A program made the translations under genes and the position numbers. This document shows positions 1-64,000 of a stretch of 64,000 bases of DNA, piece by piece. The DNA lies in assembly GCA_019685555.1 (NCBI GenBank), contig JABFQN010000001.1:62001-126000 (forward strand), in the 5' to 3' direction. The DNA is from Candidatus Bathyarchaeota archaeon A05DMB-3 (lineage in GTDB: Archaea > Thermoproteota > Bathyarchaeia > Bathyarchaeales > Bathycorpusculaceae). Position 1 is the first letter of the stretch, and every line of letters begins with the position of its first letter. The notes under the pieces were generated by a model. The model ran no database searches. It saw only the letters and a program-made list of their open reading frames with translations, and was not told where the DNA came from.

Positions 1-119
1 ATTATGGCTAATAAAAGGGCAAGCCTAAAAACTTTGCCATGTTTGCGGGCTATCCATTCACTGAGTTGCCTCTCGAAAGAGGAAACTAAACCTTCGTGTT
101 CCTTATCGCCACCGCTCAT
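1..119 (-). CDS. Partial N-terminus of a membrane protein of unknown function
   Basis: An open frame begins at an ATG whose first base is 119 on the minus strand and runs off the left window edge. The visible 39 residues start MSGGDKEHEGL, continue with a charged amphipathic stretch, and end in the hydrophobic run LALLLAI, which looks like the start of a membrane segment. It is divergent from the M55 peptidase gene. Nothing recognisable is present in so short a fragment, so no function is assigned. Confidence 0.5.
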   Translation of the reverse strand, partial: MSGGDKEHEGLVSSFERQLSEWIARKHGKVFRLALLLAI

Positions 120-257
120 TTAGACTTCAGCCCATAATAACACGTTTAATTTGGATAGAAGTTTAACTGTGGAATATTAGACTTCTGGTTCGCTTCTTAT
201 GCCAAATATTTTAAGCAAGTAATGGCAATGCATAAGCAACTGAAGAAGGGTGGGTTT

Positions 258-1106
258 ATGAAAGCGTTTATTTCAGTTGATTTGGAAGGCATGCCCTACA
301 TCGTCACGCCAAGCCACCTAAACCTAAAAGGCGCTTTATACGAAGAGGCTAGGAAAATCGCCACAAAAGTTGCCCTTACCGTGGCCGACGAACTGCACAA
401 AAACGGCTTTGAAGAAATTTTGATAGCAGACAGCCACGGTCCCATGGTCAACATTCACGTGGAAGACTTGCCTGAATACGTTGAAATCATTAGAGGTTTT
501 CCGCGGCCATTAAGCATGGTTGCTGGCGTTGAAGGTTGCGTTGCAGCCGTTTTCTTGGGCTATCATGCCAAGTTTGGAACAGCAAAATCCACCTTCGACC
601 ACACCTACAGTGGTGGAAGCATAAGAAAAGTGGAGGTTAACGGCGTTGAAACCAGCGAATTCCTCCTAAACGCTTACGTGGCAGGAGAACTGGGTGTTCC
701 AGCCATAATGGTGGCTGGAGAAGCTCAGCTTTTAAAGGATGATGTTGAAAAGTGGGCGCCTTGGGCTGAAACCGTTGCCCTAAAAGATTCCTTAAGCCGA
801 GTTTCCGCCAGAAGCCCAAGCATGACAAAACTTGAAAACGAGCTAAGAGAAGCCGCGAAAAAGGCAGTGTCAAAGCTTAAAGCCAAAAAAGCCAAGCTGC
901 TGGTTACCAAAAAACCGGTTAACATGCGGGTAACCTTCCTTGTAAGCCACTTTGCAGATGTAGCGGCGCTGTTACCCACCGCTAAGAGGCTTGACGCCCT
1001 AACAATAGAATACAATGCGCAAAGCATGACAGAAGCCTACAAAACCTTTGAGTTGCTTGTGCTTGCAGCCAGCGGAATAGCCGCCCTCCTAACACAGCAG
1101 ACTTAA
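258..1106 (+). CDS. M55 family D-aminopeptidase (DppA-like)
   Basis: Zinc-dependent peptidase related to Bacillus DppA, a family that removes N-terminal D-amino acids from small peptides. Counting from the ATG at 258, the family's zinc-site motifs are visible: SVDLEG (D8, E10), ADSHG (H60) and GYHA (H103). A glutamate near 131-134 would be the last ligand or catalytic residue. The length of 282 residues is normal. An in-frame ATG at 222 would add 12 residues of non-family sequence; the ATG at 258 is preferred because it has a GGGTGGG ribosome binding site and begins MKAFISVDLEG like its relatives. It is cytoplasmic and probably co-transcribed with the NTPase gene 24 bp downstream. The physiological substrate is unknown. 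Confidence 0.88.
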   Translation: MKAFISVDLEGMPYIVTPSHLNLKGALYEEARKIATKVALTVADELHKNGFEEILIADSHGPMVNIHVEDLPEYVEIIRGFPRPLSMVAGVEGCVAAVFLGYHAKFGTAKSTFDHTYSGGSIRKVEVNGVETSEFLLNAYVAGELGVPAIMVAGEAQLLKDDVEKWAPWAETVALKDSLSRVSARSPSMTKLENELREAAKKAVSKLKAKKAKLLVTKKPVNMRVTFLVSHFADVAALLPTAKRLDALTIEYNAQSMTEAYKTFELLVLAASGIAALLTQQT

Positions 1107-1130
1107 GCCAAAAGCTGGAAAAGGCAGAAA

Positions 1131-1685
1131 ATGCTGAAACGCGTGCTTCTCTTGACGGGCAGCCCAGGCGTTGGAAAAACAACACTATTGCTGAAAATCG
1201 TGGACATTTTAAGGACTAAGGGTTATCGCATCGGCGGAATGGTAAGCCGCGAAGTTCGCTCTGGCGGAACTCGCATAGGCTTTGAAATCCTAGACTTGGC
1301 TAGTGGCAAACGAGGATGGCTTGCCCACATAAACCAAAAAACTGGCCCACAAGTTGGCAAATACCGTGTTAACCTCGAGGATTTAGACAAAATTGGCGTG
1401 GAAGCTGTTTTAAAGGCTGTTAGAGAATGCGATGTCATAGCCATAGACGAGATAGGTCCCATGGAACTTTTTTCAGAAAAGTTCAAGCGGGCAGTTAGGG
1501 AAGCGTTGGAAAGCGGAAAACTTTTGGTAGGCGTTGTCCATTGGAAAGCCCGCGACAAACTGGTGGACACTGTGAAAAGGCGAGAAGACGCGGAAACATT
1601 CACTGTTACCTATGAAAACAGGGACATGCTTAACCAAAATGTCGTGGAAAAGGCTTTGGAGTTTTTGACAAAAATCCGTGAATAA
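1131..1685 (+). CDS. Nucleoside-triphosphatase, THEP1 family
   Basis: P-loop NTPase of the archaeal THEP1 family (DUF265). Walker A GSPGVGKT spans residues 10-17 and a Walker B stretch VIAIDEIGPMEL spans about 102-113. The family's basic GGM(V/I)SREVR segment follows strand 2. Characterised members hydrolyse NTPs slowly and their cellular role is not settled; some archaeal relatives act on nucleotides or RNA. At 184 residues it is the usual length. It follows the M55 peptidase by 24 bp, suggesting one transcript, and ends directly against a small convergent membrane-protein gene. Confidence 0.88.
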   Translation: MLKRVLLLTGSPGVGKTTLLLKIVDILRTKGYRIGGMVSREVRSGGTRIGFEILDLASGKRGWLAHINQKTGPQVGKYRVNLEDLDKIGVEAVLKAVRECDVIAIDEIGPMELFSEKFKRAVREALESGKLLVGVVHWKARDKLVDTVKRREDAETFTVTYENRDMLNQNVVEKALEFLTKIRE

Positions 1686-1883
1686 CTATGGTGTTGCCTC
1701 CTTAGCCCTTTTCCCGTATTTTCTACGTTCATAAACTATCATGAATAAGGGGATAAAGAAGGCTATAAGCAGAAATAAAGCCATCACATATTGCTCCATC
1801 ATGACGAATTGTATTATGAGGTAAAGCCAGCTAACAACTGTTAGTATGAGGATTGCCTTTGCAATGTCGCCTATAAGCCCCAT
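1686..1883 (-). CDS. Small membrane protein, two predicted TM segments
   Basis: A 65-residue protein with two hydrophobic spans (about residues 8-26 and 33-50) followed by a basic tail RRKYGKRAK, which predicts a short hairpin membrane protein with a cytoplasmic C-terminus. Its stop codon lies immediately beside the stop of the convergent THEP1 gene. The hydrophobic pattern makes a real gene likelier than chance, but no family is recognised. Confidence 0.55.
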   Translation of the reverse strand: MGLIGDIAKAILILTVVSWLYLIIQFVMMEQYVMALFLLIAFFIPLFMIVYERRKYGKRAKEATP

Positions 1884-2023
1884 GTGCGGTACACATTAAA
1901 AACTGTGTCTAAAGTGTTTATTAAACATTACGACACGCTACATTGCAGACATAAGCGCAGCAAGCCAAAACCTTTAACCGATAACGCAGCATTGTAGAAA
2001 ATGCAAGAGTGAAGGTTCCATAA

Positions 2024-2686
2024 ATGTTGGTTGCTGGTGTCGACGATGCGGGACGCGGCTCCGTTATTGGACCGCTGGTCATCGCTGGAATTTTAATAGA
2101 CGATAAAGACTTGCCAAAGCTTATTCAACTCGGCGTAAAAGACTCAAAACTCCTTTCGCCAAGCAGAAGAGAAACTTTGGCTGTTGAAATTAAACAGATA
2201 GCCAAAAAGCATGCCTTTGTGAAACTTTCCCCAGCAGAAATTGACAAGGTTGTTGAAAAGGGCAGAAAACTTCATAGGCTTAACTGGTTGGAGGCGCAAG
2301 CCATGGCAAAAATCATTGAACTCCTCAAGCCTGACATAGCCTATGTGGATGCTTCAGACGTCTTAGAAGAGCGTTTCAAACAGCAGATTTTGGAGTTCTT
2401 GCCCTTTAAAGTTGAAATAGTTTCTGAGCATAAGGCGGACCGCAGGTACCCAGTGGTTTCAGCCGCATCAATAATAGCTAAAGTTGAAAGGGACAGAGAA
2501 ATCGCAGAGTTAAAAGCTAAATACGGCGACTTTGGATGCGGCTACCCCACAGACCCCAAAACCGTAGAGTTTCTGCACTATTGCTTAGAAACGTTTAAGG
2601 AATATCCAGAGTTTGTAAGGAAATCTTGGAAACCAGCTAAAAAGGTTAAAAGCGAAAACGATTCAAGGCAGAAGCGGCTTGTCTAA
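2024..2686 (+). CDS. rnhB: Ribonuclease HII
   Basis: Cleaves the RNA strand of RNA-DNA hybrids and nicks at single ribonucleotides embedded in DNA during replication and repair. The N-terminal active-site motif reads GVDDAGRG (residues 5-12) where most members have G(I/V)DEAGRG, so the second catalytic acid is Asp8 rather than Glu. The remaining metal-binding acids are Asp109 in YVDAS and Asp139 in HKADRRYP, followed by the SAASIIAKV segment. The length of 220 residues is typical. A GAAGG site precedes the ATG. The gene converges on the HTH-regulator gene, with stops overlapping by 4 bp. Confidence 0.95.
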   Translation: MLVAGVDDAGRGSVIGPLVIAGILIDDKDLPKLIQLGVKDSKLLSPSRRETLAVEIKQIAKKHAFVKLSPAEIDKVVEKGRKLHRLNWLEAQAMAKIIELLKPDIAYVDASDVLEERFKQQILEFLPFKVEIVSEHKADRRYPVVSAASIIAKVERDREIAELKAKYGDFGCGYPTDPKTVEFLHYCLETFKEYPEFVRKSWKPAKKVKSENDSRQKRLV

Positions 2687-3627
2687 AGCTTACGCAAGTC
2701 TTCTGGGCACTTTATTTTTGACAGTTCCTCGCCTTTAACACATGAAATATCCTTGTCTAAGGAAGGTTTCTGTCCCTCTGTTACTAGGATAGGGTGCGCT
2801 TGGACAACTTTGCTAAGGCTTAAGATTTCATCAACCCTTTGGTTTAGGGTTGCCTCTTTGTCGTTTACAATCCCGCCTATTATCTTCATGTTTTCCTCTG
2901 GAACTGTGATTACAAAGTCAAAGGGCGCCTTTTTAACAGCCACAAGGTTATAGCCAGCAAGCTTCTTGAAAATTTTTTGAAGAAGCTTATTCCTAATGAT
3001 TATCTGCCGGGCTCTTGCCATGAAGGGTTTCCGCTGTCTTTTAGTTGCCTCGAAAATGTCAACTGGTTTGGCTACTGGAATCCCTAAAGTGCATAGGAGG
3101 TTGTAGGCTGTTGCCACGGACGCTTTAGCCATACCCCTTTCATAACCGTAAAGGGTTCTCCTCGAAATGCCTATCTTCTCTGCAACCTCGCCCACGGATA
3201 AGCCTAACTCTTGTCTCCGCTGTTTAACGGCTTCGCCATCTATCTCCACATAATAGCCTCCTGGACCAGCTTGAATAAGCGGGTAGATTTTGCGTAAAAC
3301 AATGTTTTCAAAGGTTTTAGGGGTAACTGCCAAAACATTATATCGCGAATAGACCGTGTCATCTTCTAAATGTTTTTCACGGGTTTTTTCGCTGATGAAA
3401 AGCGATGCTGCTGAAACATGCTCCGAAATTATTCTTAGCTCCAGTGAATCATAGGGAGAGACGCATCCAATGTCAGATTGCACTTTTATGAAAATTAGAG
3501 ATTTGCTTTTCCTAGCGGCTATGTCAAAACAGCTTGGTCTTGAGCAACATCTCTGGGAGACGGTGAAACCTCCCTCCTTCAATATAGACTCTGCAGCCTT
3601 TACCTTCTCCGTCTCCCTATAAGTCAT
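2683..3627 (-). CDS. Archaeal HTH-type transcriptional regulator with N-terminal nuclease-like domain
   Basis: Member of the conserved archaeal family of putative HTH regulators (COG1395 type). Residues 1-125 resemble a small restriction-endonuclease-like or sensor fold (cysteines in RCCSRPSC, then an FIKVQSDIG strand). Residues about 130-190 hold an Xre-type helix-turn-helix: RRQELGLSVGEVAEKIGISRRTLYGYERG. The C-terminal third is an uncharacterised alpha/beta region. It is probably a DNA-binding repressor or activator; its targets are not visible here. The gene lies upstream of fibrillarin-nop5 in genome order but on the same strand, so it may be transcribed after them. Function beyond DNA binding is unknown. 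Confidence 0.82.
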   Translation of the reverse strand: MTYRETEKVKAAESILKEGGFTVSQRCCSRPSCFDIAARKSKSLIFIKVQSDIGCVSPYDSLELRIISEHVSAASLFISEKTREKHLEDDTVYSRYNVLAVTPKTFENIVLRKIYPLIQAGPGGYYVEIDGEAVKQRRQELGLSVGEVAEKIGISRRTLYGYERGMAKASVATAYNLLCTLGIPVAKPVDIFEATKRQRKPFMARARQIIIRNKLLQKIFKKLAGYNLVAVKKAPFDFVITVPEENMKIIGGIVNDKEATLNQRVDEILSLSKVVQAHPILVTEGQKPSLDKDISCVKGEELSKIKCPEDLRKL

Positions 3628-3677
3628 CAGGCTTTCACAAAAATACTCAACGCGCTCTGCAATATAAGGATATACAG

Positions 3678-4379
3678 TTAAGGCTTATTTTGAGATTTTG
3701 CCACTATCATGGCATGGGCTTTGTCATAGGGCTCCAGATGCACAACATCCTCTACTTCGAAGCCTCTGCCCTCTAAAACTTTAACCTCTTGCTTGTAGAT
3801 CTCTGAAGGCTCTTTTGTCATGTCTATGCTTTGGGCTTTAACAGCAAGCATTATCCGCCCGCCATTTTTGAGATATAAGTCGGCGTTGTCAGCGAGGATT
3901 TTTGCTTGTTCGGGTTGGGCTACGTCGCAGTAGACCTCGTCAACTTTGCCGCGGATAAACATTGCATATCTTTCTGGAAAGCGGGCGTCTTCAAGTATAG
4001 ACGACATGTTAAGCCTGTAGGGGCAAACGTTGTTTACAAGTTCTCGCATGGCTCTCGGTGCGAACTCCACACAGTAAACATGTCCCTTCTCGCCGACAAT
4101 GTCTGAAACGTGGCTAGCTGTGGTTCCGGAAGCTGCGCCTAAATAGAGCACTTGATGGTTTGGCTTTATTGGAACTGTTTTAACGTTTTTTAGTATGGCT
4201 GCTGCCAGCTTGCTTCTAAAGGGGTCCCAGAGGCGATATTCTACGCCTTCAAAGCGTATCAGCTTTTCTCCGTAGACGGCTTTTCCAGGCGCAAGGTTCC
4301 TTGTGGCTAGTTTTTGGGTTCCATCGTCAAGTGTAACAAGGAAGATTTCGGAGAACTGGGGATGGGGTTTAACGTGCAT
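3678..4379 (-). CDS. flpA: Fibrillarin-like rRNA/tRNA 2'-O-methyltransferase
   Basis: Catalytic subunit of the archaeal C/D-box sRNP, which methylates ribose 2'-OH groups of rRNA and tRNA under guide RNA control. The S-adenosylmethionine-binding loop VLYLGAASGTTASHVSD covers residues 77-93, followed by the acidic end of strand 2 (YCVEF) and the EVYCDVAQP strand. The N-terminal beta region (1-55) is the dimerisation and Nop5-binding part. The length of 233 is standard. It overlaps the 3' end of nop5 by 11 bp, so the two are translationally coupled, as is usual in archaea. Confidence 0.96.
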   Translation of the reverse strand: MHVKPHPQFSEIFLVTLDDGTQKLATRNLAPGKAVYGEKLIRFEGVEYRLWDPFRSKLAAAILKNVKTVPIKPNHQVLYLGAASGTTASHVSDIVGEKGHVYCVEFAPRAMRELVNNVCPYRLNMSSILEDARFPERYAMFIRGKVDEVYCDVAQPEQAKILADNADLYLKNGGRIMLAVKAQSIDMTKEPSEIYKQEVKVLEGRGFEVEDVVHLEPYDKAHAMIVAKSQNKP

Positions 4380-5595
4380 GTCTTCTCTTTCTCCGTTTCA
4401 TTTCATGTCTAGGCTTAGGTTTTCTCTCCGGAACTGTTGGGGGTTCAGTGTATTTTTGGCGAATTTCCTCAACCCTTTTTTCCAAGTCCGCCTTCAGCTC
4501 TTCGCCTATATATCTGCCTCCGAAAACATCTATTCTGGCGGCTATGGCTAGTTTTCCAGCTAAAGCGCGGGCGATTTTCCCCCTCTGCCACTTTTTCGCT
4601 TCATGCAAAAACGGATGTTGGAAGATTATTCCATGCTTTGGCGGTCTTGTCCCAGTCTTTAATGAACGGAACAAAGCCTTTTCCGCGCCTAAAACTTGCA
4701 GTGTGCTGGCGGGCATTTTAGCCAAATTCGTTAGTCCTCCAGCCAATGCAATGAGGCGGGCTCCTAGAAGTGAGCCCGTTATGGCTTTTATGTTGGGCGC
4801 CACTTCTTCCATTGCCGTGTCTATGTAGGCTTCTAAGGTTTGTCTAAGCTCGTATAGGCTTAGCACGTTTTTGCATAGGACTTTTATCTGTGTTAGGTCG
4901 GTTTCAGGCAAGTCTGCGCCCATGGAAGACTGTGCTGCGTTTGCTATTTGTTCAGCCTTTGCTTTTGGCAAGCCTTCCGCTTCAAGCCTTTCAGATGTGA
5001 AGCCTTCTTTGTTTCCTATGTTTAGAACGAGGCGGGCGTAGGTTTCATGTTTTTCCAGCAAGCGGTCGAGTTCCGGAAAGTGGATGCCATACCATTCTCT
5101 TATGCGGCTCATGAAGAGGTTTATGGTCTTGTCCAAGTCGTCCAGCGTTTGGATGGCTTGAGCGATTATTAGGTCTCTTTTCTCAACAGCTCTTTTAACT
5201 CTAATTTTGGCGATTTCGACGGCGACGCTGTGCAACCAACGGCGGAGCTCTTCATAATCCCTAACGAAGCCCGTTTCAAGGGCGAAGCCTTCCATGTTGG
5301 AACGCAGCAGTTCTCCAGCTTCTGAAACTTTTGAAACTTCCACAGAGCCGCCAAACCTTTCTTTAATTTCTGCCGCTAAAAGGGGGTTTTCAAAAACAAA
5401 AGAGTCGTAACCGTTGTGTTTTAAATAGTTGATTAATTCGGCAACTTCTTTCACGGTTTTTCCAGATTCTATTTCCACTATGGTTTTGGCTGCCTCTTCT
5501 GGTTTCTTTTGGAAAATGGAGTGGGCTATAAGCCTATTACCCTCGTCGAAGGCTAAAACTCCAAACATTGTGTGGATTATTGTTGCCTTCATCAT
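4369..5595 (-). CDS. Nop5 (NOP56/58-related) C/D-box sRNP scaffold protein
   Basis: Scaffold that binds the L7Ae-C/D RNA complex through its Nop domain and recruits fibrillarin through its N-terminal domain. Residues 1-125 form the fibrillarin-binding part, about 130-260 the coiled-coil dimerisation helices, and 260-370 the Nop domain with the hallmark GSLLGARLIALAGGLTNLA and the segment GAEKALFRSLKTG. The C-terminus is a lysine/arginine-rich tail ending RRKRRHAR, typical of this family. It is the first gene of a two-gene operon with flpA. Confidence 0.96.
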   Translation of the reverse strand: MMKATIIHTMFGVLAFDEGNRLIAHSIFQKKPEEAAKTIVEIESGKTVKEVAELINYLKHNGYDSFVFENPLLAAEIKERFGGSVEVSKVSEAGELLRSNMEGFALETGFVRDYEELRRWLHSVAVEIAKIRVKRAVEKRDLIIAQAIQTLDDLDKTINLFMSRIREWYGIHFPELDRLLEKHETYARLVLNIGNKEGFTSERLEAEGLPKAKAEQIANAAQSSMGADLPETDLTQIKVLCKNVLSLYELRQTLEAYIDTAMEEVAPNIKAITGSLLGARLIALAGGLTNLAKMPASTLQVLGAEKALFRSLKTGTRPPKHGIIFQHPFLHEAKKWQRGKIARALAGKLAIAARIDVFGGRYIGEELKADLEKRVEEIRQKYTEPPTVPERKPKPRHEMKRRKRRHAR

Positions 5596-5677
5596 CCCTA
5601 TTCCTCAACGGTTTCAGATACTATCTACTAGGCTTGCATAGATAAAGGATTCTGAAGGCAGACGACAAAGTTTCGGC

Positions 5678-5938
5678 TTATTTTTTGACGCGGCGGATTT
5701 CAAAGACAACTGGGTTTTCATGGTCTGGACAAGCGTTGAAGATTACATCTTTGTCTTTAGCCCATGGAAATTCTGCGCCGTAGCGCATGGCATAGACTTT
5801 TGGCAAAATAACCATCAGCGCACTATAGCATATGTCGCCTTTAATGGATTTTCCGTCGAAGACTATTTTGTCGCCAACCTTATGCCCAAAAGCGCACTTT
5901 CCTTTTTGACTTTTGACGGCAACTTCAACAACCGACAT
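5678..5938 (-). CDS. TIGR04076 family protein
   Basis: Small protein matching the TIGR04076 pattern: a basic VEVAVKSQKGKC start, the phrase GHKVGDKIVFDGKS, a cysteine in DICYSAL, the R-x-G-A-E-F-PW segment and a final ACPDHENPVVFEIRR. Three cysteines (KCAF, DICY, NACPD) are in the positions usual for the family and could bind metal or react with thiols, but no member has an assigned function that I know of. The ATG at 5938 is chosen because an AGGTG site lies six bases before it; an upstream GTG at 5947 overlaps that site. It is divergent from pyrD. Confidence 0.8.
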   Translation of the reverse strand: MSVVEVAVKSQKGKCAFGHKVGDKIVFDGKSIKGDICYSALMVILPKVYAMRYGAEFPWAKDKDVIFNACPDHENPVVFEIRRVKK

Positions 5939-6069
5939 TAAATGCACCTTTGCTAGGAGTATTGTCCAAACTTATTATAGATTTTCCCAGCCAAAAACCA
6001 GCGTGCAAAACTAAACTTTATCTCTTAAAAGCAACAACCATTACAGAAAGCTTCAATGGGGAAAATCCT

Positions 6070-6990
6070 TTGAAAAATAAAAGCCTAAAAGTCAACTTGG
6101 CTGGCTTAAGCCTTGAAAACCCCACAATGCTGACTTCTGGAATTTTGGGGTATTCCGCCTTAACCCTTAAAAGCATAGCTGAAGGTGGAGCCGGCGCCGT
6201 GGTTACAAAATCTGTTGGTTTAAAGCCTCGAAGGGGCTATGCAAACCCAACGGTTGTGCAGGTGGACTGCGGCTTAGTGAACGCTGTTGGGCTTCCAAAC
6301 CCGGGCATAGACGAGTTTGTAAAGGACATCCGCGAGGCAAAAGCTGTTTTGACGGTGCCTTTAATAGTGAGCGTTTACGGGTTTTCAGCCGAAGAATACG
6401 CGTGGGTGGCAGAAAAAGCCGTTAAAGCAGGCGCAGACGCTGTGGAACTTAACGTTTCATGCCCCCATGTTAAGGAAACAGGCATAGAGATTGGGCAAAA
6501 CCCAATGGTTTTAGCGGAAGTTGTAAGAGAAGTTAAGAGAGCTATGGAAAAACCCGTTTTTGTTAAGCTTTCGCCTAACGTGGCGGACATCGCGGAAATC
6601 GCTGAAGCCGCCGTGAAGGCTGGGGCGGATGCTATAACTGCCATAAACACTGTTAAGGCGATGGCAATAGACATTGAAACTGCAAAGCCCATACTTAGCA
6701 ACAAGAGGGGCGGATTGTCTGGTCATGCCATTAAGCCCATTGCTGTTCGATGCGTCTACGACATTTACGAAAAAGTGAAAAAGCCCATAATCGGGTGCGG
6801 CGGCATAACCAGTTGGCAGGACGCTGTGGAGTTCATGCTTGCAGGAGCTTCAGCCGTCCAAATTGGAACAGCCATAGCCCTAAAAGGCCCCGGCGTTTTC
6901 AAGTCTGTGGTTATGGGGATAAACACTTACCTAAAAAGGAAAGGTTTTAGGAGCGTGAATGAAATTGTCGGCTTGGCTCACCGCAGCTAA
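6070..6990 (+). CDS. pyrD: Dihydroorotate dehydrogenase, catalytic subunit (class 1B)
   Basis: FMN-dependent TIM-barrel enzyme oxidising dihydroorotate to orotate in pyrimidine synthesis. Class 1B signatures are the N-terminal NPTMLTSGILGYS, the active-site NVSCPHVKETG with catalytic cysteine near residue 131, VKLSPN, and the phosphate-binding GCGGI and IGTA loops. The start is taken as TTG at 6070, with a GGGG motif eight bases before it. An in-frame ATG at 5950 would add 40 residues unlike the family. The gene overlaps pyrK by 32 bp, as expected for the PyrD-PyrK heterotetramer that passes electrons to NAD. Confidence 0.93.
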   Translation: MKNKSLKVNLAGLSLENPTMLTSGILGYSALTLKSIAEGGAGAVVTKSVGLKPRRGYANPTVVQVDCGLVNAVGLPNPGIDEFVKDIREAKAVLTVPLIVSVYGFSAEEYAWVAEKAVKAGADAVELNVSCPHVKETGIEIGQNPMVLAEVVREVKRAMEKPVFVKLSPNVADIAEIAEAAVKAGADAITAINTVKAMAIDIETAKPILSNKRGGLSGHAIKPIAVRCVYDIYEKVKKPIIGCGGITSWQDAVEFMLAGASAVQIGTAIALKGPGVFKSVVMGINTYLKRKGFRSVNEIVGLAHRS

Positions 6991-7792
6991 TAAGCATAGA
7001 ACAACCCGCATCATGAACGTAGAAGTTGTCAGCCCCACAGTGAAAGTCTTCACTTTTCAAGACAAGCAGTGTGCGAAGGCAAAGCCCGGACAGTTTTTGA
7101 TGTTGTGGGTTCCCGGAGTGGATGAAATCCCTCTAAGCGTTTTAGACGTAGACCGTGAAAGGGCAAAGGTTTCGGTGGCTGTCAAGCGAGTTGGCGAAGC
7201 AACAAAAGCGCTGCACAGCATGAAAGCGGGCGACTGGATAGGTATGCGCGGCCCCTTCGGAAATGGGTTCACGCTTAAAAGGGGCAAGATTTTGATGGTT
7301 GGAGGCGGGGTTGGCATAGCTCCATTAACATTTTTAGCCAAAAACCTAGCCTCAGGAAAAACCTCAAAAATCGTTGTGGTGATTGGAGCCAAAACAAGAG
7401 AGGAGCTCATTTTCATGGACAATTTACGAAGGTTATGTGAAGAGGAAAACGTGTTAGCAGCTACAGAGGATGGAAGCTACGGTGTAAAAGGCTTGGCTTC
7501 AAGCCTCGCAGAGTCTGTTATGGCCGAAGAAAAATTTAACATGGTTTACACTTGCGGGCCGGAGCCTATGACTCGAAGGGTTTTGGACTGTGCTGAAAAG
7601 GTTGGCATTTATGCTGAGGCAAGCCTTGAAAGGCTTATGCGGTGCGCCATCGGCATATGTGGAAGCTGCGTTGTAGGCGGATACCGCGTCTGCAGGGACG
7701 GCCCAGTCTTCAACATAAACCAGCTTAAAACCTTTAAAGACGAGTTTGGGGTTTGGAAACGCGACTTCAACGGGAAAAGGATACCAGTCTAA
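6959..7792 (+). CDS. pyrK: Dihydroorotate dehydrogenase electron-transfer subunit
   Basis: Iron-sulfur flavoprotein that takes electrons from PyrD and passes them to NAD+. It has a ferredoxin-reductase-like FAD domain (about residues 15-100, with PGQFLMLWVPG and the I-P-L-S flavin motif) and a nucleotide-binding domain (GGGVGIAPL near 117, YTCGPEPM near 200). The C-terminal [2Fe-2S] site is C229-x4-C234-x2-C237-x7-C245. An AGGAG site lies just before the ATG at 6959 inside pyrD. An ATG at 7013 is possible but lacks a ribosome site. The length of 277 residues is normal. Confidence 0.93.
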   Translation: MKLSAWLTAANKHRTTRIMNVEVVSPTVKVFTFQDKQCAKAKPGQFLMLWVPGVDEIPLSVLDVDRERAKVSVAVKRVGEATKALHSMKAGDWIGMRGPFGNGFTLKRGKILMVGGGVGIAPLTFLAKNLASGKTSKIVVVIGAKTREELIFMDNLRRLCEEENVLAATEDGSYGVKGLASSLAESVMAEEKFNMVYTCGPEPMTRRVLDCAEKVGIYAEASLERLMRCAIGICGSCVVGGYRVCRDGPVFNINQLKTFKDEFGVWKRDFNGKRIPV

Positions 7793-7818
7793 ACGGACAA
7801 AAGTAAAAAGGTGGCTAA

Positions 7819-8328
7819 ATGCCCATCACACCACTTCACGCATCAGCCTTTCTATTTCTATACTTTAAGGATAAAACGCGAATAGACCCTTTGGCGTTGG
7901 CTGTTTCAACAACCTTCATAGACCTTGAACCCTTGTATTACTTTATACTTGGAGAGCTTTTAGACCATAGGATTTGGCATGGATTTACATTAGCGCTAAC
8001 TCTATATCCTATCTTAGTGACTGGCGCGGTCTATCTAACAGAACACCTCCTTGAAAATAGGTTGTGGGCCATCTACAAGTGGGCAAGACTTAACCCCATC
8101 AAGGTGAGGTATTCGCTGCAGAACATATATTTGCTGAGCTTTTTTGGAGGTTTCAGCCACATCTTCCTAGACATGTTCACTCATCCGCAGATGCTTTGGG
8201 TTTTATATCCCTTCGCCTATGGAAACCCCTTCTACAGGGGACAAGCCGCGATAATTGTGGAAGCCACTGTAATTGTGTTGACGCTTTACTCGTTAAACTG
8301 TTGGCTAAAGGATAAACCTCTGAAGTGA
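7819..8328 (+). CDS. Membrane-bound YdjM/DUF4184-like putative metal-dependent hydrolase
   Basis: A 169-residue multi-pass protein starting MPITPLHA, with an acidic DLEPLYY segment, a histidine pair around LLDHRIWHGFT and a later HIFLDMFTH. This spacing of H, DxE, HR-xx-H and H-xxx-D-xxx-H resembles the YdjM/DUF4184 group of membrane proteins believed to bind a metal in the membrane. Four or five hydrophobic spans are visible. An AAGGTGG ribosome site precedes the ATG. It follows pyrK by 26 bp and may share its transcript, although no link to pyrimidine synthesis is evident. The enzymatic role is not known. Confidence 0.68.
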   Translation: MPITPLHASAFLFLYFKDKTRIDPLALAVSTTFIDLEPLYYFILGELLDHRIWHGFTLALTLYPILVTGAVYLTEHLLENRLWAIYKWARLNPIKVRYSLQNIYLLSFFGGFSHIFLDMFTHPQMLWVLYPFAYGNPFYRGQAAIIVEATVIVLTLYSLNCWLKDKPLK

Positions 8329-8403
8329 ATATGGAAAACTAGAGGAAGCAGTTCTTATTAAATGCGTCTAAACGAGACATTTATCAATTTAATCCGCAGA
8401 AGT

Positions 8404-8414
8404 CTTTTTAAATG
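8404..8414 (+). promoter_or_regulatory. Putative TATA box for the secreted CBM9-like protein gene
   Basis: The AT-rich element CTTTTTAAATG lies about 38 bp before the ATG at 8449. A transcript beginning some 25 bp downstream would keep the GAGGGA ribosome site at about 8437-8442. Confidence 0.45.
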
Positions 8415-8448
8415 CAACAATTATAAAATAATTGTTGAGGGAAGTATA

Positions 8449-9219
8449 ATGAAGAAAATTGTTTATGCAGCTATCTTTATAGTGGCACTGTGTAGTTTAT
8501 TATTGATAAAAGCGGGATCCGTCAAGGCAGCCGAGCCAGGCTACGAAAGAATAGACTATAATCCAGATACTTCGGTAACGATAACCATTGATGGGCGGTG
8601 GACGGTTGACAATGAATGGACAATGAATGGTGAAGTTACATGGATAGGTGACAAAGTGATTTTTAGAAGTGTATGGGAATTTGTTTCGATGAGTGAAGTA
8701 TACGACACATGGCTTATCGAATTTTTCAGTGACAACAGCAATGATACCGGGGATTATTGGCAAATGTGTATTGACGGAGACCAGAGCGGGGGAACCGCTC
8801 CTCAATCTGGCGATTATAGAGTAGATATCATAAGCCACACCACTCTAAAAGTTTACCAAGGAAATGGCACAGGTTGGAGTGAGGTTACTCCTCCGGCTTC
8901 TATACAATGGGATAATTCCATAAGTGCTTCTCCATCGAATAGCACGCCGCACTGGATTTTAGAATTCAGATTTAATAAGCCAGATTTAGGGGCAAACCCG
9001 ACTTGGAACTTCCGGTTGGCAGTTTACGACGAAAGCGCTGATGAACTTCTATCGTGGCCGCCTACCCCCAGAGATGTACCGGAGCGCTACGGCGTTCAAA
9101 ACTATACCACGGGCGTTGTTCCGGAAAGCTTAAACATAGGTGTTATGGTGCTATTATCGTCCTTTACCGTGGTAGTTAGCTCCCATCTGCTGCGGAAACG
9201 CCTAAAGATTCGAAGCTAA
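8449..9219 (+). CDS. Secreted, membrane-anchored protein with a CBM9/DOMON-like beta-sandwich
   Basis: Starting at the ATG at 8449, the protein opens with a clear signal peptide (MKKIVYAAIFIVALCSLLLI... ending near AGSVKAAEP). It continues with a beta-rich domain containing the phrases TITIDGRWTVDNEWT and WILEFRFNK, like family-9 carbohydrate-binding or DOMON-like domains. It ends with one membrane span (about residues 230-250) and a basic tail. A GAGGGA site precedes this start; an ATG at 8362 would bury the signal peptide. It is probably an extracytoplasmic sugar- or heme-binding-type fold, but the ligand is not predictable. It stands alone between pyrK-side genes and a propeller gene. Confidence 0.68.
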   Translation: MKKIVYAAIFIVALCSLLLIKAGSVKAAEPGYERIDYNPDTSVTITIDGRWTVDNEWTMNGEVTWIGDKVIFRSVWEFVSMSEVYDTWLIEFFSDNSNDTGDYWQMCIDGDQSGGTAPQSGDYRVDIISHTTLKVYQGNGTGWSEVTPPASIQWDNSISASPSNSTPHWILEFRFNKPDLGANPTWNFRLAVYDESADELLSWPPTPRDVPERYGVQNYTTGVVPESLNIGVMVLLSSFTVVVSSHLLRKRLKIRS

Positions 9220-9519
9220 AAATCAGTTAAGATTAGGCGAAGGTACTTACAAGCTCTGACGAGAGCGAATTTACTAATATAATCTCTCTTTTTTCTCATG
9301 TAGCAATCTTGAAGTTGCGCGCATGTGATTCCTGAAAACCTATCTCCGAAAAATGTTTAAGACCAAAACCTCGCTAACGCTTGATTACGCTAAGTCTTCC
9401 CTTCTTTTTTACGCTAAAAAATATAGAGTTTCAAAGTCATAATCGGCCAATATACATTTTGCAAAGGCTTATTAGGTTCGGATTCGGAATTAATTTCTGT
9501 ATTTGGAGAAAAATGGAAA
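9220..9519. other. Intergenic region of 300 bp without a gene
   Basis: No convincing open frame is present. It contains a short inverted repeat GCTCT-GACG-AGAGC (9253-9266 area) followed by a T-rich run, and AT-rich sequence towards the next gene that probably carries its promoter. Confidence 0.5.
9289..9294 (+). terminator. Possible U-rich terminator
   Basis: A run of six T residues within CTCTCTTTTTTCTC lies about 70 bp after the stop of the CBM9-like gene. Archaeal polymerase can terminate at such U-tracts. The small upstream hairpin is too far away to form an intrinsic bacterial-type terminator. Confidence 0.3.
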
Positions 9520-10614
9520 ATGTCATATAGTGGAAAAATTGCTACATTTCTGGTTTCTCTGCTTTGTTTCGGAATTTTGCTTCAAACGGCCCACGGTTTG
9601 TATGCCACCACCGACCCTTGGCCCATGTGGCGCCATGATTTAGTGCATTCTGGTTTTGCTACTTCCACGGCGCCAAACAGCAACAAAACATTGTGGCAGT
9701 CTAAAAACCTCTATCCTTCATGTATGCCAATTGTTGTGGACGGGAAAGTAATCGTAACGGGCACGGGCTATTACATATATGCTTTGGACGAAACGACAGG
9801 CGTCGAGTTGTGGAAATCGTCTATTGCCCTTTCAGGTTCGCCGCAGGGAAACATTGCTTACGCTGACGGCCGCCTCTACATTGGCACATCTAATGGTTAT
9901 GTCTATGGTTTTAACGCCACAAACGGTGTTAAAATTTGGGAAAGACAGTTTACAGGCGACCAGATAAGAACAAGCCCTGTCCCCTACAAGGGGAAGGTTT
10001 ACGTTGGAACAAATAATGGGTACATATACGCTTTAAACGCTACGAATGGGCTGGCTATCACAGGTTGGTTTTATTCTACTGGTAGCCCAATATATTCAAG
10101 TCCAGCCGCTTATAACGACGTTCTCTATTTTGGATGTGATGACAACAAGGTGCACGCAATAAATGTCAGCAGCGATGCTGGTCCAAGCGTGCTATGGAAA
10201 TATACAACAAGTGGCCGAATACGCTCCAGTCCATGTGTAGGCGACGGCAAAGTATTCATCGGAACAAGCAGCACAGACCGTGCACTTTTGGCTCTTAACG
10301 CGACGACAACACAACCCTCAGGTGAGCTTATCTGGAAATATGTACTGGCGACGGGATACAATATTGACACTACTCCGGCGTTTGCCGACGGCACAGTATA
10401 TTTTGTAATAGGCCAGAAGGCATACGCGCTTAACGCTAATGTACTTCCTGGAACGTACAATGAAGGCAATATCCAGATTGAGAAATGGACTGTGACGGTT
10501 GGAGGTTTCCCCCACAAGCCCCACGGTTGCCAACGGCAAAGTTTTTCTAAGCAACAGCTACGAAACTCTCCTCTGCCTAGAAGCGGCAACTGGAATAACC
10601 CAATGGACATATAA
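9520..10614 (+). CDS. PQQ-like beta-propeller surface protein, N-terminal part (frameshifted gene)
   Basis: This frame encodes a signal peptide (residues 1-27, ending near QTAHGLYA), the conserved opening WPMWRHDLVHSGF, and about six PQQ-like blades of the form (V/I)YALNATTG...W. The frame goes wrong after WTVTVGGF: the last 40 or so residues are unlike a propeller and end early. Deleting one base from the C5 run at 10509-10513 joins it smoothly to the next frame (SPTSPTVANGKVFLS), giving a protein of about 550 residues ending at 11170. The original product was extracellular and membrane anchored. Either the assembly has an extra C or the gene is broken in this genome. Confidence 0.78.
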   Translation: MSYSGKIATFLVSLLCFGILLQTAHGLYATTDPWPMWRHDLVHSGFATSTAPNSNKTLWQSKNLYPSCMPIVVDGKVIVTGTGYYIYALDETTGVELWKSSIALSGSPQGNIAYADGRLYIGTSNGYVYGFNATNGVKIWERQFTGDQIRTSPVPYKGKVYVGTNNGYIYALNATNGLAITGWFYSTGSPIYSSPAAYNDVLYFGCDDNKVHAINVSSDAGPSVLWKYTTSGRIRSSPCVGDGKVFIGTSSTDRALLALNATTTQPSGELIWKYVLATGYNIDTTPAFADGTVYFVIGQKAYALNANVLPGTYNEGNIQIEKWTVTVGGFPHKPHGCQRQSFSKQQLRNSPLPRSGNWNNPMDI

Positions 10615-11170
10615 GTTCACAAATTTTGACTCTGAAGAACCAGTAATAGCAGATGGAAGACTTTTCGTCACTCAATACTTTGGAGTTTACTGCTTCGGGC
10701 AATCCTACCCAGCCCTAACATACTATTACACGGTCACTCCAGTGGGAGTTCCATTCGTCATTAAGCTTGTGGAGACAAACGCGACGCCCAGCAAAACAAT
10801 CAGCATAGACCAGCTAACAACCCAAAAGAAAATAAACTTCACAATAACCGGAATAGAAAATTCCTACAGCACACTCAACATCACAATTCCAAACGACATG
10901 CTCGGCGGACCATACACGGTGAAAATAGACGGAGCCCTCGTAAGCCACACGCCATACGCCAATGGAACCCACACGTCATTATACTTCACATGCTACCACT
11001 CAGACAAAAACCCCCATAACGTAGAAATAACAGGCATCACAGCAATACCCGAATTCCCACCAACACTAATCGGAACTATACTAGTCTTCACGACTTTTGC
11101 AGCAACCGCCTTCGCGGCGAAAAAATCCAAAATAGCGGCGGCAAGAAAAAACAGCCAAATTCCACCATAA
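10499..11170 (+). CDS. PQQ-like beta-propeller surface protein, C-terminal part (frameshifted gene)
   Basis: Continuation of the upstream propeller in the +1 frame. It carries the last blade (VANGKVFLSNSYETLLCLEAATG), a short all-beta domain resembling an Ig-like domain (about residues 75-180) and the anchor IPEFPPTLIGTILVFTTF followed by a lysine-rich tail. The IPEFP phrase before the span is a common archaeal C-terminal anchor pattern. The apparent TTG start at 10499 is simply where the frame opens and is unlikely to be a real initiation site. It should be read together with the frame from 9520. Confidence 0.72.
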   Translation: MEVSPTSPTVANGKVFLSNSYETLLCLEAATGITQWTYKFTNFDSEEPVIADGRLFVTQYFGVYCFGQSYPALTYYYTVTPVGVPFVIKLVETNATPSKTISIDQLTTQKKINFTITGIENSYSTLNITIPNDMLGGPYTVKIDGALVSHTPYANGTHTSLYFTCYHSDKNPHNVEITGITAIPEFPPTLIGTILVFTTFAATAFAAKKSKIAAARKNSQIPP

Positions 11171-11404
11171 CATTTCCGAAATAAGGCGGGAAACCAAAAA
11201 CCCCATTTTTATCCGACAAATTGCCGAAAACTAGAGGGGGCTATCCGTATTGGCCTTTTCCACAATTAAAAACCTATAGAGAGAGGGGTATCCATTTTAG
11301 GTTGCTCCACATTCTTAAATTTGACTGTAGGTGATGCGCAATTCAAAAAGGTTATATTTGGCTAGAGCTATTTTGGTGTATTTGCGGGTGTGTCGTGATG
11401 AAAG

Positions 11405-14400
11405 GTGACCGCCAAATTCCAAACTAATTCTGAGCATAAACCATTAAGCATAGATTATCGCCCGCTTGAAATTGAAAAAGAAATCCGCACATTCTGGGAG
11501 AAAAACCACACATTAGAGAAGCTAATGGAGTTTCGCGAGAAAAACAATATAGGCGTATCAGGCTGGGTTGAAGGACCCCCAACATTGAATGGCATACCCC
11601 ATATAGGGCATGCTAGAGGCCGCATAATGAAAGACTTGCGTTTTAGATGGAAGACTATGCAAGGCTATTTTATGCCCTTTTGGGCAGGTTGGGACTGCCA
11701 AGGCTTGCCAGTGGAGTTAGAAGTGGAAAAGCTTTTGGGCGTTCGAAACAAGCGGGAACTCTTAGAGCGGGTTGGCGAAGAACGTTTCATAGAAGAATGC
11801 AAAAAAACAATTATGCGGTATCACAGAGAATGGGTTGAAGCAGACCGAAAACTAGGCATATTCATAGACCAGAAAAAAGCCTACTGGACTTACCTTGACA
11901 ACTACATAGAACGCGAATGGCAGTACCTTAAACGCGCTTGGGAGCAAGGCTTGCTGGAGGAAGGCTATTATGTGGTGGCTTATTGTCCAGGATGCCAAAC
12001 AAGCCTAAGCAGCGCCGAAGTAGGCTATGAAGGCTCCTACGTGGAAGTGGAAGACCCATCGCTTTACTTCAAATTCAAAGTGGCAAACAGCCAAGACGAG
12101 TACTTCCTAGTTTGGACAACAATGCCCTTCACAGTGATAACAGACTTAATGTTGGCAATTCATCCCGAAGCCGAATACGCGAAGGTTAAGGTTGACAAAG
12201 AAAAATGGATAATGGTGCGTCAACGCGTCGAACCAGTGATGCAGGAGCTAGGCATAGAAAAATACGAAATAGTTGAAACCATTGTCGGCAAAAGCCTTGA
12301 AGGTTTAAAATACGAGTATCCGTTTAAGGATTTAATTCCAAAACAAGCCGAGCTTGACAAGCATCCACTTGTGCATAGGGTTGTATGCGAAGAATTTGTT
12401 GACGTGAACACTGCCACTGGCGTTGTCCACTTGTCGCCGGGAAATGGCGAAGAAGACTTTGCAGCGGCGCAAAAAAGAGGGGTCCCTGTTTTCGCTCCCT
12501 TCGACGACGAAGTGAAGTTCACTGATGATGCGGGCTTTTTCAGTGGAGTGTTTGCAAGAGACGCCGACGCTATGGTTGTTGAGGAACTGCGCAAAAAAGG
12601 CTTATTGGCAAATGTTAAAACGATAAGGCATGAGTATCCCACTTGTTGGCGCTCCCACCACAAACTGGTTTGGCTGGCTAGACGCGAATACTTCCTAAGA
12701 ACAGACTGCATAAACGAAAAGGTTTTGAAAGCAGCGGAGAAAGTCGAATACTACTTCGAAGCTCCGAAAAACCGTTTCCTCTCCTTCCTAAAAGAGGGTA
12801 AACCATGGTGCATATCAAGAGAACGCGTCTGGGGCGCACCACTACCAATATGGACCTGCGAAAAATGCGGCACAAAAACCCTCATAGCAAGCAAAAAAGA
12901 GCTGGTGGAAAAAGCCATAGAAAAGCCGCCACAAGACTTTGAACTCCACAAGCCCTGGATAGACCGCATAAAAATCCAATGCGAAAAATGCAGAGGCATC
13001 ATGCACCGGGAACCCTTCGTTTTGGACACGTGGCACAACAGCGGCGCCTCACCATACGCAAGGTTCACAGACGAAGAATTCGCCAAATACGTGCCAGTGG
13101 ACTTCCTCACAGAAGGTATAGACCAAACCCGCGGATGGGCAAATTCGCTCCTATTAGAGCATGTAATATTGACTGGAAAAGCAGAAGCACCCTACAAGGC
13201 TTTCCTCTTTCAAGGCTTAACCCAAGACGCCAAGGGCAGGAAAATGAGCAAAAGCCTAGGCAACATAATAGAGGTAAACAAGCTTCTAGAAAAAGCCTCG
13301 GCAGACGTCTGTCGATTCTACCTTTTGCGGAAATGCTCGCCAATAGAGTTCATGAACTTCGACGTAGACGAGATGAACCGCCGCCCATACCAAGTGTTGG
13401 CTACGCTATATCACTTAAACAGGTTTTTCGTGCAAAACGCTGAATACGACGGTTTCAACCCGAAAAGCCACACTCTGGAATGGGCAAAAGAAAACAGATA
13501 TCTGAAAAAGCCAGACCTTTGGCTCTTGTCAAAACTTCAAAAGGCGATAAGCGATTACACGGCTAGGCTAAATAGCTGCGAATTCAACTTTGCCCTTGCA
13601 GAACTGGAAGAGTTTGTTGTTGAAGTTGTAAGCCGCCTCTACGTGCCAATGATAAGGAAAGAACTGTGGACAGACGAACCGGAAACCCTCAACCGTAGAC
13701 TAGCCATATACGCATGTTTATGGCATGTGCTAAAAAACGCTGTACTTCTATTCAATCCAGTAACACCCTTCCTAAGCGAAGTCCTATACCAAAAAATCTA
13801 CAGACGCTTAGACCCAACACTGCCAGAATCCGTAAACTTTGAAAAATGGCCAGAGCCAGACGAAAAACTTCGCGACAAAACCCTCGAAGAAGAGTTTGAA
13901 ATCTTGTTAGAATGCGTTTCTCTGGCTTATTCAGCGCGACAGTCCGCCAGGCTTAAGAGAAGATGGCCCCTACGAAAAATGCTTGCAATAGCGCCCCTAA
14001 AAACTTGCAAAGCTTTGGAAAGCCTAAAAGAGATTCTTTTGGAACTTGCAAACGTCAAAGAAGTGGAATACGCACAAGAATTACCAGAAAACCTTAAAGC
14101 CGAAGTCGATGCTGGAAGATGGGTTGGCGCTTCTGAAAAGGGCATAAGCGTCTATTTAGACGCCTACAGAGACGAAGGGCTTTTAGGCGAAGGTTTAATG
14201 CGCGATATAGCCCGACGAGTCCAATCGTTAAGGAAAGAGTTAGGCTACGTACCAACAGACATGCTGGACAGCGTCCACATAGCTGGCTTAGACGAAGAAA
14301 ACATGAGGCTTCTACAGCCGTATCTGGGCGAAATGGCTGAACTAGTTCGAGCCAAAAAAGTCCAGCTGCACACAAGCCTAGACGAAGTTGAAACTGAATG

Positions 14401-14449
14401 GTATGAGTATCCCCTAGACGAAAAGAAAATCCATATCGCCATATCTTAA
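11405..14449 (+). CDS. ileS: Isoleucyl-tRNA synthetase
   Basis: Class I synthetase that charges tRNA-Ile and edits mischarged valine. The HIGH motif appears as PHIGHARGR (H66-H69) after GWVEGPPTLNG, and KMSKS lies near residue 613. The CP1 editing domain (about 200-430) contains the WTTMPFT motif and the later GVVHLSPGNGEED. Zinc-binding cysteines occur in YCPGC and in CEKCGTK...CEKCRG. The C-terminal anticodon-binding and helical parts complete 1014 residues, a normal archaeal length. Translation probably starts at GTG 11405. It is a single-gene unit with about 230 bp of upstream non-coding sequence. Confidence 0.97.
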   Translation: MTAKFQTNSEHKPLSIDYRPLEIEKEIRTFWEKNHTLEKLMEFREKNNIGVSGWVEGPPTLNGIPHIGHARGRIMKDLRFRWKTMQGYFMPFWAGWDCQGLPVELEVEKLLGVRNKRELLERVGEERFIEECKKTIMRYHREWVEADRKLGIFIDQKKAYWTYLDNYIEREWQYLKRAWEQGLLEEGYYVVAYCPGCQTSLSSAEVGYEGSYVEVEDPSLYFKFKVANSQDEYFLVWTTMPFTVITDLMLAIHPEAEYAKVKVDKEKWIMVRQRVEPVMQELGIEKYEIVETIVGKSLEGLKYEYPFKDLIPKQAELDKHPLVHRVVCEEFVDVNTATGVVHLSPGNGEEDFAAAQKRGVPVFAPFDDEVKFTDDAGFFSGVFARDADAMVVEELRKKGLLANVKTIRHEYPTCWRSHHKLVWLARREYFLRTDCINEKVLKAAEKVEYYFEAPKNRFLSFLKEGKPWCISRERVWGAPLPIWTCEKCGTKTLIASKKELVEKAIEKPPQDFELHKPWIDRIKIQCEKCRGIMHREPFVLDTWHNSGASPYARFTDEEFAKYVPVDFLTEGIDQTRGWANSLLLEHVILTGKAEAPYKAFLFQGLTQDAKGRKMSKSLGNIIEVNKLLEKASADVCRFYLLRKCSPIEFMNFDVDEMNRRPYQVLATLYHLNRFFVQNAEYDGFNPKSHTLEWAKENRYLKKPDLWLLSKLQKAISDYTARLNSCEFNFALAELEEFVVEVVSRLYVPMIRKELWTDEPETLNRRLAIYACLWHVLKNAVLLFNPVTPFLSEVLYQKIYRRLDPTLPESVNFEKWPEPDEKLRDKTLEEEFEILLECVSLAYSARQSARLKRRWPLRKMLAIAPLKTCKALESLKEILLELANVKEVEYAQELPENLKAEVDAGRWVGASEKGISVYLDAYRDEGLLGEGLMRDIARRVQSLRKELGYVPTDMLDSVHIAGLDEENMRLLQPYLGEMAELVRAKKVQLHTSLDEVETEWYEYPLDEKKIHIAIS

Positions 14450-14498
14450 CATTTGAAGCAGAATAGCGGTTATGTCCTTCTCCGATTTTCTCTTTCCA

Positions 14499-15749
14499 TC
14501 ATGCTATTAGGGTTAATACGAGCGCAGTAGTTAATGGAATTGTTAAATTATCGCTTATGGGTAGAGGTAGGCTTTCAACAATTGTTGCTGTTGCAGCGGC
14601 TGCCAACGCCTTTAATGGATTAACATAAACTAGAGCGGCTAAAAAACCAGCAAATAAACCTGCAGCTAAGCCTTCCAAGGTTTTCCCCTTGTTAAAGGAC
14701 AGCCTTTTCCTTCCAATGGTTTTCCCAACGATGGCGGCGGCGCTGTCGCCTAAAGCGAAAGTAGCAATAGCCGCGTTACTCGCTGAAATGGGAAACAACA
14801 GTAGAGTGAAAAGTATGCCCAAAGCAAAAAATACTGGTGCCGTGGCAAACTCGTGAATTTCCGCCTTTGTAGCCGCATTATGCACGATCCAAGAGATTAT
14901 GGGTACACGCTTACCCTCCATCATCGCCGCTTCGGAAGCGACATACAAAAAGGTTACTGCTATTATAAGGAGAGCGACGGCGTAGTTCCCAACTAAGCTT
15001 GAGAGAAAAGGAACAGTGAAACCGCAAGCGTGAATAGCCTCTCGGAAAACCGTGCTCTTAGAAAGCGAAGCCTCCTTTCTCGGCTTTTCAACCCCAATTA
15101 AAGGAAGAACTTCGACTAGACTTCCAGTTACCACATGATCTGCTTTTACACGCACCAAAAAATCTGGGTTATAGCCTACCTTAAGCGCTTCTGGAAGCAG
15201 TATCGGCGCGTTGTTTCTATCATCAGCCACTACAACAAGTTTTTCTGGACTTCCCCCTTCCACTTCTAAGATTCTTTTTAAAACCAAAAGCTTTCCTTGA
15301 TGCTCTATAACTTCGCCTGAAATCTCGCCCGTAACAATCCCATCTCTTGTTTCCAAATCGAGGCCAAAAGCATAATCAGCCTTAAGCCTAGACGCTAAAT
15401 CTTCAACAACAAAGGTTGGCAGTCCGGAACTTATCAACGCGGTTTTCCAGCCTTCCCGCTTCAGCTTTTCAAAAACTTCTCCCACGTTAGGCATCAGGGG
15501 AATTCGCCTAAAAACCTGCAGAAGCTCTTCAACTCTAAATCCTCTGAAAACCTTAAACACCTTTTTTAAAGCAGCCTTTAACGAAATTAAGCCTAACTCA
15601 TAGAGGATTCCGTAAAAAACTATTCTCAAAAACTGCAAAAAATTTAGCCTTTTACTAATTTCAAAGAGCAAATAACGATTTTTAGGAATCAACACGCCCT
15701 CAACGTCGAATACAATCACCCTACGTTTTTCCCCGTGCACCAAAGCCAA
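14499..15749 (-). CDS. Fusion of HAD-family phosphatase with polyprenol/dolichol-kinase-like membrane domain
   Basis: Residues 1-220 form a soluble HAD hydrolase of the SerB type: nucleophile D15 in VFDVEGVL, motif II ISSGLP near 109, a K before the last motif, and VVADDRNNAPILL as the metal-binding motif. The usual second Asp of DxD is Glu17. Residues about 235-416 form a multi-span domain with GDSAAAIVGKTIGRKRL followed by KGKTLEG, the signature of CTP-dependent dolichol/phytol kinases and CDP-diglyceride synthase relatives. This suggests phosphorylation and dephosphorylation of an isoprenoid or other lipid alcohol in one chain, which is inference. The TTG at 15749 is used because GAGGG lies seven bases before it. 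Confidence 0.8.
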   Translation of the reverse strand: MALVHGEKRRVIVFDVEGVLIPKNRYLLFEISKRLNFLQFLRIVFYGILYELGLISLKAALKKVFKVFRGFRVEELLQVFRRIPLMPNVGEVFEKLKREGWKTALISSGLPTFVVEDLASRLKADYAFGLDLETRDGIVTGEISGEVIEHQGKLLVLKRILEVEGGSPEKLVVVADDRNNAPILLPEALKVGYNPDFLVRVKADHVVTGSLVEVLPLIGVEKPRKEASLSKSTVFREAIHACGFTVPFLSSLVGNYAVALLIIAVTFLYVASEAAMMEGKRVPIISWIVHNAATKAEIHEFATAPVFFALGILFTLLLFPISASNAAIATFALGDSAAAIVGKTIGRKRLSFNKGKTLEGLAAGLFAGFLAALVYVNPLKALAAAATATIVESLPLPISDNLTIPLTTALVLTLIA

Positions 15750-15997
15750 ATCTACGCCCTCTATTAATCATCCTTCAACATTTATAGCCTTTAATGAAAG
15801 CGAACCACTGAAAATTGAAAAGTATAGAAAACACGCTTAACAAACCCTTTGCTTTCGCTTTTCTAGATATAAAGGGAAAAACTATAGAAGAGGTATGAAA
15901 AATAAAGCTTCGAAACAAGCTAAATTCAACAACTAAAACATTTATGCCCTTTCAAAACCGAAAGCCTTTTCCAAGAGGGATAAACTTCTTTCCATCT

Positions 15998-16071
15998 GGG
16001 CCGGTAGTTCAGCTGGTATGAACGCCGCCCTCGCACGGCGGAAGTCGCGGGTTCAAATCCCGCCCGGTCCA
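15998..16071 (+). tRNA. tRNA-Ala (anticodon CGC)
   Basis: A complete 74-base cloverleaf. The 7 bp acceptor stem GGGCCGG pairs with CCGGTCC and includes the G3-U70 wobble pair that identifies alanine tRNAs. The D arm is GTTC-AGCTGGTAT-GAAC, the anticodon arm CCGCC-CTCGCAC-GGCGG with anticodon CGC, the variable loop AAGTC and the T arm GCGGG-TTCAAAT-CCCGC. The discriminator is A at 16071. CCA is not encoded and no intron is present. It reads GCG codons. Confidence 0.97.
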
Positions 16072-16079
16072 TTAATCTT

Positions 16080-17072
16080 TCAAATGGGGTATGCTCCACA
16101 TATTCTGCAGAAAGTCGTCTCTCTCCCTAAGAAAGCTTTACAGTTCGGACACTGTTTTCCCTTTTTGACGCTATAGACCTCGCTGGGTTTTCCATGAAGC
16201 TTTCTAAATATTTCGTAATAAAACAGCTGCTCTTTAGTGGACAGTTTAACTCCATCTTCTTCCACGTAAAACTGTTTTTTCTCCTCAAAATATTCATCTT
16301 CAACCCGCCCATCGAAAAATTTTGGAAGCACCGTTGTTCCTGTTCCTATTTCTAAGGGCGCCTTAGAACGCCAAATAATTTCGTTTGGAATTAGGTTTTC
16401 GTAGGCTTTGCGGATAAGCCACTTACCATATTTCACTCCGTCCTTCTCGTTTAGTTTCAGCTTAATGTCGATTTTCTTGGCGAACTCCATAAACTCGTCG
16501 TCCAGAAAGGGAGTTTTCACTTTTACGCCAATCGCTTCTCCGATGGGTATAGACGAGAAAAGCATTTCCGCCCACATTTTCCGCAATCTTCGATTAAGCT
16601 CCTCTTCTGGCAAGTGAAAAAGCCAAGGATACCCAAGAAAAAGCTCATCCAAGGCATCTCCAGTCATGACACTGTTTATTCCCATTTCCTTTGCAAGTTT
16701 TAAACCAATATACACAGGAACACTGTTCCGCACTTCCATAGGGTCAAAAACCTTCAAGATGGCTATAACCCCGTTAACAGCATCAACCATCTCATCAGCG
16801 TTGAAAATGTACACCATATGAGGTATCCCGAGAAAACTAGCCATTTTCTTGGCAAAATCCAAATCCTTAGCCGGTCCCTGCTCAAAACCAACAGTTATGG
16901 CAGTTATACATTTATGCTTTGACGCCTCAAAGGCTATTACGCTTGTGTCTATACCTCCCGAGAAAAGAAGCCCATCAGCCAAGTTCTTCTTCACAGCTTT
17001 TCCAATAATCTCCCGCGTTTTCAATAACAAATCAGCTTCATTTCTCTGCAACTGCATGCCCAACCATACCAC
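16080..17072 (-). CDS. Asparagine-synthetase-like ATP-pyrophosphatase with C-terminal zinc ribbon
   Basis: The N-type ATP-pyrophosphatase signature SGGIDTS is at residues 38-44, followed by the AsnB-like segments DLDFAKKMASFLG, TGDALDELFLGYPW and VKTPFLDDEFMEFAKKI. The glutamine amidotransferase domain of AsnB is missing. A C-terminal zinc ribbon C308-x2-C311...C322-x2-C325 is added. It therefore probably adenylates a carboxylate and uses ammonia or a carrier-bound nucleophile; the true substrate is unknown. The nitrilase-type amidase gene starts 100 bp away on the opposite strand, which could supply ammonia, but this is inference. A GTG start at 17072 or ATG at 17057 are both possible. Confidence 0.82.
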   Translation of the reverse strand: MVWLGMQLQRNEADLLLKTREIIGKAVKKNLADGLLFSGGIDTSVIAFEASKHKCITAITVGFEQGPAKDLDFAKKMASFLGIPHMVYIFNADEMVDAVNGVIAILKVFDPMEVRNSVPVYIGLKLAKEMGINSVMTGDALDELFLGYPWLFHLPEEELNRRLRKMWAEMLFSSIPIGEAIGVKVKTPFLDDEFMEFAKKIDIKLKLNEKDGVKYGKWLIRKAYENLIPNEIIWRSKAPLEIGTGTTVLPKFFDGRVEDEYFEEKKQFYVEEDGVKLSTKEQLFYYEIFRKLHGKPSEVYSVKKGKQCPNCKAFLGRETTFCRICGAYPI

Positions 17073-17172
17073 TCAAAAGTTTTAAAACTTTTCGCAAAAC
17101 CTCCAAACATCTGTAAAGTAGTTACGCTTAAAAGGCTAGTCGCCATTTATAAAACGCCTAAAAGGGGGAAAA

Positions 17173-17940
17173 ATGAGAGTAAGCCTAATCCACATGAAAA
17201 CACGCGGTTCTGTAAGTGAAGCCCTTTCAGCAGCTTGTAAAAAGATTAGTGAAGCAGCCGAGCAAAAACCGAACTTCATAGCTCTCCCCGAATACTTTTC
17301 AGTGCCCGGCTTTATCGAAGAATTTTCCTCAGCAGAAGAAATCTTCCAAAAAACATACAATCCAACATTTGAATTTTTAAGGAAAGTTTCCAAACAGTTC
17401 CCAAACATCTACATTGTTGGAGGGACTCTGGTCGAAAAAAGCCAAAACACCTTCTTCAACACTTGCTTGATATGGAAAAACGCCAAACTTCTGGGAAGCT
17501 ACAGAAAAAGAAACCCGATAAGCATAGAGGTTAAAATTGGGATAAGCAAAGGCGATAAACCATTTGTTTTCCCAACGGAATCAGGCAATATAGGCTCGCT
17601 AATTTGCGCAGACATTTTTAACCCGGAAGCGGTAAAACAGACGGTAAGCTTAGGCGCTGAAACCATTTTTCTGCCAGTTGCATCTTTATCCACCCACCCA
17701 AACGTTAAAGGGCACCCCTTATCAGAGAAAATTGCTTCAGAAAACGGTGTTTTCATAGTCAAAGTCGGAAACGTACGTTCAGATGCAAAGGGAGGAAGAA
17801 GCGCAATAATCGCTCCATGGGGAATAATTGAAGAAGCAGAAGAAACATTTTCAGACAAAGTGATAACAGCAGATTTAGACATCCAAAGGCTTAGACGCTA
17901 CAGAGAAGAAATCAATAAAGGGTTTTCCACTCCTCAATGA
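17173..17940 (+). CDS. Carbon-nitrogen hydrolase (nitrilase superfamily)
   Basis: Amidase or nitrilase fold with the catalytic triad E40 (IALPEYF), K112 (YRKRNPI) and C145 (SLICADIF). The length of 255 residues covers one CN-hydrolase domain. The family hydrolyses amide or carbamoyl bonds and releases ammonia; the substrate cannot be read from sequence. A GGGGG ribosome site precedes the ATG, and a TATA-like TTTATAAAA lies at 17146-17154. It is divergent from the asparagine-synthetase-like gene and converges on the TIM-barrel-like gene with a 29 bp overlap of coding ends. Confidence 0.88.
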   Translation: MRVSLIHMKTRGSVSEALSAACKKISEAAEQKPNFIALPEYFSVPGFIEEFSSAEEIFQKTYNPTFEFLRKVSKQFPNIYIVGGTLVEKSQNTFFNTCLIWKNAKLLGSYRKRNPISIEVKIGISKGDKPFVFPTESGNIGSLICADIFNPEAVKQTVSLGAETIFLPVASLSTHPNVKGHPLSEKIASENGVFIVKVGNVRSDAKGGRSAIIAPWGIIEEAEETFSDKVITADLDIQRLRRYREEINKGFSTPQ

Positions 17941-18799
17941 TTTGTGTCATCTTTGAGAATTTATGCCTCTCAAACCATTGTTGCATTTCCTTATTTTCAA
18001 TAGCATAATCACGTATCTTTTCCGCATCTCCAGAACTGTGCACCAAAAGCAAAATTCCCTCTATTTCATGTCTGCTCACATAAGCCATTGTCCTCAAAAG
18101 AGCATTCAACTTCACATAATCCAAAAGTTCAGCACTCAACTCTATGAAAACAGGCTTTTTCAAAATCTTCGTGAAAATCCTCGTTAACATGTCAACCCAA
18201 TACATAGTGGTATAATCGTTAGCGGAGAGGGGAACATGAAAGAAGTCAATATAGGCTGCTAACTGAGCGAAGTCTATGCCGAAACGTTCTTTTGAAAGCA
18301 CCGGGTCCGGCCAAATTTCCACGGCAAATCTTCTGCCTTTCGCCCGTTCACTCGCCTCCTCTATGAATTTTGTTACTGTTTGTGTTCGCCATTCCATCCA
18401 GTTAAGTCCGCTTTGCCTCCACAACTCCACACACCTCGAACAAACACAAAAGCCTTCTTCTGGAAAATGGTAAAGGTTCAAAATAACTCCTTCAACTTCT
18501 TTAGCAGCTATTTCTGAAATAAAACCAAGAACTTTATCCATGTAAACTTCATTTGTGGGGCAAACATAATCCCAGGGCAGATTAACTCGCCTATTCTGCC
18601 TCAAAGCAGGACCATCTTTAGAAACCGCCACGATGTTTGGATTGCTTCTTATGGCTTTTGCGTCGCAGAAGCATGTAATGTCGTTGTACATGTTTTCTGC
18701 TGGAGGAAAAACCATACCGTCGGCACGTTTAACGTAGTAGATGTGGGGGTCAAATCCTTTAACAGCGACTGGTTCATAGGAAACTATTCCTACTTTCAT
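17912..18799 (-). CDS. TIM-barrel glycoside-hydrolase-like protein of unknown function (paralogue A)
   Basis: One of three paralogues in 4.5 kb. All begin MK(V/F)G..., share a DGPALR(Q/T)N segment, a cysteine cluster (here CVCSRC) followed by ELWRQSGLNWMEWR, and a DPV-S-x-E-RFGIDF motif, in a pattern of alternating strands and helices typical of TIM barrels such as putative glycoside hydrolases. No signal peptide is present, so the product is cytoplasmic. Compared with B and C it lacks the conserved HFADHG before the cysteines (it has HFPEEG) and is more divergent in the last third. Its segment 18343-18454 is identical in DNA to paralogue C. There is no ribosome site; a TATA box about 25 bp upstream suggests a leaderless transcript. 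Confidence 0.72.
   Translation of the reverse strand: MKVGIVSYEPVAVKGFDPHIYYVKRADGMVFPPAENMYNDITCFCDAKAIRSNPNIVAVSKDGPALRQNRRVNLPWDYVCPTNEVYMDKVLGFISEIAAKEVEGVILNLYHFPEEGFCVCSRCVELWRQSGLNWMEWRTQTVTKFIEEASERAKGRRFAVEIWPDPVLSKERFGIDFAQLAAYIDFFHVPLSANDYTTMYWVDMLTRIFTKILKKPVFIELSAELLDYVKLNALLRTMAYVSRHEIEGILLLVHSSGDAEKIRDYAIENKEMQQWFERHKFSKMTQIIEEWKTLY
18343..18454 (-). repeat. 112 bp perfect inverted repeat, copy 1
   Basis: Lies inside paralogue A. Read on the minus strand it is identical over 112 bases to 21780-21891 on the plus strand, while the flanking gene sequences are clearly diverged. This is best explained by recent gene conversion. Confidence 0.95.
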
Positions 18800-18818
18800 G
18801 GGTTAGGCTCAGCAACCG

Positions 18819-18830
18819 ATATATTTAAAA
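18819..18830 (-). promoter_or_regulatory. Putative TATA box for paralogue A, probably leaderless transcript
   Basis: On the minus strand the element reads TTTTAAATATAT and is centred about 25 bp before the ATG at 18799. No ribosome binding site lies between, which fits transcription starting at or near the start codon. Confidence 0.5.
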
Positions 18831-18870
18831 TTTTCAATTAGGTGAACATTGCAGAGGAAGATAAAGCGTT

Positions 18871-19077
18871 ATGGAAATAATGATAGATTATGAAAAATGC
18901 ACTCCTTGTCCAGAGCTTAAGTGTGTTGACACATGTCCGTGGGGAGTTTTTCAAGTAGGCCCGGATAAAAAACCACGGGTATTGGATGCAGCATCATGCA
19001 GCCGATGTGGAATTTGCGAAAACCTGTGCCCCACCAAAGCTATTAAAGTAAAAAGAAAAGATTTTAGTAGCACTTAA
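18871..19077 (+). CDS. Two-cluster [4Fe-4S] ferredoxin-like protein
   Basis: A 68-residue protein with two cysteine motifs. The first is C10-x2-C13-x4-C18-x3-C22-P, with a wider middle spacing than the standard CxxCxxCxxxCP. The second, C43-x2-C46-x2-C49-x3-C53-P, is standard. It should hold two [4Fe-4S] clusters and act as a soluble electron carrier. It is followed after 31 bp by cbiZ on the same strand, so a shared transcript is likely, possibly serving corrinoid reduction; that link is inference. Confidence 0.85.
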   Translation: MEIMIDYEKCTPCPELKCVDTCPWGVFQVGPDKKPRVLDAASCSRCGICENLCPTKAIKVKRKDFSST

Positions 19078-19108
19078 CCATGTCACTATAACTTCGTGAG
19101 GTCAACTT

Positions 19109-20194
19109 ATGAAAGAATATGAATTGCATGGGAAAAACTTCAAGTTGCTTTTAGAAGATGATTTTTTAGCTTTAACATCAGAAACAGAATTTACAACGGT
19201 CAGCTCAGCCGTGTATAACGGCGGGTTTAGAAAGGCGGAGGCTGTTATTAACGCGCACGCCCCTGAAGATTATGATCAAAAACTACTACACGAACATCCC
19301 GAACATTTAATTTTAAAGGTTTTAAGGAAACTTAACATTAACCCCGACTACAGCGTAGGCATGATCACAGCTGCAGACGTCAACAAGTTTTCCGTGGCAA
19401 CGGCAGATGAAGATGGCTTAAGCGTAAGCGCCGTGGTGACTGCAGGCTGTTCATTAGCAGAAACTTCGGGGGAGGAGATTAAAACAACCCCATTTACTCC
19501 AGGTACAATAAATACAATTATCGCCATTAACGGTAACCCCACAGAGAGCTGCCTCCTAGAAACCTTTATAACAGCAACTGAAGCGAAAACGGCAGGCTTA
19601 AGGGATTTAGATGTGAGAAGTGCATATTCAGGCGCCCCCGCCACAGGAACAATAACAGACAGTCTTGCCGTGCTATCCACCAACAACGGCTCCAAAATAA
19701 GATACGGCGGCCCAGCTTCAAAACTTGGCAGGTTGGTGGGATACTGCACTAGAAAAGCCGTAAAAGACGCTATACTGAAAAATGGCAATCACTTAATTCC
19801 TGCAAGGTCTGTCTTGAAAAGGTTCTCTGAGCGGAAACTGCCCATAGAAGAGCTTGTGCGGGAAATTTCTAAAACAAGCCATGCAGAGGTAAATGTGGAA
19901 GAGGTAAACTCCAAGATCATAAAAGCCTTAGAAGAGAAGCCTCTCCTTTCGCTGGTCTTGATGATGGCTGCAAACATAGACGAAGAAGTTAAGAGAGGGC
20001 TGGTTCCAGAGGAATTCGGGGACATAAACGCCTTAATCGAAGAATTCCAAAAGAGCTTCTTCAGAACAATTTCCAAAGAGGAAAATTTTCATCGCTTCAT
20101 CAAATTGAGCAATATGAACCCAAATTCAAATCCATTTCTAAAAAATGCGTTGCTCTGCATAATTGAGAAAATTCTTTCAAAAAATTCTTTTTAA
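19109..20194 (+). CDS. cbiZ: Adenosylcobinamide amidohydrolase CbiZ with C-terminal helical extension
   Basis: CbiZ cleaves the aminopropanol side chain of adenosylcobinamide to give adenosylcobyric acid, the archaeal route for salvaging incomplete corrinoids. Family features are the early SSAVYNGGF, the VVTAGCSLAE strand, PGTINTIIAINGNP, and the acid-rich TITDSLAVLST with conserved GPASKLGRL. The domain ends near residue 215. A further 145 residues, largely helical and charged, follow (EELVREISKTS...EEFGDINALIEEFQKSF), which is not part of the minimal enzyme; its function is unknown. It fits with cbiB, cobD, cobY and cobS at 51.7-61.2 kb, which complete cobalamin from the CbiZ product. Confidence 0.88.
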   Translation: MKEYELHGKNFKLLLEDDFLALTSETEFTTVSSAVYNGGFRKAEAVINAHAPEDYDQKLLHEHPEHLILKVLRKLNINPDYSVGMITAADVNKFSVATADEDGLSVSAVVTAGCSLAETSGEEIKTTPFTPGTINTIIAINGNPTESCLLETFITATEAKTAGLRDLDVRSAYSGAPATGTITDSLAVLSTNNGSKIRYGGPASKLGRLVGYCTRKAVKDAILKNGNHLIPARSVLKRFSERKLPIEELVREISKTSHAEVNVEEVNSKIIKALEEKPLLSLVLMMAANIDEEVKRGLVPEEFGDINALIEEFQKSFFRTISKEENFHRFIKLSNMNPNSNPFLKNALLCIIEKILSKNSF

Positions 20195-20286
20195 GAAGTT
20201 AACCATTCACATGTTGCTTTATTTCATTTGAAATGGAAGATGCTGTAAAAAAGTGGTGAAGGCTTAGGTGTTTCAGTTTACAGTTT

Positions 20287-21186
20287 CTACCCTACTATCT
20301 TCTCCCAGCGCTCAACCAGTTCCAAAACTTCGGGACACCCGTAGTTCCTCAACTTCTGTCTAAGCTCAATTTTGTCAACAGCCGCCTTCTGGAAATCCAC
20401 TATCTGACTTGCCTTACCAGCAAGGTATAGGATGCCGTCAATTCCCGTTCTCCCACAGCGAACCGAAACCGTTAGAAGCTCTGCTGGTGATGGAACCTCC
20501 TTAGGGTCGTCGCCTGGACCAAACACGTAGAGACTTATATACATTGGTTTTTTCAACAGTTTTTTGAAGCCCATGCAAAGCATCTCCCAATACCATGGAG
20601 TAGCATAATTCTTCGAAAACATGACAACATTGAACGCGTCTGCGTATGGTGCTAGTGCGTCGAAGTCTATGCCAAACCGCTCATAAGAACTAACAGGATC
20701 TGGAAGCAAACCGATAACTAACTCCTTTTTCACAACATCTCGGATTTGTGCAATGTAGTCTGTGACCTCTTTTTTACGCCATTCAAGCCAGCTTAGTCCA
20801 CTCTTCTGCCATTTCTCCTTACAACGGGGACAAGTGCAGTGGCCATGGTCTGCAAAGTGGATGCTGTTCAGCCAAATACCTTGAGAAGCCCTATCCACCT
20901 CTTCAATGTACTTTAGCATTTCCTCTCTATACTCTGGAACTGTTGGGCAGAGGATATCCCAACGGAAATTATACCTGTCATTTGTTCTTAAAGCAGGTCC
21001 ATGTTCAGACTGGGAAACCCACTCGGGATGGTTGCGCGCTGTAACATTGTCTCCGAATATAGCGACATTGCTGTACATGTCTTGTCGCGGCGGTTGTCTT
21101 CTTCCAACCTCTGGCTTCACCCGAAACAAATCAAAATCGAAGCCTAGAACTTTCTCCGGTTCAAATAGATATGTGCCAAACTTCAT
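20287..21186 (-). CDS. TIM-barrel glycoside-hydrolase-like protein of unknown function (paralogue B)
   Basis: Closest in plan to paralogue C: MKFGTYLFEPEKVLGFDFD at the start, HPEWVSQSEHGPALRTN, YNFRWDILCPT, SIHFADHGHCTCPRC, then SGLSWLEWR, LLPDPVSSYERFGIDFDALAPYADAF and FGPGDDPKEVPSPAELL. The HFADHG-x-C-x-C-x2-C motif after a predicted strand is a likely active or metal-binding site. A signal peptide is absent. The start at 21186 is chosen because GGTGTGG precedes it; an ATG nine bases earlier is possible. A TATA-like element lies about 39 bp upstream. Unlike A and C, it shows no long stretch of identical DNA with the others. Confidence 0.72.
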   Translation of the reverse strand: MKFGTYLFEPEKVLGFDFDLFRVKPEVGRRQPPRQDMYSNVAIFGDNVTARNHPEWVSQSEHGPALRTNDRYNFRWDILCPTVPEYREEMLKYIEEVDRASQGIWLNSIHFADHGHCTCPRCKEKWQKSGLSWLEWRKKEVTDYIAQIRDVVKKELVIGLLPDPVSSYERFGIDFDALAPYADAFNVVMFSKNYATPWYWEMLCMGFKKLLKKPMYISLYVFGPGDDPKEVPSPAELLTVSVRCGRTGIDGILYLAGKASQIVDFQKAAVDKIELRQKLRNYGCPEVLELVERWEKIVG

Positions 21187-21220
21187 TTTCCACACCTTTT
21201 AGGAAGCAGAATGCAGGCAA

Positions 21221-21230
21221 ATTATAAAAG
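21221..21230 (-). promoter_or_regulatory. Putative TATA box for paralogue B
   Basis: On the minus strand CTTTTATAAT, preceded by an A-rich BRE-like stretch, is about 39 bp before the ATG at 21186 and upstream of its GGTGTGG ribosome site. Confidence 0.5.
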
Positions 21231-21389
21231 TTTTTCACATAAACACTCCGAAACTTTCTCATCCTATTTGATATTCTTTATTCGAAGCGCAAAAGGCGGG
21301 CTCACCTCAGCAACTATAAAACACTCTGAATTTTGCGTAGGATACTTGACGCGAAATGAAAGGGGCAAAGCCCTTTCTTATTCAAAAAC

Positions 21390-21398
21390 TTTAAATAT
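21390..21398 (+). promoter_or_regulatory. Putative TATA box for paralogue C
   Basis: CTTTAAATA lies about 44 bp before the TTG start at 21438. A transcript starting about 25 bp downstream would include the GGTGAT ribosome site at 21429-21434. Paralogues B and C are divergent and each seems to have its own box. Confidence 0.5.
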
Positions 21399-21437
21399 AA
21401 AGCATGGTGTTTCCGTGTCAACAGCGATGGTGATACC

Positions 21438-22343
21438 TTGAAGTTCGGATCCTTTCTGTTCTCTCCGGAAACCGTTGAAGGCTTCGACATCCACGTCTAC
21501 CGTCTCAAACCCGAAACAGGCACAATAGGAACACCTAAAGAAGGTATGTACAACAATATAGCATGCTTCGGCGACAACACCAACGCCCTTAAACATCCAG
21601 AATGGGTATCTATTTCAAAAGATGGTCCGGCACTCCGCACGAACAAGAGGTATAATTTTCGTTGGGATATCCTCTGCATGACGAATCCTGAGTACCGAGA
21701 ATGGATATTGGGCTTTATAGAAAACGCAGCGAAAGTAGCTTCGGGAATAACCCTAAGCAGCATCCACTTTGCAGACCATGGCTTTTGTGTTTGTTCGAGG
21801 TGTGTGGAGTTGTGGAGGCAAAGCGGACTTAACTGGATGGAATGGCGAACACAAACAGTAACAAAATTCATAGAGGAGGCGAGTGAACGGGTAAAGAAGT
21901 GGGATAAGCCTTTCCTAGTGGGTTTGCTGCCCGACCCGGTGCTTTCAAAGGAGCGGTTTGGCATAGACTTCGACGCACTAGCACCATACGCAGACGCCTT
22001 TATCGTGCCGATATTCTCTAAAAGCTATGCAACTCCGTGGCACTTCGAAACTTTAGCCAGATCTCTTAAAAGCGTGTTGAAGAAACCTGTTTACATAAAC
22101 ATTTACGTCTACGGTCCCGGCGATAATCCTAAGGAAGTGCCTACAGTCAGCGAATTGCTAAAGGTTTCAGCACGTGTGTGCAGAACAGGAGTTGACGGTG
22201 TCCTGTTTTTAGCAGAGAACGCCCAGAGGCTTAGAGACTTCCAGAAGGCTGCACTCCAAGCAGAAGATGTTTTGAAGGAGATAGAAGATTATGGTGCAGA
22301 TGAGTTTTTGAAGCTGATAGACAAGTGGAGAAACTTGTCCTGA
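21438..22343 (+). CDS. TIM-barrel glycoside-hydrolase-like protein of unknown function (paralogue C)
   Basis: A 301-residue soluble protein like paralogue B, with HPEWVSISKDGPALRTN, SIHFADHGFCVCSRC, LLPDPVLSKERFGIDFDALAPYADAF and YGPGDNPKEVPTVSELL. The stretch encoding GFCVCSRC to the end of EEASERV is identical in DNA to paralogue A although the rest of the protein is closer to B, so C and A have exchanged sequence. The start is TTG, supported by GGTGAT three bases upstream and by alignment of KFGSFLFSPE with the starts of A and B. The family has no known function; carbohydrate chemistry is only a fold-based guess. Confidence 0.72.
   Translation: MKFGSFLFSPETVEGFDIHVYRLKPETGTIGTPKEGMYNNIACFGDNTNALKHPEWVSISKDGPALRTNKRYNFRWDILCMTNPEYREWILGFIENAAKVASGITLSSIHFADHGFCVCSRCVELWRQSGLNWMEWRTQTVTKFIEEASERVKKWDKPFLVGLLPDPVLSKERFGIDFDALAPYADAFIVPIFSKSYATPWHFETLARSLKSVLKKPVYINIYVYGPGDNPKEVPTVSELLKVSARVCRTGVDGVLFLAENAQRLRDFQKAALQAEDVLKEIEDYGADEFLKLIDKWRNLS
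21780..21891 (+). repeat. 112 bp perfect inverted repeat, copy 2
   Basis: Inside paralogue C; identical over 112 bases to the reverse complement of 18343-18454 in paralogue A. The two copies are about 3.3 kb apart in opposite orientation and flank the ferredoxin, cbiZ and paralogue B. Confidence 0.95.
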
Positions 22344-22450
22344 ATGCTCCCACCCTCTTTCGTTGGCTAAACTTGCTTTGAAAATATTCCGCAAGAAATA
22401 GAAAATACATAAATAATGTTGAAGCGAATTATCCGAGAGAGGAAAAGTGT

Positions 22451-23833
22451 ATGAAGGTTACCCTTGTTAATCCTCCATACCCAGAAGAAGCCCATCAGCA
22501 CCCACCCCTTATTCCTTTAAGTTTAGGCTATCTGGGGGCAGTCTGCGAAAAAAGTGGTTACGACGTGAAAGTTATAGACTGTCAAGGAGAAAGGTTGAAC
22601 TTACAAGGGTTCCGCAGAAAACTAGCAAATACAGACACGGATGTTATTGGGATAACCTCGGCAACCCTCACGTATAAATCGGCGTTAAAAATAGCAGAAA
22701 TTTCTAAAGAGGTTTTTCCCGAATGCACTGTAGTCTTGGGCGGGTGCCATGCAACCTTCTGGGACATTAATGCGTTGAACGAGTGCCCCAGCCTTGATAT
22801 TATTGTAAGAAAGGAGGGGGAAATAACTTTCCTCGAAATTCTTGAAAAGCTGAAAAATAAAGAAAGCTTGAGTGAAGTTAAAGGAATAACCTTCAGAAAG
22901 AAAGATGAAATCATCCGAAACGAGGATAGACCCTACATAGAAAATTTGGATGATTTACCTTTCCCTGCACATCATCTATTGAATCTCAACTCATACATAA
23001 AAATGGGAAAACTGATAATCCCATTAATGACAAGTAGAGGATGCGTTTACTGGTGTGATTTTTGCACAGCTGTCAGAATGTTTGGGCGAAAATACCGCAT
23101 GAGAAGCCCCAAAAACGTTGTAGAGGAGATGGAGTATTTCCACAAAAAGTATGGAACTGACCAGTTCACATTTTACGACGACGCATTCACTGTTGACCCC
23201 AAAAGAGTTGAGGAAATCTGCAATGAAATAGAAAGAAGGAATATGAAAGTGAAATGGGATTGTGAAACAAGGGTAGACATGGTTAACAAGACACTGCTTG
23301 AAAAAATGAAGAAGGCCGGATGCATAGCGATATGGTTTGGAGTTGAATCCGGCTCACAAATGATAATTGACAAAATGCAAAAGAAAATAAAAATTGAGCA
23401 GACCCGAAAGGCGTTTAAGCTAGCACATGAAGTTGGTTTAATGACTGTTGCAAGCGTAATTTTGGGCTTTCCTGGAGAAACCGAAGAAACAGCTTGGGAG
23501 ACAGTGAACTTTGTTAAGAGTTTAGACCCCAGCGATGTTGGATTCTACATAGCAACTCCATACCCTGGGACTCCGTTATATGAAACTGTTAAGGAGAAAG
23601 GATGGTTGAGAACCGAAGATTTCGAAAAATACGACACAGCAACCCCAGTGTTTGAAACACCGTTTTTAAGCATGGAAAGATTAAAGGAGATACGGTTGAA
23701 GGCTTATCAACAGTTTTATCTTAGGCCAAGATATGTTATTAAAATGCTTAGGGTTGGAGGCGTTTATGGAATATACGCAGTAAGAACTTCATTCGCCCAT
23801 CTGCTTAGGGCGTTACATTTGAAGCTTGGCTAA
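22451..23833 (+). CDS. B12-binding-domain radical SAM protein
   Basis: Residues 1-140 form a cobalamin-binding Rossmann domain (VTLVNPPYP start, HPPLIPLSLGYLGA, VVLGGCHATF). The radical SAM barrel follows, with its [4Fe-4S] motif C198-x3-C202-x2-C205 after MTSRG, then FYDDAFTVD and GVESGSQ. The C-terminal part reads ATPYPGTPLYETVKEKGW...KYDTATPVF. This class (BchE/HpnP/GrsA-like) methylates or rearranges unactivated carbons. It is paralogous to the gene at 33965. With Tes-like and UbiA genes in the window a lipid-modifying role is possible, but the substrate cannot be read from sequence. GAGAGAGG lies about ten bases before the ATG. Confidence 0.88.
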   Translation: MKVTLVNPPYPEEAHQHPPLIPLSLGYLGAVCEKSGYDVKVIDCQGERLNLQGFRRKLANTDTDVIGITSATLTYKSALKIAEISKEVFPECTVVLGGCHATFWDINALNECPSLDIIVRKEGEITFLEILEKLKNKESLSEVKGITFRKKDEIIRNEDRPYIENLDDLPFPAHHLLNLNSYIKMGKLIIPLMTSRGCVYWCDFCTAVRMFGRKYRMRSPKNVVEEMEYFHKKYGTDQFTFYDDAFTVDPKRVEEICNEIERRNMKVKWDCETRVDMVNKTLLEKMKKAGCIAIWFGVESGSQMIIDKMQKKIKIEQTRKAFKLAHEVGLMTVASVILGFPGETEETAWETVNFVKSLDPSDVGFYIATPYPGTPLYETVKEKGWLRTEDFEKYDTATPVFETPFLSMERLKEIRLKAYQQFYLRPRYVIKMLRVGGVYGIYAVRTSFAHLLRALHLKLG

Positions 23834-23834
23834 G

Positions 23835-24200
23835 TTAAGCGTTTTTAAGGGCGAGAATGGACAAAAAGAGGACAACCACAGCAAGGGAAACTGTGACTGA
23901 AGTAAAGTTTATTCCAATGACGCTCAAGCCAAGGAAAAGTCCCACTAATCCGGCTATGCTGAAACTTAAAGCCACGGACAGCACTATTTTCTCCACGATG
24001 TCAACTTCCTTATTTTTTGGGAAAAGCAGTCGAAGAAGGCAGTAACCAGGAACAAATGAAACAAAAATAAATCCAAAGGCATAGCGGAACACAACTAGGT
24101 AGGAATCACCTGGAATAGTGTATGCCGTCAATAGGGTTAATGCTGTTAAGGTAACCACAGCGATAAACCAGTATCTGCCTTTTATTTTCTCCATCACCAT
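23835..24200 (-). CDS. DUF1616-type membrane protein, membrane part only
   Basis: A 121-residue protein with four hydrophobic spans and the phrase FGFIFVSFVPGYCLLRLLFPK...VEKIVLSVALSFSIAGLVGLFLG, which matches the N-terminal membrane half of DUF1616 proteins. The extracytoplasmic C-terminal half normally present is missing. A separate fragment with that C-terminal half lies at the right window edge (63645-64000). A TATA-like stretch at about 24213-24230 would start transcription almost at the ATG. Function unknown; DUF1616 proteins often neighbour surface-glycan genes. The stop lies 1 bp from the stop of the convergent radical SAM gene. Confidence 0.68.
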   Translation of the reverse strand: MVMEKIKGRYWFIAVVTLTALTLLTAYTIPGDSYLVVFRYAFGFIFVSFVPGYCLLRLLFPKNKEVDIVEKIVLSVALSFSIAGLVGLFLGLSVIGINFTSVTVSLAVVVLFLSILALKNA

Positions 24201-24237
24201 CTTTCCATGTTTGATTTAAATATAAAAAGTGGAGGGA

Positions 24238-25146
24238 TTACATGAGCACCTTGAATATGGGATGGGCATCACTTAATGGTTTGATTTCAACTTCAGCCAT
24301 AGCTGAAAGTATGTAAGTGTCAACTATGGATGCTGCTGGAAATACGTAATCAGCCCTCTCAATAGGTCCAAACATCAGCCAATTAGCACCCATTGTTTGC
24401 ATTATTGCGTTGGTGGCACCGTCGCATCCTCTTCGCACTTCTTTGGGGAAGTTCACTTTAAGCCACCCGCAAGTAGTCACAACATTTCCGGTTCCTACAC
24501 CCGTGGGATAGCCAAATTTTTCCTTTATGTAATGTATTGCCCTCACTGCTGAACCCATGTCTGGACCGAAGGCTGGAATAGATGTGTCTATTAAGAACTT
24601 TTCGATTCCCGCCTCTCTTGCACGCGCCAAAGCCTGTTCCGTGGCACTTACTTTACCATCGGTACTGTTGTCTGCGGGATTTTCAGCGAGTATGATGGCT
24701 GCTTTTATGCGGCTTTCCCTTATTTTTTCTACTTCCGATTGGGGGCTGCCCTTGTTGATGGAGCTGTATACTGCTCTTTCTGTAAGGCCCACTTCCTTAA
24801 CATATTGAGAAGCTGAAAGGCGAAGTTTTGGGCTAATTGCGTCTATCAGGAATGGTGCTTCTGTGGTTTCTGCAATAAAACCTATGTATTTTCTGAAAGC
24901 CTCTTCTGTTGTTCCAACAACATCCAACATAAAAGGATTTCCAGTTAAATCGCTTAACTGCTCCAGCCTGTTTAGCTGCTCTTCCGCCTCCTTAACATTG
25001 AATTCTCCTTTCCCCTCATCCACCACTATTTTTTGGCCAACATAGAAAATCGAAGCAATTAAGACTGTTGGAAGCTCTCCAGGTTGTCCGCCTACTTTTA
25101 CTCTTCCAATCTCAAAGATCTGTTGAGGAGTTTTAAATTTAAACAT
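24238..25146 (-). CDS. mtrH: Methyltransferase MtrH (tetrahydromethanopterin S-methyltransferase subunit H family)
   Basis: MtrH is the subunit that moves the methyl group between tetrahydromethanopterin and the cobalt of a corrinoid protein. Visible features are the opening FKTPQQIFEIGRVKVGGQPGE, DVVGTTEEAFRKYI, DAISPKLR, the ILAENPADNSTDGK region and GVGTGNVVTTCGWLK. The length of 302 residues is standard. Other Mtr subunits and methyl-CoM reductase are absent here. It is the second gene of an operon, 25 bp after the corrinoid protein gene, so it most likely pairs with that protein rather than with the energy-conserving Mtr complex. Direction of methyl flow is unknown. Confidence 0.92.
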   Translation of the reverse strand: MFKFKTPQQIFEIGRVKVGGQPGELPTVLIASIFYVGQKIVVDEGKGEFNVKEAEEQLNRLEQLSDLTGNPFMLDVVGTTEEAFRKYIGFIAETTEAPFLIDAISPKLRLSASQYVKEVGLTERAVYSSINKGSPQSEVEKIRESRIKAAIILAENPADNSTDGKVSATEQALARAREAGIEKFLIDTSIPAFGPDMGSAVRAIHYIKEKFGYPTGVGTGNVVTTCGWLKVNFPKEVRRGCDGATNAIMQTMGANWLMFGPIERADYVFPAASIVDTYILSAMAEVEIKPLSDAHPIFKVLM

Positions 25147-25171
25147 GCTTTTCCCTTTTGATGTTTTAGCT

Positions 25172-25600
25172 TTATTTTCCTTCGATGACTTTTTTAGCTA
25201 TCGCTACCGCTTCTTCCTTACTTTTTCCGTAAAGGGCGCTAATAGCATCGGCATCTTCTTTCTTTACGGCTGCTCCGCCAATCATTAGAGCAATTTTGCC
25301 CTTCAGCCCGGCATCGGTTAACGCTTGGTCCAGCTTTGGTAAATTATCCTTGGCGGGTTTTGTGTTTATTGAAACAGCTATAATGTTCGCGTTTACTTCC
25401 TTAGCCTTTGAGGCAAAGGTTTGGGGGGCAACGGCTTTACCTAAGTCTACTGTTTTGAATCCAGCCCTTTTGAGCGCCTTTCGCACCATTTCTTTTGCAG
25501 AGTCGTGTAAATCCGGTTCAAGGTTTCCAATAACAATGGTTCCTAGAGGGCTTTCAGGTTCTGGCGGTTCCTTTTCCATCATGGATTTAAGCCACGGCAT
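25172..25600 (-). CDS. Stand-alone methyltransferase corrinoid protein (B12-binding domain)
   Basis: A B12-binding domain of the MtaC/MtbC/MetH type: the cobalt-ligand motif D30-L-H32-D33-S-A-K36 (DxHDxxK), a serine in the AVSIN strand near residue 77 and a GGA loop at 108-110. The helical cap domain that precedes this fold in MtaC/MtbC is missing; only about 20 proline/glutamate-rich residues come first. It is the first gene of an operon with mtrH and should carry the methyl group handled by MtrH. No substrate-specific partner such as MtaB lies beside it. GGGA precedes the ATG at 25600. Confidence 0.9.
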   Translation of the reverse strand: MPWLKSMMEKEPPEPESPLGTIVIGNLEPDLHDSAKEMVRKALKRAGFKTVDLGKAVAPQTFASKAKEVNANIIAVSINTKPAKDNLPKLDQALTDAGLKGKIALMIGGAAVKKEDADAISALYGKSKEEAVAIAKKVIEGK

Positions 25601-25679
25601 TCATATATCCCTTCAGCGTGCTCTATAAATAAGGCAAAATTTAAGTTTTACCACATAAAATGGAGCAAAGGTCTCATAA

Positions 25680-27935
25680 ATGACAAAAACGAGCAAAAAA
25701 ATAAATGAAAGCTCTTTGGCACTATGCATTTTCATTTTCGCCGTACTTTACCGTCTCTTGTTGCTGCAAACAGAAATTTATCCTCCAGGACCTGACGCTG
25801 GATTACACAGCAGCATCATTAATTCTATAGTTTTTGAAAATGGAAATTTTTCATGGAACTACTATCACATGGGAGGCGGTCCATCTTTAACCCATCCAGG
25901 TTTCCACTTTTTCACATCCTTTATATGGTTGACAACGGGAATGCCCGATTACCTTGCACAGTATTTGGTTGCAACTTTATTTTCATCTTTAATCGTTTTA
26001 TGCGCTTTCCTCATAACGCGAGCCGCTTGGGGGCTACCGTTTGCTTCTCTCATAGCGGCTTTTTTGGCTGCATTATCAAGATATGACATTGAAATGATAG
26101 CGTGGGGCGGCTACCCCAACGTGGTTATGCTTATGGTAATACCGTTAGCTTTTTACATGCTTTTCAGAAGAGACACACCCTCAACTACATTGGTTGTCAT
26201 ATCCTCTCTTTTGATAGGGACGCTTTTCATCACCCATTCATTAAGCATAACAGCATTCTTGTGCATAGCATCTCCATTCCTTGTTTTAGCGTTTTTTGCT
26301 TCTAATAAATCGCCAAAAGATAAAAGGGTGATTCTCTTGTTTGCCTCAGCCATTTTTCTAGGTTTTTTGATAGCTTCGCCTTTCATAGCCTATGTTTTTC
26401 CTGTTTACCTAAAAAACGTTGAAGAAGGCATGTTTGTCGGCGCAATAAATGAGAATAGAGAGGCGATTGTCTTAACCCGCATGGTTTCTGTTCAACTTGT
26501 ACTTGCTTCATTGATTCCCGCTTTTTCCTTTCTTATGTTTTCGAAAAGGTATAAGGGCGCATTTTTTGATAAAACAGGCCTTTTATTCAGCTTATGGATT
26601 CTTATACCCGCGATTCTAACACAGTCCTATATAATTGGAGTTTACACGGATTACTTCCGTTTTCTGCATTTTCTAATTTTTCCATTAACAGTGTTTTTTG
26701 CACTTTTAATTGACCACATATCTGGTTTTATTGCAAAAGCCTTGGGGAATTTCACACGAGATGTTAAAGCGCCTATTAGCCTAGGGACTCTTCATTCACT
26801 GCTCGTAACTGGATTTCTGGTGGTTTCTTTGTTTGGCTTTATCCCATTTTTCGCAAGCCCAGCTGAGGGCTTCTCTATTGCCAACTATTACCGGGTTGTT
26901 TATCCTCCGGAGTTTGAGTCAATAGAATGGATTAAAGAGAGAACTCCCATAAACGCTGTTTTTGCTTCTCCCCATGGTTATGGATGGTGGATTTCTGGGA
27001 TTGGACAGCGGGTCACGTTAAGCGCCACCGAGCCTCAGTTTTTGATAGTTCCCCACGAGTTTGAAGCAGCATACATTGCAAGAACATTACTTAGCACAAA
27101 TTTTGTTCTAAACAATGGGTTTATCGAAATATGGGATGATGGAAGTTACGTTGGAAGATATAATCCCATGTTGTTAATAAACTGTACAAGGCTTCCAGAG
27201 CCTCATCCGATGTTTTATTTCAACGAAAGTGAGATAACAATCTTTTACAGAGAGAACACTAGCACTAAGATAGTTGACGCTATAGAAGTCCCACCGAAAA
27301 ATTTGACCATTGAAACAGCTCAAGAATCAGCGCGCCTGTTAATAATGAGGGAAAATACCCACTTAACTTTAACGCGGCGGGTGGAAGTTTTAAAAGACAC
27401 TAGGTTTGCCATTTTATCCCTATCGATAAAGGGTTTAGACAACAAAACCTCTCTGGAATATGTTCGAATCATGCTGCACATACAAGGGAAAGTCTTACAG
27501 ATGGAACAAACTGTTGGAGTGTTAGATGAAAACGCAAAGATATGCGCTCAAATAATATTCGAAGAGAAAAAACCACTCATTAAACTATTTCCCTCCGAGA
27601 ACCCTAACTGCCTAGAACTGCTCTACACTGCTGAAAACCCTCAAAGCATAGAAATAACAATAATTATCGGGGGATTCGAAACCGAAAAAATAGAGGAAAC
27701 CTACGTTGAAAGCTTATTAGCTAACATGACTCGTTCATGGTCAAAAAAAGAATCTGAAAGCTTACCTATCCGAGCTTTTGATTACCGTGAAACAATAAAA
27801 CTGAAGAAAATAACTTTTATTGCATGTGAACGGAAAGAGTTCGCAATCAAAAGATTTGCAAACGATCCCATGTTCAACCTTGTTTTCATCAACGATAATG
27901 TCGCAATATTTAAAGTTCGAGATTCCAATGGTTAG
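25680..27935 (+). CDS. Large GT-C-like membrane glycosyltransferase-like protein (1)
   Basis: A 751-residue protein with about 11 hydrophobic spans (residues 10-395) and a large C-terminal extracytoplasmic part (about 400-751). The first outside loop has PPGPDAGLHSSI, an Asp-containing motif in the position of the catalytic acid of GT-C enzymes. Other loops carry WGGYPNVVM and a TDYFRF motif. GT-C enzymes use polyprenyl-phosphate sugars to build surface glycans or glycoproteins. It is followed after 3 bp by a paralogue of the same plan, and both probably form one transcript. The specific sugar and acceptor are unknown, and a non-catalytic role is possible. Confidence 0.72.
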   Translation: MTKTSKKINESSLALCIFIFAVLYRLLLLQTEIYPPGPDAGLHSSIINSIVFENGNFSWNYYHMGGGPSLTHPGFHFFTSFIWLTTGMPDYLAQYLVATLFSSLIVLCAFLITRAAWGLPFASLIAAFLAALSRYDIEMIAWGGYPNVVMLMVIPLAFYMLFRRDTPSTTLVVISSLLIGTLFITHSLSITAFLCIASPFLVLAFFASNKSPKDKRVILLFASAIFLGFLIASPFIAYVFPVYLKNVEEGMFVGAINENREAIVLTRMVSVQLVLASLIPAFSFLMFSKRYKGAFFDKTGLLFSLWILIPAILTQSYIIGVYTDYFRFLHFLIFPLTVFFALLIDHISGFIAKALGNFTRDVKAPISLGTLHSLLVTGFLVVSLFGFIPFFASPAEGFSIANYYRVVYPPEFESIEWIKERTPINAVFASPHGYGWWISGIGQRVTLSATEPQFLIVPHEFEAAYIARTLLSTNFVLNNGFIEIWDDGSYVGRYNPMLLINCTRLPEPHPMFYFNESEITIFYRENTSTKIVDAIEVPPKNLTIETAQESARLLIMRENTHLTLTRRVEVLKDTRFAILSLSIKGLDNKTSLEYVRIMLHIQGKVLQMEQTVGVLDENAKICAQIIFEEKKPLIKLFPSENPNCLELLYTAENPQSIEITIIIGGFETEKIEETYVESLLANMTRSWSKKESESLPIRAFDYRETIKLKKITFIACERKEFAIKRFANDPMFNLVFINDNVAIFKVRDSNG

Positions 27936-27938
27936 AAG

Positions 27939-30239
27939 ATGGAAGGTAACATGCATAAAGAGAGCTACAGAAAAATCTTTGTAATATCCTTCTCCGTTTT
28001 AATAATCTTTACATTTTACATGCTGGTGTCCTCAAATGGCTTTATCCTTGGAAACGACCCTGCCATACACCTGTCAAAAACATATGAAATATTAGAAACA
28101 GGAACTGTCTCGTTTTCTGAAATTACTTGGTACCCGCCGCTTTATCGTATTTTGCTGGCAGAATGCATAATTTTTACAGGGGCTTCTAACTTTGAAAGCG
28201 CTCTTTTCATAATGAAGAGTTTAACTGTTACATTTGACTGGTTGTTAATTTTTTCAGTCTATCTGATAGGCGCTAGGCTCAGAAACGAGGAGAGCGGCAT
28301 TATCGCCTCTTCGTTGATGCTGCTCTGTTATCCACTATACGAAATCAATTTTTGGGGCGGCTATTCTAGTCTCCTTAGCATAGTGTACATGTATCTACTG
28401 TTATTCCATTTGTCAACAAAAAGTGAAGGATTCGCTTACAAGTTGATAGTTTTCATAACTGCCTTTTCTATGGTATTAACTCATCAGTTTGCAACTTTTC
28501 TAACCATCACAATTCTGATATTTTATGCATTAATCAGTTTTCTCGTGTTTCGCAGATCGTTTACTCGCACTTTTATAGTGGCAGTTTTAGGAGCCTTAGC
28601 CGCTTTCGTTTTATGGTATGTCCCGGTTATACTGCCTTACATTAACGTTCTTATAAGCCACATTTTCTTCGGTGAAAGAACATACTTAAATTTGACTTGG
28701 CGTGTGACGCTGGATGTCTTTCTCATGAGCTTTGGCTTCATAATTTTATTCGCTTTTTTGGGAGCACTATTAACATTCTACAACAGCAAAAAGAGAAAAG
28801 AGTTAGAGTTTTACACGCTTTTATTCCTAAGTTTCCTTATTCCGCTGGTTTTAACGCAATCCTACCTTTTTGGCATCCTACTCCCATATGACCGATTTGT
28901 CTATTATCTTATGCCATCCGCAGTTGCCTTTGCAGCCGTAATAACATATCTAATAGTGAAGTTCGCTTTCTCTTACATCATAAATTTGGACTGGAAAATT
29001 CAAAAAAACCAGATAAAGGTCATTCTCCTAACCTCCTCTATTTCTTTACTGTTTGTGTCAAGGTTTCCGGTTTTAACAAACAAGGTTTATGAGGCTGTAG
29101 ACTACTATTCCTATCTGAATCCACAGAGTTATGACGCTGGTATTTGGCTGAAAAGGACCTACCCGTCTGAAGCCAATTTAATAGTTGCGGAGAAACCCGG
29201 TTCCTTTTTCGAAATGATTTCCAGTAAATCCACAATCATAGAAACCAATCCCCTCATTCAAAGGGAAGCTGCCGCCGAAACCGTGCTAAATTTGGCTTAT
29301 GAGATAGAGCAACCTTTTACGTTATTTAGAGTCTATGAAATTCGAATGCCCTACGAACTCGACCAGTACAACGTATTAATTCATAATGTATGGAAAAGAG
29401 CCGCCTTCTTATTTGACGAGGAAACATTCTTGTCCTACACTAAAGATGGAAAAGAGTTTTCCGCGAAAATTCCAGATTTAGAGAGAAAAATTCTTTGGAC
29501 TGAAGAAAAGGGCAGTAGGAAACTTCAGATCCAATATTTCTCGAAAAACGAGTTTATCCTAATAGAAAATGTTGAGGCAAAAAATGCCAAAATTCCAATC
29601 TATATTAGCTGGACATTTACACCTTTATGCAATGAAATCAAAAACGCCAGTTTCCACTTAAGCATTCACTTTGACCTTTACCGTTCATTCGAGAGAGCTT
29701 ATGTTCCAGAGAAACTCAACTGGGAAAGCCCATGGAATAAACCCTCATACATAGAAGGAGACCGAAAATGGGCTCTTGTGGATTTTAACCCTGAAACTCT
29801 GCCGGAAAATTATGTTGCATTTAACGATCCCGCAAACGGAGTCTTTTATGCTTTTCAATTTAAGGATTATCCAAATTGGGGAAGCATAGGAGTTTTATCA
29901 ACTAAGCAGATAGACGCGTTAAGATTAAGATACGACTTCGGCGACGTAAACGACACGGTTTCACTTGCATATTCAATTGCCGCCTTCTCAGAGGAAAGCT
30001 ACCATGTGAGCTTAAAGGAATTTAGTGAAGTTTTTAATTTGGAAATGAGAGGGAATTTTGCTGTGCAATATAGAGATTACTTAACATGTGCGAAAGAGAT
30101 GGCGATACAATTTTTGGTTTTTGACAAAGAGAAGTTCAGAACCGAGTTTTTAAACTCCAACTTTCTGCAACTTGTATATTCAAATGACTTGTACGTCATC
30201 TGCAAAGTTAAAGGAGACAACAGCGTTAACACGGAATAA
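27939..30239 (+). CDS. Large GT-C-like membrane glycosyltransferase-like protein (2)
   Basis: A 766-residue paralogue of the preceding gene: about 11 spans in residues 10-385, the first-loop motif GNDPAIHLSKTY, NFWGGYSSL corresponding to AWGGYPNV in the first copy, and a long C-terminal outside domain rich in strands. The similar loops suggest the two proteins act together or on related donors. Two starts are possible, ATG 27939 and ATG 27951; a GGAAGG stretch between them could serve the second. The stop is 57-68 bp before the next, HemW-like gene. No outside assignment is firm beyond the GT-C-like plan. Confidence 0.72.
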   Translation: MEGNMHKESYRKIFVISFSVLIIFTFYMLVSSNGFILGNDPAIHLSKTYEILETGTVSFSEITWYPPLYRILLAECIIFTGASNFESALFIMKSLTVTFDWLLIFSVYLIGARLRNEESGIIASSLMLLCYPLYEINFWGGYSSLLSIVYMYLLLFHLSTKSEGFAYKLIVFITAFSMVLTHQFATFLTITILIFYALISFLVFRRSFTRTFIVAVLGALAAFVLWYVPVILPYINVLISHIFFGERTYLNLTWRVTLDVFLMSFGFIILFAFLGALLTFYNSKKRKELEFYTLLFLSFLIPLVLTQSYLFGILLPYDRFVYYLMPSAVAFAAVITYLIVKFAFSYIINLDWKIQKNQIKVILLTSSISLLFVSRFPVLTNKVYEAVDYYSYLNPQSYDAGIWLKRTYPSEANLIVAEKPGSFFEMISSKSTIIETNPLIQREAAAETVLNLAYEIEQPFTLFRVYEIRMPYELDQYNVLIHNVWKRAAFLFDEETFLSYTKDGKEFSAKIPDLERKILWTEEKGSRKLQIQYFSKNEFILIENVEAKNAKIPIYISWTFTPLCNEIKNASFHLSIHFDLYRSFERAYVPEKLNWESPWNKPSYIEGDRKWALVDFNPETLPENYVAFNDPANGVFYAFQFKDYPNWGSIGVLSTKQIDALRLRYDFGDVNDTVSLAYSIAAFSEESYHVSLKEFSEVFNLEMRGNFAVQYRDYLTCAKEMAIQFLVFDKEKFRTEFLNSNFLQLVYSNDLYVICKVKGDNSVNTE

Positions 30240-30307
30240 AAGGTTAAAGATACGGGAAGGTTTTTAAATTTCCCATTCAAAAAGAAAATCAAAAGGTGGA
30301 GAAATTC

Positions 30308-31612
30308 TTGGACGAGAATATAAGGCAGGAAATTCTTAACGCATATGAGTTCAGAAAGCAGTGGCCGCCTTACACTTACCGGGAATATTTAGACGTCACT
30401 CCCGAGCTTTTAAAATCCTTTGTAGAATTTCTAAAAACTGAAAACATGGGTAAAAGGAAAATGGAGCTGCAGCCGTGGATTACCTTCTGCGATTCCAGAT
30501 GCTCTTTTTGTTATTACCCATCAACAATGTTTAGAGGCGAATTTGTAAACCCATACCTAACAGCTTTAAAAAAGGAGTTAAAAATGTATGCTGAAACAAG
30601 ATACGTTAAAACCAGCGAGTTTGATGAAATAGTTCTAGGCGGCGGAACCCCAACGGTGTTGTCTGCAGAACAGCTTATAGGCATAATCTCTTTCTGCAAA
30701 GAAAACTTCAACATAAGTCAAGATTACATGATAAAAATAACAGGTTCAACGCATAACCTTGATGAATGCAAGCTTAAAAAATTCGCTGAATATGGAGTGC
30801 TCCAACTAGATGTGGGTGTGCAAACCTTCAATAACGAAATAAGACGCGGACTTTTCATCCAAGACAGCGGAGAGCACGCTGAAGAAATAATAAGGAAGGC
30901 TAGGCAACTTGGACTTTACGTTTGCATAGATTTAATGTACAACCTGCCTGGACAAACAATGGAAATATGGAGGGAAGACGTTAAAAAAGCCATAGAATTA
31001 GAGCTGGAAGGCATAGACTGTTACCCCCTCGAAGTCTATCCCGGGACATTAATGGAAAAGCAGCTTCAAAGTGGAGAACTGCCCCCTCCAGGGGATTGGA
31101 AAAAAGAGGCGTTAATGTATGTTGAAGCTGTCGAAATGTTTACGAAGGCAGGCTACACTCCTGTGGGACATGACAGATTTACAAAAGTTAGGGAACACAT
31201 AGAGGAATCATGCCTAAACGGTTGGCCTTGGGCAGGCATATTGACAACGGGCGCGGGATGCTTCATGGGATATCTTGGGCGATACTCATACCAGAACACT
31301 GAAAAAGTACATGAATACATTGAGAAAGTAAGCAAAGGAATTTTTCCAATAGCAAAGATACACAAATCCAACGACGAGGACATGATTAAAAAAGTGATGG
31401 AGCGTCTGTACCTCAGATTACCAGTGGACAAGAAGGAATTCTTAGACAAGTTTGGGAAACTTCCTGAAGAAATGTTCCCAGACCCAATAAAGAAGTTGAA
31501 AGAGAGAGGATTAATCGAAGTTGACGATAAGGAAATTAGAATAACAAAACTTGGCGACATATGGCGAATAAACATTGCTTGGGAATTCGCCAATGCCAAG
31601 GCAATTTACTAG
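30308..31612 (+). CDS. HemW/coproporphyrinogen-oxidase-like radical SAM protein
   Basis: Radical SAM enzyme with the cluster motif C61-x3-C65-x2-C68 (TFCDSRCSFCYY), the EIVLGGGTPTVL loop, VGVQTFNNEIRRGL and DLMYNLPGQT, all shared with HemN/HemW proteins. Residues 340-435 resemble the HemN C-terminal winged region (GLIEVDDKEIRITKLGDIW). HemW-like proteins may deliver heme or act on tetrapyrroles or other substrates; no other heme genes lie nearby. The TTG at 30308 is favoured because GGTGGAG lies six bases upstream; a GTG at 30296 would overlap that site. It begins a run of four radical SAM genes. Confidence 0.85.
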   Translation: MDENIRQEILNAYEFRKQWPPYTYREYLDVTPELLKSFVEFLKTENMGKRKMELQPWITFCDSRCSFCYYPSTMFRGEFVNPYLTALKKELKMYAETRYVKTSEFDEIVLGGGTPTVLSAEQLIGIISFCKENFNISQDYMIKITGSTHNLDECKLKKFAEYGVLQLDVGVQTFNNEIRRGLFIQDSGEHAEEIIRKARQLGLYVCIDLMYNLPGQTMEIWREDVKKAIELELEGIDCYPLEVYPGTLMEKQLQSGELPPPGDWKKEALMYVEAVEMFTKAGYTPVGHDRFTKVREHIEESCLNGWPWAGILTTGAGCFMGYLGRYSYQNTEKVHEYIEKVSKGIFPIAKIHKSNDEDMIKKVMERLYLRLPVDKKEFLDKFGKLPEEMFPDPIKKLKERGLIEVDDKEIRITKLGDIWRINIAWEFANAKAIY

Positions 31613-31651
31613 TTTTAACCGATGATTTTAGAATCTTGTAAAAACCATTCG

Positions 31652-32713
31652 TTATTCACGTAACATTTTAGGTATGTAAGCACACGCCGGATCTGACTCA
31701 AAAATGTCGCCTGTGTAGAATTCCGCACGTGTTCTGCATCCTCCACAGATCTCTCTATATTCGCAAACGCCGCATTTACCCTTCAAATTGCTTTTATCTC
31801 TTAGTTTTAAATGGAAATCTGAACGTTGCAGTTCTGACCAGCATTCTTTCAAGGTTTTGGTTCTCACGTTTCCAAGCCTATAGCCCTCGTTGAAGCCGCA
31901 TGATCTGAAGTCGCCGTTTTCAGTTACGCTTATGTAGTTTCCGCCGATTGTGCACTTTCCAAGAAAGCGTGTTGTGAACCAGTCCCAGAAGTCAAACGGG
32001 TTTTTCTGGCGGACAATTCTGGCATAAAATGGGCTATAAACATTCACCTGAACTTTTCCTTCATACTTTTTCGATAAATCATAAAGATGGTTAAAAGTCC
32101 ACTCATACTCCTCCGGAGAAGGCGCCAAATCCTCTATGTTAGGTCCCGCCCGTCCAACAGGCACAAGGTTATGAAAAACAACCATTCTAGCACCGTAATC
32201 CGCTCCAAGTTTAATGGGGTGCTCAATAAATTTGTAGTTGTAACGGTTTAATGTAACCACCAAGCAGTCCAGTATTCCAGCTTCTGAAAGCCTTTTCATA
32301 ACTGAAAAAGCCTTATCATAGCTTCCTGCTCCACGCACCCTATCATTAGCCTCTCGAGGCCCATCAATACTTACGGCAGTGTGAACCTCGTTCCTAACAA
32401 GGCCGTTAAACAAGTCTTCATTAAAAACAAAGCCGCTAGTTATTAAGCTAACTTCAAGCCCAGCTTTTTTCGCATAACCAATGATGTCGAAAATGTCCCT
32501 TCTTAAAAGGGGTTCACCCCCACTAATCCCAAACCAAGGCGAACCAAAATCGTAAACCTGATCAACAATCCTAAAACCATCTTCCGTGCTAACCTCTCCA
32601 AAATTTCCAGCCTCAAGATTGAAACTACAGTATGAACAATTACCCACACACCTTCTTGTACACCGCCACGTAATCATGTAAAGTGGCGCCTTGCTTTTCC
32701 TCATTTGCATCAC
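31652..32713 (-). CDS. Radical SAM/SPASM domain protein
   Basis: The [4Fe-4S]-SAM motif is C22-VGN-C26-SY-C29, followed by GISGGEPLLRRDIF. The C-terminal SPASM region has CTIGGNYISVTENGDFRSCGF and the closing C-x2-C-x5-C-x2-C (CGVCEYREICGGC) plus CAYIP, ligands for one or two auxiliary clusters. SPASM enzymes modify peptides (for example thioether or C-C links) or act in heme and cofactor maturation (AhbC/D, PqqE-like). A precursor peptide is not seen nearby. A TATA-like AAATTTATATC lies about 35 bp upstream of the start; GTG 32713 or ATG 32710 could be used. Confidence 0.85.
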   Translation of the reverse strand: MMQMRKSKAPLYMITWRCTRRCVGNCSYCSFNLEAGNFGEVSTEDGFRIVDQVYDFGSPWFGISGGEPLLRRDIFDIIGYAKKAGLEVSLITSGFVFNEDLFNGLVRNEVHTAVSIDGPREANDRVRGAGSYDKAFSVMKRLSEAGILDCLVVTLNRYNYKFIEHPIKLGADYGARMVVFHNLVPVGRAGPNIEDLAPSPEEYEWTFNHLYDLSKKYEGKVQVNVYSPFYARIVRQKNPFDFWDWFTTRFLGKCTIGGNYISVTENGDFRSCGFNEGYRLGNVRTKTLKECWSELQRSDFHLKLRDKSNLKGKCGVCEYREICGGCRTRAEFYTGDIFESDPACAYIPKMLRE

Positions 32714-32809
32714 GATAGCTAATAGGGAAATTGCTTTCAGATATAAATTTTTATCTCAAACTTATACCTTCTAACGTCGATCGCTTTAATATTTTAATTA
32801 TCTAATTAT

Positions 32810-33910
32810 TTAGTGGGGAAAATATCGGAGCATCTTGAGTAAGCCTTTGCTAAATGCGTGATTCCCATATTTGACTTGCATGATTTGGAGGAAATCCTGA
32901 GAGAGAGGAAGATAATTTAGAATTTGGGTTAACTCAAAAATGGGTGTATCCTTGAATTTAGAAAAGTTTTGAAGATAAAAGAGTAAAGCTTGTTTGCGTG
33001 TGTGAAAATGTGGAATGTAACGTTCAACTCTATATCTCTGACAAATAAATATGAATTTTTTATACAATCTCCACAAATAGAGATCAGATGGATAATATGT
33101 GCTTATCCCATTCCTCCAGCCATAAAGCTTCTTATACGACGTGAGATACTGTGCAAAGTTTTCTTTTAAGAAGCTCTGAAATTTATGGGAAGCTCTCATG
33201 TCCAGTGCACCACCCAAAATAAATTTGGCTCCATTTTCCTTGGCTGCCTTAATCACATAGGCGATGTTTCTGTTAGTGTCAGTGATGTAAGGGATTATAG
33301 GAGTTAACCATACTCCCACCATTATCCCTTCTTTTGAAAGTTCGCTAAGAACCTCCAGCCTCCTTTGGGGAGTGGGTGCATTTGGCTCTAACAGTTTTGC
33401 AAGTTTTTCGTCCATGGTTGTTATGCTTAATGCGATGCAACAGTGAAAGTTTTTAGAAGCCTCAGCTATTAAATCTAAGTCGCGTAGAATCAGATCAGAC
33501 TTGGTTCCTATGGCAAAGGGACAATTATATTCTTTTAGAACCTCTAAAATTTTCCGCGTAATACGGTAATTGGCCTCAGCTGGTTGGTATGGATCTACCA
33601 TTACACCCATATTAAGTACGGCTTTTCTTTTGAGTAGATTCAGCTCTTTGGCCAATATTTCTGGCGCATTAACTTTTACATAAACTGTTGATGCGCCTTC
33701 TCCAGTATCTAAATTTGAACTTACGCCCGTGTTGCAATATGTACAATTTAATTCGCAGTTGACATACGGATCAAAACTGCACTTTGTCCAAAAACGGGTG
33801 GCTAAAACCCCTAGATTTTTCAAAACGTTTTTGCATTTTATTGTTTCATAATTAATCTGCATGATCCATCTAGCACATATACAAGAATCGGGCTTTATTA
33901 ATTTGTTCAC
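32810..33910 (-). CDS. Radical SAM protein of the spore-photoproduct-lyase-like group
   Basis: Residues 40-300 resemble the COG1533 radical SAM group: the FDPYVNCELNCTYC segment with C52-x3-C56-x2-C59, followed by VMVDPYQPAEANYRITRKILEVL, GTKSDLILRDLDLI and LSITTMDEKLAKLLEPNAPTPQRRLEVL. These phrases are diagnostic of the group, whose members include SPL and many uncharacterised enzymes. It is not likely to be a true photoproduct lyase because the SPL C-terminal cysteine region is not evident. The GTG at 33910 lacks a ribosome site; the ATG at 33862 (MQINYETIKCKN) could be the real start. It is divergent from the B12-radical SAM gene at 33965. Confidence 0.82.
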   Translation of the reverse strand: MNKLIKPDSCICARWIMQINYETIKCKNVLKNLGVLATRFWTKCSFDPYVNCELNCTYCNTGVSSNLDTGEGASTVYVKVNAPEILAKELNLLKRKAVLNMGVMVDPYQPAEANYRITRKILEVLKEYNCPFAIGTKSDLILRDLDLIAEASKNFHCCIALSITTMDEKLAKLLEPNAPTPQRRLEVLSELSKEGIMVGVWLTPIIPYITDTNRNIAYVIKAAKENGAKFILGGALDMRASHKFQSFLKENFAQYLTSYKKLYGWRNGISTYYPSDLYLWRLYKKFIFICQRYRVERYIPHFHTRKQALLFYLQNFSKFKDTPIFELTQILNYLPLSQDFLQIMQVKYGNHAFSKGLLKMLRYFPH

Positions 33911-33964
33911 CTAAAATTCTAAATATTAAATAGTCACGAATACACTCTGCAATGGTGGCAGTTG

Positions 33965-35347
33965 ATGGTTAAAGAGGTCAAGGCGGCGCTAATAAACCCT
34001 CCACTTCTTCCCGGGATGTTTAGGCATCATCCGCTTGTTCCTTTGGGTTTAGCCTATTTAGCGGCTGTTTTGGAAGATGCTGGTTATGAAGTTAAGGTTT
34101 TTGATTGCCCACCTTTGGGTATAAGCCATGAAGAATTGGGTAAAATGTTAGTTAAGTTTTCACCTAATTTTGTGGGTATAACATGTATGACTATGACCTA
34201 TCCCTCAGCTATTAAAGCTGCAATGATGGCGAAAGAATGTTTGCCTGAGACTCTTGTTGGTGTGGGTGGACCTCACGTCACTTTTTACGATGAAGAAGCC
34301 CTCAGAGAGTGCCCATCGATAGATTTTGTGGTTAGGGGTGAAGGAGAACAAACCGCATTGGAGATTGCAGACTGTATTAGAGATGGAGAAAAAATCTCTA
34401 AGGTTCATGGAATAACTTTAAGAAAGAATGGGAAAATTGTCAGAACACTTGATAGAGAGCTGATTCAAGACCTCGATAAACTGCCATATCCAGCCTATCA
34501 TCTCTTTCCAATGGATAAATATCGAATTTTCGGAAAGAAGATCATGCCCATAATAACTAGTCGAGGCTGCCCATTTCAATGTTCCTTCTGTGTAACCAGC
34601 AGAATGGTCGGCAAAAAGTTTAGGGCTCGAAGTCCAGAAAGTGTGGTAAATGAGTTGGAATGGCTTAAAAATGAGCATGAAGCTGATGCTTTCTGTTTCT
34701 ATGACGACACTTTAACTTTGGATAAAAATCGGATTATTAAAATTTGTAACATGATTAAGGAGCGAAAAATTGGAGTTCCGTGGGATTGTCAGACTAGAGT
34801 AGACCAGATATCCTTAGAAATTCTTAGAGGCATGGCTGATGCAGGATGTCAACTTGTAAGTTTTGGAGTGGAATCTGGCAGCGATAAAATATTGAGTAGA
34901 ATAGGAAAAGGAACTACTGTTGAACAGAATAAAAAGGCTGTTATTTTGGCTAAGAAGGTGGGTTTGCTTGTTGCCGTTTCGATAATTATAGGGTATCCCG
35001 GAGAGACAAATGAAACCTTAAAGGAGACTTTAAAATTTTTATGGGAGGTAAAGCCTGATGATGCTTACCTCTGTTTTGCCACGCCGTATCCTGGTACAGA
35101 ACTTCGGAGAATGTTAAATGATTTAGGATGGGAGATGTCTAATGATTGGGCGAAGTATGATACGTTGACGCCGATATTTGAAAATCCCGGAGTGCCTAGC
35201 GATTATATGATTTGGTTGAGGGAAAGCTTTTACAACAAATTTTATTCTCCTTTATACATTCTTCGCCATTTTCTTAAAAACAATCTTTATGGTCGCGCCA
35301 TGGCTCGAACAGCTTTAAACCATTTTATTTGGAGGCTAAAATCTTGA
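33965..35347 (+). CDS. B12-binding-domain radical SAM protein (paralogue of the 22451 gene)
   Basis: Same architecture as the gene at 22451: a cobalamin-binding domain (ALINPPLLPGMFRHHPLVPLGLAYLAA, GVGGPHVTFYD), then a radical SAM barrel with C202-x3-C206-x2-C209 (SRGCPFQCSFC), FYDDTLTLD, FGVESGSDK and the ending ATPYPGTELRRML...KYDTLTPIFENP. The B12 domain lacks the DxHxxG lower ligand, as expected for this class. The ATG at 33965 is used with GGTGG six bases upstream; a TTG is three bases earlier. The TAAATATTA element about 40 bp upstream may be the promoter. It needs cobalamin, which other genes here complete. Substrate unknown. Confidence 0.88.
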   Translation: MVKEVKAALINPPLLPGMFRHHPLVPLGLAYLAAVLEDAGYEVKVFDCPPLGISHEELGKMLVKFSPNFVGITCMTMTYPSAIKAAMMAKECLPETLVGVGGPHVTFYDEEALRECPSIDFVVRGEGEQTALEIADCIRDGEKISKVHGITLRKNGKIVRTLDRELIQDLDKLPYPAYHLFPMDKYRIFGKKIMPIITSRGCPFQCSFCVTSRMVGKKFRARSPESVVNELEWLKNEHEADAFCFYDDTLTLDKNRIIKICNMIKERKIGVPWDCQTRVDQISLEILRGMADAGCQLVSFGVESGSDKILSRIGKGTTVEQNKKAVILAKKVGLLVAVSIIIGYPGETNETLKETLKFLWEVKPDDAYLCFATPYPGTELRRMLNDLGWEMSNDWAKYDTLTPIFENPGVPSDYMIWLRESFYNKFYSPLYILRHFLKNNLYGRAMARTALNHFIWRLKS

Positions 35348-35399
35348 AATAAATAAGGATAAGCTTATTGCCTTAAAATAGAGAAAAATGGGGTTTAGT

Positions 35400-38396
35400 T
35401 TATTTTTTGGGTTTTTTGAGGATGTAGACGGCTATGACGATTATGATGATGACGATTATGATGATGGCGGCTGCTAGTTCAGTTGAAAATGCGAGTGGCG
35501 GTGGGGGATGTTCTTCTGAAGGTGCTAACACCTCTAATGGGGTGTCTGCGGTGTAAGCGTAACTATATGCGTGGGTAATTTTGTCTTCGCCTTCGTACCA
35601 AGCTGTCCATGTCCAGTTTCCAGCGACTGTTGGTGTGTAGGAAACTGTGAATAAGCCTCTGCTGTCAGTTTTTGTTGTAACATCTTCTTGGGATCCATCA
35701 GGCTTTACAAAGGTCACTTTTACTGTGGCGTTGGGAATTCCAGGATACCAGACTTCAACAATCGATTGTTCTGGCAGGAGTTTGGGGTTAAACTTGGCGG
35801 TATCGTAAACTGTTACTGCACGTAGCTTTCCTTGTATTACAATGGTTTCGCCAACGTTGCTTTGTTTCCAGTCACACCATGCGACGATGTCGGTTTCGGC
35901 AACAGGTTTATCGCTGAAGCAGTATAGGCGTCCATCGTAGGATCCTATGTAGACTTTGCCTTCGTAGATGGCAGCTGTGCCGTAAATTGGTGCGCCACTG
36001 GAATAGGAAGAGATAGGCTTTCCACTTGTGGCGTCGAAGCATATCAGGGAGTTGGCGTTGTTGCCAACGTATACTTTGCCACCTGTTATGTCGTCGGCAT
36101 AGACTGCTGAAGAGTAGATTACATGGCCTACCCACTGGGACCATTGGCGTTCTGCATAAGTGCTGTTTATTATAGCCCAAGCGCTTACATACATGTTTTC
36201 GGATATGTAAAGTATACCATAGGTGCCATTATATCTGTATGCTGGTCTCCAAGCCATAATCGCAGAAGCCATCCCGACTAATGTTAGGTCGACGTAAAAT
36301 AGGTTTGCTCCATCGGTAATGTTTATGAAGTACATGCGTCGCCCGCCCATGAAGCCTCCTGTATCTGAACCTATAACAAGCATTTCACCGCCGCGGGGAT
36401 CATTGATCACTATTGGAGAGCCCACCAACCTTCTGTCGGTTGCAGTCAACTGTCGCCTCCATACGAGAGCCCCGTTAGCAGCGTTTAAGGCGTATAGGCT
36501 TCCGTTACCTGTTCCTATGTAGACTACTCCCTTGTAAACGAAGGGTGAGCTGGCTATGCCATATGTCCGGTTTGTAGCCGTATAGGACCAAACAATATCT
36601 CCGTTTGCAGTGTTTAGGCAATACACTTTACCATCCATGGCGCCTACGTAAAGCCTGCCTCCAGTAACAAACGGCGAAGAACGCCATTGAGGTAAAGTCC
36701 GGAGAAGCGGCCCTTCAGTTACTCCTCCAGCGAATTTCTTCCATACTTGTTGACCAGTGTTAGCGTCTATGCAGTAAATGTTCCCGTCGTCAGCACCTGT
36801 ATAGACCTTGCCGTCAACCACCGCGGGAGTTGACCCTATCCTATATCCCGTTGGGAATTTCCATATTAGGCTGCCACTATAGGCGTCGATGCAATATATG
36901 CTTCCATCATAAGAACCGAAGAACACTTTACCGTCTGCAACCACTGGGGATCCAACTATGGGCCCACTTGCTTGATAGAACCAAGCTGGTGTGCTAATGT
37001 CGCTTGGAGCGTGCGTACCGACTGCCACACCATAATTGCTTGGAGGGCCACCGAACATATTCCATGGATCGGATCTTTCACCAATACAATATAAGGTGCC
37101 ACCGGATATTCCATAGAAGTTTCCATAAGCAACCATTGGGTAGGCGAAGTTTATTGGGACTTTCCATATTACTTGCCCTGTAAAAGCGTCGAAGCATGTT
37201 GTGCTGTACCCTGGCGACGGAATTCCTGCCACGCTGGCTGTAGACGCTTGGTCGCATGTTTGAACATAAACCTTGCCGTCGGCAACCACTGGAACCGCAT
37301 AAGTTATAGAATAGTGGGCAGGCTGCTTCCAAATCATTTCGCCAGTTTCTGCATCATATGCTGCAACAAACGCCCTGCCTGGAGCCATAGACTTATCAAA
37401 GATCATTCCATAGGCTGCGGCGCCGCCAAAGGCATGATATGCTCTAGGGCCTAGATCGACATCCCACAACATTTCTCCAGTTTTGGCGTCATAGCAGGTT
37501 ACCCTTGTGGAGCCAGCAGTGTGGTAGACTTTGTCGTTGTAGTATATGATGCTGTAACCGCAATCGCCAACTTTCCAGTTCCTCCAAGCGAGTTTGCCTG
37601 TGGTGACATTTATAGCGAACAATTCGCCTTCTGCGTAGCCTCCATAGAAGGCTAGCCCACCGCCGGCTCCGAGAGCCTCAACACCTGTGGGTAACGGGCA
37701 TGTCCAAGCGATCGTGATTCCTGCAGTTGGATTAGAGAGATCCCAAGCAACAGCCGTGTGCGTGTTTGTGGTTAAGTTACGGGCTGCGGTTAATGCTAGC
37801 TTGTACTCCTGGTAGAAGAAGGCACCCCAATAAAGAACTTCTCCTGCAATCAGAGTGCTTATGCCGTCAGCAGTTGTCACCATCCTTGTGGTAACCCAAG
37901 AGCCATCACTTATCTTATAGACAGATATACGATCTGAGGAAATGTGTCCCATATATGTGCCGTCAATCTTGAATATTGCGCCGGGACCGAAGCCGATGGG
38001 CGTTCCATTGAGAGGTACATCGTATATAATAGCGCCGGTGAAGGGGTTCAGCGCATAAAGGCGACCGCCACCATAAGTGAAAATTTTTCCGTCAAAGGCA
38101 GTTGGAGGCCCACCAGAAACAGCACCTCCTCCTGGACGCCTAAAAGTCCACAGCACATCAGGCCTATTGGGCGCTGGACCAGGATTAAATCTTGTGTTTC
38201 CACTATCATGCCCTATTAGCGGCCAGTCGTACTGCATTATGTCGCCGTAGGGTTGTCCTGTTATTGGGTTAATATGTTGGCTTATAAGGGATGTAGAAGC
38301 GTTTACAACAGTGCTGGTGTTTGAAAATGTTGACCCTAAAAGCAAAATCGCCATGATGATAGATAACATTGTTGAAAGTTTTTTCTCTTGCTCCAT
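35400..38396 (-). CDS. Surface PQQ-like beta-propeller protein 1, membrane anchored
   Basis: A 998-residue protein: signal peptide (1-34, ending near VVNAS), an N-terminal segment PITGQPYGDIMQYDWPLIGHDSGNTRFNPGPAPNRP shared with propeller 3, then about a dozen PQQ-like blades repeating DGKVYxG...YCxDAxTG...W. An Ig-like beta domain (about residues 850-960) and a C-terminal membrane span (about 970-990) ending KKPKK follow. Many blades have Cys where common PQQ repeats have Ala. It is probably displayed outside the cell. PQQ itself need not bind; the repeat also makes structural BamB-like propellers. It is downstream of propeller 2 and the NapH-like gene on the same strand. Confidence 0.85.
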   Translation of the reverse strand: MEQEKKLSTMLSIIMAILLLGSTFSNTSTVVNASTSLISQHINPITGQPYGDIMQYDWPLIGHDSGNTRFNPGPAPNRPDVLWTFRRPGGGAVSGGPPTAFDGKIFTYGGGRLYALNPFTGAIIYDVPLNGTPIGFGPGAIFKIDGTYMGHISSDRISVYKISDGSWVTTRMVTTADGISTLIAGEVLYWGAFFYQEYKLALTAARNLTTNTHTAVAWDLSNPTAGITIAWTCPLPTGVEALGAGGGLAFYGGYAEGELFAINVTTGKLAWRNWKVGDCGYSIIYYNDKVYHTAGSTRVTCYDAKTGEMLWDVDLGPRAYHAFGGAAAYGMIFDKSMAPGRAFVAAYDAETGEMIWKQPAHYSITYAVPVVADGKVYVQTCDQASTASVAGIPSPGYSTTCFDAFTGQVIWKVPINFAYPMVAYGNFYGISGGTLYCIGERSDPWNMFGGPPSNYGVAVGTHAPSDISTPAWFYQASGPIVGSPVVADGKVFFGSYDGSIYCIDAYSGSLIWKFPTGYRIGSTPAVVDGKVYTGADDGNIYCIDANTGQQVWKKFAGGVTEGPLLRTLPQWRSSPFVTGGRLYVGAMDGKVYCLNTANGDIVWSYTATNRTYGIASSPFVYKGVVYIGTGNGSLYALNAANGALVWRRQLTATDRRLVGSPIVINDPRGGEMLVIGSDTGGFMGGRRMYFINITDGANLFYVDLTLVGMASAIMAWRPAYRYNGTYGILYISENMYVSAWAIINSTYAERQWSQWVGHVIYSSAVYADDITGGKVYVGNNANSLICFDATSGKPISSYSSGAPIYGTAAIYEGKVYIGSYDGRLYCFSDKPVAETDIVAWCDWKQSNVGETIVIQGKLRAVTVYDTAKFNPKLLPEQSIVEVWYPGIPNATVKVTFVKPDGSQEDVTTKTDSRGLFTVSYTPTVAGNWTWTAWYEGEDKITHAYSYAYTADTPLEVLAPSEEHPPPPLAFSTELAAAIIIIVIIIIVIAVYILKKPKK

Positions 38397-38430
38397 TTTA
38401 CATCACTCTTCAGACTCTTTTACAATACTT

Positions 38431-38444
38431 CTTTATAAAATTTG
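38431..38444 (-). promoter_or_regulatory. Promoter of propeller 1, shared with propeller 3
   Basis: On the minus strand CAAATTTTATAAAG lies 48 bases before the ATG at 38396. The gene for propeller 3 has CAAATTTTATAAGG 50 bases before its ATG. Both leaders also end in the same GTGATGTAAAATG, with GTGAT as ribosome site. So the two genes share regulation. Confidence 0.65.
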
Positions 38445-38488
38445 TCCACTTGAAAACGAAAAATAGGAAAAAGAGGGATGTTGCTGGG

Positions 38489-41392
38489 TTATTTTTTGGT
38501 TTTCTTTTTCAGCGTGTAAGCGGCTACGACTATTATGACGGCGATTATTACAATGGCGGCGATAATGTATTCTGTCGGTATGGCTGGCGGGGCTGTTGGT
38601 CCTGTGATGGCAGTTTTTACTGTTAGCGGATATGTGTCCGTGTAGGCGTATGTGTAGACTATGTAATCTTTGTCTTTGCCCTCGTACCACACAGTCCATG
38701 TCCAGTCGCCTGCTTGATCCACTTGAAAGCTGAAATCAGCCCAGCCCTTCTCATCCGTAGTTTCATTAATGTGCACTTGTGCACCACCAGGCTTCGTTAA
38801 AGTTAAGATAAGCTTCTCGTTTGGCAAGCCAGGCAAAAGCCTGCTATGCACAATAATTGTGTCGTTGAGGTAGGCTTCCTGCCAATCACACCAAGCAACA
38901 ATAGTTGGCGTGTATGTGGGTTTGTCGCTGAAGCAGTAGACGTTGTGGTCAGCACTTCCGACAATGACCATACCGTCGTAGATGGCTGGAGAGGATACAA
39001 CTTGTCCTTTGGTGGTGTACAAGGACAAGACTTTTCCTGTTGTGGGGTCGAGGGCTGTTACGCTGTAGCTGTCGCAGCCAACGTAAATTTTAGGTCCTAA
39101 CGGGTCGTCTGCGTAGGCCACAGATGAGAATACTTGAAAGCCGAGCCACTGGTACCATATGCGTTCGCCGTCGGTGGCGTTGTAGGCAGCTACACCCATA
39201 CCGTCGCCAACATACAGTACGCCGTTGACATATGTTGGAGTCCAGACAGACTGGGTGTTTGTGCCCATCAATCCGCCTTGTCCAATCATGTCTTTTCTCC
39301 ATATTAGGGTACCATCAGTGGCGTTAAGGGCTACTAAAATTATGTTTGAGCCAAAAATTCCAACGGAGTAAGCTGCGCCGCCTCCGATGAATACTTTGCC
39401 GTCAGCCACTGTAGGCGTTCCTCCGAAGAATAGGGACGGCACCATCCATGGCTGTTTTGGTGTTGTCCAGTTCCATATGTGTTTTAGTGTATTTGCGTCT
39501 AGGCAGTAGAGTTTTTTGTCCGTTGAGGCTATGTATATTCTGCCGTTAGCGTATGCTGGTGAGCCTACTATGGGACCGTTTGTCTGATATGTTTGTAAGA
39601 TATTGCCATTAGCAGTATCCATGCAGTAGACGTTTCCATCTAAAGCGCCAACATAAAGCCTGTTGCCAACAACTATGGGCGAAGAACGAGGCTGCCAGCT
39701 GCAAACTTCAATGAGTATTGGTGGAGGGTCTCCGGAATATATTTTTTGAGTTTGCCATATCAGATTTCCATTGCTTGCGTTCAAGCAATAAACACGTCCG
39801 TCATCAAAGCCAGTATAAACTTTTCCGCCTACAACAGCAGGCGAAGAGGTTACCCGATAGTTAGTTTTAAACTTCCAGACTAGGCTGCCAGTGTAGGCAT
39901 CTATGCAATATATGTGCTGATCGTGAGATCCTATGTAAACTTTTCCATTCACCACTGCAGGGGATGACATTACGGTTCCCTCTGTTTGGAAAGCCCATTT
40001 GAGGTTAAGCGTTGACGGTCCCATCTGGTTTACGGCCACCCCAGGCTGGTTTATGTTTCCGCGGAAGTATATCCAGTCACTAGGCTTTTTCTGATCGCTT
40101 ATGCAATAGAGTGCATTAGACCCCATGTAAGCTGTGGAAGCCATCACGTAGAGGTTTCCATAAGCTATTGCCGGTAAAGGCGCATACAGGTTAACCTCCC
40201 ATAGTTTCGCTCCAGTGAACGCATCAAGGCATGTAAATGATACTGGTGGAGCCTCTTCTTCTCCCGCAACTAGAGAGCCGTCACTTGTAGTTATATAGAC
40301 TTTACCGTCGGCAACAACAGGGTTAACGTAGCCAATAAAGTAGTGAGCTGGGGCTTTCCATAACAATTTGCCAGTTTCAATGTCCCAGCATCCTACGAAG
40401 CCACCCCAAGGATCAATGTTATGCTGGTAATATCTGCCATAAGCTGCTGCACCGCAGAAGGCGAAGAAGGCTCTTGGTCCAGCATCATAATCCCAAAGTA
40501 CTGTGCCGTCAGTTGCGTTGTAGCATGTGAGCCTAGTGGTGCCGGAACCATGAATTAAACGGCCATCCACATACGTGGCACTGTAAGCAACTATTTCCCC
40601 AATTTTCGGGGCTTTCCACACCAGTTCTCCAGTTTTTCCGTCAAAGGCATAGACGTAGCCATGATATGACCCGAAGAATACTTTTCCTCCGCCACAAGCG
40701 AGCACCTCGCCGTGCTCGTGGACTACCTTTTGCCAAGCAAGGGTTGGCGGAGAGGAGGGATTAGACAGATTGTAGGCGACTATGTATGGCGTTTGCGTGG
40801 GCAAGTCAAACATTGAAGTAAAATACAGTTTCAATTCCTGGGAATACCGTCCCTCCAAGTATTGCTTAACCTCAGCGCCAGGATGTCCCATAATGCCAAT
40901 CTCTTTGTACCATACTTCTACTCCGTCGGATATCCTATAGCACGCTAAGCCTCCCACGCCACCTACCATTTGAAGTGTAACGATCATGATATGCTGGTCG
41001 TCAAGTATTACTTGTGTACTCCCTCCAGTTCCATGTGTGATGTTCGCTTCCCATAATTTTGCGCCTGTAGTCGCATTAAAGCAGGCCAACTTTGATGGCT
41101 GAGGAGTAAACCATGGTGGACCAATTTGGGTAAAGATCCTGCCTTTATGAGTTACCACCGAAGAAGCAAAGTGTACACCGGAACCTAGGATGTCAGTTTT
41201 CCATAAAACGTTTGGTTTGCTAGGTGCTGGACCATCCGAGAACTCTGTCCATGATGAGTCATGTCCGAGCATAGGCCACTCGTACTGGCTTACCTCTGCT
41301 TTGCTTATTAACGGGACTGATGTTGCTAAAAGTGAAAGGCAAAGCAACAACAGAATAGAAGCACGCTTAAAGGTTGGCAGTCTTATTTCCAT
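38489..41392 (-). CDS. Surface PQQ-like beta-propeller protein 2, membrane anchored
   Basis: From the ATG at 41392 (MEIRLPTFKRAS; GAGGT site and TATA upstream) the product has 967 residues. A signal peptide ends near SKAEV; YEWPMLGHDSSWTEFSDGPAPSKPN follows, then repeated PQQ-like blades with a cysteine in most of them (ACFNATTG, TCYNATDG, TCLDAFTG, YCIDAYTG, YCLNASNG, YCMDTANG, YCLDANT). The final beta domain and anchor are nearly the same as those of propeller 3, with 253 identical bases. It lies 120-165 bp downstream of the NapH-like polyferredoxin gene on the same strand. An extracellular redox or binding role is inferred. Confidence 0.85.
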   Translation of the reverse strand: MEIRLPTFKRASILLLLCLSLLATSVPLISKAEVSQYEWPMLGHDSSWTEFSDGPAPSKPNVLWKTDILGSGVHFASSVVTHKGRIFTQIGPPWFTPQPSKLACFNATTGAKLWEANITHGTGGSTQVILDDQHIMIVTLQMVGGVGGLACYRISDGVEVWYKEIGIMGHPGAEVKQYLEGRYSQELKLYFTSMFDLPTQTPYIVAYNLSNPSSPPTLAWQKVVHEHGEVLACGGGKVFFGSYHGYVYAFDGKTGELVWKAPKIGEIVAYSATYVDGRLIHGSGTTRLTCYNATDGTVLWDYDAGPRAFFAFCGAAAYGRYYQHNIDPWGGFVGCWDIETGKLLWKAPAHYFIGYVNPVVADGKVYITTSDGSLVAGEEEAPPVSFTCLDAFTGAKLWEVNLYAPLPAIAYGNLYVMASTAYMGSNALYCISDQKKPSDWIYFRGNINQPGVAVNQMGPSTLNLKWAFQTEGTVMSSPAVVNGKVYIGSHDQHIYCIDAYTGSLVWKFKTNYRVTSSPAVVGGKVYTGFDDGRVYCLNASNGNLIWQTQKIYSGDPPPILIEVCSWQPRSSPIVVGNRLYVGALDGNVYCMDTANGNILQTYQTNGPIVGSPAYANGRIYIASTDKKLYCLDANTLKHIWNWTTPKQPWMVPSLFFGGTPTVADGKVFIGGGAAYSVGIFGSNIILVALNATDGTLIWRKDMIGQGGLMGTNTQSVWTPTYVNGVLYVGDGMGVAAYNATDGERIWYQWLGFQVFSSVAYADDPLGPKIYVGCDSYSVTALDPTTGKVLSLYTTKGQVVSSPAIYDGMVIVGSADHNVYCFSDKPTYTPTIVAWCDWQEAYLNDTIIVHSRLLPGLPNEKLILTLTKPGGAQVHINETTDEKGWADFSFQVDQAGDWTWTVWYEGKDKDYIVYTYAYTDTYPLTVKTAITGPTAPPAIPTEYIIAAIVIIAVIIVVAAYTLKKKTKK
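38567..38819 (-). repeat. 253 bp perfect inverted repeat, copy 1 (propeller 2 C-terminus)
   Basis: Identical over all 253 bases to 51352-51604 read on the other strand. It encodes most of the Ig-like domain just before the anchor. Sequence on both sides diverges at once, including within the same codons, so this is a conversion tract and not a recent whole-gene copy. Confidence 0.96.
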
Positions 41393-41440
41393 AATTCCAA
41401 CCTCAATAAAATTGTCACTCATCATAGTGTCGAACAATCT

Positions 41441-41450
41441 GTTTATAAGA
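41441..41450 (-). promoter_or_regulatory. Putative TATA box for propeller 2
   Basis: On the minus strand TCTTATAAAC lies about 50 bp before the ATG at 41392. It supports that ATG as the start, because transcription would begin close to 41420, inside the longer frame that opens at 41437. Confidence 0.5.
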
Positions 41451-41557
41451 CTTTCGGAATAACCTCAAAAATGCTGAAGCAGATAAGAATGCAGAAGATG
41501 AAACATAAAGAATGGGATTAGTTATTTTTCGTTATGGGCTGGTACGTTAGACTTATT

Positions 41558-42637
41558 TTACCTTAACAGCTTGACCTTAATAGCGTCATAGTCGCATACA
41601 ATGTAACACTCCATGCATTTAGTGCATTTATTTAACCCAACACCATCAACAATTTTTACACCCATAGGGCATACTTTTTCACATTTTCTATCATCCTCTA
41701 AGCGACACACCCCACAATAATCAAAGCGGTAATCCTCACATTTTGACGGACACCCTTTCATGACGCACTTATCTTCTTTTACTTTAGGTTTAATAAACGG
41801 ATTTAACGAGCCAACAATATTTAATAAAGCTCCAACAGGGCATAATCTCTTACACCAAAATCTCCTCTCTCTTATGCTCAGAAACACAGCCAAAACAGGT
41901 ATCGCATACAGTTCGACTAAAATATTATTAATTACGCCGGTAAGATACCTTGTGGCTTTAAGGTGAAACAAACCTCTAGTAAATATTCCTATAGGGCAAA
42001 CTGTGCAAAACACATTAAATCTTAAAACAGCTGAACTCGCAACAGCCAAAGCCAAAACACCGCCTGCCGTTGCTCCGCTTTTGTTCGAGACAACCTTTAA
42101 AATTGGGCACGCGTTACATAAAGCGCTCTTTTTATCCGTGCTTATGCTTTGCATATTCCTCTCAGATTTCTTAACTCTTTCAGCTTCAAGCTTAGGAAAG
42201 AAAAGCTCAATGCCTTTGTCAAAACTATCTATAATTGTGCCAACAGGACAAATCCAACTGCAGAAAACATTTCCCAAAAGAAAAATTACAAGTAAAGCTA
42301 GAAGAACAGCGATAATTGTTGGGACAATAAGACGCAATTCCACCTTTCCAGTAACTAGAGACTGTATCCCACCAAGCGGGCAAGCAAGCCACTCACCAAG
42401 CCCCACATTACACCAACCATTCAACCATACGCTGCAAGGCGACTGCGCAAGAGGCAAGAAAAGGAACGGTTGGCGATTTTGTAGAAAAATACTGTTCACT
42501 GGAGCATAGGGAACCGGCCACTCCCTTCCCGGAGGCACATAAGCAATGGGTAAAATGAATAAAATTAGAAAGGCAGCTTTACACGCCCACCTAAGATATC
42601 TCAGCTTTGCCTTTCGACTTTCTCCGCTTTTTTTCAA
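41558..42637 (-). CDS. NapH/MauN-like membrane polyferredoxin
   Basis: A 359-residue protein with about five hydrophobic spans and many cysteines. Membrane-proximal motifs GNVFCSWICPVG, FNVFCTVCPIG and RRFWCKRLCPVGALL are the C-x3-C-P pattern of NapH/NosR/CcoG-type proteins. The C-terminal region holds ferredoxin-type clusters (KCVMKGCPSKC, YCGVC...KCEKVCP, KCTKCMECYIVCD). These proteins move electrons between a quinol or soluble carrier and an outer-face partner. Here the next genes on the strand are propellers 2 and 1, so a surface partner is suggested. No nap or nos reductase genes are in the window. Confidence 0.85.
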   Translation of the reverse strand: MKKSGESRKAKLRYLRWACKAAFLILFILPIAYVPPGREWPVPYAPVNSIFLQNRQPFLFLPLAQSPCSVWLNGWCNVGLGEWLACPLGGIQSLVTGKVELRLIVPTIIAVLLALLVIFLLGNVFCSWICPVGTIIDSFDKGIELFFPKLEAERVKKSERNMQSISTDKKSALCNACPILKVVSNKSGATAGGVLALAVASSAVLRFNVFCTVCPIGIFTRGLFHLKATRYLTGVINNILVELYAIPVLAVFLSIRERRFWCKRLCPVGALLNIVGSLNPFIKPKVKEDKCVMKGCPSKCEDYRFDYCGVCRLEDDRKCEKVCPMGVKIVDGVGLNKCTKCMECYIVCDYDAIKVKLLR

Positions 42638-42797
42638 AGCCCTTCACGCTTTACTAACATTGACCCATAATCCAATCCTAATGAGGTGTTATGTACGTCT
42701 ACGTGAAACTTAAACGTATTGTTAAGGCATTTCCCTTTTATCCAAAATTATTTTAATCGATGCTCCTTTTACTGTATAAAATCCGGAAGGACCTATT

Positions 42798-44147
42798 ATG
42801 AAAACAGTTAAAAGTTTCACAAAATATGTTGCCGTCTTCCTAAGCGGTGTTTTAATAGCCTCTTTACTATGGAATTTAAACCAGTTCCTCCTTTTCAAGG
42901 ACATAAGTTACACTGAAGATTATGATTATGTGATTTATCTGGATGCAAATGCTGTTAAGGTTAAGAATGGGACAACTGGGCGTATAGATTTCATAGGAGA
43001 AAACTTGACGCAAGCCATAGACTATGCGTTAAAAAGTGATGGGCTAAAAGTTTTCATAAAAAGTGCAGAGTATAACGCTTCCAGCGGTATCAATTTAAAA
43101 AATCTCAAAAATGTGAGGATAACCAGCAACGGGGCTAAAATAAATCTGGGAGGCAACGCCTTTATAATCAAAGGGGAATGCTGGGAAAACTCGAAACATG
43201 TTTCCATAGAAGGACTAACATTATTTAACGGAAGTTTAATCATTGAAAACAGTTTCATGACAACTGTGAAAAACTGCATTTTCGCAGATTCCGACAACGG
43301 TATAATCCTTTCAAACACTAATGGTTGGACTGAATGCACGAAAATTGAAGACTGCTACTTTGAAAATGTGAAAAGAGGAATTGTTTTCAGAACTCCGGAT
43401 GGAAATGGAACACGCTCCTATGCAAATACTGAGATAAAGCGTTGCTACTTTGAGTTAATGAAGGAAAACTCTATAGGAGTACATGTTGAACCAATGTCAG
43501 ACTTCAATGAAGGACTAATTCAAAACGTGAGAATATGGATGGGAGGAGTAAGCGAAACCAACCAAACAGGACTATTCGTTGAAGGAAGCATGCTTAATAC
43601 TCTTATGCAGGACATAGTTTTCGAGTCCTTTGCCAACAATCCTAAAAACATATATGGTATACATTTTGGCCCGGGAGGAGAAGGTCCAATTTTAGGCCAT
43701 GGAATAGTTTTCTGCGGAAATTTAACAGAAAAAATTCACAATCCATTCAAGAGGTGGCTTTACGGCGTTGGGGGTTCCTTCAAAGTCGAAAACGTTAGCA
43801 TATCTCTTGGAGTAGATAATGGTTATGGGGCTTATCAAGAAATAGGCCTAGTTACCCACCTATCTCTATCCATATATTCTTTCAATGTTAAAGTACAGAT
43901 TAATGGCCAATTCTCAACACAAGAAACCATTGTTGTCCGATTTAGACTGAAACTTTTAGACGATTCCTTATCTGAAGATCTGGAAATGACCTTCAGAAAC
44001 GCCACCACAATATGGTTGGACCACAATGATTGGCTAAAAATTTGGCCCAATAGAAATATTATACAATCCTTAATTGTGGATGCAAAAACAAATGAAAACA
44101 CGTCAAAAGTGACAGTTGCTGTGTCTGTTTACGGGCAATATGGATAA
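42798..44147 (+). CDS. Membrane-anchored right-handed beta-helix protein
   Basis: An N-terminal uncleaved anchor or signal (residues 9-30) precedes a pectate-lyase-like parallel beta-helix: repeated short strands such as NVRITSNGAKINLGGNAFIIKG, VSIEGLTLFNGSLIIEN and TVKNCIFADSDNGIILSN. The C-terminal 100 residues form a separate beta region. The product is extracytoplasmic; carbohydrate binding or cleavage is possible but no catalytic residues are assigned. GGAAGGA lies seven bases before the ATG. It is divergent from the NapH-like gene and converges on the RnfD-like gene, so it interrupts the redox genes on the opposite strand. Confidence 0.72.
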   Translation: MKTVKSFTKYVAVFLSGVLIASLLWNLNQFLLFKDISYTEDYDYVIYLDANAVKVKNGTTGRIDFIGENLTQAIDYALKSDGLKVFIKSAEYNASSGINLKNLKNVRITSNGAKINLGGNAFIIKGECWENSKHVSIEGLTLFNGSLIIENSFMTTVKNCIFADSDNGIILSNTNGWTECTKIEDCYFENVKRGIVFRTPDGNGTRSYANTEIKRCYFELMKENSIGVHVEPMSDFNEGLIQNVRIWMGGVSETNQTGLFVEGSMLNTLMQDIVFESFANNPKNIYGIHFGPGGEGPILGHGIVFCGNLTEKIHNPFKRWLYGVGGSFKVENVSISLGVDNGYGAYQEIGLVTHLSLSIYSFNVKVQINGQFSTQETIVVRFRLKLLDDSLSEDLEMTFRNATTIWLDHNDWLKIWPNRNIIQSLIVDAKTNENTSKVTVAVSVYGQYG

Positions 44148-44192
44148 TTTCAAAATTAAACAATTGGTATGAATAAAAGAAGAGAAGGGTTT

Positions 44193-45545
44193 TCAGCTTT
44201 TCGCTGAGCGTAAAGAGGCTTTTGCCCTAAGGGTAAATCCTCTTAAGTCTATCCTTGCGGGGCAAACGAAACTGCAGTGTCCACATCCATCACAGAGGTC
44301 TGCTCGAAGTTTCCTTAACATATCTGCATTTCCTTTGTCAAATGCCTCCTTTATTAAAATGGGACTTAATCTATGACAACAGACAACCATGCAAGCTCCG
44401 CACCGCATGCAAGAAGTTGTTTTTACAGCTTCAAACTGTTGGGCTTTTGGAAGTTTCACTTCTATCTTCTCTTCAGTCGGCTTTGTCAATCCAACTTTAT
44501 CCAACGCTGACGAAGTTAAGTTCATTATGATTAACGCTAAAATTGAACCTCCGAAAAAGTTCATGTAAGTTTGTATTAAAACTGTTAAGACTCCTAGGCC
44601 TAAACCGAAAATGCATTGTCCAAGGTGAGTTAATGGTGTTGTTGCGGGATCGGTAGCCATGAAAAATGCTAGAAAGATGGAACTCCCTACGAACAATTCA
44701 AAGCCAAGTCTTAGAAGCGCGTCTCCGCCATACACAGCACTCATAATCAAAGATATTATCGTGACTGACGCGAAGTATGCTGCCGTTATCCGCCATTTTA
44801 TATACTTGCGGGCAACTATGAAAAGCGCTATTCCAACAATGATAACGGCGATGCTTGACGCTCCTCCTGCCCAACCATGATATTTAGCCACAACTAAAGT
44901 CCAGAAAAGCTCAGAAGGCGAAGGTGGAAGGGTAAGGACGCCCTGCGACAATAAATCTGGGTTTCCAAAGCAAAATTGCAGAGCGCTTGCAAAAGATGCA
45001 AGGGGGTCTAAACCAGTGTAGTTTAGCTCGGTCGCTAACGTTGGTATATACCCTGTGTGATCTTTTGGCAGTAATATTTGGTATAAGAATGGCAGCAAAA
45101 CCAAGATTTTTGCCGCTGCAGCTGGGTTTACATATTTTCTGCCGAGCAAGCCTTGGAGTTTCTTAAATGCTACTTCTCCTACGGCGGCAATGATTGCGAC
45201 GTAAATGAAGGCTTGAGGCGCCACAAGTGGTAGTAACTCAACAGTCGCCATAACCGGAATACCATAGGAGTAAGAGAGGGCAACGATTAAACCGAAAACA
45301 GCCGTTGACATAGTGTTAACCGGTCCCTTGTCCTTCATTGCGAGGGAAAGCATATAGTCAAGGGCTACTGCCACAACAACTGAAATCAAACATGAAATCA
45401 ATAACGTTAAGCCTAAAGACCAGCCTTGTTGGGTTATAGGCCACCACAGGGCTGTTGTAACCGCCGCAAGGACGGCAAGCGCAATAAAAGTGTAAGTCAT
45501 CATTTTGTCTTTAGTCATCCAAGAATATTCCTTCGCTTTAGACAT
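44193..45545 (-). CDS. RnfD/NqrB-family membrane protein fused to RnfC-type ferredoxin domain
   Basis: Residues 15-360 are a RnfD/NqrB-like membrane domain of about ten spans, with VNPAAAAK and FMATDPATTPLTHLGQ. Residues 375-450 match the dicluster ferredoxin end of RnfC: C379-x2-C382-x2-C385-x3-C389 and C418-x2-C421-x2-C424-x3-C428-P, followed by AR(I)DLRGF. The SLBB and NADH/FMN parts of RnfC are absent. At the RnfD covalent-flavin motif (S-G-A-T-P-L-A) the protein reads TGLDPLA (177-183), with Asp in place of the attachment Thr. No RnfA, B, E or G genes are nearby. A TATA element (AACCTTATAAATC, 45597-45609) lies upstream. It is probably a transmembrane electron path or ion-coupled reductase. 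Confidence 0.85.
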   Translation of the reverse strand: MSKAKEYSWMTKDKMMTYTFIALAVLAAVTTALWWPITQQGWSLGLTLLISCLISVVVAVALDYMLSLAMKDKGPVNTMSTAVFGLIVALSYSYGIPVMATVELLPLVAPQAFIYVAIIAAVGEVAFKKLQGLLGRKYVNPAAAAKILVLLPFLYQILLPKDHTGYIPTLATELNYTGLDPLASFASALQFCFGNPDLLSQGVLTLPPSPSELFWTLVVAKYHGWAGGASSIAVIIVGIALFIVARKYIKWRITAAYFASVTIISLIMSAVYGGDALLRLGFELFVGSSIFLAFFMATDPATTPLTHLGQCIFGLGLGVLTVLIQTYMNFFGGSILALIIMNLTSSALDKVGLTKPTEEKIEVKLPKAQQFEAVKTTSCMRCGACMVVCCHRLSPILIKEAFDKGNADMLRKLRADLCDGCGHCSFVCPARIDLRGFTLRAKASLRSAKS

Positions 45546-45596
45546 TCTTGCAACACCAGCTGTTTGGAACTATGTCTCCTTAAGTGTGGGAAATTG

Positions 45597-45609
45597 ATTT
45601 ATAAGGTTT
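45597..45609 (-). promoter_or_regulatory. Putative TATA box for the RnfD-like fusion gene
   Basis: On the minus strand AACCTTATAAATC is about 55 bp before the ATG at 45545, leaving room for a leader of about 30 nt. Confidence 0.5.
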
Positions 45610-45677
45610 TCCGGCTTAGGAAGCGTTAATAACAATGCAACAAATTATTGTTAATATTGATGTTGAGGTTTGGTCTG

Positions 45678-46805
45678 ATGAAAATATCAACTGGGCTCTT
45701 GGCCGTCGCAGCTATGTTGGTTATTATAGTATCCCTTTTTACTGCAATTGAATGGTTTTGGAATGGCGAGTCTAGCCCAAAAATCTTTGTTGGTGTTGAG
45801 TTTGCCTATGGTAGCATAAACGATTGCAAGGAACTAGTTGACAAGGTTAAATATTACACAAATCTTTTTGTCGTCGGTTTGCCCGAACTAACATTTAATC
45901 AGGCTGAATTGAATGAGATATGTGATTATATATACAATGCTGGGCTTCACTTTATTATAATGTTCACTAATCCGCAAGCTTACATGTATTATCACCCTTA
46001 TGTATGGATTAAAAAGGCTGCAGAGAAATATGGTGAAAAATTTCTGGGCGTATATTATTATGATGAACCGGGTGGAAAGCAGCTTGACGGCGACAGAGGT
46101 AGAATGGTTGTTGAAGCTGAAAACTATACGGAAGCCGCCAACATCTATGTTGATTACTTAAGAGGTCATTTAGAATATTATCTGTATTCTGGAGTTAAAG
46201 TATTCACTTCAGATTATGGCCTTTACTGGTTTGATTTTAAAGCTGGATACGATGTTGTCTTCGCTCAGTTTGGATGGAATCATAGTAGATTGTTAAACAT
46301 CGCGCTTTGTAGGGGCGCGGCGAAGGTTCAGAGAAAGGAGTGGGGTGTGATAATAACGTGGACTTTTACACATCCGCCCTACCTTGAGTCTGGAGATGAG
46401 CTTTACAATGATTTGGTTTTAGCTTATAAAGCTGGAGCGAAATACTTTGTTGTTTTCAGCTATCCTAACATTACGCGTTATGGAACATTAACAGAAGACC
46501 ACTTTGAGGCTTTGGAAAATTTTTGGGATTATGTTCAGCGAAACCCTAAGGAGCATGGTGTTTATAATGGTGACGTGGGGTATGTTCTCCCGAAGGATTA
46601 TGGGTTCGGATTTCGAGGTCCTCATGATACCATTTGGGGGTTATGGGATGGTGATAGCTTAGCAGAAATAATATGGCAAGATTCATGGGACCTTGCGGAT
46701 GAGCACCAATTTAAGCTTGATGTTATTTATTATGACGACAAGTTTAGCAACGCAATTAAGAACAGTTACAAAAAATTATTTTTCTGTGATGAAACATCAA
46801 CTTAA
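45678..46805 (+). CDS. Membrane-anchored glycoside-hydrolase-like protein of unknown function
   Basis: From the ATG at 45678 there is an N-terminal hydrophobic span (MKISTGLLAVAAMLVIIVSLFTA), then a TIM-barrel-like sequence: VGVEFAYGSINDCKELVDKVKYYTNLFVVG, GLHFIIMFTNP, KFLGVYYYDEPGGKQLD and VIITWTFTHPPYLESGDEL. The acidic pair in YYYDEPGGK at the end of a strand is where many glycoside hydrolases hold a catalytic acid. GAGGT lies eight bases before this ATG; an ATG at 45648 is less likely. It is displayed outside the cell and divergent from the RnfD-like gene. It is not similar in motifs to the paralogues at 17.9-22.3 kb. Confidence 0.68.
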   Translation: MKISTGLLAVAAMLVIIVSLFTAIEWFWNGESSPKIFVGVEFAYGSINDCKELVDKVKYYTNLFVVGLPELTFNQAELNEICDYIYNAGLHFIIMFTNPQAYMYYHPYVWIKKAAEKYGEKFLGVYYYDEPGGKQLDGDRGRMVVEAENYTEAANIYVDYLRGHLEYYLYSGVKVFTSDYGLYWFDFKAGYDVVFAQFGWNHSRLLNIALCRGAAKVQRKEWGVIITWTFTHPPYLESGDELYNDLVLAYKAGAKYFVVFSYPNITRYGTLTEDHFEALENFWDYVQRNPKEHGVYNGDVGYVLPKDYGFGFRGPHDTIWGLWDGDSLAEIIWQDSWDLADEHQFKLDVIYYDDKFSNAIKNSYKKLFFCDETST

Positions 46806-46874
46806 GATTCGCGTCTAGATAAGATTTATTAAATGTAAGCGATAGATTAAGCTTAAACTGGGAGAGGTTTGAAA

Positions 46875-47477
46875 TTGACTGAAGGGGAAAAGTTGAAGGT
46901 AACTGATATTTTGTATGGTGTTATAGTGCCATCTATCGTCGCAGCGTTAATCATCATCTTTCCAGCATACCTAAAACCAGCGTTGGATCCAACGTTGCAG
47001 GCGATACTTGTAGACGGACTTGCAGAGGCAATTCTTGTCATAGGGGTTCCGATGCTCTTTGGATTGCTTTGGAATCGCTGGGCTGGAGGGGCTTCCGGAT
47101 TTATACTTGGAGGCATTTACGCGTTGTATGTGAATGGCATGTTTATCTATTACAGCATGTTCTATCCTCAATATGTTCCTAACGACATTTCCACTTTAGG
47201 ATACTTAGTATGCGCGATGTTGACAGGGTATATGGCTGGAGCCTTGAACAAGGGGTCTTTCGGTTTCCGAAGAATGCTGGTTGCTGGGCTTGTTTCAGGG
47301 ATTATTGGTGGTTTCTTCCTTCTTTGGACTCAGATAATATCACCTCTGGGTATGGTGACTGATATTTACTATGCGCTGTTCATTACATTGTTGCCGAGGA
47401 TAATTTATGGTGTTGTGATACCAATTATTGCTAAGGTCTTCATTTGGTACGGCATGTTACCTAGGCGCATATCGTAA
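46875..47477 (+). CDS. Six-span membrane protein of unknown function
   Basis: About 200 residues with six hydrophobic spans and little soluble sequence: ILYGVIVPSIVAALIIIFP, GFILGGIYALYVNGM, YLVCAMLTGYMAGALNKG, MLVAGLVSGIIGGFF and LLPRIIYGVVIPIIAKVF. No family is recognised; the glycine-rich spans could pack as a small transporter-like or scaffold unit. The TTG at 46875 is favoured with GGAGAGG seven bases upstream; a TTG at 46869 is nearer to the site. It lies between the hydrolase-like gene and another membrane protein, all on the plus strand. Confidence 0.62.
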   Translation: MTEGEKLKVTDILYGVIVPSIVAALIIIFPAYLKPALDPTLQAILVDGLAEAILVIGVPMLFGLLWNRWAGGASGFILGGIYALYVNGMFIYYSMFYPQYVPNDISTLGYLVCAMLTGYMAGALNKGSFGFRRMLVAGLVSGIIGGFFLLWTQIISPLGMVTDIYYALFITLLPRIIYGVVIPIIAKVFIWYGMLPRRIS

Positions 47478-47489
47478 TCATCTTCGCCC

Positions 47490-47495
47490 TTTTTT
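47490..47495 (+). terminator. Possible U-rich terminator
   Basis: A run of six T residues 13 bases after the stop at 47477. No hairpin is required for archaeal termination at such sites. Confidence 0.3.
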
Positions 47496-47617
47496 CTTGT
47501 ACTAATCTTCCTTGCGCCATTATTTAAGGAAGTATTTGCTGTCGATGAAAAACTCTTAAAGTTTAAACCCGTAGATGACATTTCTTAAATTATAACCGTT
47601 TGCGTAGAGGGTTTAAT

Positions 47618-48649
47618 GTGTCATCAAGTGATGAAGGAAAGGATGCGCATTCAAGTGTTCTTGTAAAGGTTGCTCCATGGATTTTTGTTGTGGTTTTAGC
47701 ATATTTCACAGCGGCTGTCTACTGGATTTTTCAGTCATTTATGTGGGGGTATGAGATAACTTCGAGATTTCCGATTTACGCAAGCCTCCTTAAAGAGTCT
47801 TGGTGGATAATCCTCTTTTACAGCAGCGAATTGGGCGGCGTGGTTTGCACTTCACTGCGTTTCGTAGCAGGAGTTTTTGCTTTATACTCAGCTATTTTAT
47901 TCTTTAGAGAGGGAAAATCCTTCACTCCGCGGGTTAAGAAAAATGTTTGCAGAGTGCTTGCTTTCGAAGCTGGGTACTATTTGGCTTTGATTCCCTCTGT
48001 GATTTTGGGTTTTGTTCATCCATTGTTTGCTGAAAAATTGTGGTATTTTGACTCAACCCCTGGAATGCCCGTCTTGCTTGTTAGCGGAGTTGCTTGTCTC
48101 TTCATGGTTTTAGCAATTCCACAAGCCTTGCTTAGGCTACGGCTAAGAATAGTCAAAGATTTGCCGTGCGAAGAAATCGTAAAGTGGGTTTGCATTACGG
48201 GCGTGGCTTATCTCTTTGTTGTTTTCTGGCTTAATTATGCGCTGTCATGGATTGCAACTACTGTCCCTTGGGTGGAAAGGGCGCAGCCGGGCGTGAGCAT
48301 ACTATTTGAACCCTTAAGCTTAATTAGTTTTGCAGCTACAATTTTCGGCTTGCTAGCTATAGCCTTATCTGCATTGTTTTCAGCTTTGCCATATATAAGA
48401 GGGCAAGGCGCCAGCCAAAGCTTTAAACGTGTAGGCGCCATCATGATAGCTTTTGGAAGCTACTTTATACTGGTGACCATTCTTTATATAGTTGCAGGTG
48501 GTTATGCTGGACGACCCACGGTGTGGCATGAAATGGTTGTACCCCACAACCCTGACTTGTGGTGCGTGACCTTCTTTCTGCTAGGCTTACGGCTAATATC
48601 GATGAAGTCAAATGAGAGAGTGACAAATTTTATAAGGATACGTCGTTAA
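47618..48649 (+). CDS. Eight-span membrane protein of unknown function
   Basis: About 343 residues with seven or eight spans: an N-terminal span after VLVKVAPW, SLRFVAGVFALYSAILFF, AFEAGYYLALIPSVILGFV, VLLVSGVACLFMVLAIPQALL, CITGVAYLFVVFWLNYAL, the pair ISFAATIFGLLAIALSAL, and VGAIMIAFGSYFILVTILYIVAGG. No family is recognised. The GTG at 47618 is preferred because GAGGG lies six bases before it; a TTG at 47600 is possible. The promoter of propeller 3 overlaps its 3' end. Its place between the hydrolase-like gene and propeller 3 suggests a surface-related role, without proof. Confidence 0.62.
   Translation: MSSSDEGKDAHSSVLVKVAPWIFVVVLAYFTAAVYWIFQSFMWGYEITSRFPIYASLLKESWWIILFYSSELGGVVCTSLRFVAGVFALYSAILFFREGKSFTPRVKKNVCRVLAFEAGYYLALIPSVILGFVHPLFAEKLWYFDSTPGMPVLLVSGVACLFMVLAIPQALLRLRLRIVKDLPCEEIVKWVCITGVAYLFVVFWLNYALSWIATTVPWVERAQPGVSILFEPLSLISFAATIFGLLAIALSALFSALPYIRGQGASQSFKRVGAIMIAFGSYFILVTILYIVAGGYAGRPTVWHEMVVPHNPDLWCVTFFLLGLRLISMKSNERVTNFIRIRR
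48624..48636 (+). promoter_or_regulatory. Promoter of propeller 3, shared with propeller 1
   Basis: CAAATTTTATAAGG starts 50 bases before the ATG at 48674, within the end of the upstream coding region. It and the leader end GTGATGTAAAATG (48664-48676) match the promoter and leader of propeller 1. Confidence 0.65.
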
Positions 48650-48673
48650 GATAGACGAGAGACGTGATGTAAA

Positions 48674-51600
48674 ATGTCTTGGGAAGGAAAACTTTCAAAA
48701 GTTTTAATTGTTGCAATGGTTATGCTGCTATTAGGCTCAGTATTTTCAATGATTCCAAATACTGCAAACGCTTCGACTTTACCCATAAGCCAACGCATCA
48801 ACCCGGTAACTGGACAACCTTACGGCGATATAATGCAATATGACTGGCCAGTTGGCGGGCATGACGAGGGATTGACTGGTTTCAATCCTGGCCCAGCGCC
48901 TAGCAGGCCTAACCTTTTGTGGAGAGTTAGCACAACAGGAACTGGACATGTAAGTGTTTTTAATGGAAAAGTTTTCGTGATGGAGGCAGCTATGATTGGC
49001 ATAACTCCTAGTCAAATGAGGTTGTTTGCGTATGACGCCTTTACGGGCGAACTTATATATGCAGTTCCTGCTCCGGGCACTCCTGCTCCGTCGGGTACAG
49101 CGGGACTTTATAAGCTTGATGATACCTACCTCCTTTTGCAGGGCACAACAGGCGCCGTATGCCGCAGAATTGACAATGGTGAAGTGGTGTGGACTCTGAC
49201 AATACCTGGTGGCATGGGGCTCCCTGGCAGTGGGACATACTTTGCTGGGCACTATTCTGAAAGCATGAAAAAGCTGTTTACACATTCATGGAATGCATCT
49301 ACCCACCAAGGTCAGATTTTAGCTTATGACTTGTCAAATCCTTCAAATCCCCCACCATTAGCTTGGAGGTATCTAGCTGATAGCCCAAGTGAAATACTCT
49401 GTTCAGGTGATGGAAAGCTCTTTTTGGGAACAACTGAAGGCACAGTCTACGCATTGAATGGCACCACTGGAGAACGTGTATGGCAAACCCATGGAAAGGG
49501 CGGGTTGATACAGCAATCAGCCATTTATTATAACGGCAAACTGTATACCTCTGCGACAACAACGCAAATGACTTGTTTTGACGGAAAAACAGGCGAAATC
49601 CTATGGCAATACGAAAAAGGTCCAAGAGCGTTCTCCGCCTATAGAGGGGCAGCAGGACATGGAATGATATTTGACACCACTGTAGAAACTGATCCCCACG
49701 GCTGGGTTTATGCGTGGGACGCTGAAACAGGTGAAGTTCGATGGAAGCAGCCCGGCTACTATTATATCTCTTATACCACCATGGCTGTAGCTGACGGCAA
49801 AGTTTATACAACGACATGCGATTGGATGGCTGGCGCCGTGGTCGCAGGGTTAACAATGCCTGGATACGAGTTTAGCTGCTTTGACGCGTTCACTGGAACA
49901 TTGCTGTGGAAGCTTCCAGGCATAAATTTTGCCCAACCCACAATTGCATATGGAAACCTTTACGGCATTTACGGCGGCTATTTATACTGTATCAGCGACA
50001 AGCCAAAAGACTGGACCCACGGATTTATTGGAAACGTCGAAACCGGGAGAGTTGCTGTAGGTCAATACGGTCCATCAAAACTTAATCTTAAATGGGCTTT
50101 TCAAACTGGAGGAGACGTTAGCAGTTCACCAGCAGTCGTAGACGGCAAAGTATATGTTGGGTCTCACGACAAGAACTGGTATTGTCTAGACGCTTATACG
50201 GGAGCCAAAATCTGGAACTTCACGATCGGACATTACGTGCGATCCTCAGCAGCAGTGGTTGGCGGAAGAGTCTTTACAGGCGCTGATGATGGCTACTTCT
50301 ACTGTTTAAACGCTAGCACCGGCCAGCAAATATGGAAAACCCCTGCTGGCGGGCATTTTCCAAACATGATGGTGCCAACAGAATTTCAGCCACGCTCTTC
50401 TCCAATAGTAATCGGAAACAGAGTGTACGTGGGCTCCTTGGACGGCAAAGTTTACTGTCTTAACGCCGAAAATGGAAACGTATTATATACATATTCAACA
50501 GGGGGGCCGATATTTGGTTCGCCAGTTTACTACAATGGCATTATTTACATAACCTCCACGGATACCTACCTCTATGCTTTAAATGCCGCAGACTTAAGCT
50601 TAAAATGGCGGAGCTTCCCGCTTAACTTGCAGATTGGCATACCAGAACGCAGTAACCTCTTCAATATTGGCACGCCAACAGTAGCCGATGGCAAGGTCTT
50701 CATTGGAGGCGGCGTTATGTATGGCACTGCTGTACCTGGAGTAAACTATTATCCCCACAGCGTTCCCTCAGGAGCCTGGGGAGGCACCATTAGATTTTTC
50801 GCCTTTAATGCGTCGACAGGCGCAAGCATATGGAATCAGACGCTCGCTGGAAACACTCAACCAGTATGGGTCCCAGTATACAAAGATGGCAAGCTCTACA
50901 TATCAGAATTTATGCAGGTCACTTGCATGAACGCTACCAACCCAAACTCTGGGCCATACAAGGTATCTGACTTCGGAGAAATGTTTGGAGCCCGTCGAGC
51001 TGGAAACCGAACATGGGGGCAATGGTTAGGCTATCAGATTTCCTCTTCAGTTGCATATGCAGACGATATAACTGGTCCCAAAGTATATGTTGGCTGCGAC
51101 ATCGGCAGCGTCACGGTGTTAGACGCCACCAATGGAAAACCGTTATCTTCATACCCAACTCCTGGAAATGTACCCTCTTCTCCCGCGATTTGGGACGGGA
51201 AAGTATACGTCGGATCAGTCAATGGAAAAGTTTACTGTTTCAGTGATGCGCCTTCTTACTCTCCTGAAATTGTTGCTTGGTGTGATTGGAGTGAGGCCTA
51301 CGCGGGCGAAAACATTGTTGTTCATAGCCGTCTACTGCCGGGCATTCCAGGCGAGAAGCTTATCTTAACTTTAACGAAGCCTGGTGGTGCACAAGTGCAC
51401 ATTAATGAAACTACGGATGAGAAGGGCTGGGCTGATTTCAGCTTTCAAGTGGATCAAGCAGGCGACTGGACATGGACTGTGTGGTACGAGGGCAAAGACA
51501 AAGATTACATAGTCTACACATACGCCTACACGGACACATATCCGCTAACAGTAAAAACTGCCATCACAGGACCAACAGCCCCGCCAGCCATACCGACAGA

Positions 51601-51682
51601 ATACGTAATCGCCATAGCAGCCATAATCATAATCATCATAATTGCTATAACAGCATACACCCTAAAAAAACACAAAAAATAA
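48674..51682 (+). CDS. Surface PQQ-like beta-propeller protein 3, membrane anchored
   Basis: A 1002-residue protein. It has a signal peptide (1-34, ending near TANAS), the PVTGQPYGDIMQYDWPVGGHD segment as in propeller 1, about 14 PQQ-like blades, an Ig-like domain (about 865-965) and an isoleucine-rich anchor ending LKKHKK. Cysteines occur at the end of a strand in many blades (TCFDGKTG, SCFDAFTG, YCLDAYTG, YCLNASTG, YCLNAENG, TCMNATN, YCFSDA). The N-terminus and promoter are like propeller 1, whereas the C-terminal domain is identical in DNA to propeller 2, so it is a mosaic. It is the last gene before the cobalamin gene cbiB. Confidence 0.86.
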   Translation: MSWEGKLSKVLIVAMVMLLLGSVFSMIPNTANASTLPISQRINPVTGQPYGDIMQYDWPVGGHDEGLTGFNPGPAPSRPNLLWRVSTTGTGHVSVFNGKVFVMEAAMIGITPSQMRLFAYDAFTGELIYAVPAPGTPAPSGTAGLYKLDDTYLLLQGTTGAVCRRIDNGEVVWTLTIPGGMGLPGSGTYFAGHYSESMKKLFTHSWNASTHQGQILAYDLSNPSNPPPLAWRYLADSPSEILCSGDGKLFLGTTEGTVYALNGTTGERVWQTHGKGGLIQQSAIYYNGKLYTSATTTQMTCFDGKTGEILWQYEKGPRAFSAYRGAAGHGMIFDTTVETDPHGWVYAWDAETGEVRWKQPGYYYISYTTMAVADGKVYTTTCDWMAGAVVAGLTMPGYEFSCFDAFTGTLLWKLPGINFAQPTIAYGNLYGIYGGYLYCISDKPKDWTHGFIGNVETGRVAVGQYGPSKLNLKWAFQTGGDVSSSPAVVDGKVYVGSHDKNWYCLDAYTGAKIWNFTIGHYVRSSAAVVGGRVFTGADDGYFYCLNASTGQQIWKTPAGGHFPNMMVPTEFQPRSSPIVIGNRVYVGSLDGKVYCLNAENGNVLYTYSTGGPIFGSPVYYNGIIYITSTDTYLYALNAADLSLKWRSFPLNLQIGIPERSNLFNIGTPTVADGKVFIGGGVMYGTAVPGVNYYPHSVPSGAWGGTIRFFAFNASTGASIWNQTLAGNTQPVWVPVYKDGKLYISEFMQVTCMNATNPNSGPYKVSDFGEMFGARRAGNRTWGQWLGYQISSSVAYADDITGPKVYVGCDIGSVTVLDATNGKPLSSYPTPGNVPSSPAIWDGKVYVGSVNGKVYCFSDAPSYSPEIVAWCDWSEAYAGENIVVHSRLLPGIPGEKLILTLTKPGGAQVHINETTDEKGWADFSFQVDQAGDWTWTVWYEGKDKDYIVYTYAYTDTYPLTVKTAITGPTAPPAIPTEYVIAIAAIIIIIIIAITAYTLKKHKK
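51352..51604 (+). repeat. 253 bp perfect inverted repeat, copy 2 (propeller 3 C-terminus)
   Basis: Base-for-base identical to the reverse complement of 38567-38819 in propeller 2, 12.5 kb away and in opposite orientation. The two repeats bracket propeller 2, the NapH-like and RnfD-like genes and the genes up to propeller 3. Confidence 0.96.
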
Positions 51683-51694
51683 ACCAATCCACCC

Positions 51695-51699
51695 TTTTT
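51695..51699 (+). terminator. Possible U-rich terminator after propeller 3
   Basis: CCCTTTTTCTATTTT follows the propeller 3 stop by 12 bases and ends 13 bases before the cbiB ATG. The same tract may separate the two transcripts. Confidence 0.3.
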
Positions 51700-51717
51700 C
51701 TATTTTAAGGCGATGCA

Positions 51718-52701
51718 ATGGAACTTTTCCTAACAATGCTAATAATACTAACAATGGCTCTTTTACTAGATTTAACATTAGGAGAACCTCTTTGGCAGTC
51801 GCCAACGCCTCTCCACCCAACAATTATAATAAGCAATTTTGTGAAAAAAATTCTCCCATTTTTTAAGAGTAAAAACCCTAAACTTGAAAAGTTAAATGGA
51901 ATCTTTTTAGCTGTAATCACAGTCTTAATAACAACCATAACAGCATACCTAATTCTTTACACAGCACGCCTAGTTTTCATCCCTGCATACCTAATTTTCG
52001 CAGCTGTCATCCTCAAACTTACAATATGCATAAAACTTGAAACAGAAATGGCTAACAAAGCAGCGGACTGCGTCAAAAAGAAAAACCTTGAAAAAGGCAG
52101 AGAAATAGCATCCCTCTTCTCAAGAAGAGACGTAAAAAATTTAGATGAAAAACAAATAGCCTCAGCCGTTATAGAATCTATAGCTGAAAACCTCGCCGAC
52201 TTCAAACTTTCTCCAATGTTTTATTATGCAATTTTCGGCGTGCCAGGCGCTGTTGCCTTCAAAACAATCAACATACTAGACGGAACTGTGGGATTCAAAG
52301 ACAAAGAACACGTTAACATCGGATGGTTTTCAGCAATGGCAGATACAGCGGCAAACTTTCTACTCTCAAGGTTAACCGCCCTCCTAATAGTCTTGGCAGC
52401 ATTTATCATGAGAGAAAACGGCAAAAACTCATGGAAAATCATGCTAAGAGACTATAAAAAAGTTCCAAGCATAAACCACGGCTGGCCAATGGCTGCAATG
52501 GCTGGAGCATTAGGCGTACAACTTGAAAAACCCGGATACTACGTGATAGGGGAAATGAAACAAGAGTTATCCTACGAACACATTAAAAAAGCCTTAAAAA
52601 TAAGAAACATAACAATAGCCCTCTTCATCATCATAATAGAATTACCTGCACTCTTTTTAAGCACCACATTTATTGGAATGCTAATGGCAATATCTCTTTA
52701 A
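51718..52701 (+). CDS. cbiB: Adenosylcobinamide-phosphate synthase CbiB
   Basis: Membrane enzyme that joins adenosylcobyric acid to (R)-1-aminopropanol-2-phosphate. Family features are the opening ALLLDLTLGEP and HP(T) segment, SLFSRRDVKNLDEKQIASAVIESIAENLADFKLSPMFY, the VAFKTINILDGTVGFKD motif, and INHGWPMAAMAGALGVQLEKPGYY. Four or five spans are visible; 327 residues is normal. Its phosphate-bearing substrate comes from CobD, whose gene converges and overlaps by 32 bp at the 3' ends. An AAGG site lies before the ATG. It links CbiZ salvage (19.1 kb) to CobY/CobS (59.8-61.2 kb). Confidence 0.94.
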   Translation: MELFLTMLIILTMALLLDLTLGEPLWQSPTPLHPTIIISNFVKKILPFFKSKNPKLEKLNGIFLAVITVLITTITAYLILYTARLVFIPAYLIFAAVILKLTICIKLETEMANKAADCVKKKNLEKGREIASLFSRRDVKNLDEKQIASAVIESIAENLADFKLSPMFYYAIFGVPGAVAFKTINILDGTVGFKDKEHVNIGWFSAMADTAANFLLSRLTALLIVLAAFIMRENGKNSWKIMLRDYKKVPSINHGWPMAAMAGALGVQLEKPGYYVIGEMKQELSYEHIKKALKIRNITIALFIIIIELPALFLSTTFIGMLMAISL

Positions 52702-53779
52702 GCGCGTCTATAAGTGTCAAATTCTCTTCTGCGTTTCTGACAGTTATTCTGAAGTAGCTTTCGTCAAGTCCTGGAAAATCTCCACAATCTCTTATTAGAA
52801 TCCCTCTTTCTGCGAGTTTCTCTTTTAAGTTTCTAGCGGTAATTGCCTTTTTTAAAATTTTTACAAGTAAGAAGTTTGTTTCCGATGGGAAAACGTAGAA
52901 CACGCCTGTCTCCTTTAACAGTTTTGTTAATTGCTCTCTTTCTCTTCGAATATGCTCTTTGGTTTTCTTAATGTATTCTTCATCTTTTAATGTTTCCCGC
53001 GCTGCAATCAAAGCAAGAGAGTTAACACACCAAGGTTGTCTGATGGCTTCTAAAGATTGGATAAGTTTTTTATGGCCTATTCCATAGCCTATTCTCAGGC
53101 CGGGCATTCCGAAAAATTTTGAAAAAGACCTAACTACGAAGAGATTTTCGTACTCATTTACATAGTGGGCTAAAGTATATCCCTCAATCGGATCAACAAA
53201 GTCTATGTAATTTTCATCAACAATAACGTAAACGTTTCTTTTACTGCAGAAATCAACCAAATCTAAAATTAACTCTTTGCTCAATAGCCTTCCAGAAGGA
53301 CTGTGAGGGTTGCAAATAAACATTAGACGGGTGTCATCATTAATCTCCCTCTTGAAAACTTCGGTTTTTAGGTAAAAATCTGGCAGTATGCTGATTTGTT
53401 TTGGTCTTGCCGAAACCACTAAAGTGGCTTTCTCATATTCTGTGAAGGAAGGAGTGGGGATTAGAACTTCACGGCCATGGGCGAAGACTTCAGCAAAAAG
53501 GTATATTAGCTCCATTGATCCGTTTCCCAGTACAATGTTTTCCGGGATTATTTCCTTCACGTAATGGCATATGTCACTTTTCAGTTCCACTGGATTTTGA
53601 TCAGGATAAAATTTTACAACATCCGCGAATTTTTTGATGGCTTCTATAGCTTTAGGAGATGGTCCAAGGCAGTTGATGGGCGCACTGAAATCGATTATTT
53701 TCTCTAGTGGAATTTTATATTTCCTTGATAAACCCCATACGTCGCCGCCGTGCTGTCTAGGCTGAATGTGCATGTTCAT
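52670..53779 (-). CDS. cobD: L-threonine-O-3-phosphate decarboxylase
   Basis: PLP-dependent enzyme that makes (R)-1-aminopropanol-2-phosphate for the nucleotide loop of cobalamin. The N-terminal HGGDVWGLSRKY is diagnostic of CobD as opposed to histidinol-phosphate aminotransferase. The fold-I motifs are present: NGSMELIYLF, CNPHSPSGRLL, VDENYIDF, the PLP lysine in RSFSKFFGMPGLRIGY, and a late arginine in SYFRITVRN. The length of 369 residues is normal. GAGG precedes the ATG, which directly abuts the stop of the upstream membrane-protein gene (TAGATG), so the two are co-transcribed. Confidence 0.93.
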   Translation of the reverse strand: MNMHIQPRQHGGDVWGLSRKYKIPLEKIIDFSAPINCLGPSPKAIEAIKKFADVVKFYPDQNPVELKSDICHYVKEIIPENIVLGNGSMELIYLFAEVFAHGREVLIPTPSFTEYEKATLVVSARPKQISILPDFYLKTEVFKREINDDTRLMFICNPHSPSGRLLSKELILDLVDFCSKRNVYVIVDENYIDFVDPIEGYTLAHYVNEYENLFVVRSFSKFFGMPGLRIGYGIGHKKLIQSLEAIRQPWCVNSLALIAARETLKDEEYIKKTKEHIRREREQLTKLLKETGVFYVFPSETNFLLVKILKKAITARNLKEKLAERGILIRDCGDFPGLDESYFRITVRNAEENLTLIDALKEILPLAFQ

Positions 53780-54352
53780 CTAATTTCCTCTTTCAATTAA
53801 TTCAACTATTTTATCCTCAATTCTCCACTGCTCTTTAAAATGGTTGTTATAAGCGTTAAAGATTTTATAAAACCAGTGGATTATTCCCACCCCCAATGTT
53901 GCGAGGGTTATTGTCATACAAAATTTCAGATTAATTTTCTGTTCAATAACGGGTTCATCTGGAAATATTTTTCTAAATAAAGCCATCTGTCTTTTCTCGT
54001 GTAAAAGCAAATCTTTGGAAAGAAAATAAGCTGCAAAAAAAATTGGAACTATCAGAACTATAGAGGCAGCCCACAACAACGAGTTTCTATCAAGAAAATT
54101 GTCTCCCTCAATTTCAAGGTTCACTCCTCTGTTTTTCAATACTGATAAAATCAAACTTTCCAATTCTTTCTGGCGCCGAAAATGTTCATTTCTTCTTTCA
54201 ATTAGGAGATATAACATGGGAAACAAGGCTAATCCAAACGTTATCATGGAAAGCAGAAACCACATGGAGAACCACATAATTCTATCAGAACTAGTCCTTT
54301 TCAGAACATTTTCCTTAATTTTGTCCACCATTCTTCTGTTTTTCATCTCCAT
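53780..54352 (-). CDS. Membrane protein of unknown function upstream of cobD
   Basis: About 191 residues from ATG 54352: a basic start (MEMKNRRMVDKIKENVLKR), a pair of spans (WFSMWFLLSMITFGLALFPMLYLLI), a charged helical loop (RRNEHFRRQKELESLILSVLKNRG), a second pair of spans and a further span near FCMTITLATLGVGIIHWFYK. A longer frame to 54493 exists but would overlap the divergent glycosyltransferase gene; the TATA box at 54371-54378 places the transcript start near 54348-54352. The stop abuts cobD (TAGATG). Function is unknown; cotranscription with cobD does not prove a cobalamin role. Confidence 0.68.
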   Translation of the reverse strand: MEMKNRRMVDKIKENVLKRTSSDRIMWFSMWFLLSMITFGLALFPMLYLLIERRNEHFRRQKELESLILSVLKNRGVNLEIEGDNFLDRNSLLWAASIVLIVPIFFAAYFLSKDLLLHEKRQMALFRKIFPDEPVIEQKINLKFCMTITLATLGVGIIHWFYKIFNAYNNHFKEQWRIEDKIVELIERGN

Positions 54353-54370
54353 AAATATGACTTGACATGA

Positions 54371-54378
54371 TTTATAAG
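54371..54378. promoter_or_regulatory. Bidirectional TATA box between a glycosyltransferase gene and the cobD operon
   Basis: The element TTTATAAG lies about 20-25 bp before the ATGs on both strands: 54352 on the minus strand and 54396/54402 on the plus strand. Both transcripts would be leaderless or nearly so. A single core promoter seems to serve both sides. Confidence 0.5.
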
Positions 54379-54395
54379 CATCTTCCCTTAAAGAC

Positions 54396-55097
54396 ATGGT
54401 GATGAAAAAAAGACCGTTAATCTCTGTGATCATTCCAGTCTTTAACGAAGGACCCACAATAGGCAACGTAATCGAGAGGGTTAAGAAGTCCATTGAAGGA
54501 ATGCAGTTTCCTTATGAAATATTAGTAATTGACGACTGTTCAACTGATAATTCTCCAGAAATTTCAAGGGGCGAAAAAGTCAAGGTATACCAGCTTAAAA
54601 AACATATGGGAAAAGGTTACGCTTTAAGACTCGGATTTAGAGAGGCGAAAGGCGAAATAATTGTAACTTTAGACTCGGATGGGTCACATAATCCGGAGGA
54701 GCTCCCGAACTTGTTAGACCCGATATTAAATGGTGGGGTGGATCTTGTTATCGGATCCAGATTTTTACATATAAAGAATATCTTTCACAACGAATTAAAT
54801 AAAATTGGGGTTTACTTTTTCAACTTTTTTGTAAGAATGTTAACTGGAAAAGCGACTACGGACTCTCAGTCAGGCTATCGCGTTGTTAGATCGGCAATTT
54901 TAAAGAAGCTGAATTTAATGTCTAACGGATATGAAATTGAGTCGGAGATGCTGATAAAAGTTTTAAAAAATGGACATAAAGTGAAAGAAGTGCCGATAAG
55001 GTTTGAACAAAGAACTTACGGGAAATCTAAATTGGATCCTTTCAAAGATGGTGTTAAGATTTTCAAATCGATTTTAGCTGCGCGTGTGAGTGGCTAA
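54396..55097 (+). CDS. Family 2 glycosyltransferase, dolichyl-phosphate-sugar synthase type
   Basis: A GT-A enzyme of the DPM1/AglD-like group: VIIPVFNEGPTIGNVIERV at the start, VIDDCSTDNSPE, KGYALRLGFREAKGEIIVTLDSDGSHNPEELPNLL with the DSDGS (DxD) metal site, then IGSRF and QSGYRVVR with SNGYEIESEMLIK. The length of 233 residues lacks the C-terminal membrane domain of larger members. It transfers a sugar from a nucleotide to a polyprenyl phosphate, a donor for GT-C enzymes such as those at 25.7-30.2 kb. ATG 54396 or 54402. It is the first of three glycosyltransferase genes in tandem. Confidence 0.9.
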   Translation: MVMKKRPLISVIIPVFNEGPTIGNVIERVKKSIEGMQFPYEILVIDDCSTDNSPEISRGEKVKVYQLKKHMGKGYALRLGFREAKGEIIVTLDSDGSHNPEELPNLLDPILNGGVDLVIGSRFLHIKNIFHNELNKIGVYFFNFFVRMLTGKATTDSQSGYRVVRSAILKKLNLMSNGYEIESEMLIKVLKNGHKVKEVPIRFEQRTYGKSKLDPFKDGVKIFKSILAARVSG

Positions 55098-55098
55098 C

Positions 55099-56115
55099 AT
55101 GGACATAGAAACGGAAACTCCTCCAAAAGTGTCGCTGATTATAACCACTTTTAACAATGAACAAACCATTGATGAGTGTTTAAAATCAGTTTTTGAATTA
55201 AACTATCCAAAAGATCTGCTAGAAGTAATAGTTGTCGACGGGGACTCAAAGGATTCAACAGCAAAAATAGCTGAAAAATATCCTGCCAAAGTAATTGTTA
55301 AACCCTCAAATGCTCCGGCCGCTTACAACTATGCAATAAAGATTGCAAATGGAGACATTGTTGCAATATTAGATGCGGATGTAAAGGTTGAAAAGGACTG
55401 GCTAAACAAGTTGACAAAGCATTTCAAAGATCCGCAGGTGGCTGGAGTAGGTGGTGGAATTGAAACATGGAACTATCAAGATGTGCTGCCTAGATGTGTT
55501 GGATACGACATTAAATATAGGTATAGTCGACTTTTAAGAAATAATAGTATTAAACGGTTGGCAACAATGAATTTGCTGCTGAGGCGAAGTGTTTTAGAAG
55601 ATGTTGGAGGTTTCGATGAAAGTCTTCCCACACAGTATGATACGGACATTGGGAACAAGATAACAAATAAGGGGTATAGGCTAGTTTTTGAGCCAGATGC
55701 GAAATGTTATCATTTTAATAGACCCACATGGCGTGAGTATTTTAGACAACAGTTGCGATACGGCAGAAATACTCTTAGGCTTTATCTTAGAAATCCTAAG
55801 CTTATAAAAGGAGACAGGATCACAGATTTTGGGATGAATGTTCAACCAATCTTTTTGCTTGTAGCCTTTACATCAGCTATTTTTGGGTTGCTATTCGGGA
55901 ATGCGAGATTCATGTTATATATTTCAGCTTTCATGCTGGCTTTTTTATTGGCGTATTATATAGCCTGCGCAGTTAAAATTTCAACGCATTTTAAAGATTT
56001 GACCGCTATGCTGTTAGTCGTTGTTTACTTTGTTAGGGCAGTCGCTTGGACTTTGGGAGGAACCATCACAGTCCTTAAAACTTTGAAGAACGGAAGGACC
56101 AGCCAAATTGGTTAA
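55099..56115 (+). CDS. Family 2 glycosyltransferase with C-terminal membrane domain
   Basis: GT-A fold: SLIITTFNNEQTIDECLKSVFELNY, VVDGDSKDSTAKIA, NYAIKIANGDIVAILDADVKVEKDWL with the DAD metal site, and GGFDESLPTQYDTDIGNKI as the acceptor-side acidic motif. Three or four spans follow residue 245, anchoring it in the membrane. It likely extends a polyprenyl-linked glycan on the cytoplasmic face. The ATG at 55099 is one base after the previous stop; a GTG at 55090 would overlap that gene. It overlaps the next glycosyltransferase by 8 bp. Confidence 0.9.
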   Translation: MDIETETPPKVSLIITTFNNEQTIDECLKSVFELNYPKDLLEVIVVDGDSKDSTAKIAEKYPAKVIVKPSNAPAAYNYAIKIANGDIVAILDADVKVEKDWLNKLTKHFKDPQVAGVGGGIETWNYQDVLPRCVGYDIKYRYSRLLRNNSIKRLATMNLLLRRSVLEDVGGFDESLPTQYDTDIGNKITNKGYRLVFEPDAKCYHFNRPTWREYFRQQLRYGRNTLRLYLRNPKLIKGDRITDFGMNVQPIFLLVAFTSAIFGLLFGNARFMLYISAFMLAFLLAYYIACAVKISTHFKDLTAMLLVVVYFVRAVAWTLGGTITVLKTLKNGRTSQIG

Positions 56116-57307
56116 CGTGTGTTTCATAACTCCGGAGTATATGCCTATTATGGGTGGGATAGGATCATACGTTTATTATTTAGCCAACATGCTTGCTGGT
56201 TACGAAAACTTTGTGTATATCGTAACTAAAAGTCATCAAGAAGAGAGACTGGAGAAGACGTTAGGTGGGAAGATTCACATTTTCAAGCTTAAGACTTTTA
56301 AAACTCCGTTGTTAGAACTAATCTTTTTTTATAGGCTTTCTTTTAGAAAGCTGATGGAAATTGGCAGAAAGTTCTCCATAGATATAGCCCATGTTAATCT
56401 TCCATTGGTTCCAAGTTTTGCTGTTCCAAAAAATCTCGGAGAAGGTTTGGTAGCAACAGTTCACTCGACATGGAAAGGCGAAAATGAAGCGCTTAAACAT
56501 GAATCCTTTTTAAGGCTTAATACAAATGAGAAAATTGTAAGAAGCTTTAACCATGTTTTGAGATTCTTTGAATATAGGCTGCTTAAACGCTCAGACGAGA
56601 TAATCGCTGTGAGCAAATATACCAAAAAAGAACTTCTGGAAAACTATAATTTAAACGCAAACAAAATCAATGTGATTTACAACGGGGTTGACGTCAACAA
56701 GTTTAAACTTGCAAAAGACAAAGAAAAAATTAAGAGAGAGCTCGGGTTCAACAATGACAAAATCGTTCTTTACGTGGGCCGCTTATATAGCAGAAAGGGA
56801 TTGCCAACCCTTCTGAGGGCTGTTCCTCTTATTTTGCGAAGGTTTAGAAATGTGAAATTTGTGATTTCCGGGAAAGGTTTCCGCAATGAGGAAGATAGGT
56901 TTAAGGCTTTTGCCAGCCATTTAAAGGTGGGGAAAAACATTTCTTTTATTGGATACTTCCCCGATGAAAGACTGCCCAAACTGTATCAAGCAGCTGACAT
57001 TTTTGTGCTTCCATCAATTTATGAAAACATGCCGTTTGCGCTACTAGAAGCCATGGCAACCGCCTTGCCAGTGGTGACAACTAATGTAGGCGGCATTCCA
57101 GAAGTCATCAATAACGGCAAGAATGGGCTATTGTTTAACCCTCTAGATTTTCAGGGTTTAGCTGACAAGGTTTTATATCTGTTAGAGAACCCTGGTTTTG
57201 CTTCTGAAATCGGGGTTTCGAGTAGAAGAACCGTGGAAGAAAGGTTTGACTGGCGGCACATAGTTAGGCAGGTGCTTGAGGTTTACGATAAGGCGTTGGC
57301 TAAATGA
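56108..57307 (+). CDS. Family 4 glycosyltransferase
   Basis: GT-B enzyme: FITPEYMPIMGGIGSYVYYLANML at the N-terminus, KINVIYNGVDVNKF in the linker, YVGRLYSRKGLPTLLRAVPLI and the nucleotide-sugar-binding FVLPSIYENMPFALLEAMATALPVVTTNVGGIPEVI with the E-x7-E acidic pair. The length of 399 is standard. It probably adds a hexose to a lipid-linked intermediate. The start is TTG 56108 with GGAAGG about ten bases before it. The last 25 bp overlap the convergent DUF362 gene. Confidence 0.92.
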   Translation: MVNVCFITPEYMPIMGGIGSYVYYLANMLAGYENFVYIVTKSHQEERLEKTLGGKIHIFKLKTFKTPLLELIFFYRLSFRKLMEIGRKFSIDIAHVNLPLVPSFAVPKNLGEGLVATVHSTWKGENEALKHESFLRLNTNEKIVRSFNHVLRFFEYRLLKRSDEIIAVSKYTKKELLENYNLNANKINVIYNGVDVNKFKLAKDKEKIKRELGFNNDKIVLYVGRLYSRKGLPTLLRAVPLILRRFRNVKFVISGKGFRNEEDRFKAFASHLKVGKNISFIGYFPDERLPKLYQAADIFVLPSIYENMPFALLEAMATALPVVTTNVGGIPEVINNGKNGLLFNPLDFQGLADKVLYLLENPGFASEIGVSSRRTVEERFDWRHIVRQVLEVYDKALAK

Positions 57308-58260
57308 CTTCCTTTAAGGTTTCTATAACAAAGGACGATTTTCTGGAGAATTTTAGTCAGTTCGGGACATGAAAAAATTAACTTTGTCAACGAAGCATAC
57401 TCATATATCTTCCACTGTAGTTTTATTGGCAAATCTATTGTTGGAAGAACGAATTTGCGATAATATTCCGCCTTAAATCCCGTCACTTTTATAGTCTGCC
57501 TATCAATGCTTGTTTTCTGAACCATGTAGTTTAGATGGCTGATTTCCCTCCAGTTCAACCCAATAATTTCAGTTGCAACGAGGTCTAAAGCCAAGGGGCA
57601 CTCGCTTACTAGAATAAGGTTCATTTTCACGGGAGAGCCTCGTGTGGGTCCATTTTTCTCCATGGCGGTTAAGGCATCCATTATTGTCACTTTCGGTTTA
57701 GCCAACTTCCATAATTTAAACAAGACCTCATCGATATGGGGATGAAGAAATATCCTTTTTCTGTCAGGGATTAATCCGAAAAGATTCTTCATTGCCCCAC
57801 TATACAACGTGAACTCGTGGGTTTTCAGAACTGGCACGTTAATTATTGAGTCAACTTCAAACAACGTTTTAGGAAGAAACAACTTTCTAACTTTAGAAAC
57901 GTCAAAATTGATTTGGACAAGCTTATCCCGTGAAAGATTAAGCACTCTGCCTCCAGCCTTTTCAGCAGCTTTCCTCATTCCGGTTTTTTTGAAAGCTAGA
58001 CTGCATGAGTAGTTGTATCCATCCGATTCTCCAACTATAACATCCTCCGCGGTTTCCCTTAACAATTTTACTAAACTGTAGATAAGAAGCGGACTTGTCA
58101 CTGCTCCGGGAACATATTTAGCCATGCACATGTTGGGCTTTACTAGCACTCTGCCCTTGCCCTTGAAACCGATTTTTTGCAGCATCTCCTCTAATTTTCC
58201 CTTGAGATTGCTGCCCTTAACCGGCGATATTATAACTTCTTTCTTTGCCGCGTTTTCCAT
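57283..58260 (-). CDS. DUF362 domain protein
   Basis: A 325-residue protein with the DUF362 hallmarks: VLVKPNMCMAKYVPGAVTSPLLIYSLVKLL near 40-70, VGESDGYNYSC, SIINVPVLKTHEFTLYSGAMKNLFGLIPDRKR, MDALTAMEKNGPTRG and ALDLVATEIIG. Many members carry an added ferredoxin domain; this one does not. The family's function is not settled; several neighbour radical SAM genes. Its ATG directly follows the stop of the radical SAM/SPASM gene (TAAATG), so the two are translationally coupled. Confidence 0.88.
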   Translation of the reverse strand: MENAAKKEVIISPVKGSNLKGKLEEMLQKIGFKGKGRVLVKPNMCMAKYVPGAVTSPLLIYSLVKLLRETAEDVIVGESDGYNYSCSLAFKKTGMRKAAEKAGGRVLNLSRDKLVQINFDVSKVRKLFLPKTLFEVDSIINVPVLKTHEFTLYSGAMKNLFGLIPDRKRIFLHPHIDEVLFKLWKLAKPKVTIMDALTAMEKNGPTRGSPVKMNLILVSECPLALDLVATEIIGLNWREISHLNYMVQKTSIDRQTIKVTGFKAEYYRKFVLPTIDLPIKLQWKIYEYASLTKLIFSCPELTKILQKIVLCYRNLKGSHLANALS

Positions 58261-59670
58261 TTAGGTACACTTTTCAGCAAGTATACATCCGGGATCAGAG
58301 GCAAGGATGTCGTGGCAATACGCGTACGCCCTAGCTCTACATCCGCCACATATATATTTAAAAGGGCATTTTCCACAAGCTCCTTTCAAGTTTTCCCTGT
58401 TCCTTAAAATTTTAAAAGTTTCAGAGTTCAGCCACAAATTTTCAAATTTGTCGGTTTTCAGGTTGCCAATTTTTATGGGGAGAAAAACGCATGGATGAAC
58501 ATCTCCTTCTGGAGAAATTGAACAGTAGAGTCTTCCAGCTCCGCATCCGCCAATAAAATCTGCCAAAGCTGCAGCCTTACTGCTAACTTTGCTTGTCTGC
58601 ATGTGAGCTAACGGAAGAAAAATTTCACCTTGGCTTATGTGCTGATGAGCTACGGCAACTCTAGCGAGTTGAGGTGTTGTCGTCAATATGGTTACCTTGG
58701 AGTTGGACAAAAGTCTGTCTAAAAGAAATAGCATCACCTCTTCCCTTTCTTCTGGTGAAAGATCTTGCGAAACCATTTCTGCACCTCTCCCAGTTGGAAC
58801 AAAGTTAAACAGTGCGAACCTCTGTGCTCCAACTTTTTCTGATAACTCCAGAATTTTGGGTATTTCCTTGAAATTTCTTTTAGTGGCTGTGACAGCGACT
58901 GAGGCACATAAATCTTCTTCAACGCAGTTTTTTAATCCGGCTATTGCCCGTTCAAAGGCACCGTTAACTCCTCTAAATTCATCATGGGTTTTTGCATCGC
59001 TTCCGTCGATGCTGATTTCAACGTAATGTATTCCAATCTCTTTTAATCTTCTAGTTGTCTGCTTGTTCAACAGTGTCCCGTTGGTTGCTAATGAAACATA
59101 AAGCCCCGAGTCTACAGCATGCTTTGCCACCTCAAAGAAGTCTTTTCTCATTAGAGGTTCTCCTCCTGAGAAAGCGAGAGAAACAACACCAAAATCCGCT
59201 AGTTGGTCAACAACGCTTAATGCCTCTTCTGTTCCCAATTCATCCCGTGGCAGCGCTCCCGCGTTTGAGTAGCAGTGTTTGCAGTTTAAATTGCACTTAT
59301 AAGTGTAGTCCCAGACAACCAGAAAAGGCGCATAAACCGCTAAAGGTTTTTTAACACCAAAATAAACAAAGGTTCTAACTACACTTTTTATTCCTCTCCT
59401 CGCGTAAGGATCTGCTAAAATTTTTTCAACTTTCTTTCTTTCCACCGCCAAACTTTTCCTTAAAAACTCTACCCAGAAAATTATCATTCGAGAAGGCATG
59501 CTGCACCTCCTACATTTTTGCGTGTCTAAACCCACATACCGGTCCAAAGCGGCATCAAGCACTTGTCTGCCACAGTTATCACACTTCTCAAGCGATAACA
59601 TTAACATCCTCTTAACTAAAGGAGAAGTTACCACGGCATTCCAGAAACCACCGTATTTTATAGGATTCAA
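58261..59670 (-). CDS. Radical SAM/SPASM protein with N-terminal zinc-finger-like region
   Basis: Residues 30-56 hold C30-x2-C33...C53-x2-C56, a zinc-ribbon-like pair. The SAM cluster motif is C126-x3-C130-x2-C133 (KCNLNCKHCYS), followed by AFSGGEPLMRKDF, ATNGTLL, EISIDGS and NFVPTGRG. The SPASM part ends GCGAGRLYCSISPEGDVHPCVFLP and CGKCPFKYICGGCRARAYAYCHDILASDPGC. The type is close to MoaA/AhbC/PqqE enzymes. The start is TTG 59670. It is followed with zero gap by DUF362, hinting that the two products act on one substrate, which is unknown. It resembles, but is longer than, the gene at 31652. Confidence 0.87.
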   Translation of the reverse strand: MNPIKYGGFWNAVVTSPLVKRMLMLSLEKCDNCGRQVLDAALDRYVGLDTQKCRRCSMPSRMIIFWVEFLRKSLAVERKKVEKILADPYARRGIKSVVRTFVYFGVKKPLAVYAPFLVVWDYTYKCNLNCKHCYSNAGALPRDELGTEEALSVVDQLADFGVVSLAFSGGEPLMRKDFFEVAKHAVDSGLYVSLATNGTLLNKQTTRRLKEIGIHYVEISIDGSDAKTHDEFRGVNGAFERAIAGLKNCVEEDLCASVAVTATKRNFKEIPKILELSEKVGAQRFALFNFVPTGRGAEMVSQDLSPEEREEVMLFLLDRLLSNSKVTILTTTPQLARVAVAHQHISQGEIFLPLAHMQTSKVSSKAAALADFIGGCGAGRLYCSISPEGDVHPCVFLPIKIGNLKTDKFENLWLNSETFKILRNRENLKGACGKCPFKYICGGCRARAYAYCHDILASDPGCILAEKCT

Positions 59671-59766
59671 AGGCGCCTTTTCTCCGACGTTGGTTAATTG
59701 AGTTAAGGTCGGCAGGTTAAAATGTTTTTCTAGATTTCTTTCAATGGAAGACTAGTTCTTTTCGCT

Positions 59767-60405
59767 TTAAGCCTTTTGAAATTTTCGACGCCTATTAATT
59801 GAAAACATGTATTTCTCGGCGTTTTTCAAGTCTTCAAGACTGTTTATGTTTATAACCGCTTCAATATCCTTTAAAATAATGGTTTCTTCGTCCATTTCCT
59901 TCTCAAAAATTTTGGCGCCGTCCAAGACGTTAACTCCAGAAACAGCATGAGTCACGCCTTTATATTTGTAAAGTGAAGGGGCGGAAAGCCCAACTTCCTT
60001 ACACCTTTCAATTGGAACTAAAACTGTTAAGGCAGACTTGCCACAAAACTCGTAAATTGAAATAATTTTATCGAGAAAACTTCCAGTTAAGGCTGGCAGA
60101 TCTGAGGAAACTGTTAAAACTGCATGATACAATTCGCCTTTTGCAATAGCTTGCCTCAAATCTTGATGATAACCTTTTCCATCAGTCCGAATAACTCTTA
60201 AACCCTCACGGAGGCATTTCTCCTCAGTTTTTGGCGTGTTAAGGCTTGTCACAACATAAAAATCTGAAACTTTTCTTGCAGACTGAACAGCTCTCACAAC
60301 CCATTCTAGGAGGGGTTTACCCATAAAAGGAGCTAAGGGCTTCTCAATGCATGAGTCGAATCTTTTACCTTTCCCTCCAGCCATGATTAAGGCTGAAACC
60401 TTCAT
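59767..60405 (-). CDS. cobY: Adenosylcobinamide-phosphate guanylyltransferase, archaeal CobY type
   Basis: Transfers GMP to adenosylcobinamide phosphate, the archaeal replacement for the CobU step. The nucleotidyltransferase signature ALIMAGGKGKRF is at residues 5-16, with EKPLAPFMGKPLLEWV, VVTSLNTPKT, TVSSDLPAL and the late AVSGVNVLDG. About 212 residues is typical. The ATG at 60405 overlaps the cobS stop as ATGA, so the pair is translationally coupled. A longer frame to 60438 would start within cobS and is not needed. The product feeds CobS. Confidence 0.92.
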   Translation of the reverse strand: MKVSALIMAGGKGKRFDSCIEKPLAPFMGKPLLEWVVRAVQSARKVSDFYVVTSLNTPKTEEKCLREGLRVIRTDGKGYHQDLRQAIAKGELYHAVLTVSSDLPALTGSFLDKIISIYEFCGKSALTVLVPIERCKEVGLSAPSLYKYKGVTHAVSGVNVLDGAKIFEKEMDEETIILKDIEAVININSLEDLKNAEKYMFSINRRRKFQKA

Positions 60406-61199
60406 GGAACAACCCCGCTGGCTATTAAAAGTAGGCATATGGCTCTAACTATTTCGTTAGTTGCTCCAAGTGTATCGCCTGAAGCGCCGCCGAAAACCCT
60501 CTCCGAAAGCTTCTCCATAAAAAACCCTGCCAAAAAACTAACCAGCAAAAAGAGCAAACATGAAAAGCCAAAAAGAGGGAAAAGAATTAGAAAAGAAATA
60601 ATATATGACAAAGCGACAAGCTTGTTTCCTCTGTTAAGTTGGACAAACAAGGCACCTAACCCTCCATAAGCTGGTTTCCCTACTAAAGTCAAAGAAACCA
60701 TAGCCAATTTGGCCGAAACCTCTGCGCAAATCAAAGCTCTAAATACAACTTCCACATCTAATAAGAAAATTCCCATAAAAGCCAAAAACTCAACTAAAAC
60801 CGCTAAAAACGCACCTTTATATGTTACAATCCACGCATGAGCTGCAAATCTCCTCTCCTCCAAACTTTTAAACCCGAAGGCATTACCTAAATCAACAAGT
60901 CCATCGAAGTGTTGAAGACCAGTTAAAACAAGCAAAAAAGAAAGCGTCGCTCCTGAAGAGAAAACCTTCACAAATAAACCTTCTAAACTTCCCAAAAGCG
61001 TTTTCAAAATAGGAGAAATAAGCGAGAATAAAGCAATGCACAATTGAAAATAAACAGCAGTAAACAAACCTATAACTCCTCCCACAACCGGAAAAAGAAA
61101 CATATACCTTGCAGAGGTCTCGGCAAAGCTTTCATCTTTCGTTAACGGAATTATTGTGAGAAAGGCTACTAAATCTTTAAAAATCTTCAAAGCCTTCAT
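60402..61199 (-). CDS. cobS: Adenosylcobinamide-GDP ribazoletransferase
   Basis: Membrane enzyme that joins adenosylcobinamide-GDP to alpha-ribazole to finish the cobalamin nucleotide loop. Family features: FLTIIPL near the start, LTGLQHFDGLVDLGNAFG, RRFAAHAWIVTYKGAFLAVL and the terminal GASGDTLGATNEIVRAICLL. Five or six spans are seen; 265 residues is standard. It forms an operon with cobY by the ATGA overlap and is divergent from the UbiA gene, with under 80 bp between start codons. Confidence 0.94.
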   Translation of the reverse strand: MKALKIFKDLVAFLTIIPLTKDESFAETSARYMFLFPVVGGVIGLFTAVYFQLCIALFSLISPILKTLLGSLEGLFVKVFSSGATLSFLLVLTGLQHFDGLVDLGNAFGFKSLEERRFAAHAWIVTYKGAFLAVLVEFLAFMGIFLLDVEVVFRALICAEVSAKLAMVSLTLVGKPAYGGLGALFVQLNRGNKLVALSYIISFLILFPLFGFSCLLFLLVSFLAGFFMEKLSERVFGGASGDTLGATNEIVRAICLLLIASGVVP

Positions 61200-61274
61200 A
61201 GCATACCATTAAACCTAAGCCAAAATAAAAATATGTACGTTACTATAGAAAGATTGCAATCGTCAAAGGAGATG

Positions 61275-62177
61275 ATGTTGATATTGAAAAACGCGCAAAC
61301 AGAGTTGAAAGGGACTAATACGCCTTCTAAAAATGCCTTCAAAGGAGTTTTAAAGCTTTTAAGGCTGCCTTACTGGTTAATGACTGGAGGATTGTCATTA
61401 TTAACGCTTGTCGCTCTTCAACATAAGACATTAGATCCTCAAACACTGCTGCTAACTTTTTTCTCGATGGCTTTTATAGGCTCAGCAGGTTTTTCGGTAA
61501 ACGACTTCTTTGACAGGAAAAGCGACGCATTGGTTAAGCCAAACAGACCTATCCCTTCTGGGGAAATTTCACCTAAAACAGCAGTCAGCGTTTCAGTCTT
61601 CTTCTTTCTTCTAGGACTGCTTCAAGCCTTCCTTCTAAATTGGCTCTGCTTTCTGGTAGTGTTTATTGACTCCGTTTTATTGGTGGTATATTCTGCCTAC
61701 ATAAAACGAAAATCCGGCTTTCTCTCAAACCTTTTAGTAGGAGGTCTGATAGGGACGACGTTCTTGTATGGCGAAGCAGCAGGCTTTGAAGCTATAACTT
61801 ATGCTTCCTTAACAATGTATCCCATCGCGCTAGGAAGCATCGGCGGAAACATTTTAAGAGATATTCTTAGCTTAGAAGGTGACTCTAAAACGGGATACCC
61901 TACTTTACCACAGAGGTTAGGAATTGAAAAATCAGTTAGAGCAGCCACTTTCTTCTTTATAGGCTGCGCTGTACTTTCTCCGCTTCCATATTTCTTTCAT
62001 GTGTTCGGTGAAAAATACTTGGCTTTTATGCTAATTTGGAGTTTTCTACTGTTCTATTGCTCAATACGTCTTTTGAAATCATCCTTTTCACAAAATGATA
62101 TAAGGAAAACGGAACGCATAATGACCATGTCCATGATTCTTCTGCCGTTAGCCCTCATAATCGAGGTAATAGCATGA
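61275..62177 (+). CDS. UbiA-family prenyltransferase, possibly digeranylgeranylglyceryl-phosphate-type
   Basis: Polytopic prenyltransferase with the two Asp-rich motifs of the UbiA family: SVNDFFDRKSD after the second span, and GNILRDILSLEGDSKTGYPTLP near two thirds of the length. The PNRPIPSGEIS phrase is also typical. Eight spans are visible. Archaeal members of this group make the second ether bond of archaeal lipids (DGGGP synthase) or prenylate quinones; several occur per genome. The true start is probably ATG 61272/61275 or TTG 61278 with AAAGGAG before it; ATG 61233 is less likely. It overlaps the Tes-like gene by 4 bp (ATGA), which favours a lipid role. Confidence 0.85.
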   Translation: MLILKNAQTELKGTNTPSKNAFKGVLKLLRLPYWLMTGGLSLLTLVALQHKTLDPQTLLLTFFSMAFIGSAGFSVNDFFDRKSDALVKPNRPIPSGEISPKTAVSVSVFFFLLGLLQAFLLNWLCFLVVFIDSVLLVVYSAYIKRKSGFLSNLLVGGLIGTTFLYGEAAGFEAITYASLTMYPIALGSIGGNILRDILSLEGDSKTGYPTLPQRLGIEKSVRAATFFFIGCAVLSPLPYFFHVFGEKYLAFMLIWSFLLFYCSIRLLKSSFSQNDIRKTERIMTMSMILLPLALIIEVIA

Positions 62178-63658
62178 AAAAAACTGAAAGCATATGCCCA
62201 GAATGTCTTAAAAAAATCGAAGCAAAAATCCTTCGAAAAAAAGACAAAATGGTAATGTATAAAAAATGTAAGGAACACGGCTCATTCTTAATCCCCCATT
62301 GGCAAAGCTCAAAAGTCTTCGATTTCGTCAAGAAATTCGACTTTTTCAAGTACTACTACGAGAAAAATGCAAATCCCGGCGACAGTGAAAATTGCCCCTT
62401 TAAATGTGGGCTTTGCACCAACCACTTGTCAAAGACGGTGATCGCGGTTGTCGATCTAACAAAAAGATGCGACTTGGATTGCGCTATATGCTTCGCAAGT
62501 TTCCCCGAAAACAACACAGAATACGAACCGGATGAACATGGAATCTTCAGAATGTTACAGTTTTTAAGCCGTCTTAATCCAAAGCCTCCAGCTGTATTAT
62601 TTTCTGGAGGTGAGCCCTTGTTACGGGAAGACCTAAGCGAAATAATTGGGTTTGCGCATGGATTGGGATTTTTAACCATTCTGGCAACAAACGGTGTTAG
62701 AATAGCCAAAAGTCCAAGCATAGCTGCTGAATTAAAGAAAAATGGATTAAACATTGTTTATTTACAATTTGACAGCCTAAACGGTGAAATCTACAAGAAA
62801 CTAAGGGGAAGACAGCTCTTAGAAGAAAAATTGAAGGTCATAGAGATTTGCCGCAAATACGACATTGAAGTCATACTAGTACCTACGCTTATAAATGGAG
62901 TGAACAACAATGAGGTGGGAGACATAATCAGGTTTGCCGCCGAAAACTCATATATCGTGAGGGGGGTTGTCTTCCAACCGATTGCTTTTACAGGGAGGGC
63001 ATCAGACGGCTATCTTATAGACGAGTGGACAGACTACACTTTCGCTGAGGAAGTGGAAAGGCAAACCTCCAACGAAATAAAAGCCAGTGACCTTTTCCCA
63101 GTCCCAATAATGACGCCGCCCATAATGGTTATGAGAAAATTCATGAAAAAACCTTGGCCTCTGTTTTCATGCAGTCCCCACTGTGGTATTGTGAATTGGA
63201 TATACGTCTCCAAGAATGGACGTCTAATACCTTTGAACCACATTATTAGCTTCGAAAAATTCTTTGGCGAACTTTTTAAGTTGTCTAAATCTATAGATTC
63301 GAGGGGAAAAATCCAAATATTGTTAACTTTGTTTTTCGCGGCTTTAAAATCCTTAAACTGGAACGTTGTTAGAAAGGAGATAGGTATACTCAACTTTTTC
63401 AAAACTGTTATGCGAGTTCACGTATCACCAACTTATAAATCGCTTGGCAACATTAGACGAAGAATATTTCTTTTAGGTTGTATGGCTTTTATGGACAGGT
63501 ACAATTTTGATGTAAACCGCGTCAAGAGATGCGTAATCCATTACATCACGCCTGATTTAAGGATAATACCTTTCTGCGCCTACAACAACATTTACAGAAC
63601 CTATGTTGAGAAAGAATACGCTAAAAAGGCTGTTGAAGTTGAGGTTAAGCCTCTATAA
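62174..63658 (+). CDS. Tes-like radical SAM protein (tetraether-lipid synthase family)
   Basis: A 494-residue protein with the layout of the MJ0619/Tes family: an N-terminal C8-PE-C11-L cluster with CKEHGSF, the C74-PFKC78-GLC81-TNH motif, and the radical SAM motif C99-x3-C103-x2-C106 (KRCDLDCAICFA). Then come LFSGGEPLLREDLSEII, VYLQFDSLNGEIYKKLRG and late cysteines in FSCSPHCG, CVIHYITPD and FCAYNN. Tes joins the phytanyl tails of archaeal diethers to form tetraethers. The ATGA overlap with a UbiA prenyltransferase gene supports a lipid substrate, but pterin-methylating relatives share the motifs, so the exact reaction is inferred. Confidence 0.85.
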   Translation: MKKTESICPECLKKIEAKILRKKDKMVMYKKCKEHGSFLIPHWQSSKVFDFVKKFDFFKYYYEKNANPGDSENCPFKCGLCTNHLSKTVIAVVDLTKRCDLDCAICFASFPENNTEYEPDEHGIFRMLQFLSRLNPKPPAVLFSGGEPLLREDLSEIIGFAHGLGFLTILATNGVRIAKSPSIAAELKKNGLNIVYLQFDSLNGEIYKKLRGRQLLEEKLKVIEICRKYDIEVILVPTLINGVNNNEVGDIIRFAAENSYIVRGVVFQPIAFTGRASDGYLIDEWTDYTFAEEVERQTSNEIKASDLFPVPIMTPPIMVMRKFMKKPWPLFSCSPHCGIVNWIYVSKNGRLIPLNHIISFEKFFGELFKLSKSIDSRGKIQILLTLFFAALKSLNWNVVRKEIGILNFFKTVMRVHVSPTYKSLGNIRRRIFLLGCMAFMDRYNFDVNRVKRCVIHYITPDLRIIPFCAYNNIYRTYVEKEYAKKAVEVEVKPL

Positions 63659-64000
63659 CTTTTATGTTTAAAACGCAAAAATTGTCAGAAAATTCAAACT
63701 CATCCGTCTTTTCATTGTATATCCACAGTTCAAAAACCAAATGAAAATCACCTGTCTCGTTTATGACTAATTCTATGGGTTCCTCCCATTTCTCTCCATT
63801 GCTTATCACCATATCGTAGCTCATGTTGCCTTCTATTGGAAGGGGCATGGACAGAATTGGACTTTTAGTTATTTTTAGTAAAACCTTGCAGGATATACTT
63901 CTCTCCATATGATTTTCAATTACAACCCATAGGTAGCATGTATTGTTTTCACCGATGATAAGAAGCTCAGGATAATTTTTTGCCTCTTTCTGCTGGTCAA
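63645..64000 (-). CDS. DUF1616 protein, C-terminal part (5' end beyond window)
   Basis: The open frame on the minus strand continues to the right edge and has no start inside the window. The visible 117 residues read ...EAKNYPELLIIGENNTCYLWVVIENHM, ISNGEKWEEPIELVINETGDFHLVFELWIY and end CVLNIKVIEA. The NYP-x2-L-x3-GEN start, the GEKWEEPI strand and the LWI ending match the extracytoplasmic domain of DUF1616 proteins. It overlaps the Tes-like gene's end by 14 bp (convergent). The ATG at 63908 is internal. Confidence 0.75.
   Translation of the reverse strand, partial: DQQKEAKNYPELLIIGENNTCYLWVVIENHMERSISCKVLLKITKSPILSMPLPIEGNMSYDMVISNGEKWEEPIELVINETGDFHLVFELWIYNEKTDEFEFSDNFCVLNIKVIEA

Follow-up and report, generated by a model that had tools for sequence, protein, structure and literature searches.

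An RnfD–ferredoxin fusion and its constant six-helix partner: a candidate membrane electron conduit in Bathyarchaeia

A 64,000-nt stretch of the genome of Candidatus Bathyarchaeota archaeon A05DMB-3 (the window) codes for a 450-aa protein in which an RnfD/NqrB-type membrane domain is fused to an RnfC-type ferredoxin and, close to it, for a 202-aa membrane protein found in all 21 genomes carrying the RnfD family. Judged from their sequences, the two may form a minimal RnfD-derived membrane conduit for electrons from cytosolic carriers, a reading to which we give a probability of about one half. No earlier description of an RnfD-ferredoxin fusion was found in the literature.

The Bathyarchaeia, mostly uncultured archaea of mud and guts, are among the most abundant archaea of anoxic sediments. 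Genome studies have stated that their route for recycling reduced ferredoxin and their terminal electron-transfer machinery are unknown (PMC9534799, PMC11697101, PMC10477458); stray RnfC and RnfD matches without the full set had been noticed (PMC9534799), and no Rnf was reported for Bathy-6 (PMC7886697). In the cultured Bathyarchaeum tardum, DMSO and nitrate each stimulate growth (PMC10477458). The RnfD family is a conserved and specific candidate for the missing electron-disposal step, and could be an exit for spare electrons.

Organization of the locus

An earlier note on this DNA had proposed a surface redox module comprising the fusion, a NapH-like polyferredoxin, three anchored propellers, a beta-helix protein and three further membrane or surface proteins. 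All these open reading frames exist where that note put them. Together with two radical SAM genes farther off, the locus comprises:

30296..31612, + strand: HutW/HemN-like radical SAM protein, repeatedly found in synteny with the fusion among relatives
31652..32713, - strand: AhbD/NirJ-like radical SAM/SPASM protein, near the fusion in nearly all relatives
35400..38396, - strand: anchored PQQ_2-type propeller 1, 998 aa, a semi-conserved neighbour and not a constant part
38489..41437, - strand: anchored propeller 2, 982 aa, a semi-conserved neighbour
41558..42637, - strand: NapH-like membrane polyferredoxin, 359 aa (Fer4_5, E 5.6e-16), rejected as a part of the system
42798..44147, + strand: 449-aa signal-anchored protein, putative beta-helix, a neighbour only in the nearest relatives (L052-L055, L093)
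44193..45545, - strand: the 450-aa RnfD-ferredoxin fusion, central to the system (Pfam PF03116, E 4.4e-39, and Fer4; NCBIfam rnfD and rnfC tails)
44490..45545, - strand: RnfD/NqrB-type membrane domain of the fusion, residues 1-352; NPA (140-142) and MATDP (296-300) retained, [ST]xAT flavinylation motif lost
44196..44432, - strand: RnfC-type 2[4Fe-4S] ferredoxin domain of the fusion, residues 372-450, with clusters at 379-389 and 418-428
45648..46805, + strand: 385-aa surface-anchored protein, a recurrent but not constant neighbour (L038, L052, L072, L160, L161)
46869..47477, + strand: constant partner, a membrane protein of 202 aa with six helices, in no Pfam family and with a weak ECF S-component-like fold
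48674..51682, + strand: anchored propeller 3, 1002 aa, a semi-conserved neighbour and inverted duplicate of propeller 2

The three further membrane or surface proteins were borne out by a signal anchor (385 aa) and by several transmembrane helices (202 and 349 aa). The large proteins at 25680-30239 were rejected as redox proteins: they match no family and look like multi-helix membrane proteins, glycosyltransferase-like in appearance.

The fusion protein and the absent Rnf subunits

That an RnfD/NqrB-like protein is fused to the RnfC ferredoxin end was upheld by Pfam and NCBIfam and by recurrence in relatives. The NQR2_RnfD_RnfE domain covers residues 26-351; the tail behind it, with its two CxxCxxCxxxC motifs, has the RnfC C-terminal end as its best family match (E 8.5e-12). 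Among non-fusion proteins the nearest relatives of this ferredoxin are the C-termini of bathyarchaeal RnfC (42-58 bits; at most 38 for bacterial RnfC), and the domain derives from RnfC. The fusion was met again in many independent assemblies, single-contig genomes included, at about 47-84% identity, which rules out a frameshift artefact as its origin. Its homologues span two families in one order of Bathyarchaeia, with invariant cluster cysteines, and the fusion was found in Bathyarchaeia only. Apparent bacterial cases (Zetaproteobacteria, Scalindua, Clostridia) turned out to be two ordinary rnfC-rnfD neighbours joined by tblastn. The AlphaFold model of the fusion was of low confidence (pLDDT 56) and was left out of the interpretation.

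Where bacterial proteins carry the [ST]xAT flavinylation motif, the fusion reads YTGLDPLA (residues 176-183). The corresponding D-A-x3-A-[TS]-P-L pattern is retained in 35 bacterial RnfD but not conserved in 47 bathyarchaeal ones, across which NPA and FFMATDP are conserved; the covalent FMN site is, on this alignment, lost in the bathyarchaeal family. Also gone are several charged positions that never vary in bacterial RnfD (GE to GG, R to Q, E to G), and these losses could alter electron transfer within the bathyarchaeal proteins.

RnfA/E and RnfG are the ion-flow coupling parts of Rnf. RnfA/RnfE (PF02508) was found in none of 21 carrier genomes (the window's and 20 further ones; controls positive), nor was the flavin transferase ApbE (0/21), and the one genome searched for FMN_bind/RnfG (PF04205), that of the window, has none. 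A complete rnf operon elsewhere, to which the fusion might belong, is thereby ruled out. The family shares with the Rnf complex (RnfABCDGE) an RnfD domain and the ferredoxin end of RnfC, but is without RnfA/E, ApbE and the covalent FMN site; gene order also differs, D then C in Bathyarchaeia and C then D in the bacterial loci compared.

Exchangeable input modules

Within the RnfD family the cytoplasmic input takes three forms: a separate RnfC, a fused ferredoxin, or a fused ferredoxin with an FrhB/F420 domain. Sister genomes retain rnfD and a complete rnfC (with RnfC_N and Complex1_51K), whereas the window has RnfC solely as the C-terminal ferredoxin. In the tree the fusions form one clade (support 98/99) with the separate RnfD and RnfC genes outside it; the separate RnfC is the ancestral state, and the fused ferredoxin the outcome of a single fusion event. 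The triple fusions have FrhB_FdhB N and C domains behind the two [4Fe-4S] clusters, features shared with the F420H2-oxidizing FrhB/FpoF subunits, whose partner is however a hydrogenase or complex I and not RnfD; the window protein is without an FrhB domain. These FrhB domains are 63-78% alike but only 33-38% to a stand-alone FrhB. What was swapped is the input: RnfC (for NADH), a ferredoxin by itself or a ferredoxin-FrhB (for F420H2).

The closest known systems are the bacterial two-subunit NQR/RNF-like ones, by resemblance and not by membership. Common to both are an RnfD/NqrB-like protein without flavinylation site, a C-terminal cytosolic donor domain and the lack of RnfA/E (Meheust et al. 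2021, PMC8238504; PMC10979944). The one-way, outward electron flow proposed for the bacterial systems (PMC10979944, PMC8238504) is a further likeness to the conduit proposed for the archaea. There the input is the NAD-binding PF00175, here a ferredoxin, a ferredoxin-FrhB or a separate RnfC; there an NqrC/RnfG-like flavinylated partner comes with ApbE, here both ApbE and, in the window's genome, FMN_bind are absent, and the archaeal system has an unrelated six-helix membrane partner.

The constant partner

The constant partner of the RnfD family is the 202-aa membrane protein, not the NapH-like one. It was found in 21/21 carriers versus 0/34 non-carriers, even where unlinked to RnfD (Fisher p 1e-15, kinship not being corrected for), and, inside one family, in 17/17 carriers versus 0/6 non-carriers. 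In most relatives 128-253 bp separate its gene from that of the fusion. The invariant columns of its alignment hold no conserved Cys or cofactor motif. The top seven Foldseek matches of its model were all ThiT/RibU S-components (E 0.07-1.1, probability up to 1.00), with weak TM scores of about 0.38-0.47, below 0.5 by query length; Pfam ECF_trnsprt was matched by just 2 of 14 family members (best E 0.22). It is like an ECF S-component in its six helices, its length of about 200 aa and its best fold matches, but differs by weak scores, absence of a family match and an obligate link to RnfD. Going by the modelled fold, a transport role is possible. Paralogues are located in arsenic-type clusters. 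The earlier note had overlooked this partner, together with the RnfC and FrhB variants.

Inconstant neighbours

The NapH-like protein shares Fer4_5 repeats with NapH/MauN membrane ferredoxins but stays below all NapH cut-offs (NCBIfam napH, 42-45 bits versus 213-234), and no other nap gene was found among its scanned neighbours. Its gene occurs in 4 of 14 fusion genomes, mostly away from the fusion, which it adjoins only in the window and the closest relative, L052; elsewhere the neighbours of such genes are an M24 peptidase gene or others. The polyferredoxin gene is real, but 10 of the 14 fusion genomes lack it and 2 genomes devoid of RnfD have it, and it is ruled out as a module member.

All three propellers, of about 1000 residues as announced, have PQQ_2/BamB-type repeats, an N-terminal signal-like helix and a C-terminal membrane anchor; the 3' 669 bp of propeller 2 are 78% identical in DNA to propeller 3. 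They do not reach the level of PQQ-dependent dehydrogenases (TIGR03075, 94-119 bits versus a cut-off of 480), and no haem motif or other cofactor signature was found in them. CxxCH is absent from every window ORF of at least 80 aa, in agreement with the claimed absence of cytochromes. Of 15 loci, 10 have a propeller at most 10 kb from the fusion, more than chance would give (p <1e-3 even counting each matched stretch as a gene), a statistic inflated by shared descent of synteny; the association is not constant, there being none near 5 of 15 fusions nor near 4 of 6 RnfD+RnfC loci.

After the 202-aa protein, the most constant neighbours are the AhbD-like, HutW-like and BchE-like radical SAM genes. 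The beta-helix label of the 449-aa protein has no backing from any Pfam or NCBIfam match.

Proposed mechanism and rival explanations

In the proposed conduit, low-potential electrons from ferredoxin, or from a docking F420H2 or NADH module, would be taken up by the two [4Fe-4S] clusters and handed on to a flavin held non-covalently by the RnfD domain. They would then leave at the membrane or on its far side, by way of the 202-aa protein or jointly with it. In Rnf, the two clusters of RnfC connect the riboflavin of RnfD with the NAD site (PMC12174285); the step from clusters to flavin would be the reverse of that from RnfD riboflavin to RnfC. The conduit would give cells for which no cytochromes, quinones or redox sink are known a way to shed electrons; candidate final acceptors are the anchored propellers, a soluble flavin and other shuttles. 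Without RnfA/E and the flavin shuttle RnfG, the conduit is unlikely to pump ions as Rnf does. It is doubtful that we are dealing with a previously undescribed archaeal class of respiratory-type outlets. Such an outlet would consist of two components, an RnfD conduit fed interchangeably by NADH, F420H2 or ferredoxin, and a partner of the vitamin-binding S-component fold that holds a non-covalent flavin and passes electrons outside; cytochromes, quinones and covalent flavins would have no part in it.

The same two proteins might instead move a solute or an ion, the RnfD domain being flavin-less and the Fe-S or NADH/F420 module merely gating or powering transport. RnfD/NqrB are structurally related to ammonium/urea transporters (PMC12174285), the covalent FMN site and ApbE are lost, the S-components head the fold matches and EcfT homologues are present in 25/25 genomes checked. 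We consider such a redox-gated transporter unlikely: EcfT is just as present in genomes without the 202-aa protein, the S-component match is weak and sister proteins retain a complete RnfC or an F420 module, which argues for electron flow. Reversal of that flow is improbable too. Rnf supplies nitrogenase with low-potential electrons, and membrane energy or an outside donor could likewise feed the radical SAM and B12 enzymes encoded nearby, the radical SAM genes being such constant neighbours; but RnfA/E and RnfG, by which Rnf is linked to ion flow, are missing, the RnfD+RnfC pair of Bathycorpusculum is often apart from the HutW gene, and the supply seems needless where fermentation already reduces ferredoxin (PMC9534799).

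The surface chain of the earlier note (ferredoxin to RnfD-like to NapH-like protein to anchored propellers) is quite improbable. The fusion, the missing rnf operon and the propeller enrichment remain from it, the gene order in the window agrees with it, and a role in electron transfer has been proposed for propellers of Bathy-6 (PMC11697101). NapH membership, however, fell, the beta-helix gene is a neighbour only in the nearest relatives, the propellers are inconstant and without dehydrogenase-level match or haem motif, and their Methanosarcina precedent is disputed (PMC10945356). As to a functionless, decaying remnant of a lost Rnf complex, most subunits, the flavin site and the RnfC N-terminal domain are indeed gone, but the identity kept across two families, the invariant cluster cysteines and the perfect co-occurrence with the 202-aa partner make it very improbable.

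With the electron conduit as the preferred reading, the RnfD half of Rnf can persist without the pump and take different input modules. The RnfD family is also present in Bathyarchaeum tardum, a carrier that exists in culture.

The RnfD-ferredoxin fusion is a conserved orphan of Rnf

ORF, family-profile and membrane-helix analyses recovered in the window every gene listed in the earlier note; those discussed below are:

44193-45545 (-), fusion of an RnfD-type membrane protein (RnfD/NqrB domain, E 4.4e-39) and an RnfC-type ferredoxin, 450 aa
46869-47477 (+), six-helix membrane protein, 202 aa
41558-42637 (-), NapH-like protein
35400-38396 (-), 38489-41437 (-) and 48674-51682 (+), propellers 1 to 3, anchored PQQ_2-type proteins

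The genome (1.46 Mb, 28 contigs, 96% complete) is placed in Bathyarchaeia, and the closest named relatives, with up to 84% identity in the fusion, are Candidatus Bathyarchaeota MAGs. The fusion tail carries two classical 4Fe-4S motifs (residues 379-389 and 418-428), and its best ferredoxin-family match is RnfC, ahead of all others.

A survey of 300 genomes from the phylum, among them that of the window, gave 21 with a close relative: 14 as the fusion (counting G196, a genome whose fusion is cut by a contig end) and seven as an RnfD gene (375-413 aa) directly followed by an RnfC gene (429-431 aa). One of these RnfC proteins was complete in a Pfam scan (RnfC_N, Complex1_51K, ferredoxin). In one MAG, palsa_989, a fusion lacking its usual neighbours coexists with a separate RnfD+RnfC pair (loci L058 and L080). 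RnfA/E and ApbE were found in none of the 21 carriers, by searches whose controls were positive; FMN_bind proteins were absent from the window's genome. Since two carriers are single-contig assemblies, incompleteness is not the cause of the missing RnfA/E and ApbE. The fusion is a conserved orphan: the bathyarchaeal protein keeps exactly the RnfD half of Rnf.

The bacterial RnfD proteins collected for comparison keep the region of the covalent FMN site, D-A-x3-A-[TS]-P-L (32-35 of 35 have its D, A, P and L), but it is not conserved among the 47 bathyarchaeal sequences (YTGLDPLA in the window). In 46 of the 47, glycine replaces a glutamate of the bacterial GE[TV]S motif; the NPA and FFMATDP motifs are common to both groups. 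The near-matches to the flavinylation motif, row SGET at locus L034 and loop TGAT at L032, lie in genomes from which ApbE is absent.

Electron inputs appear exchangeable

In a maximum-likelihood tree of the RnfD domain, the bathyarchaeal proteins form one group (support 100/100), within which all fusions form one clade (98/99); its sole member labelled as a separate pair, at locus L094, is cut by a contig end. The proteins with a separate RnfC form two groups, both outside this clade, so that the simplest history would be an ancestral rnfD-rnfC followed by a single in-frame joining with removal of the NADH/FMN part of RnfC. The closest non-fusion relatives of the fused ferredoxin are the C-termini of bathyarchaeal RnfC.

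Triple fusions of RnfD, ferredoxin and FrhB/FdhB occur patchily, at loci L034, L070 and L071 (by Pfam) and L044 (by alignment); the added domains, an F420-binding module, make them predicted membrane-bound F420H2 oxidoreductases on an RnfD base. Their FrhB domains are 63-78% alike, versus 33-38% to a stand-alone FrhB of the window's genome, so the module was acquired a single time and then lost repeatedly, or was exchanged between lineages. Two FrhB-family genes, one complete, lie elsewhere in the window's genome and could encode proteins that dock with the fusion.

The 202-aa membrane protein is the constant partner of the fusion

An orthologue of the 202-aa protein directly adjoins the fusion in most relatives (gap 128-253 bp); in several Bathycorpusculum-type genomes it lies unlinked at another place. 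It is present in all 21 carriers and in none of 34 non-carriers, two of which have just a paralogue (about 1e-42 to 1e-45). This pattern holds in two families (Fisher p 1e-15 across all genomes compared, 1e-5 in the window's own family, neither corrected for kinship). By co-occurrence the 202-aa protein, and not NapH, is the constant partner of the fusion. Its AlphaFold model has six helices (pLDDT 79), for which the top seven Foldseek matches, all weak, were the ECF S-components ThiT and RibU.

Paralogues were found at loci L154, L155, L157 and L158, at G000:C20 (a genome contig) and at L153:7849-8409. Those at L154, L155 and L157 adjoin ArsR-type regulator genes in arsenic-type clusters, in part together with SBF/ACR3-like and LMWPc/ArsC-like genes. 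Near these three and near L158 lie small 2[4Fe-4S] ferredoxins. The paralogues possibly represent an arsenic-related membrane protein family not known before.

NapH is no part of the system, and propellers are frequent neighbours

The earlier note had proposed a surface redox module of fusion, NapH-like protein and propellers. NapH homologues occur in only four of the 14 fusion genomes (on another contig in two of them, 16 kb off in one) and also in two genomes without RnfD; their neighbours elsewhere are an M24 peptidase (L167, L168), an FG-GAP protein (L170) or propellers (L166). Being sparse, mostly unlinked and variable in its surroundings, NapH was rejected as a member.

Counting proteins above 300 aa within 10 kb, and only fusions with enough flanking sequence, propellers accompany 10 of 15 fusions, being missing from the other five, and two of six RnfD+RnfC pairs. 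About 3 of 12 genomes were expected by chance versus 10 observed (p 6e-5; 9e-4 without near-duplicates), an estimate that overstates propeller number by counting each matched stretch as a gene and a statistic inflated by shared descent of gene order. The window's propellers lack a haem motif and score far under PQQ dehydrogenase cut-offs; CxxCH is absent from the window's ORFs of 80 aa or more, as the earlier note had said. An electron-transfer role for bathyarchaeal propellers was proposed earlier (PMC11697101); the proposal draws on a study of Methanosarcina, the scale of which is contested (PMC10945356).

Propellers 2 (38489-41437) and 3 (48674-51682) form an inverted pair: over the 3' 669 bp their DNA is 78% identical, and their C-terminal domains are almost the same. 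They flank the block from NapH to a 349-aa protein, a possible site of rearrangement or gene conversion.

Proposed mechanism and relation to known systems

It is plausible that electrons from NADH, F420H2 or ferredoxin pass into the clusters and the RnfD domain; flavin binding, direction of flow and acceptor in this conduit are presumed. Unlike Rnf, the system lacks RnfG (window's genome) and RnfA/E (21 carriers); without RnfG, RnfA and RnfE the Rnf circuit cannot close, and the electrons would have to exit another way; the sole constant candidate for this exit is the 202-aa protein. Bacterial NQR/RNF-like systems likewise have an RnfD-like protein without flavinylation site, there with a fused NAD domain and proposed outward electron flow (PMC8238504, PMC10979944).

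For Bathyarchaeia, previous work reported isolated RnfC/RnfD hits with an unexplained ferredoxin sink (PMC9534799), absence of RnfABCDEG with an orphan FrhB (PMC7886697) and no known terminal electron transfer (PMC10477458, PMC11697101). No description of the fusion, the input swap or the partner was found in the open-licence papers searched. We file the system with the RnfD-based kind, as a variant new to that literature.

Gene surroundings

Apart from the 202-aa protein, the fusion is most constantly accompanied by an AhbD/NirJ-like radical SAM/SPASM protein, a HutW/HemN-like radical SAM protein, BchE-like B12 radical SAM proteins, MtrH together with a corrinoid protein, and a membrane-bound regulator of TrmB type. 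The block is broken up in the window, where the fusion and its partner sit between propellers 2 and 3, 11-17 kb from the AhbD-like and HutW-like radical SAM genes.

The TrmB-like protein, a winged-helix protein whose C-terminal part has membrane helices, is a candidate regulator that is not among the fusion's neighbours in the window; it adjoins the fusion at L057:9318-9785, with equivalents conserved beside the fusion at loci L033, L034, L047, L061, L067, L084, L088 and L094. Window positions 22451-35347 are dense in radical SAM genes (BchE-like B12, HutW-like, AhbD/NirJ-like, Rv2578c-like) and also hold MtrH and a corrinoid protein; together these may make up a tetrapyrrole or methyl-transfer pathway not described so far. 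Neither of the two large membrane proteins encoded at 25680-30239 (751 and 766 aa) matched Pfam or NCBIfam; both are syntenic across the family and have a glycosyltransferase-like look.
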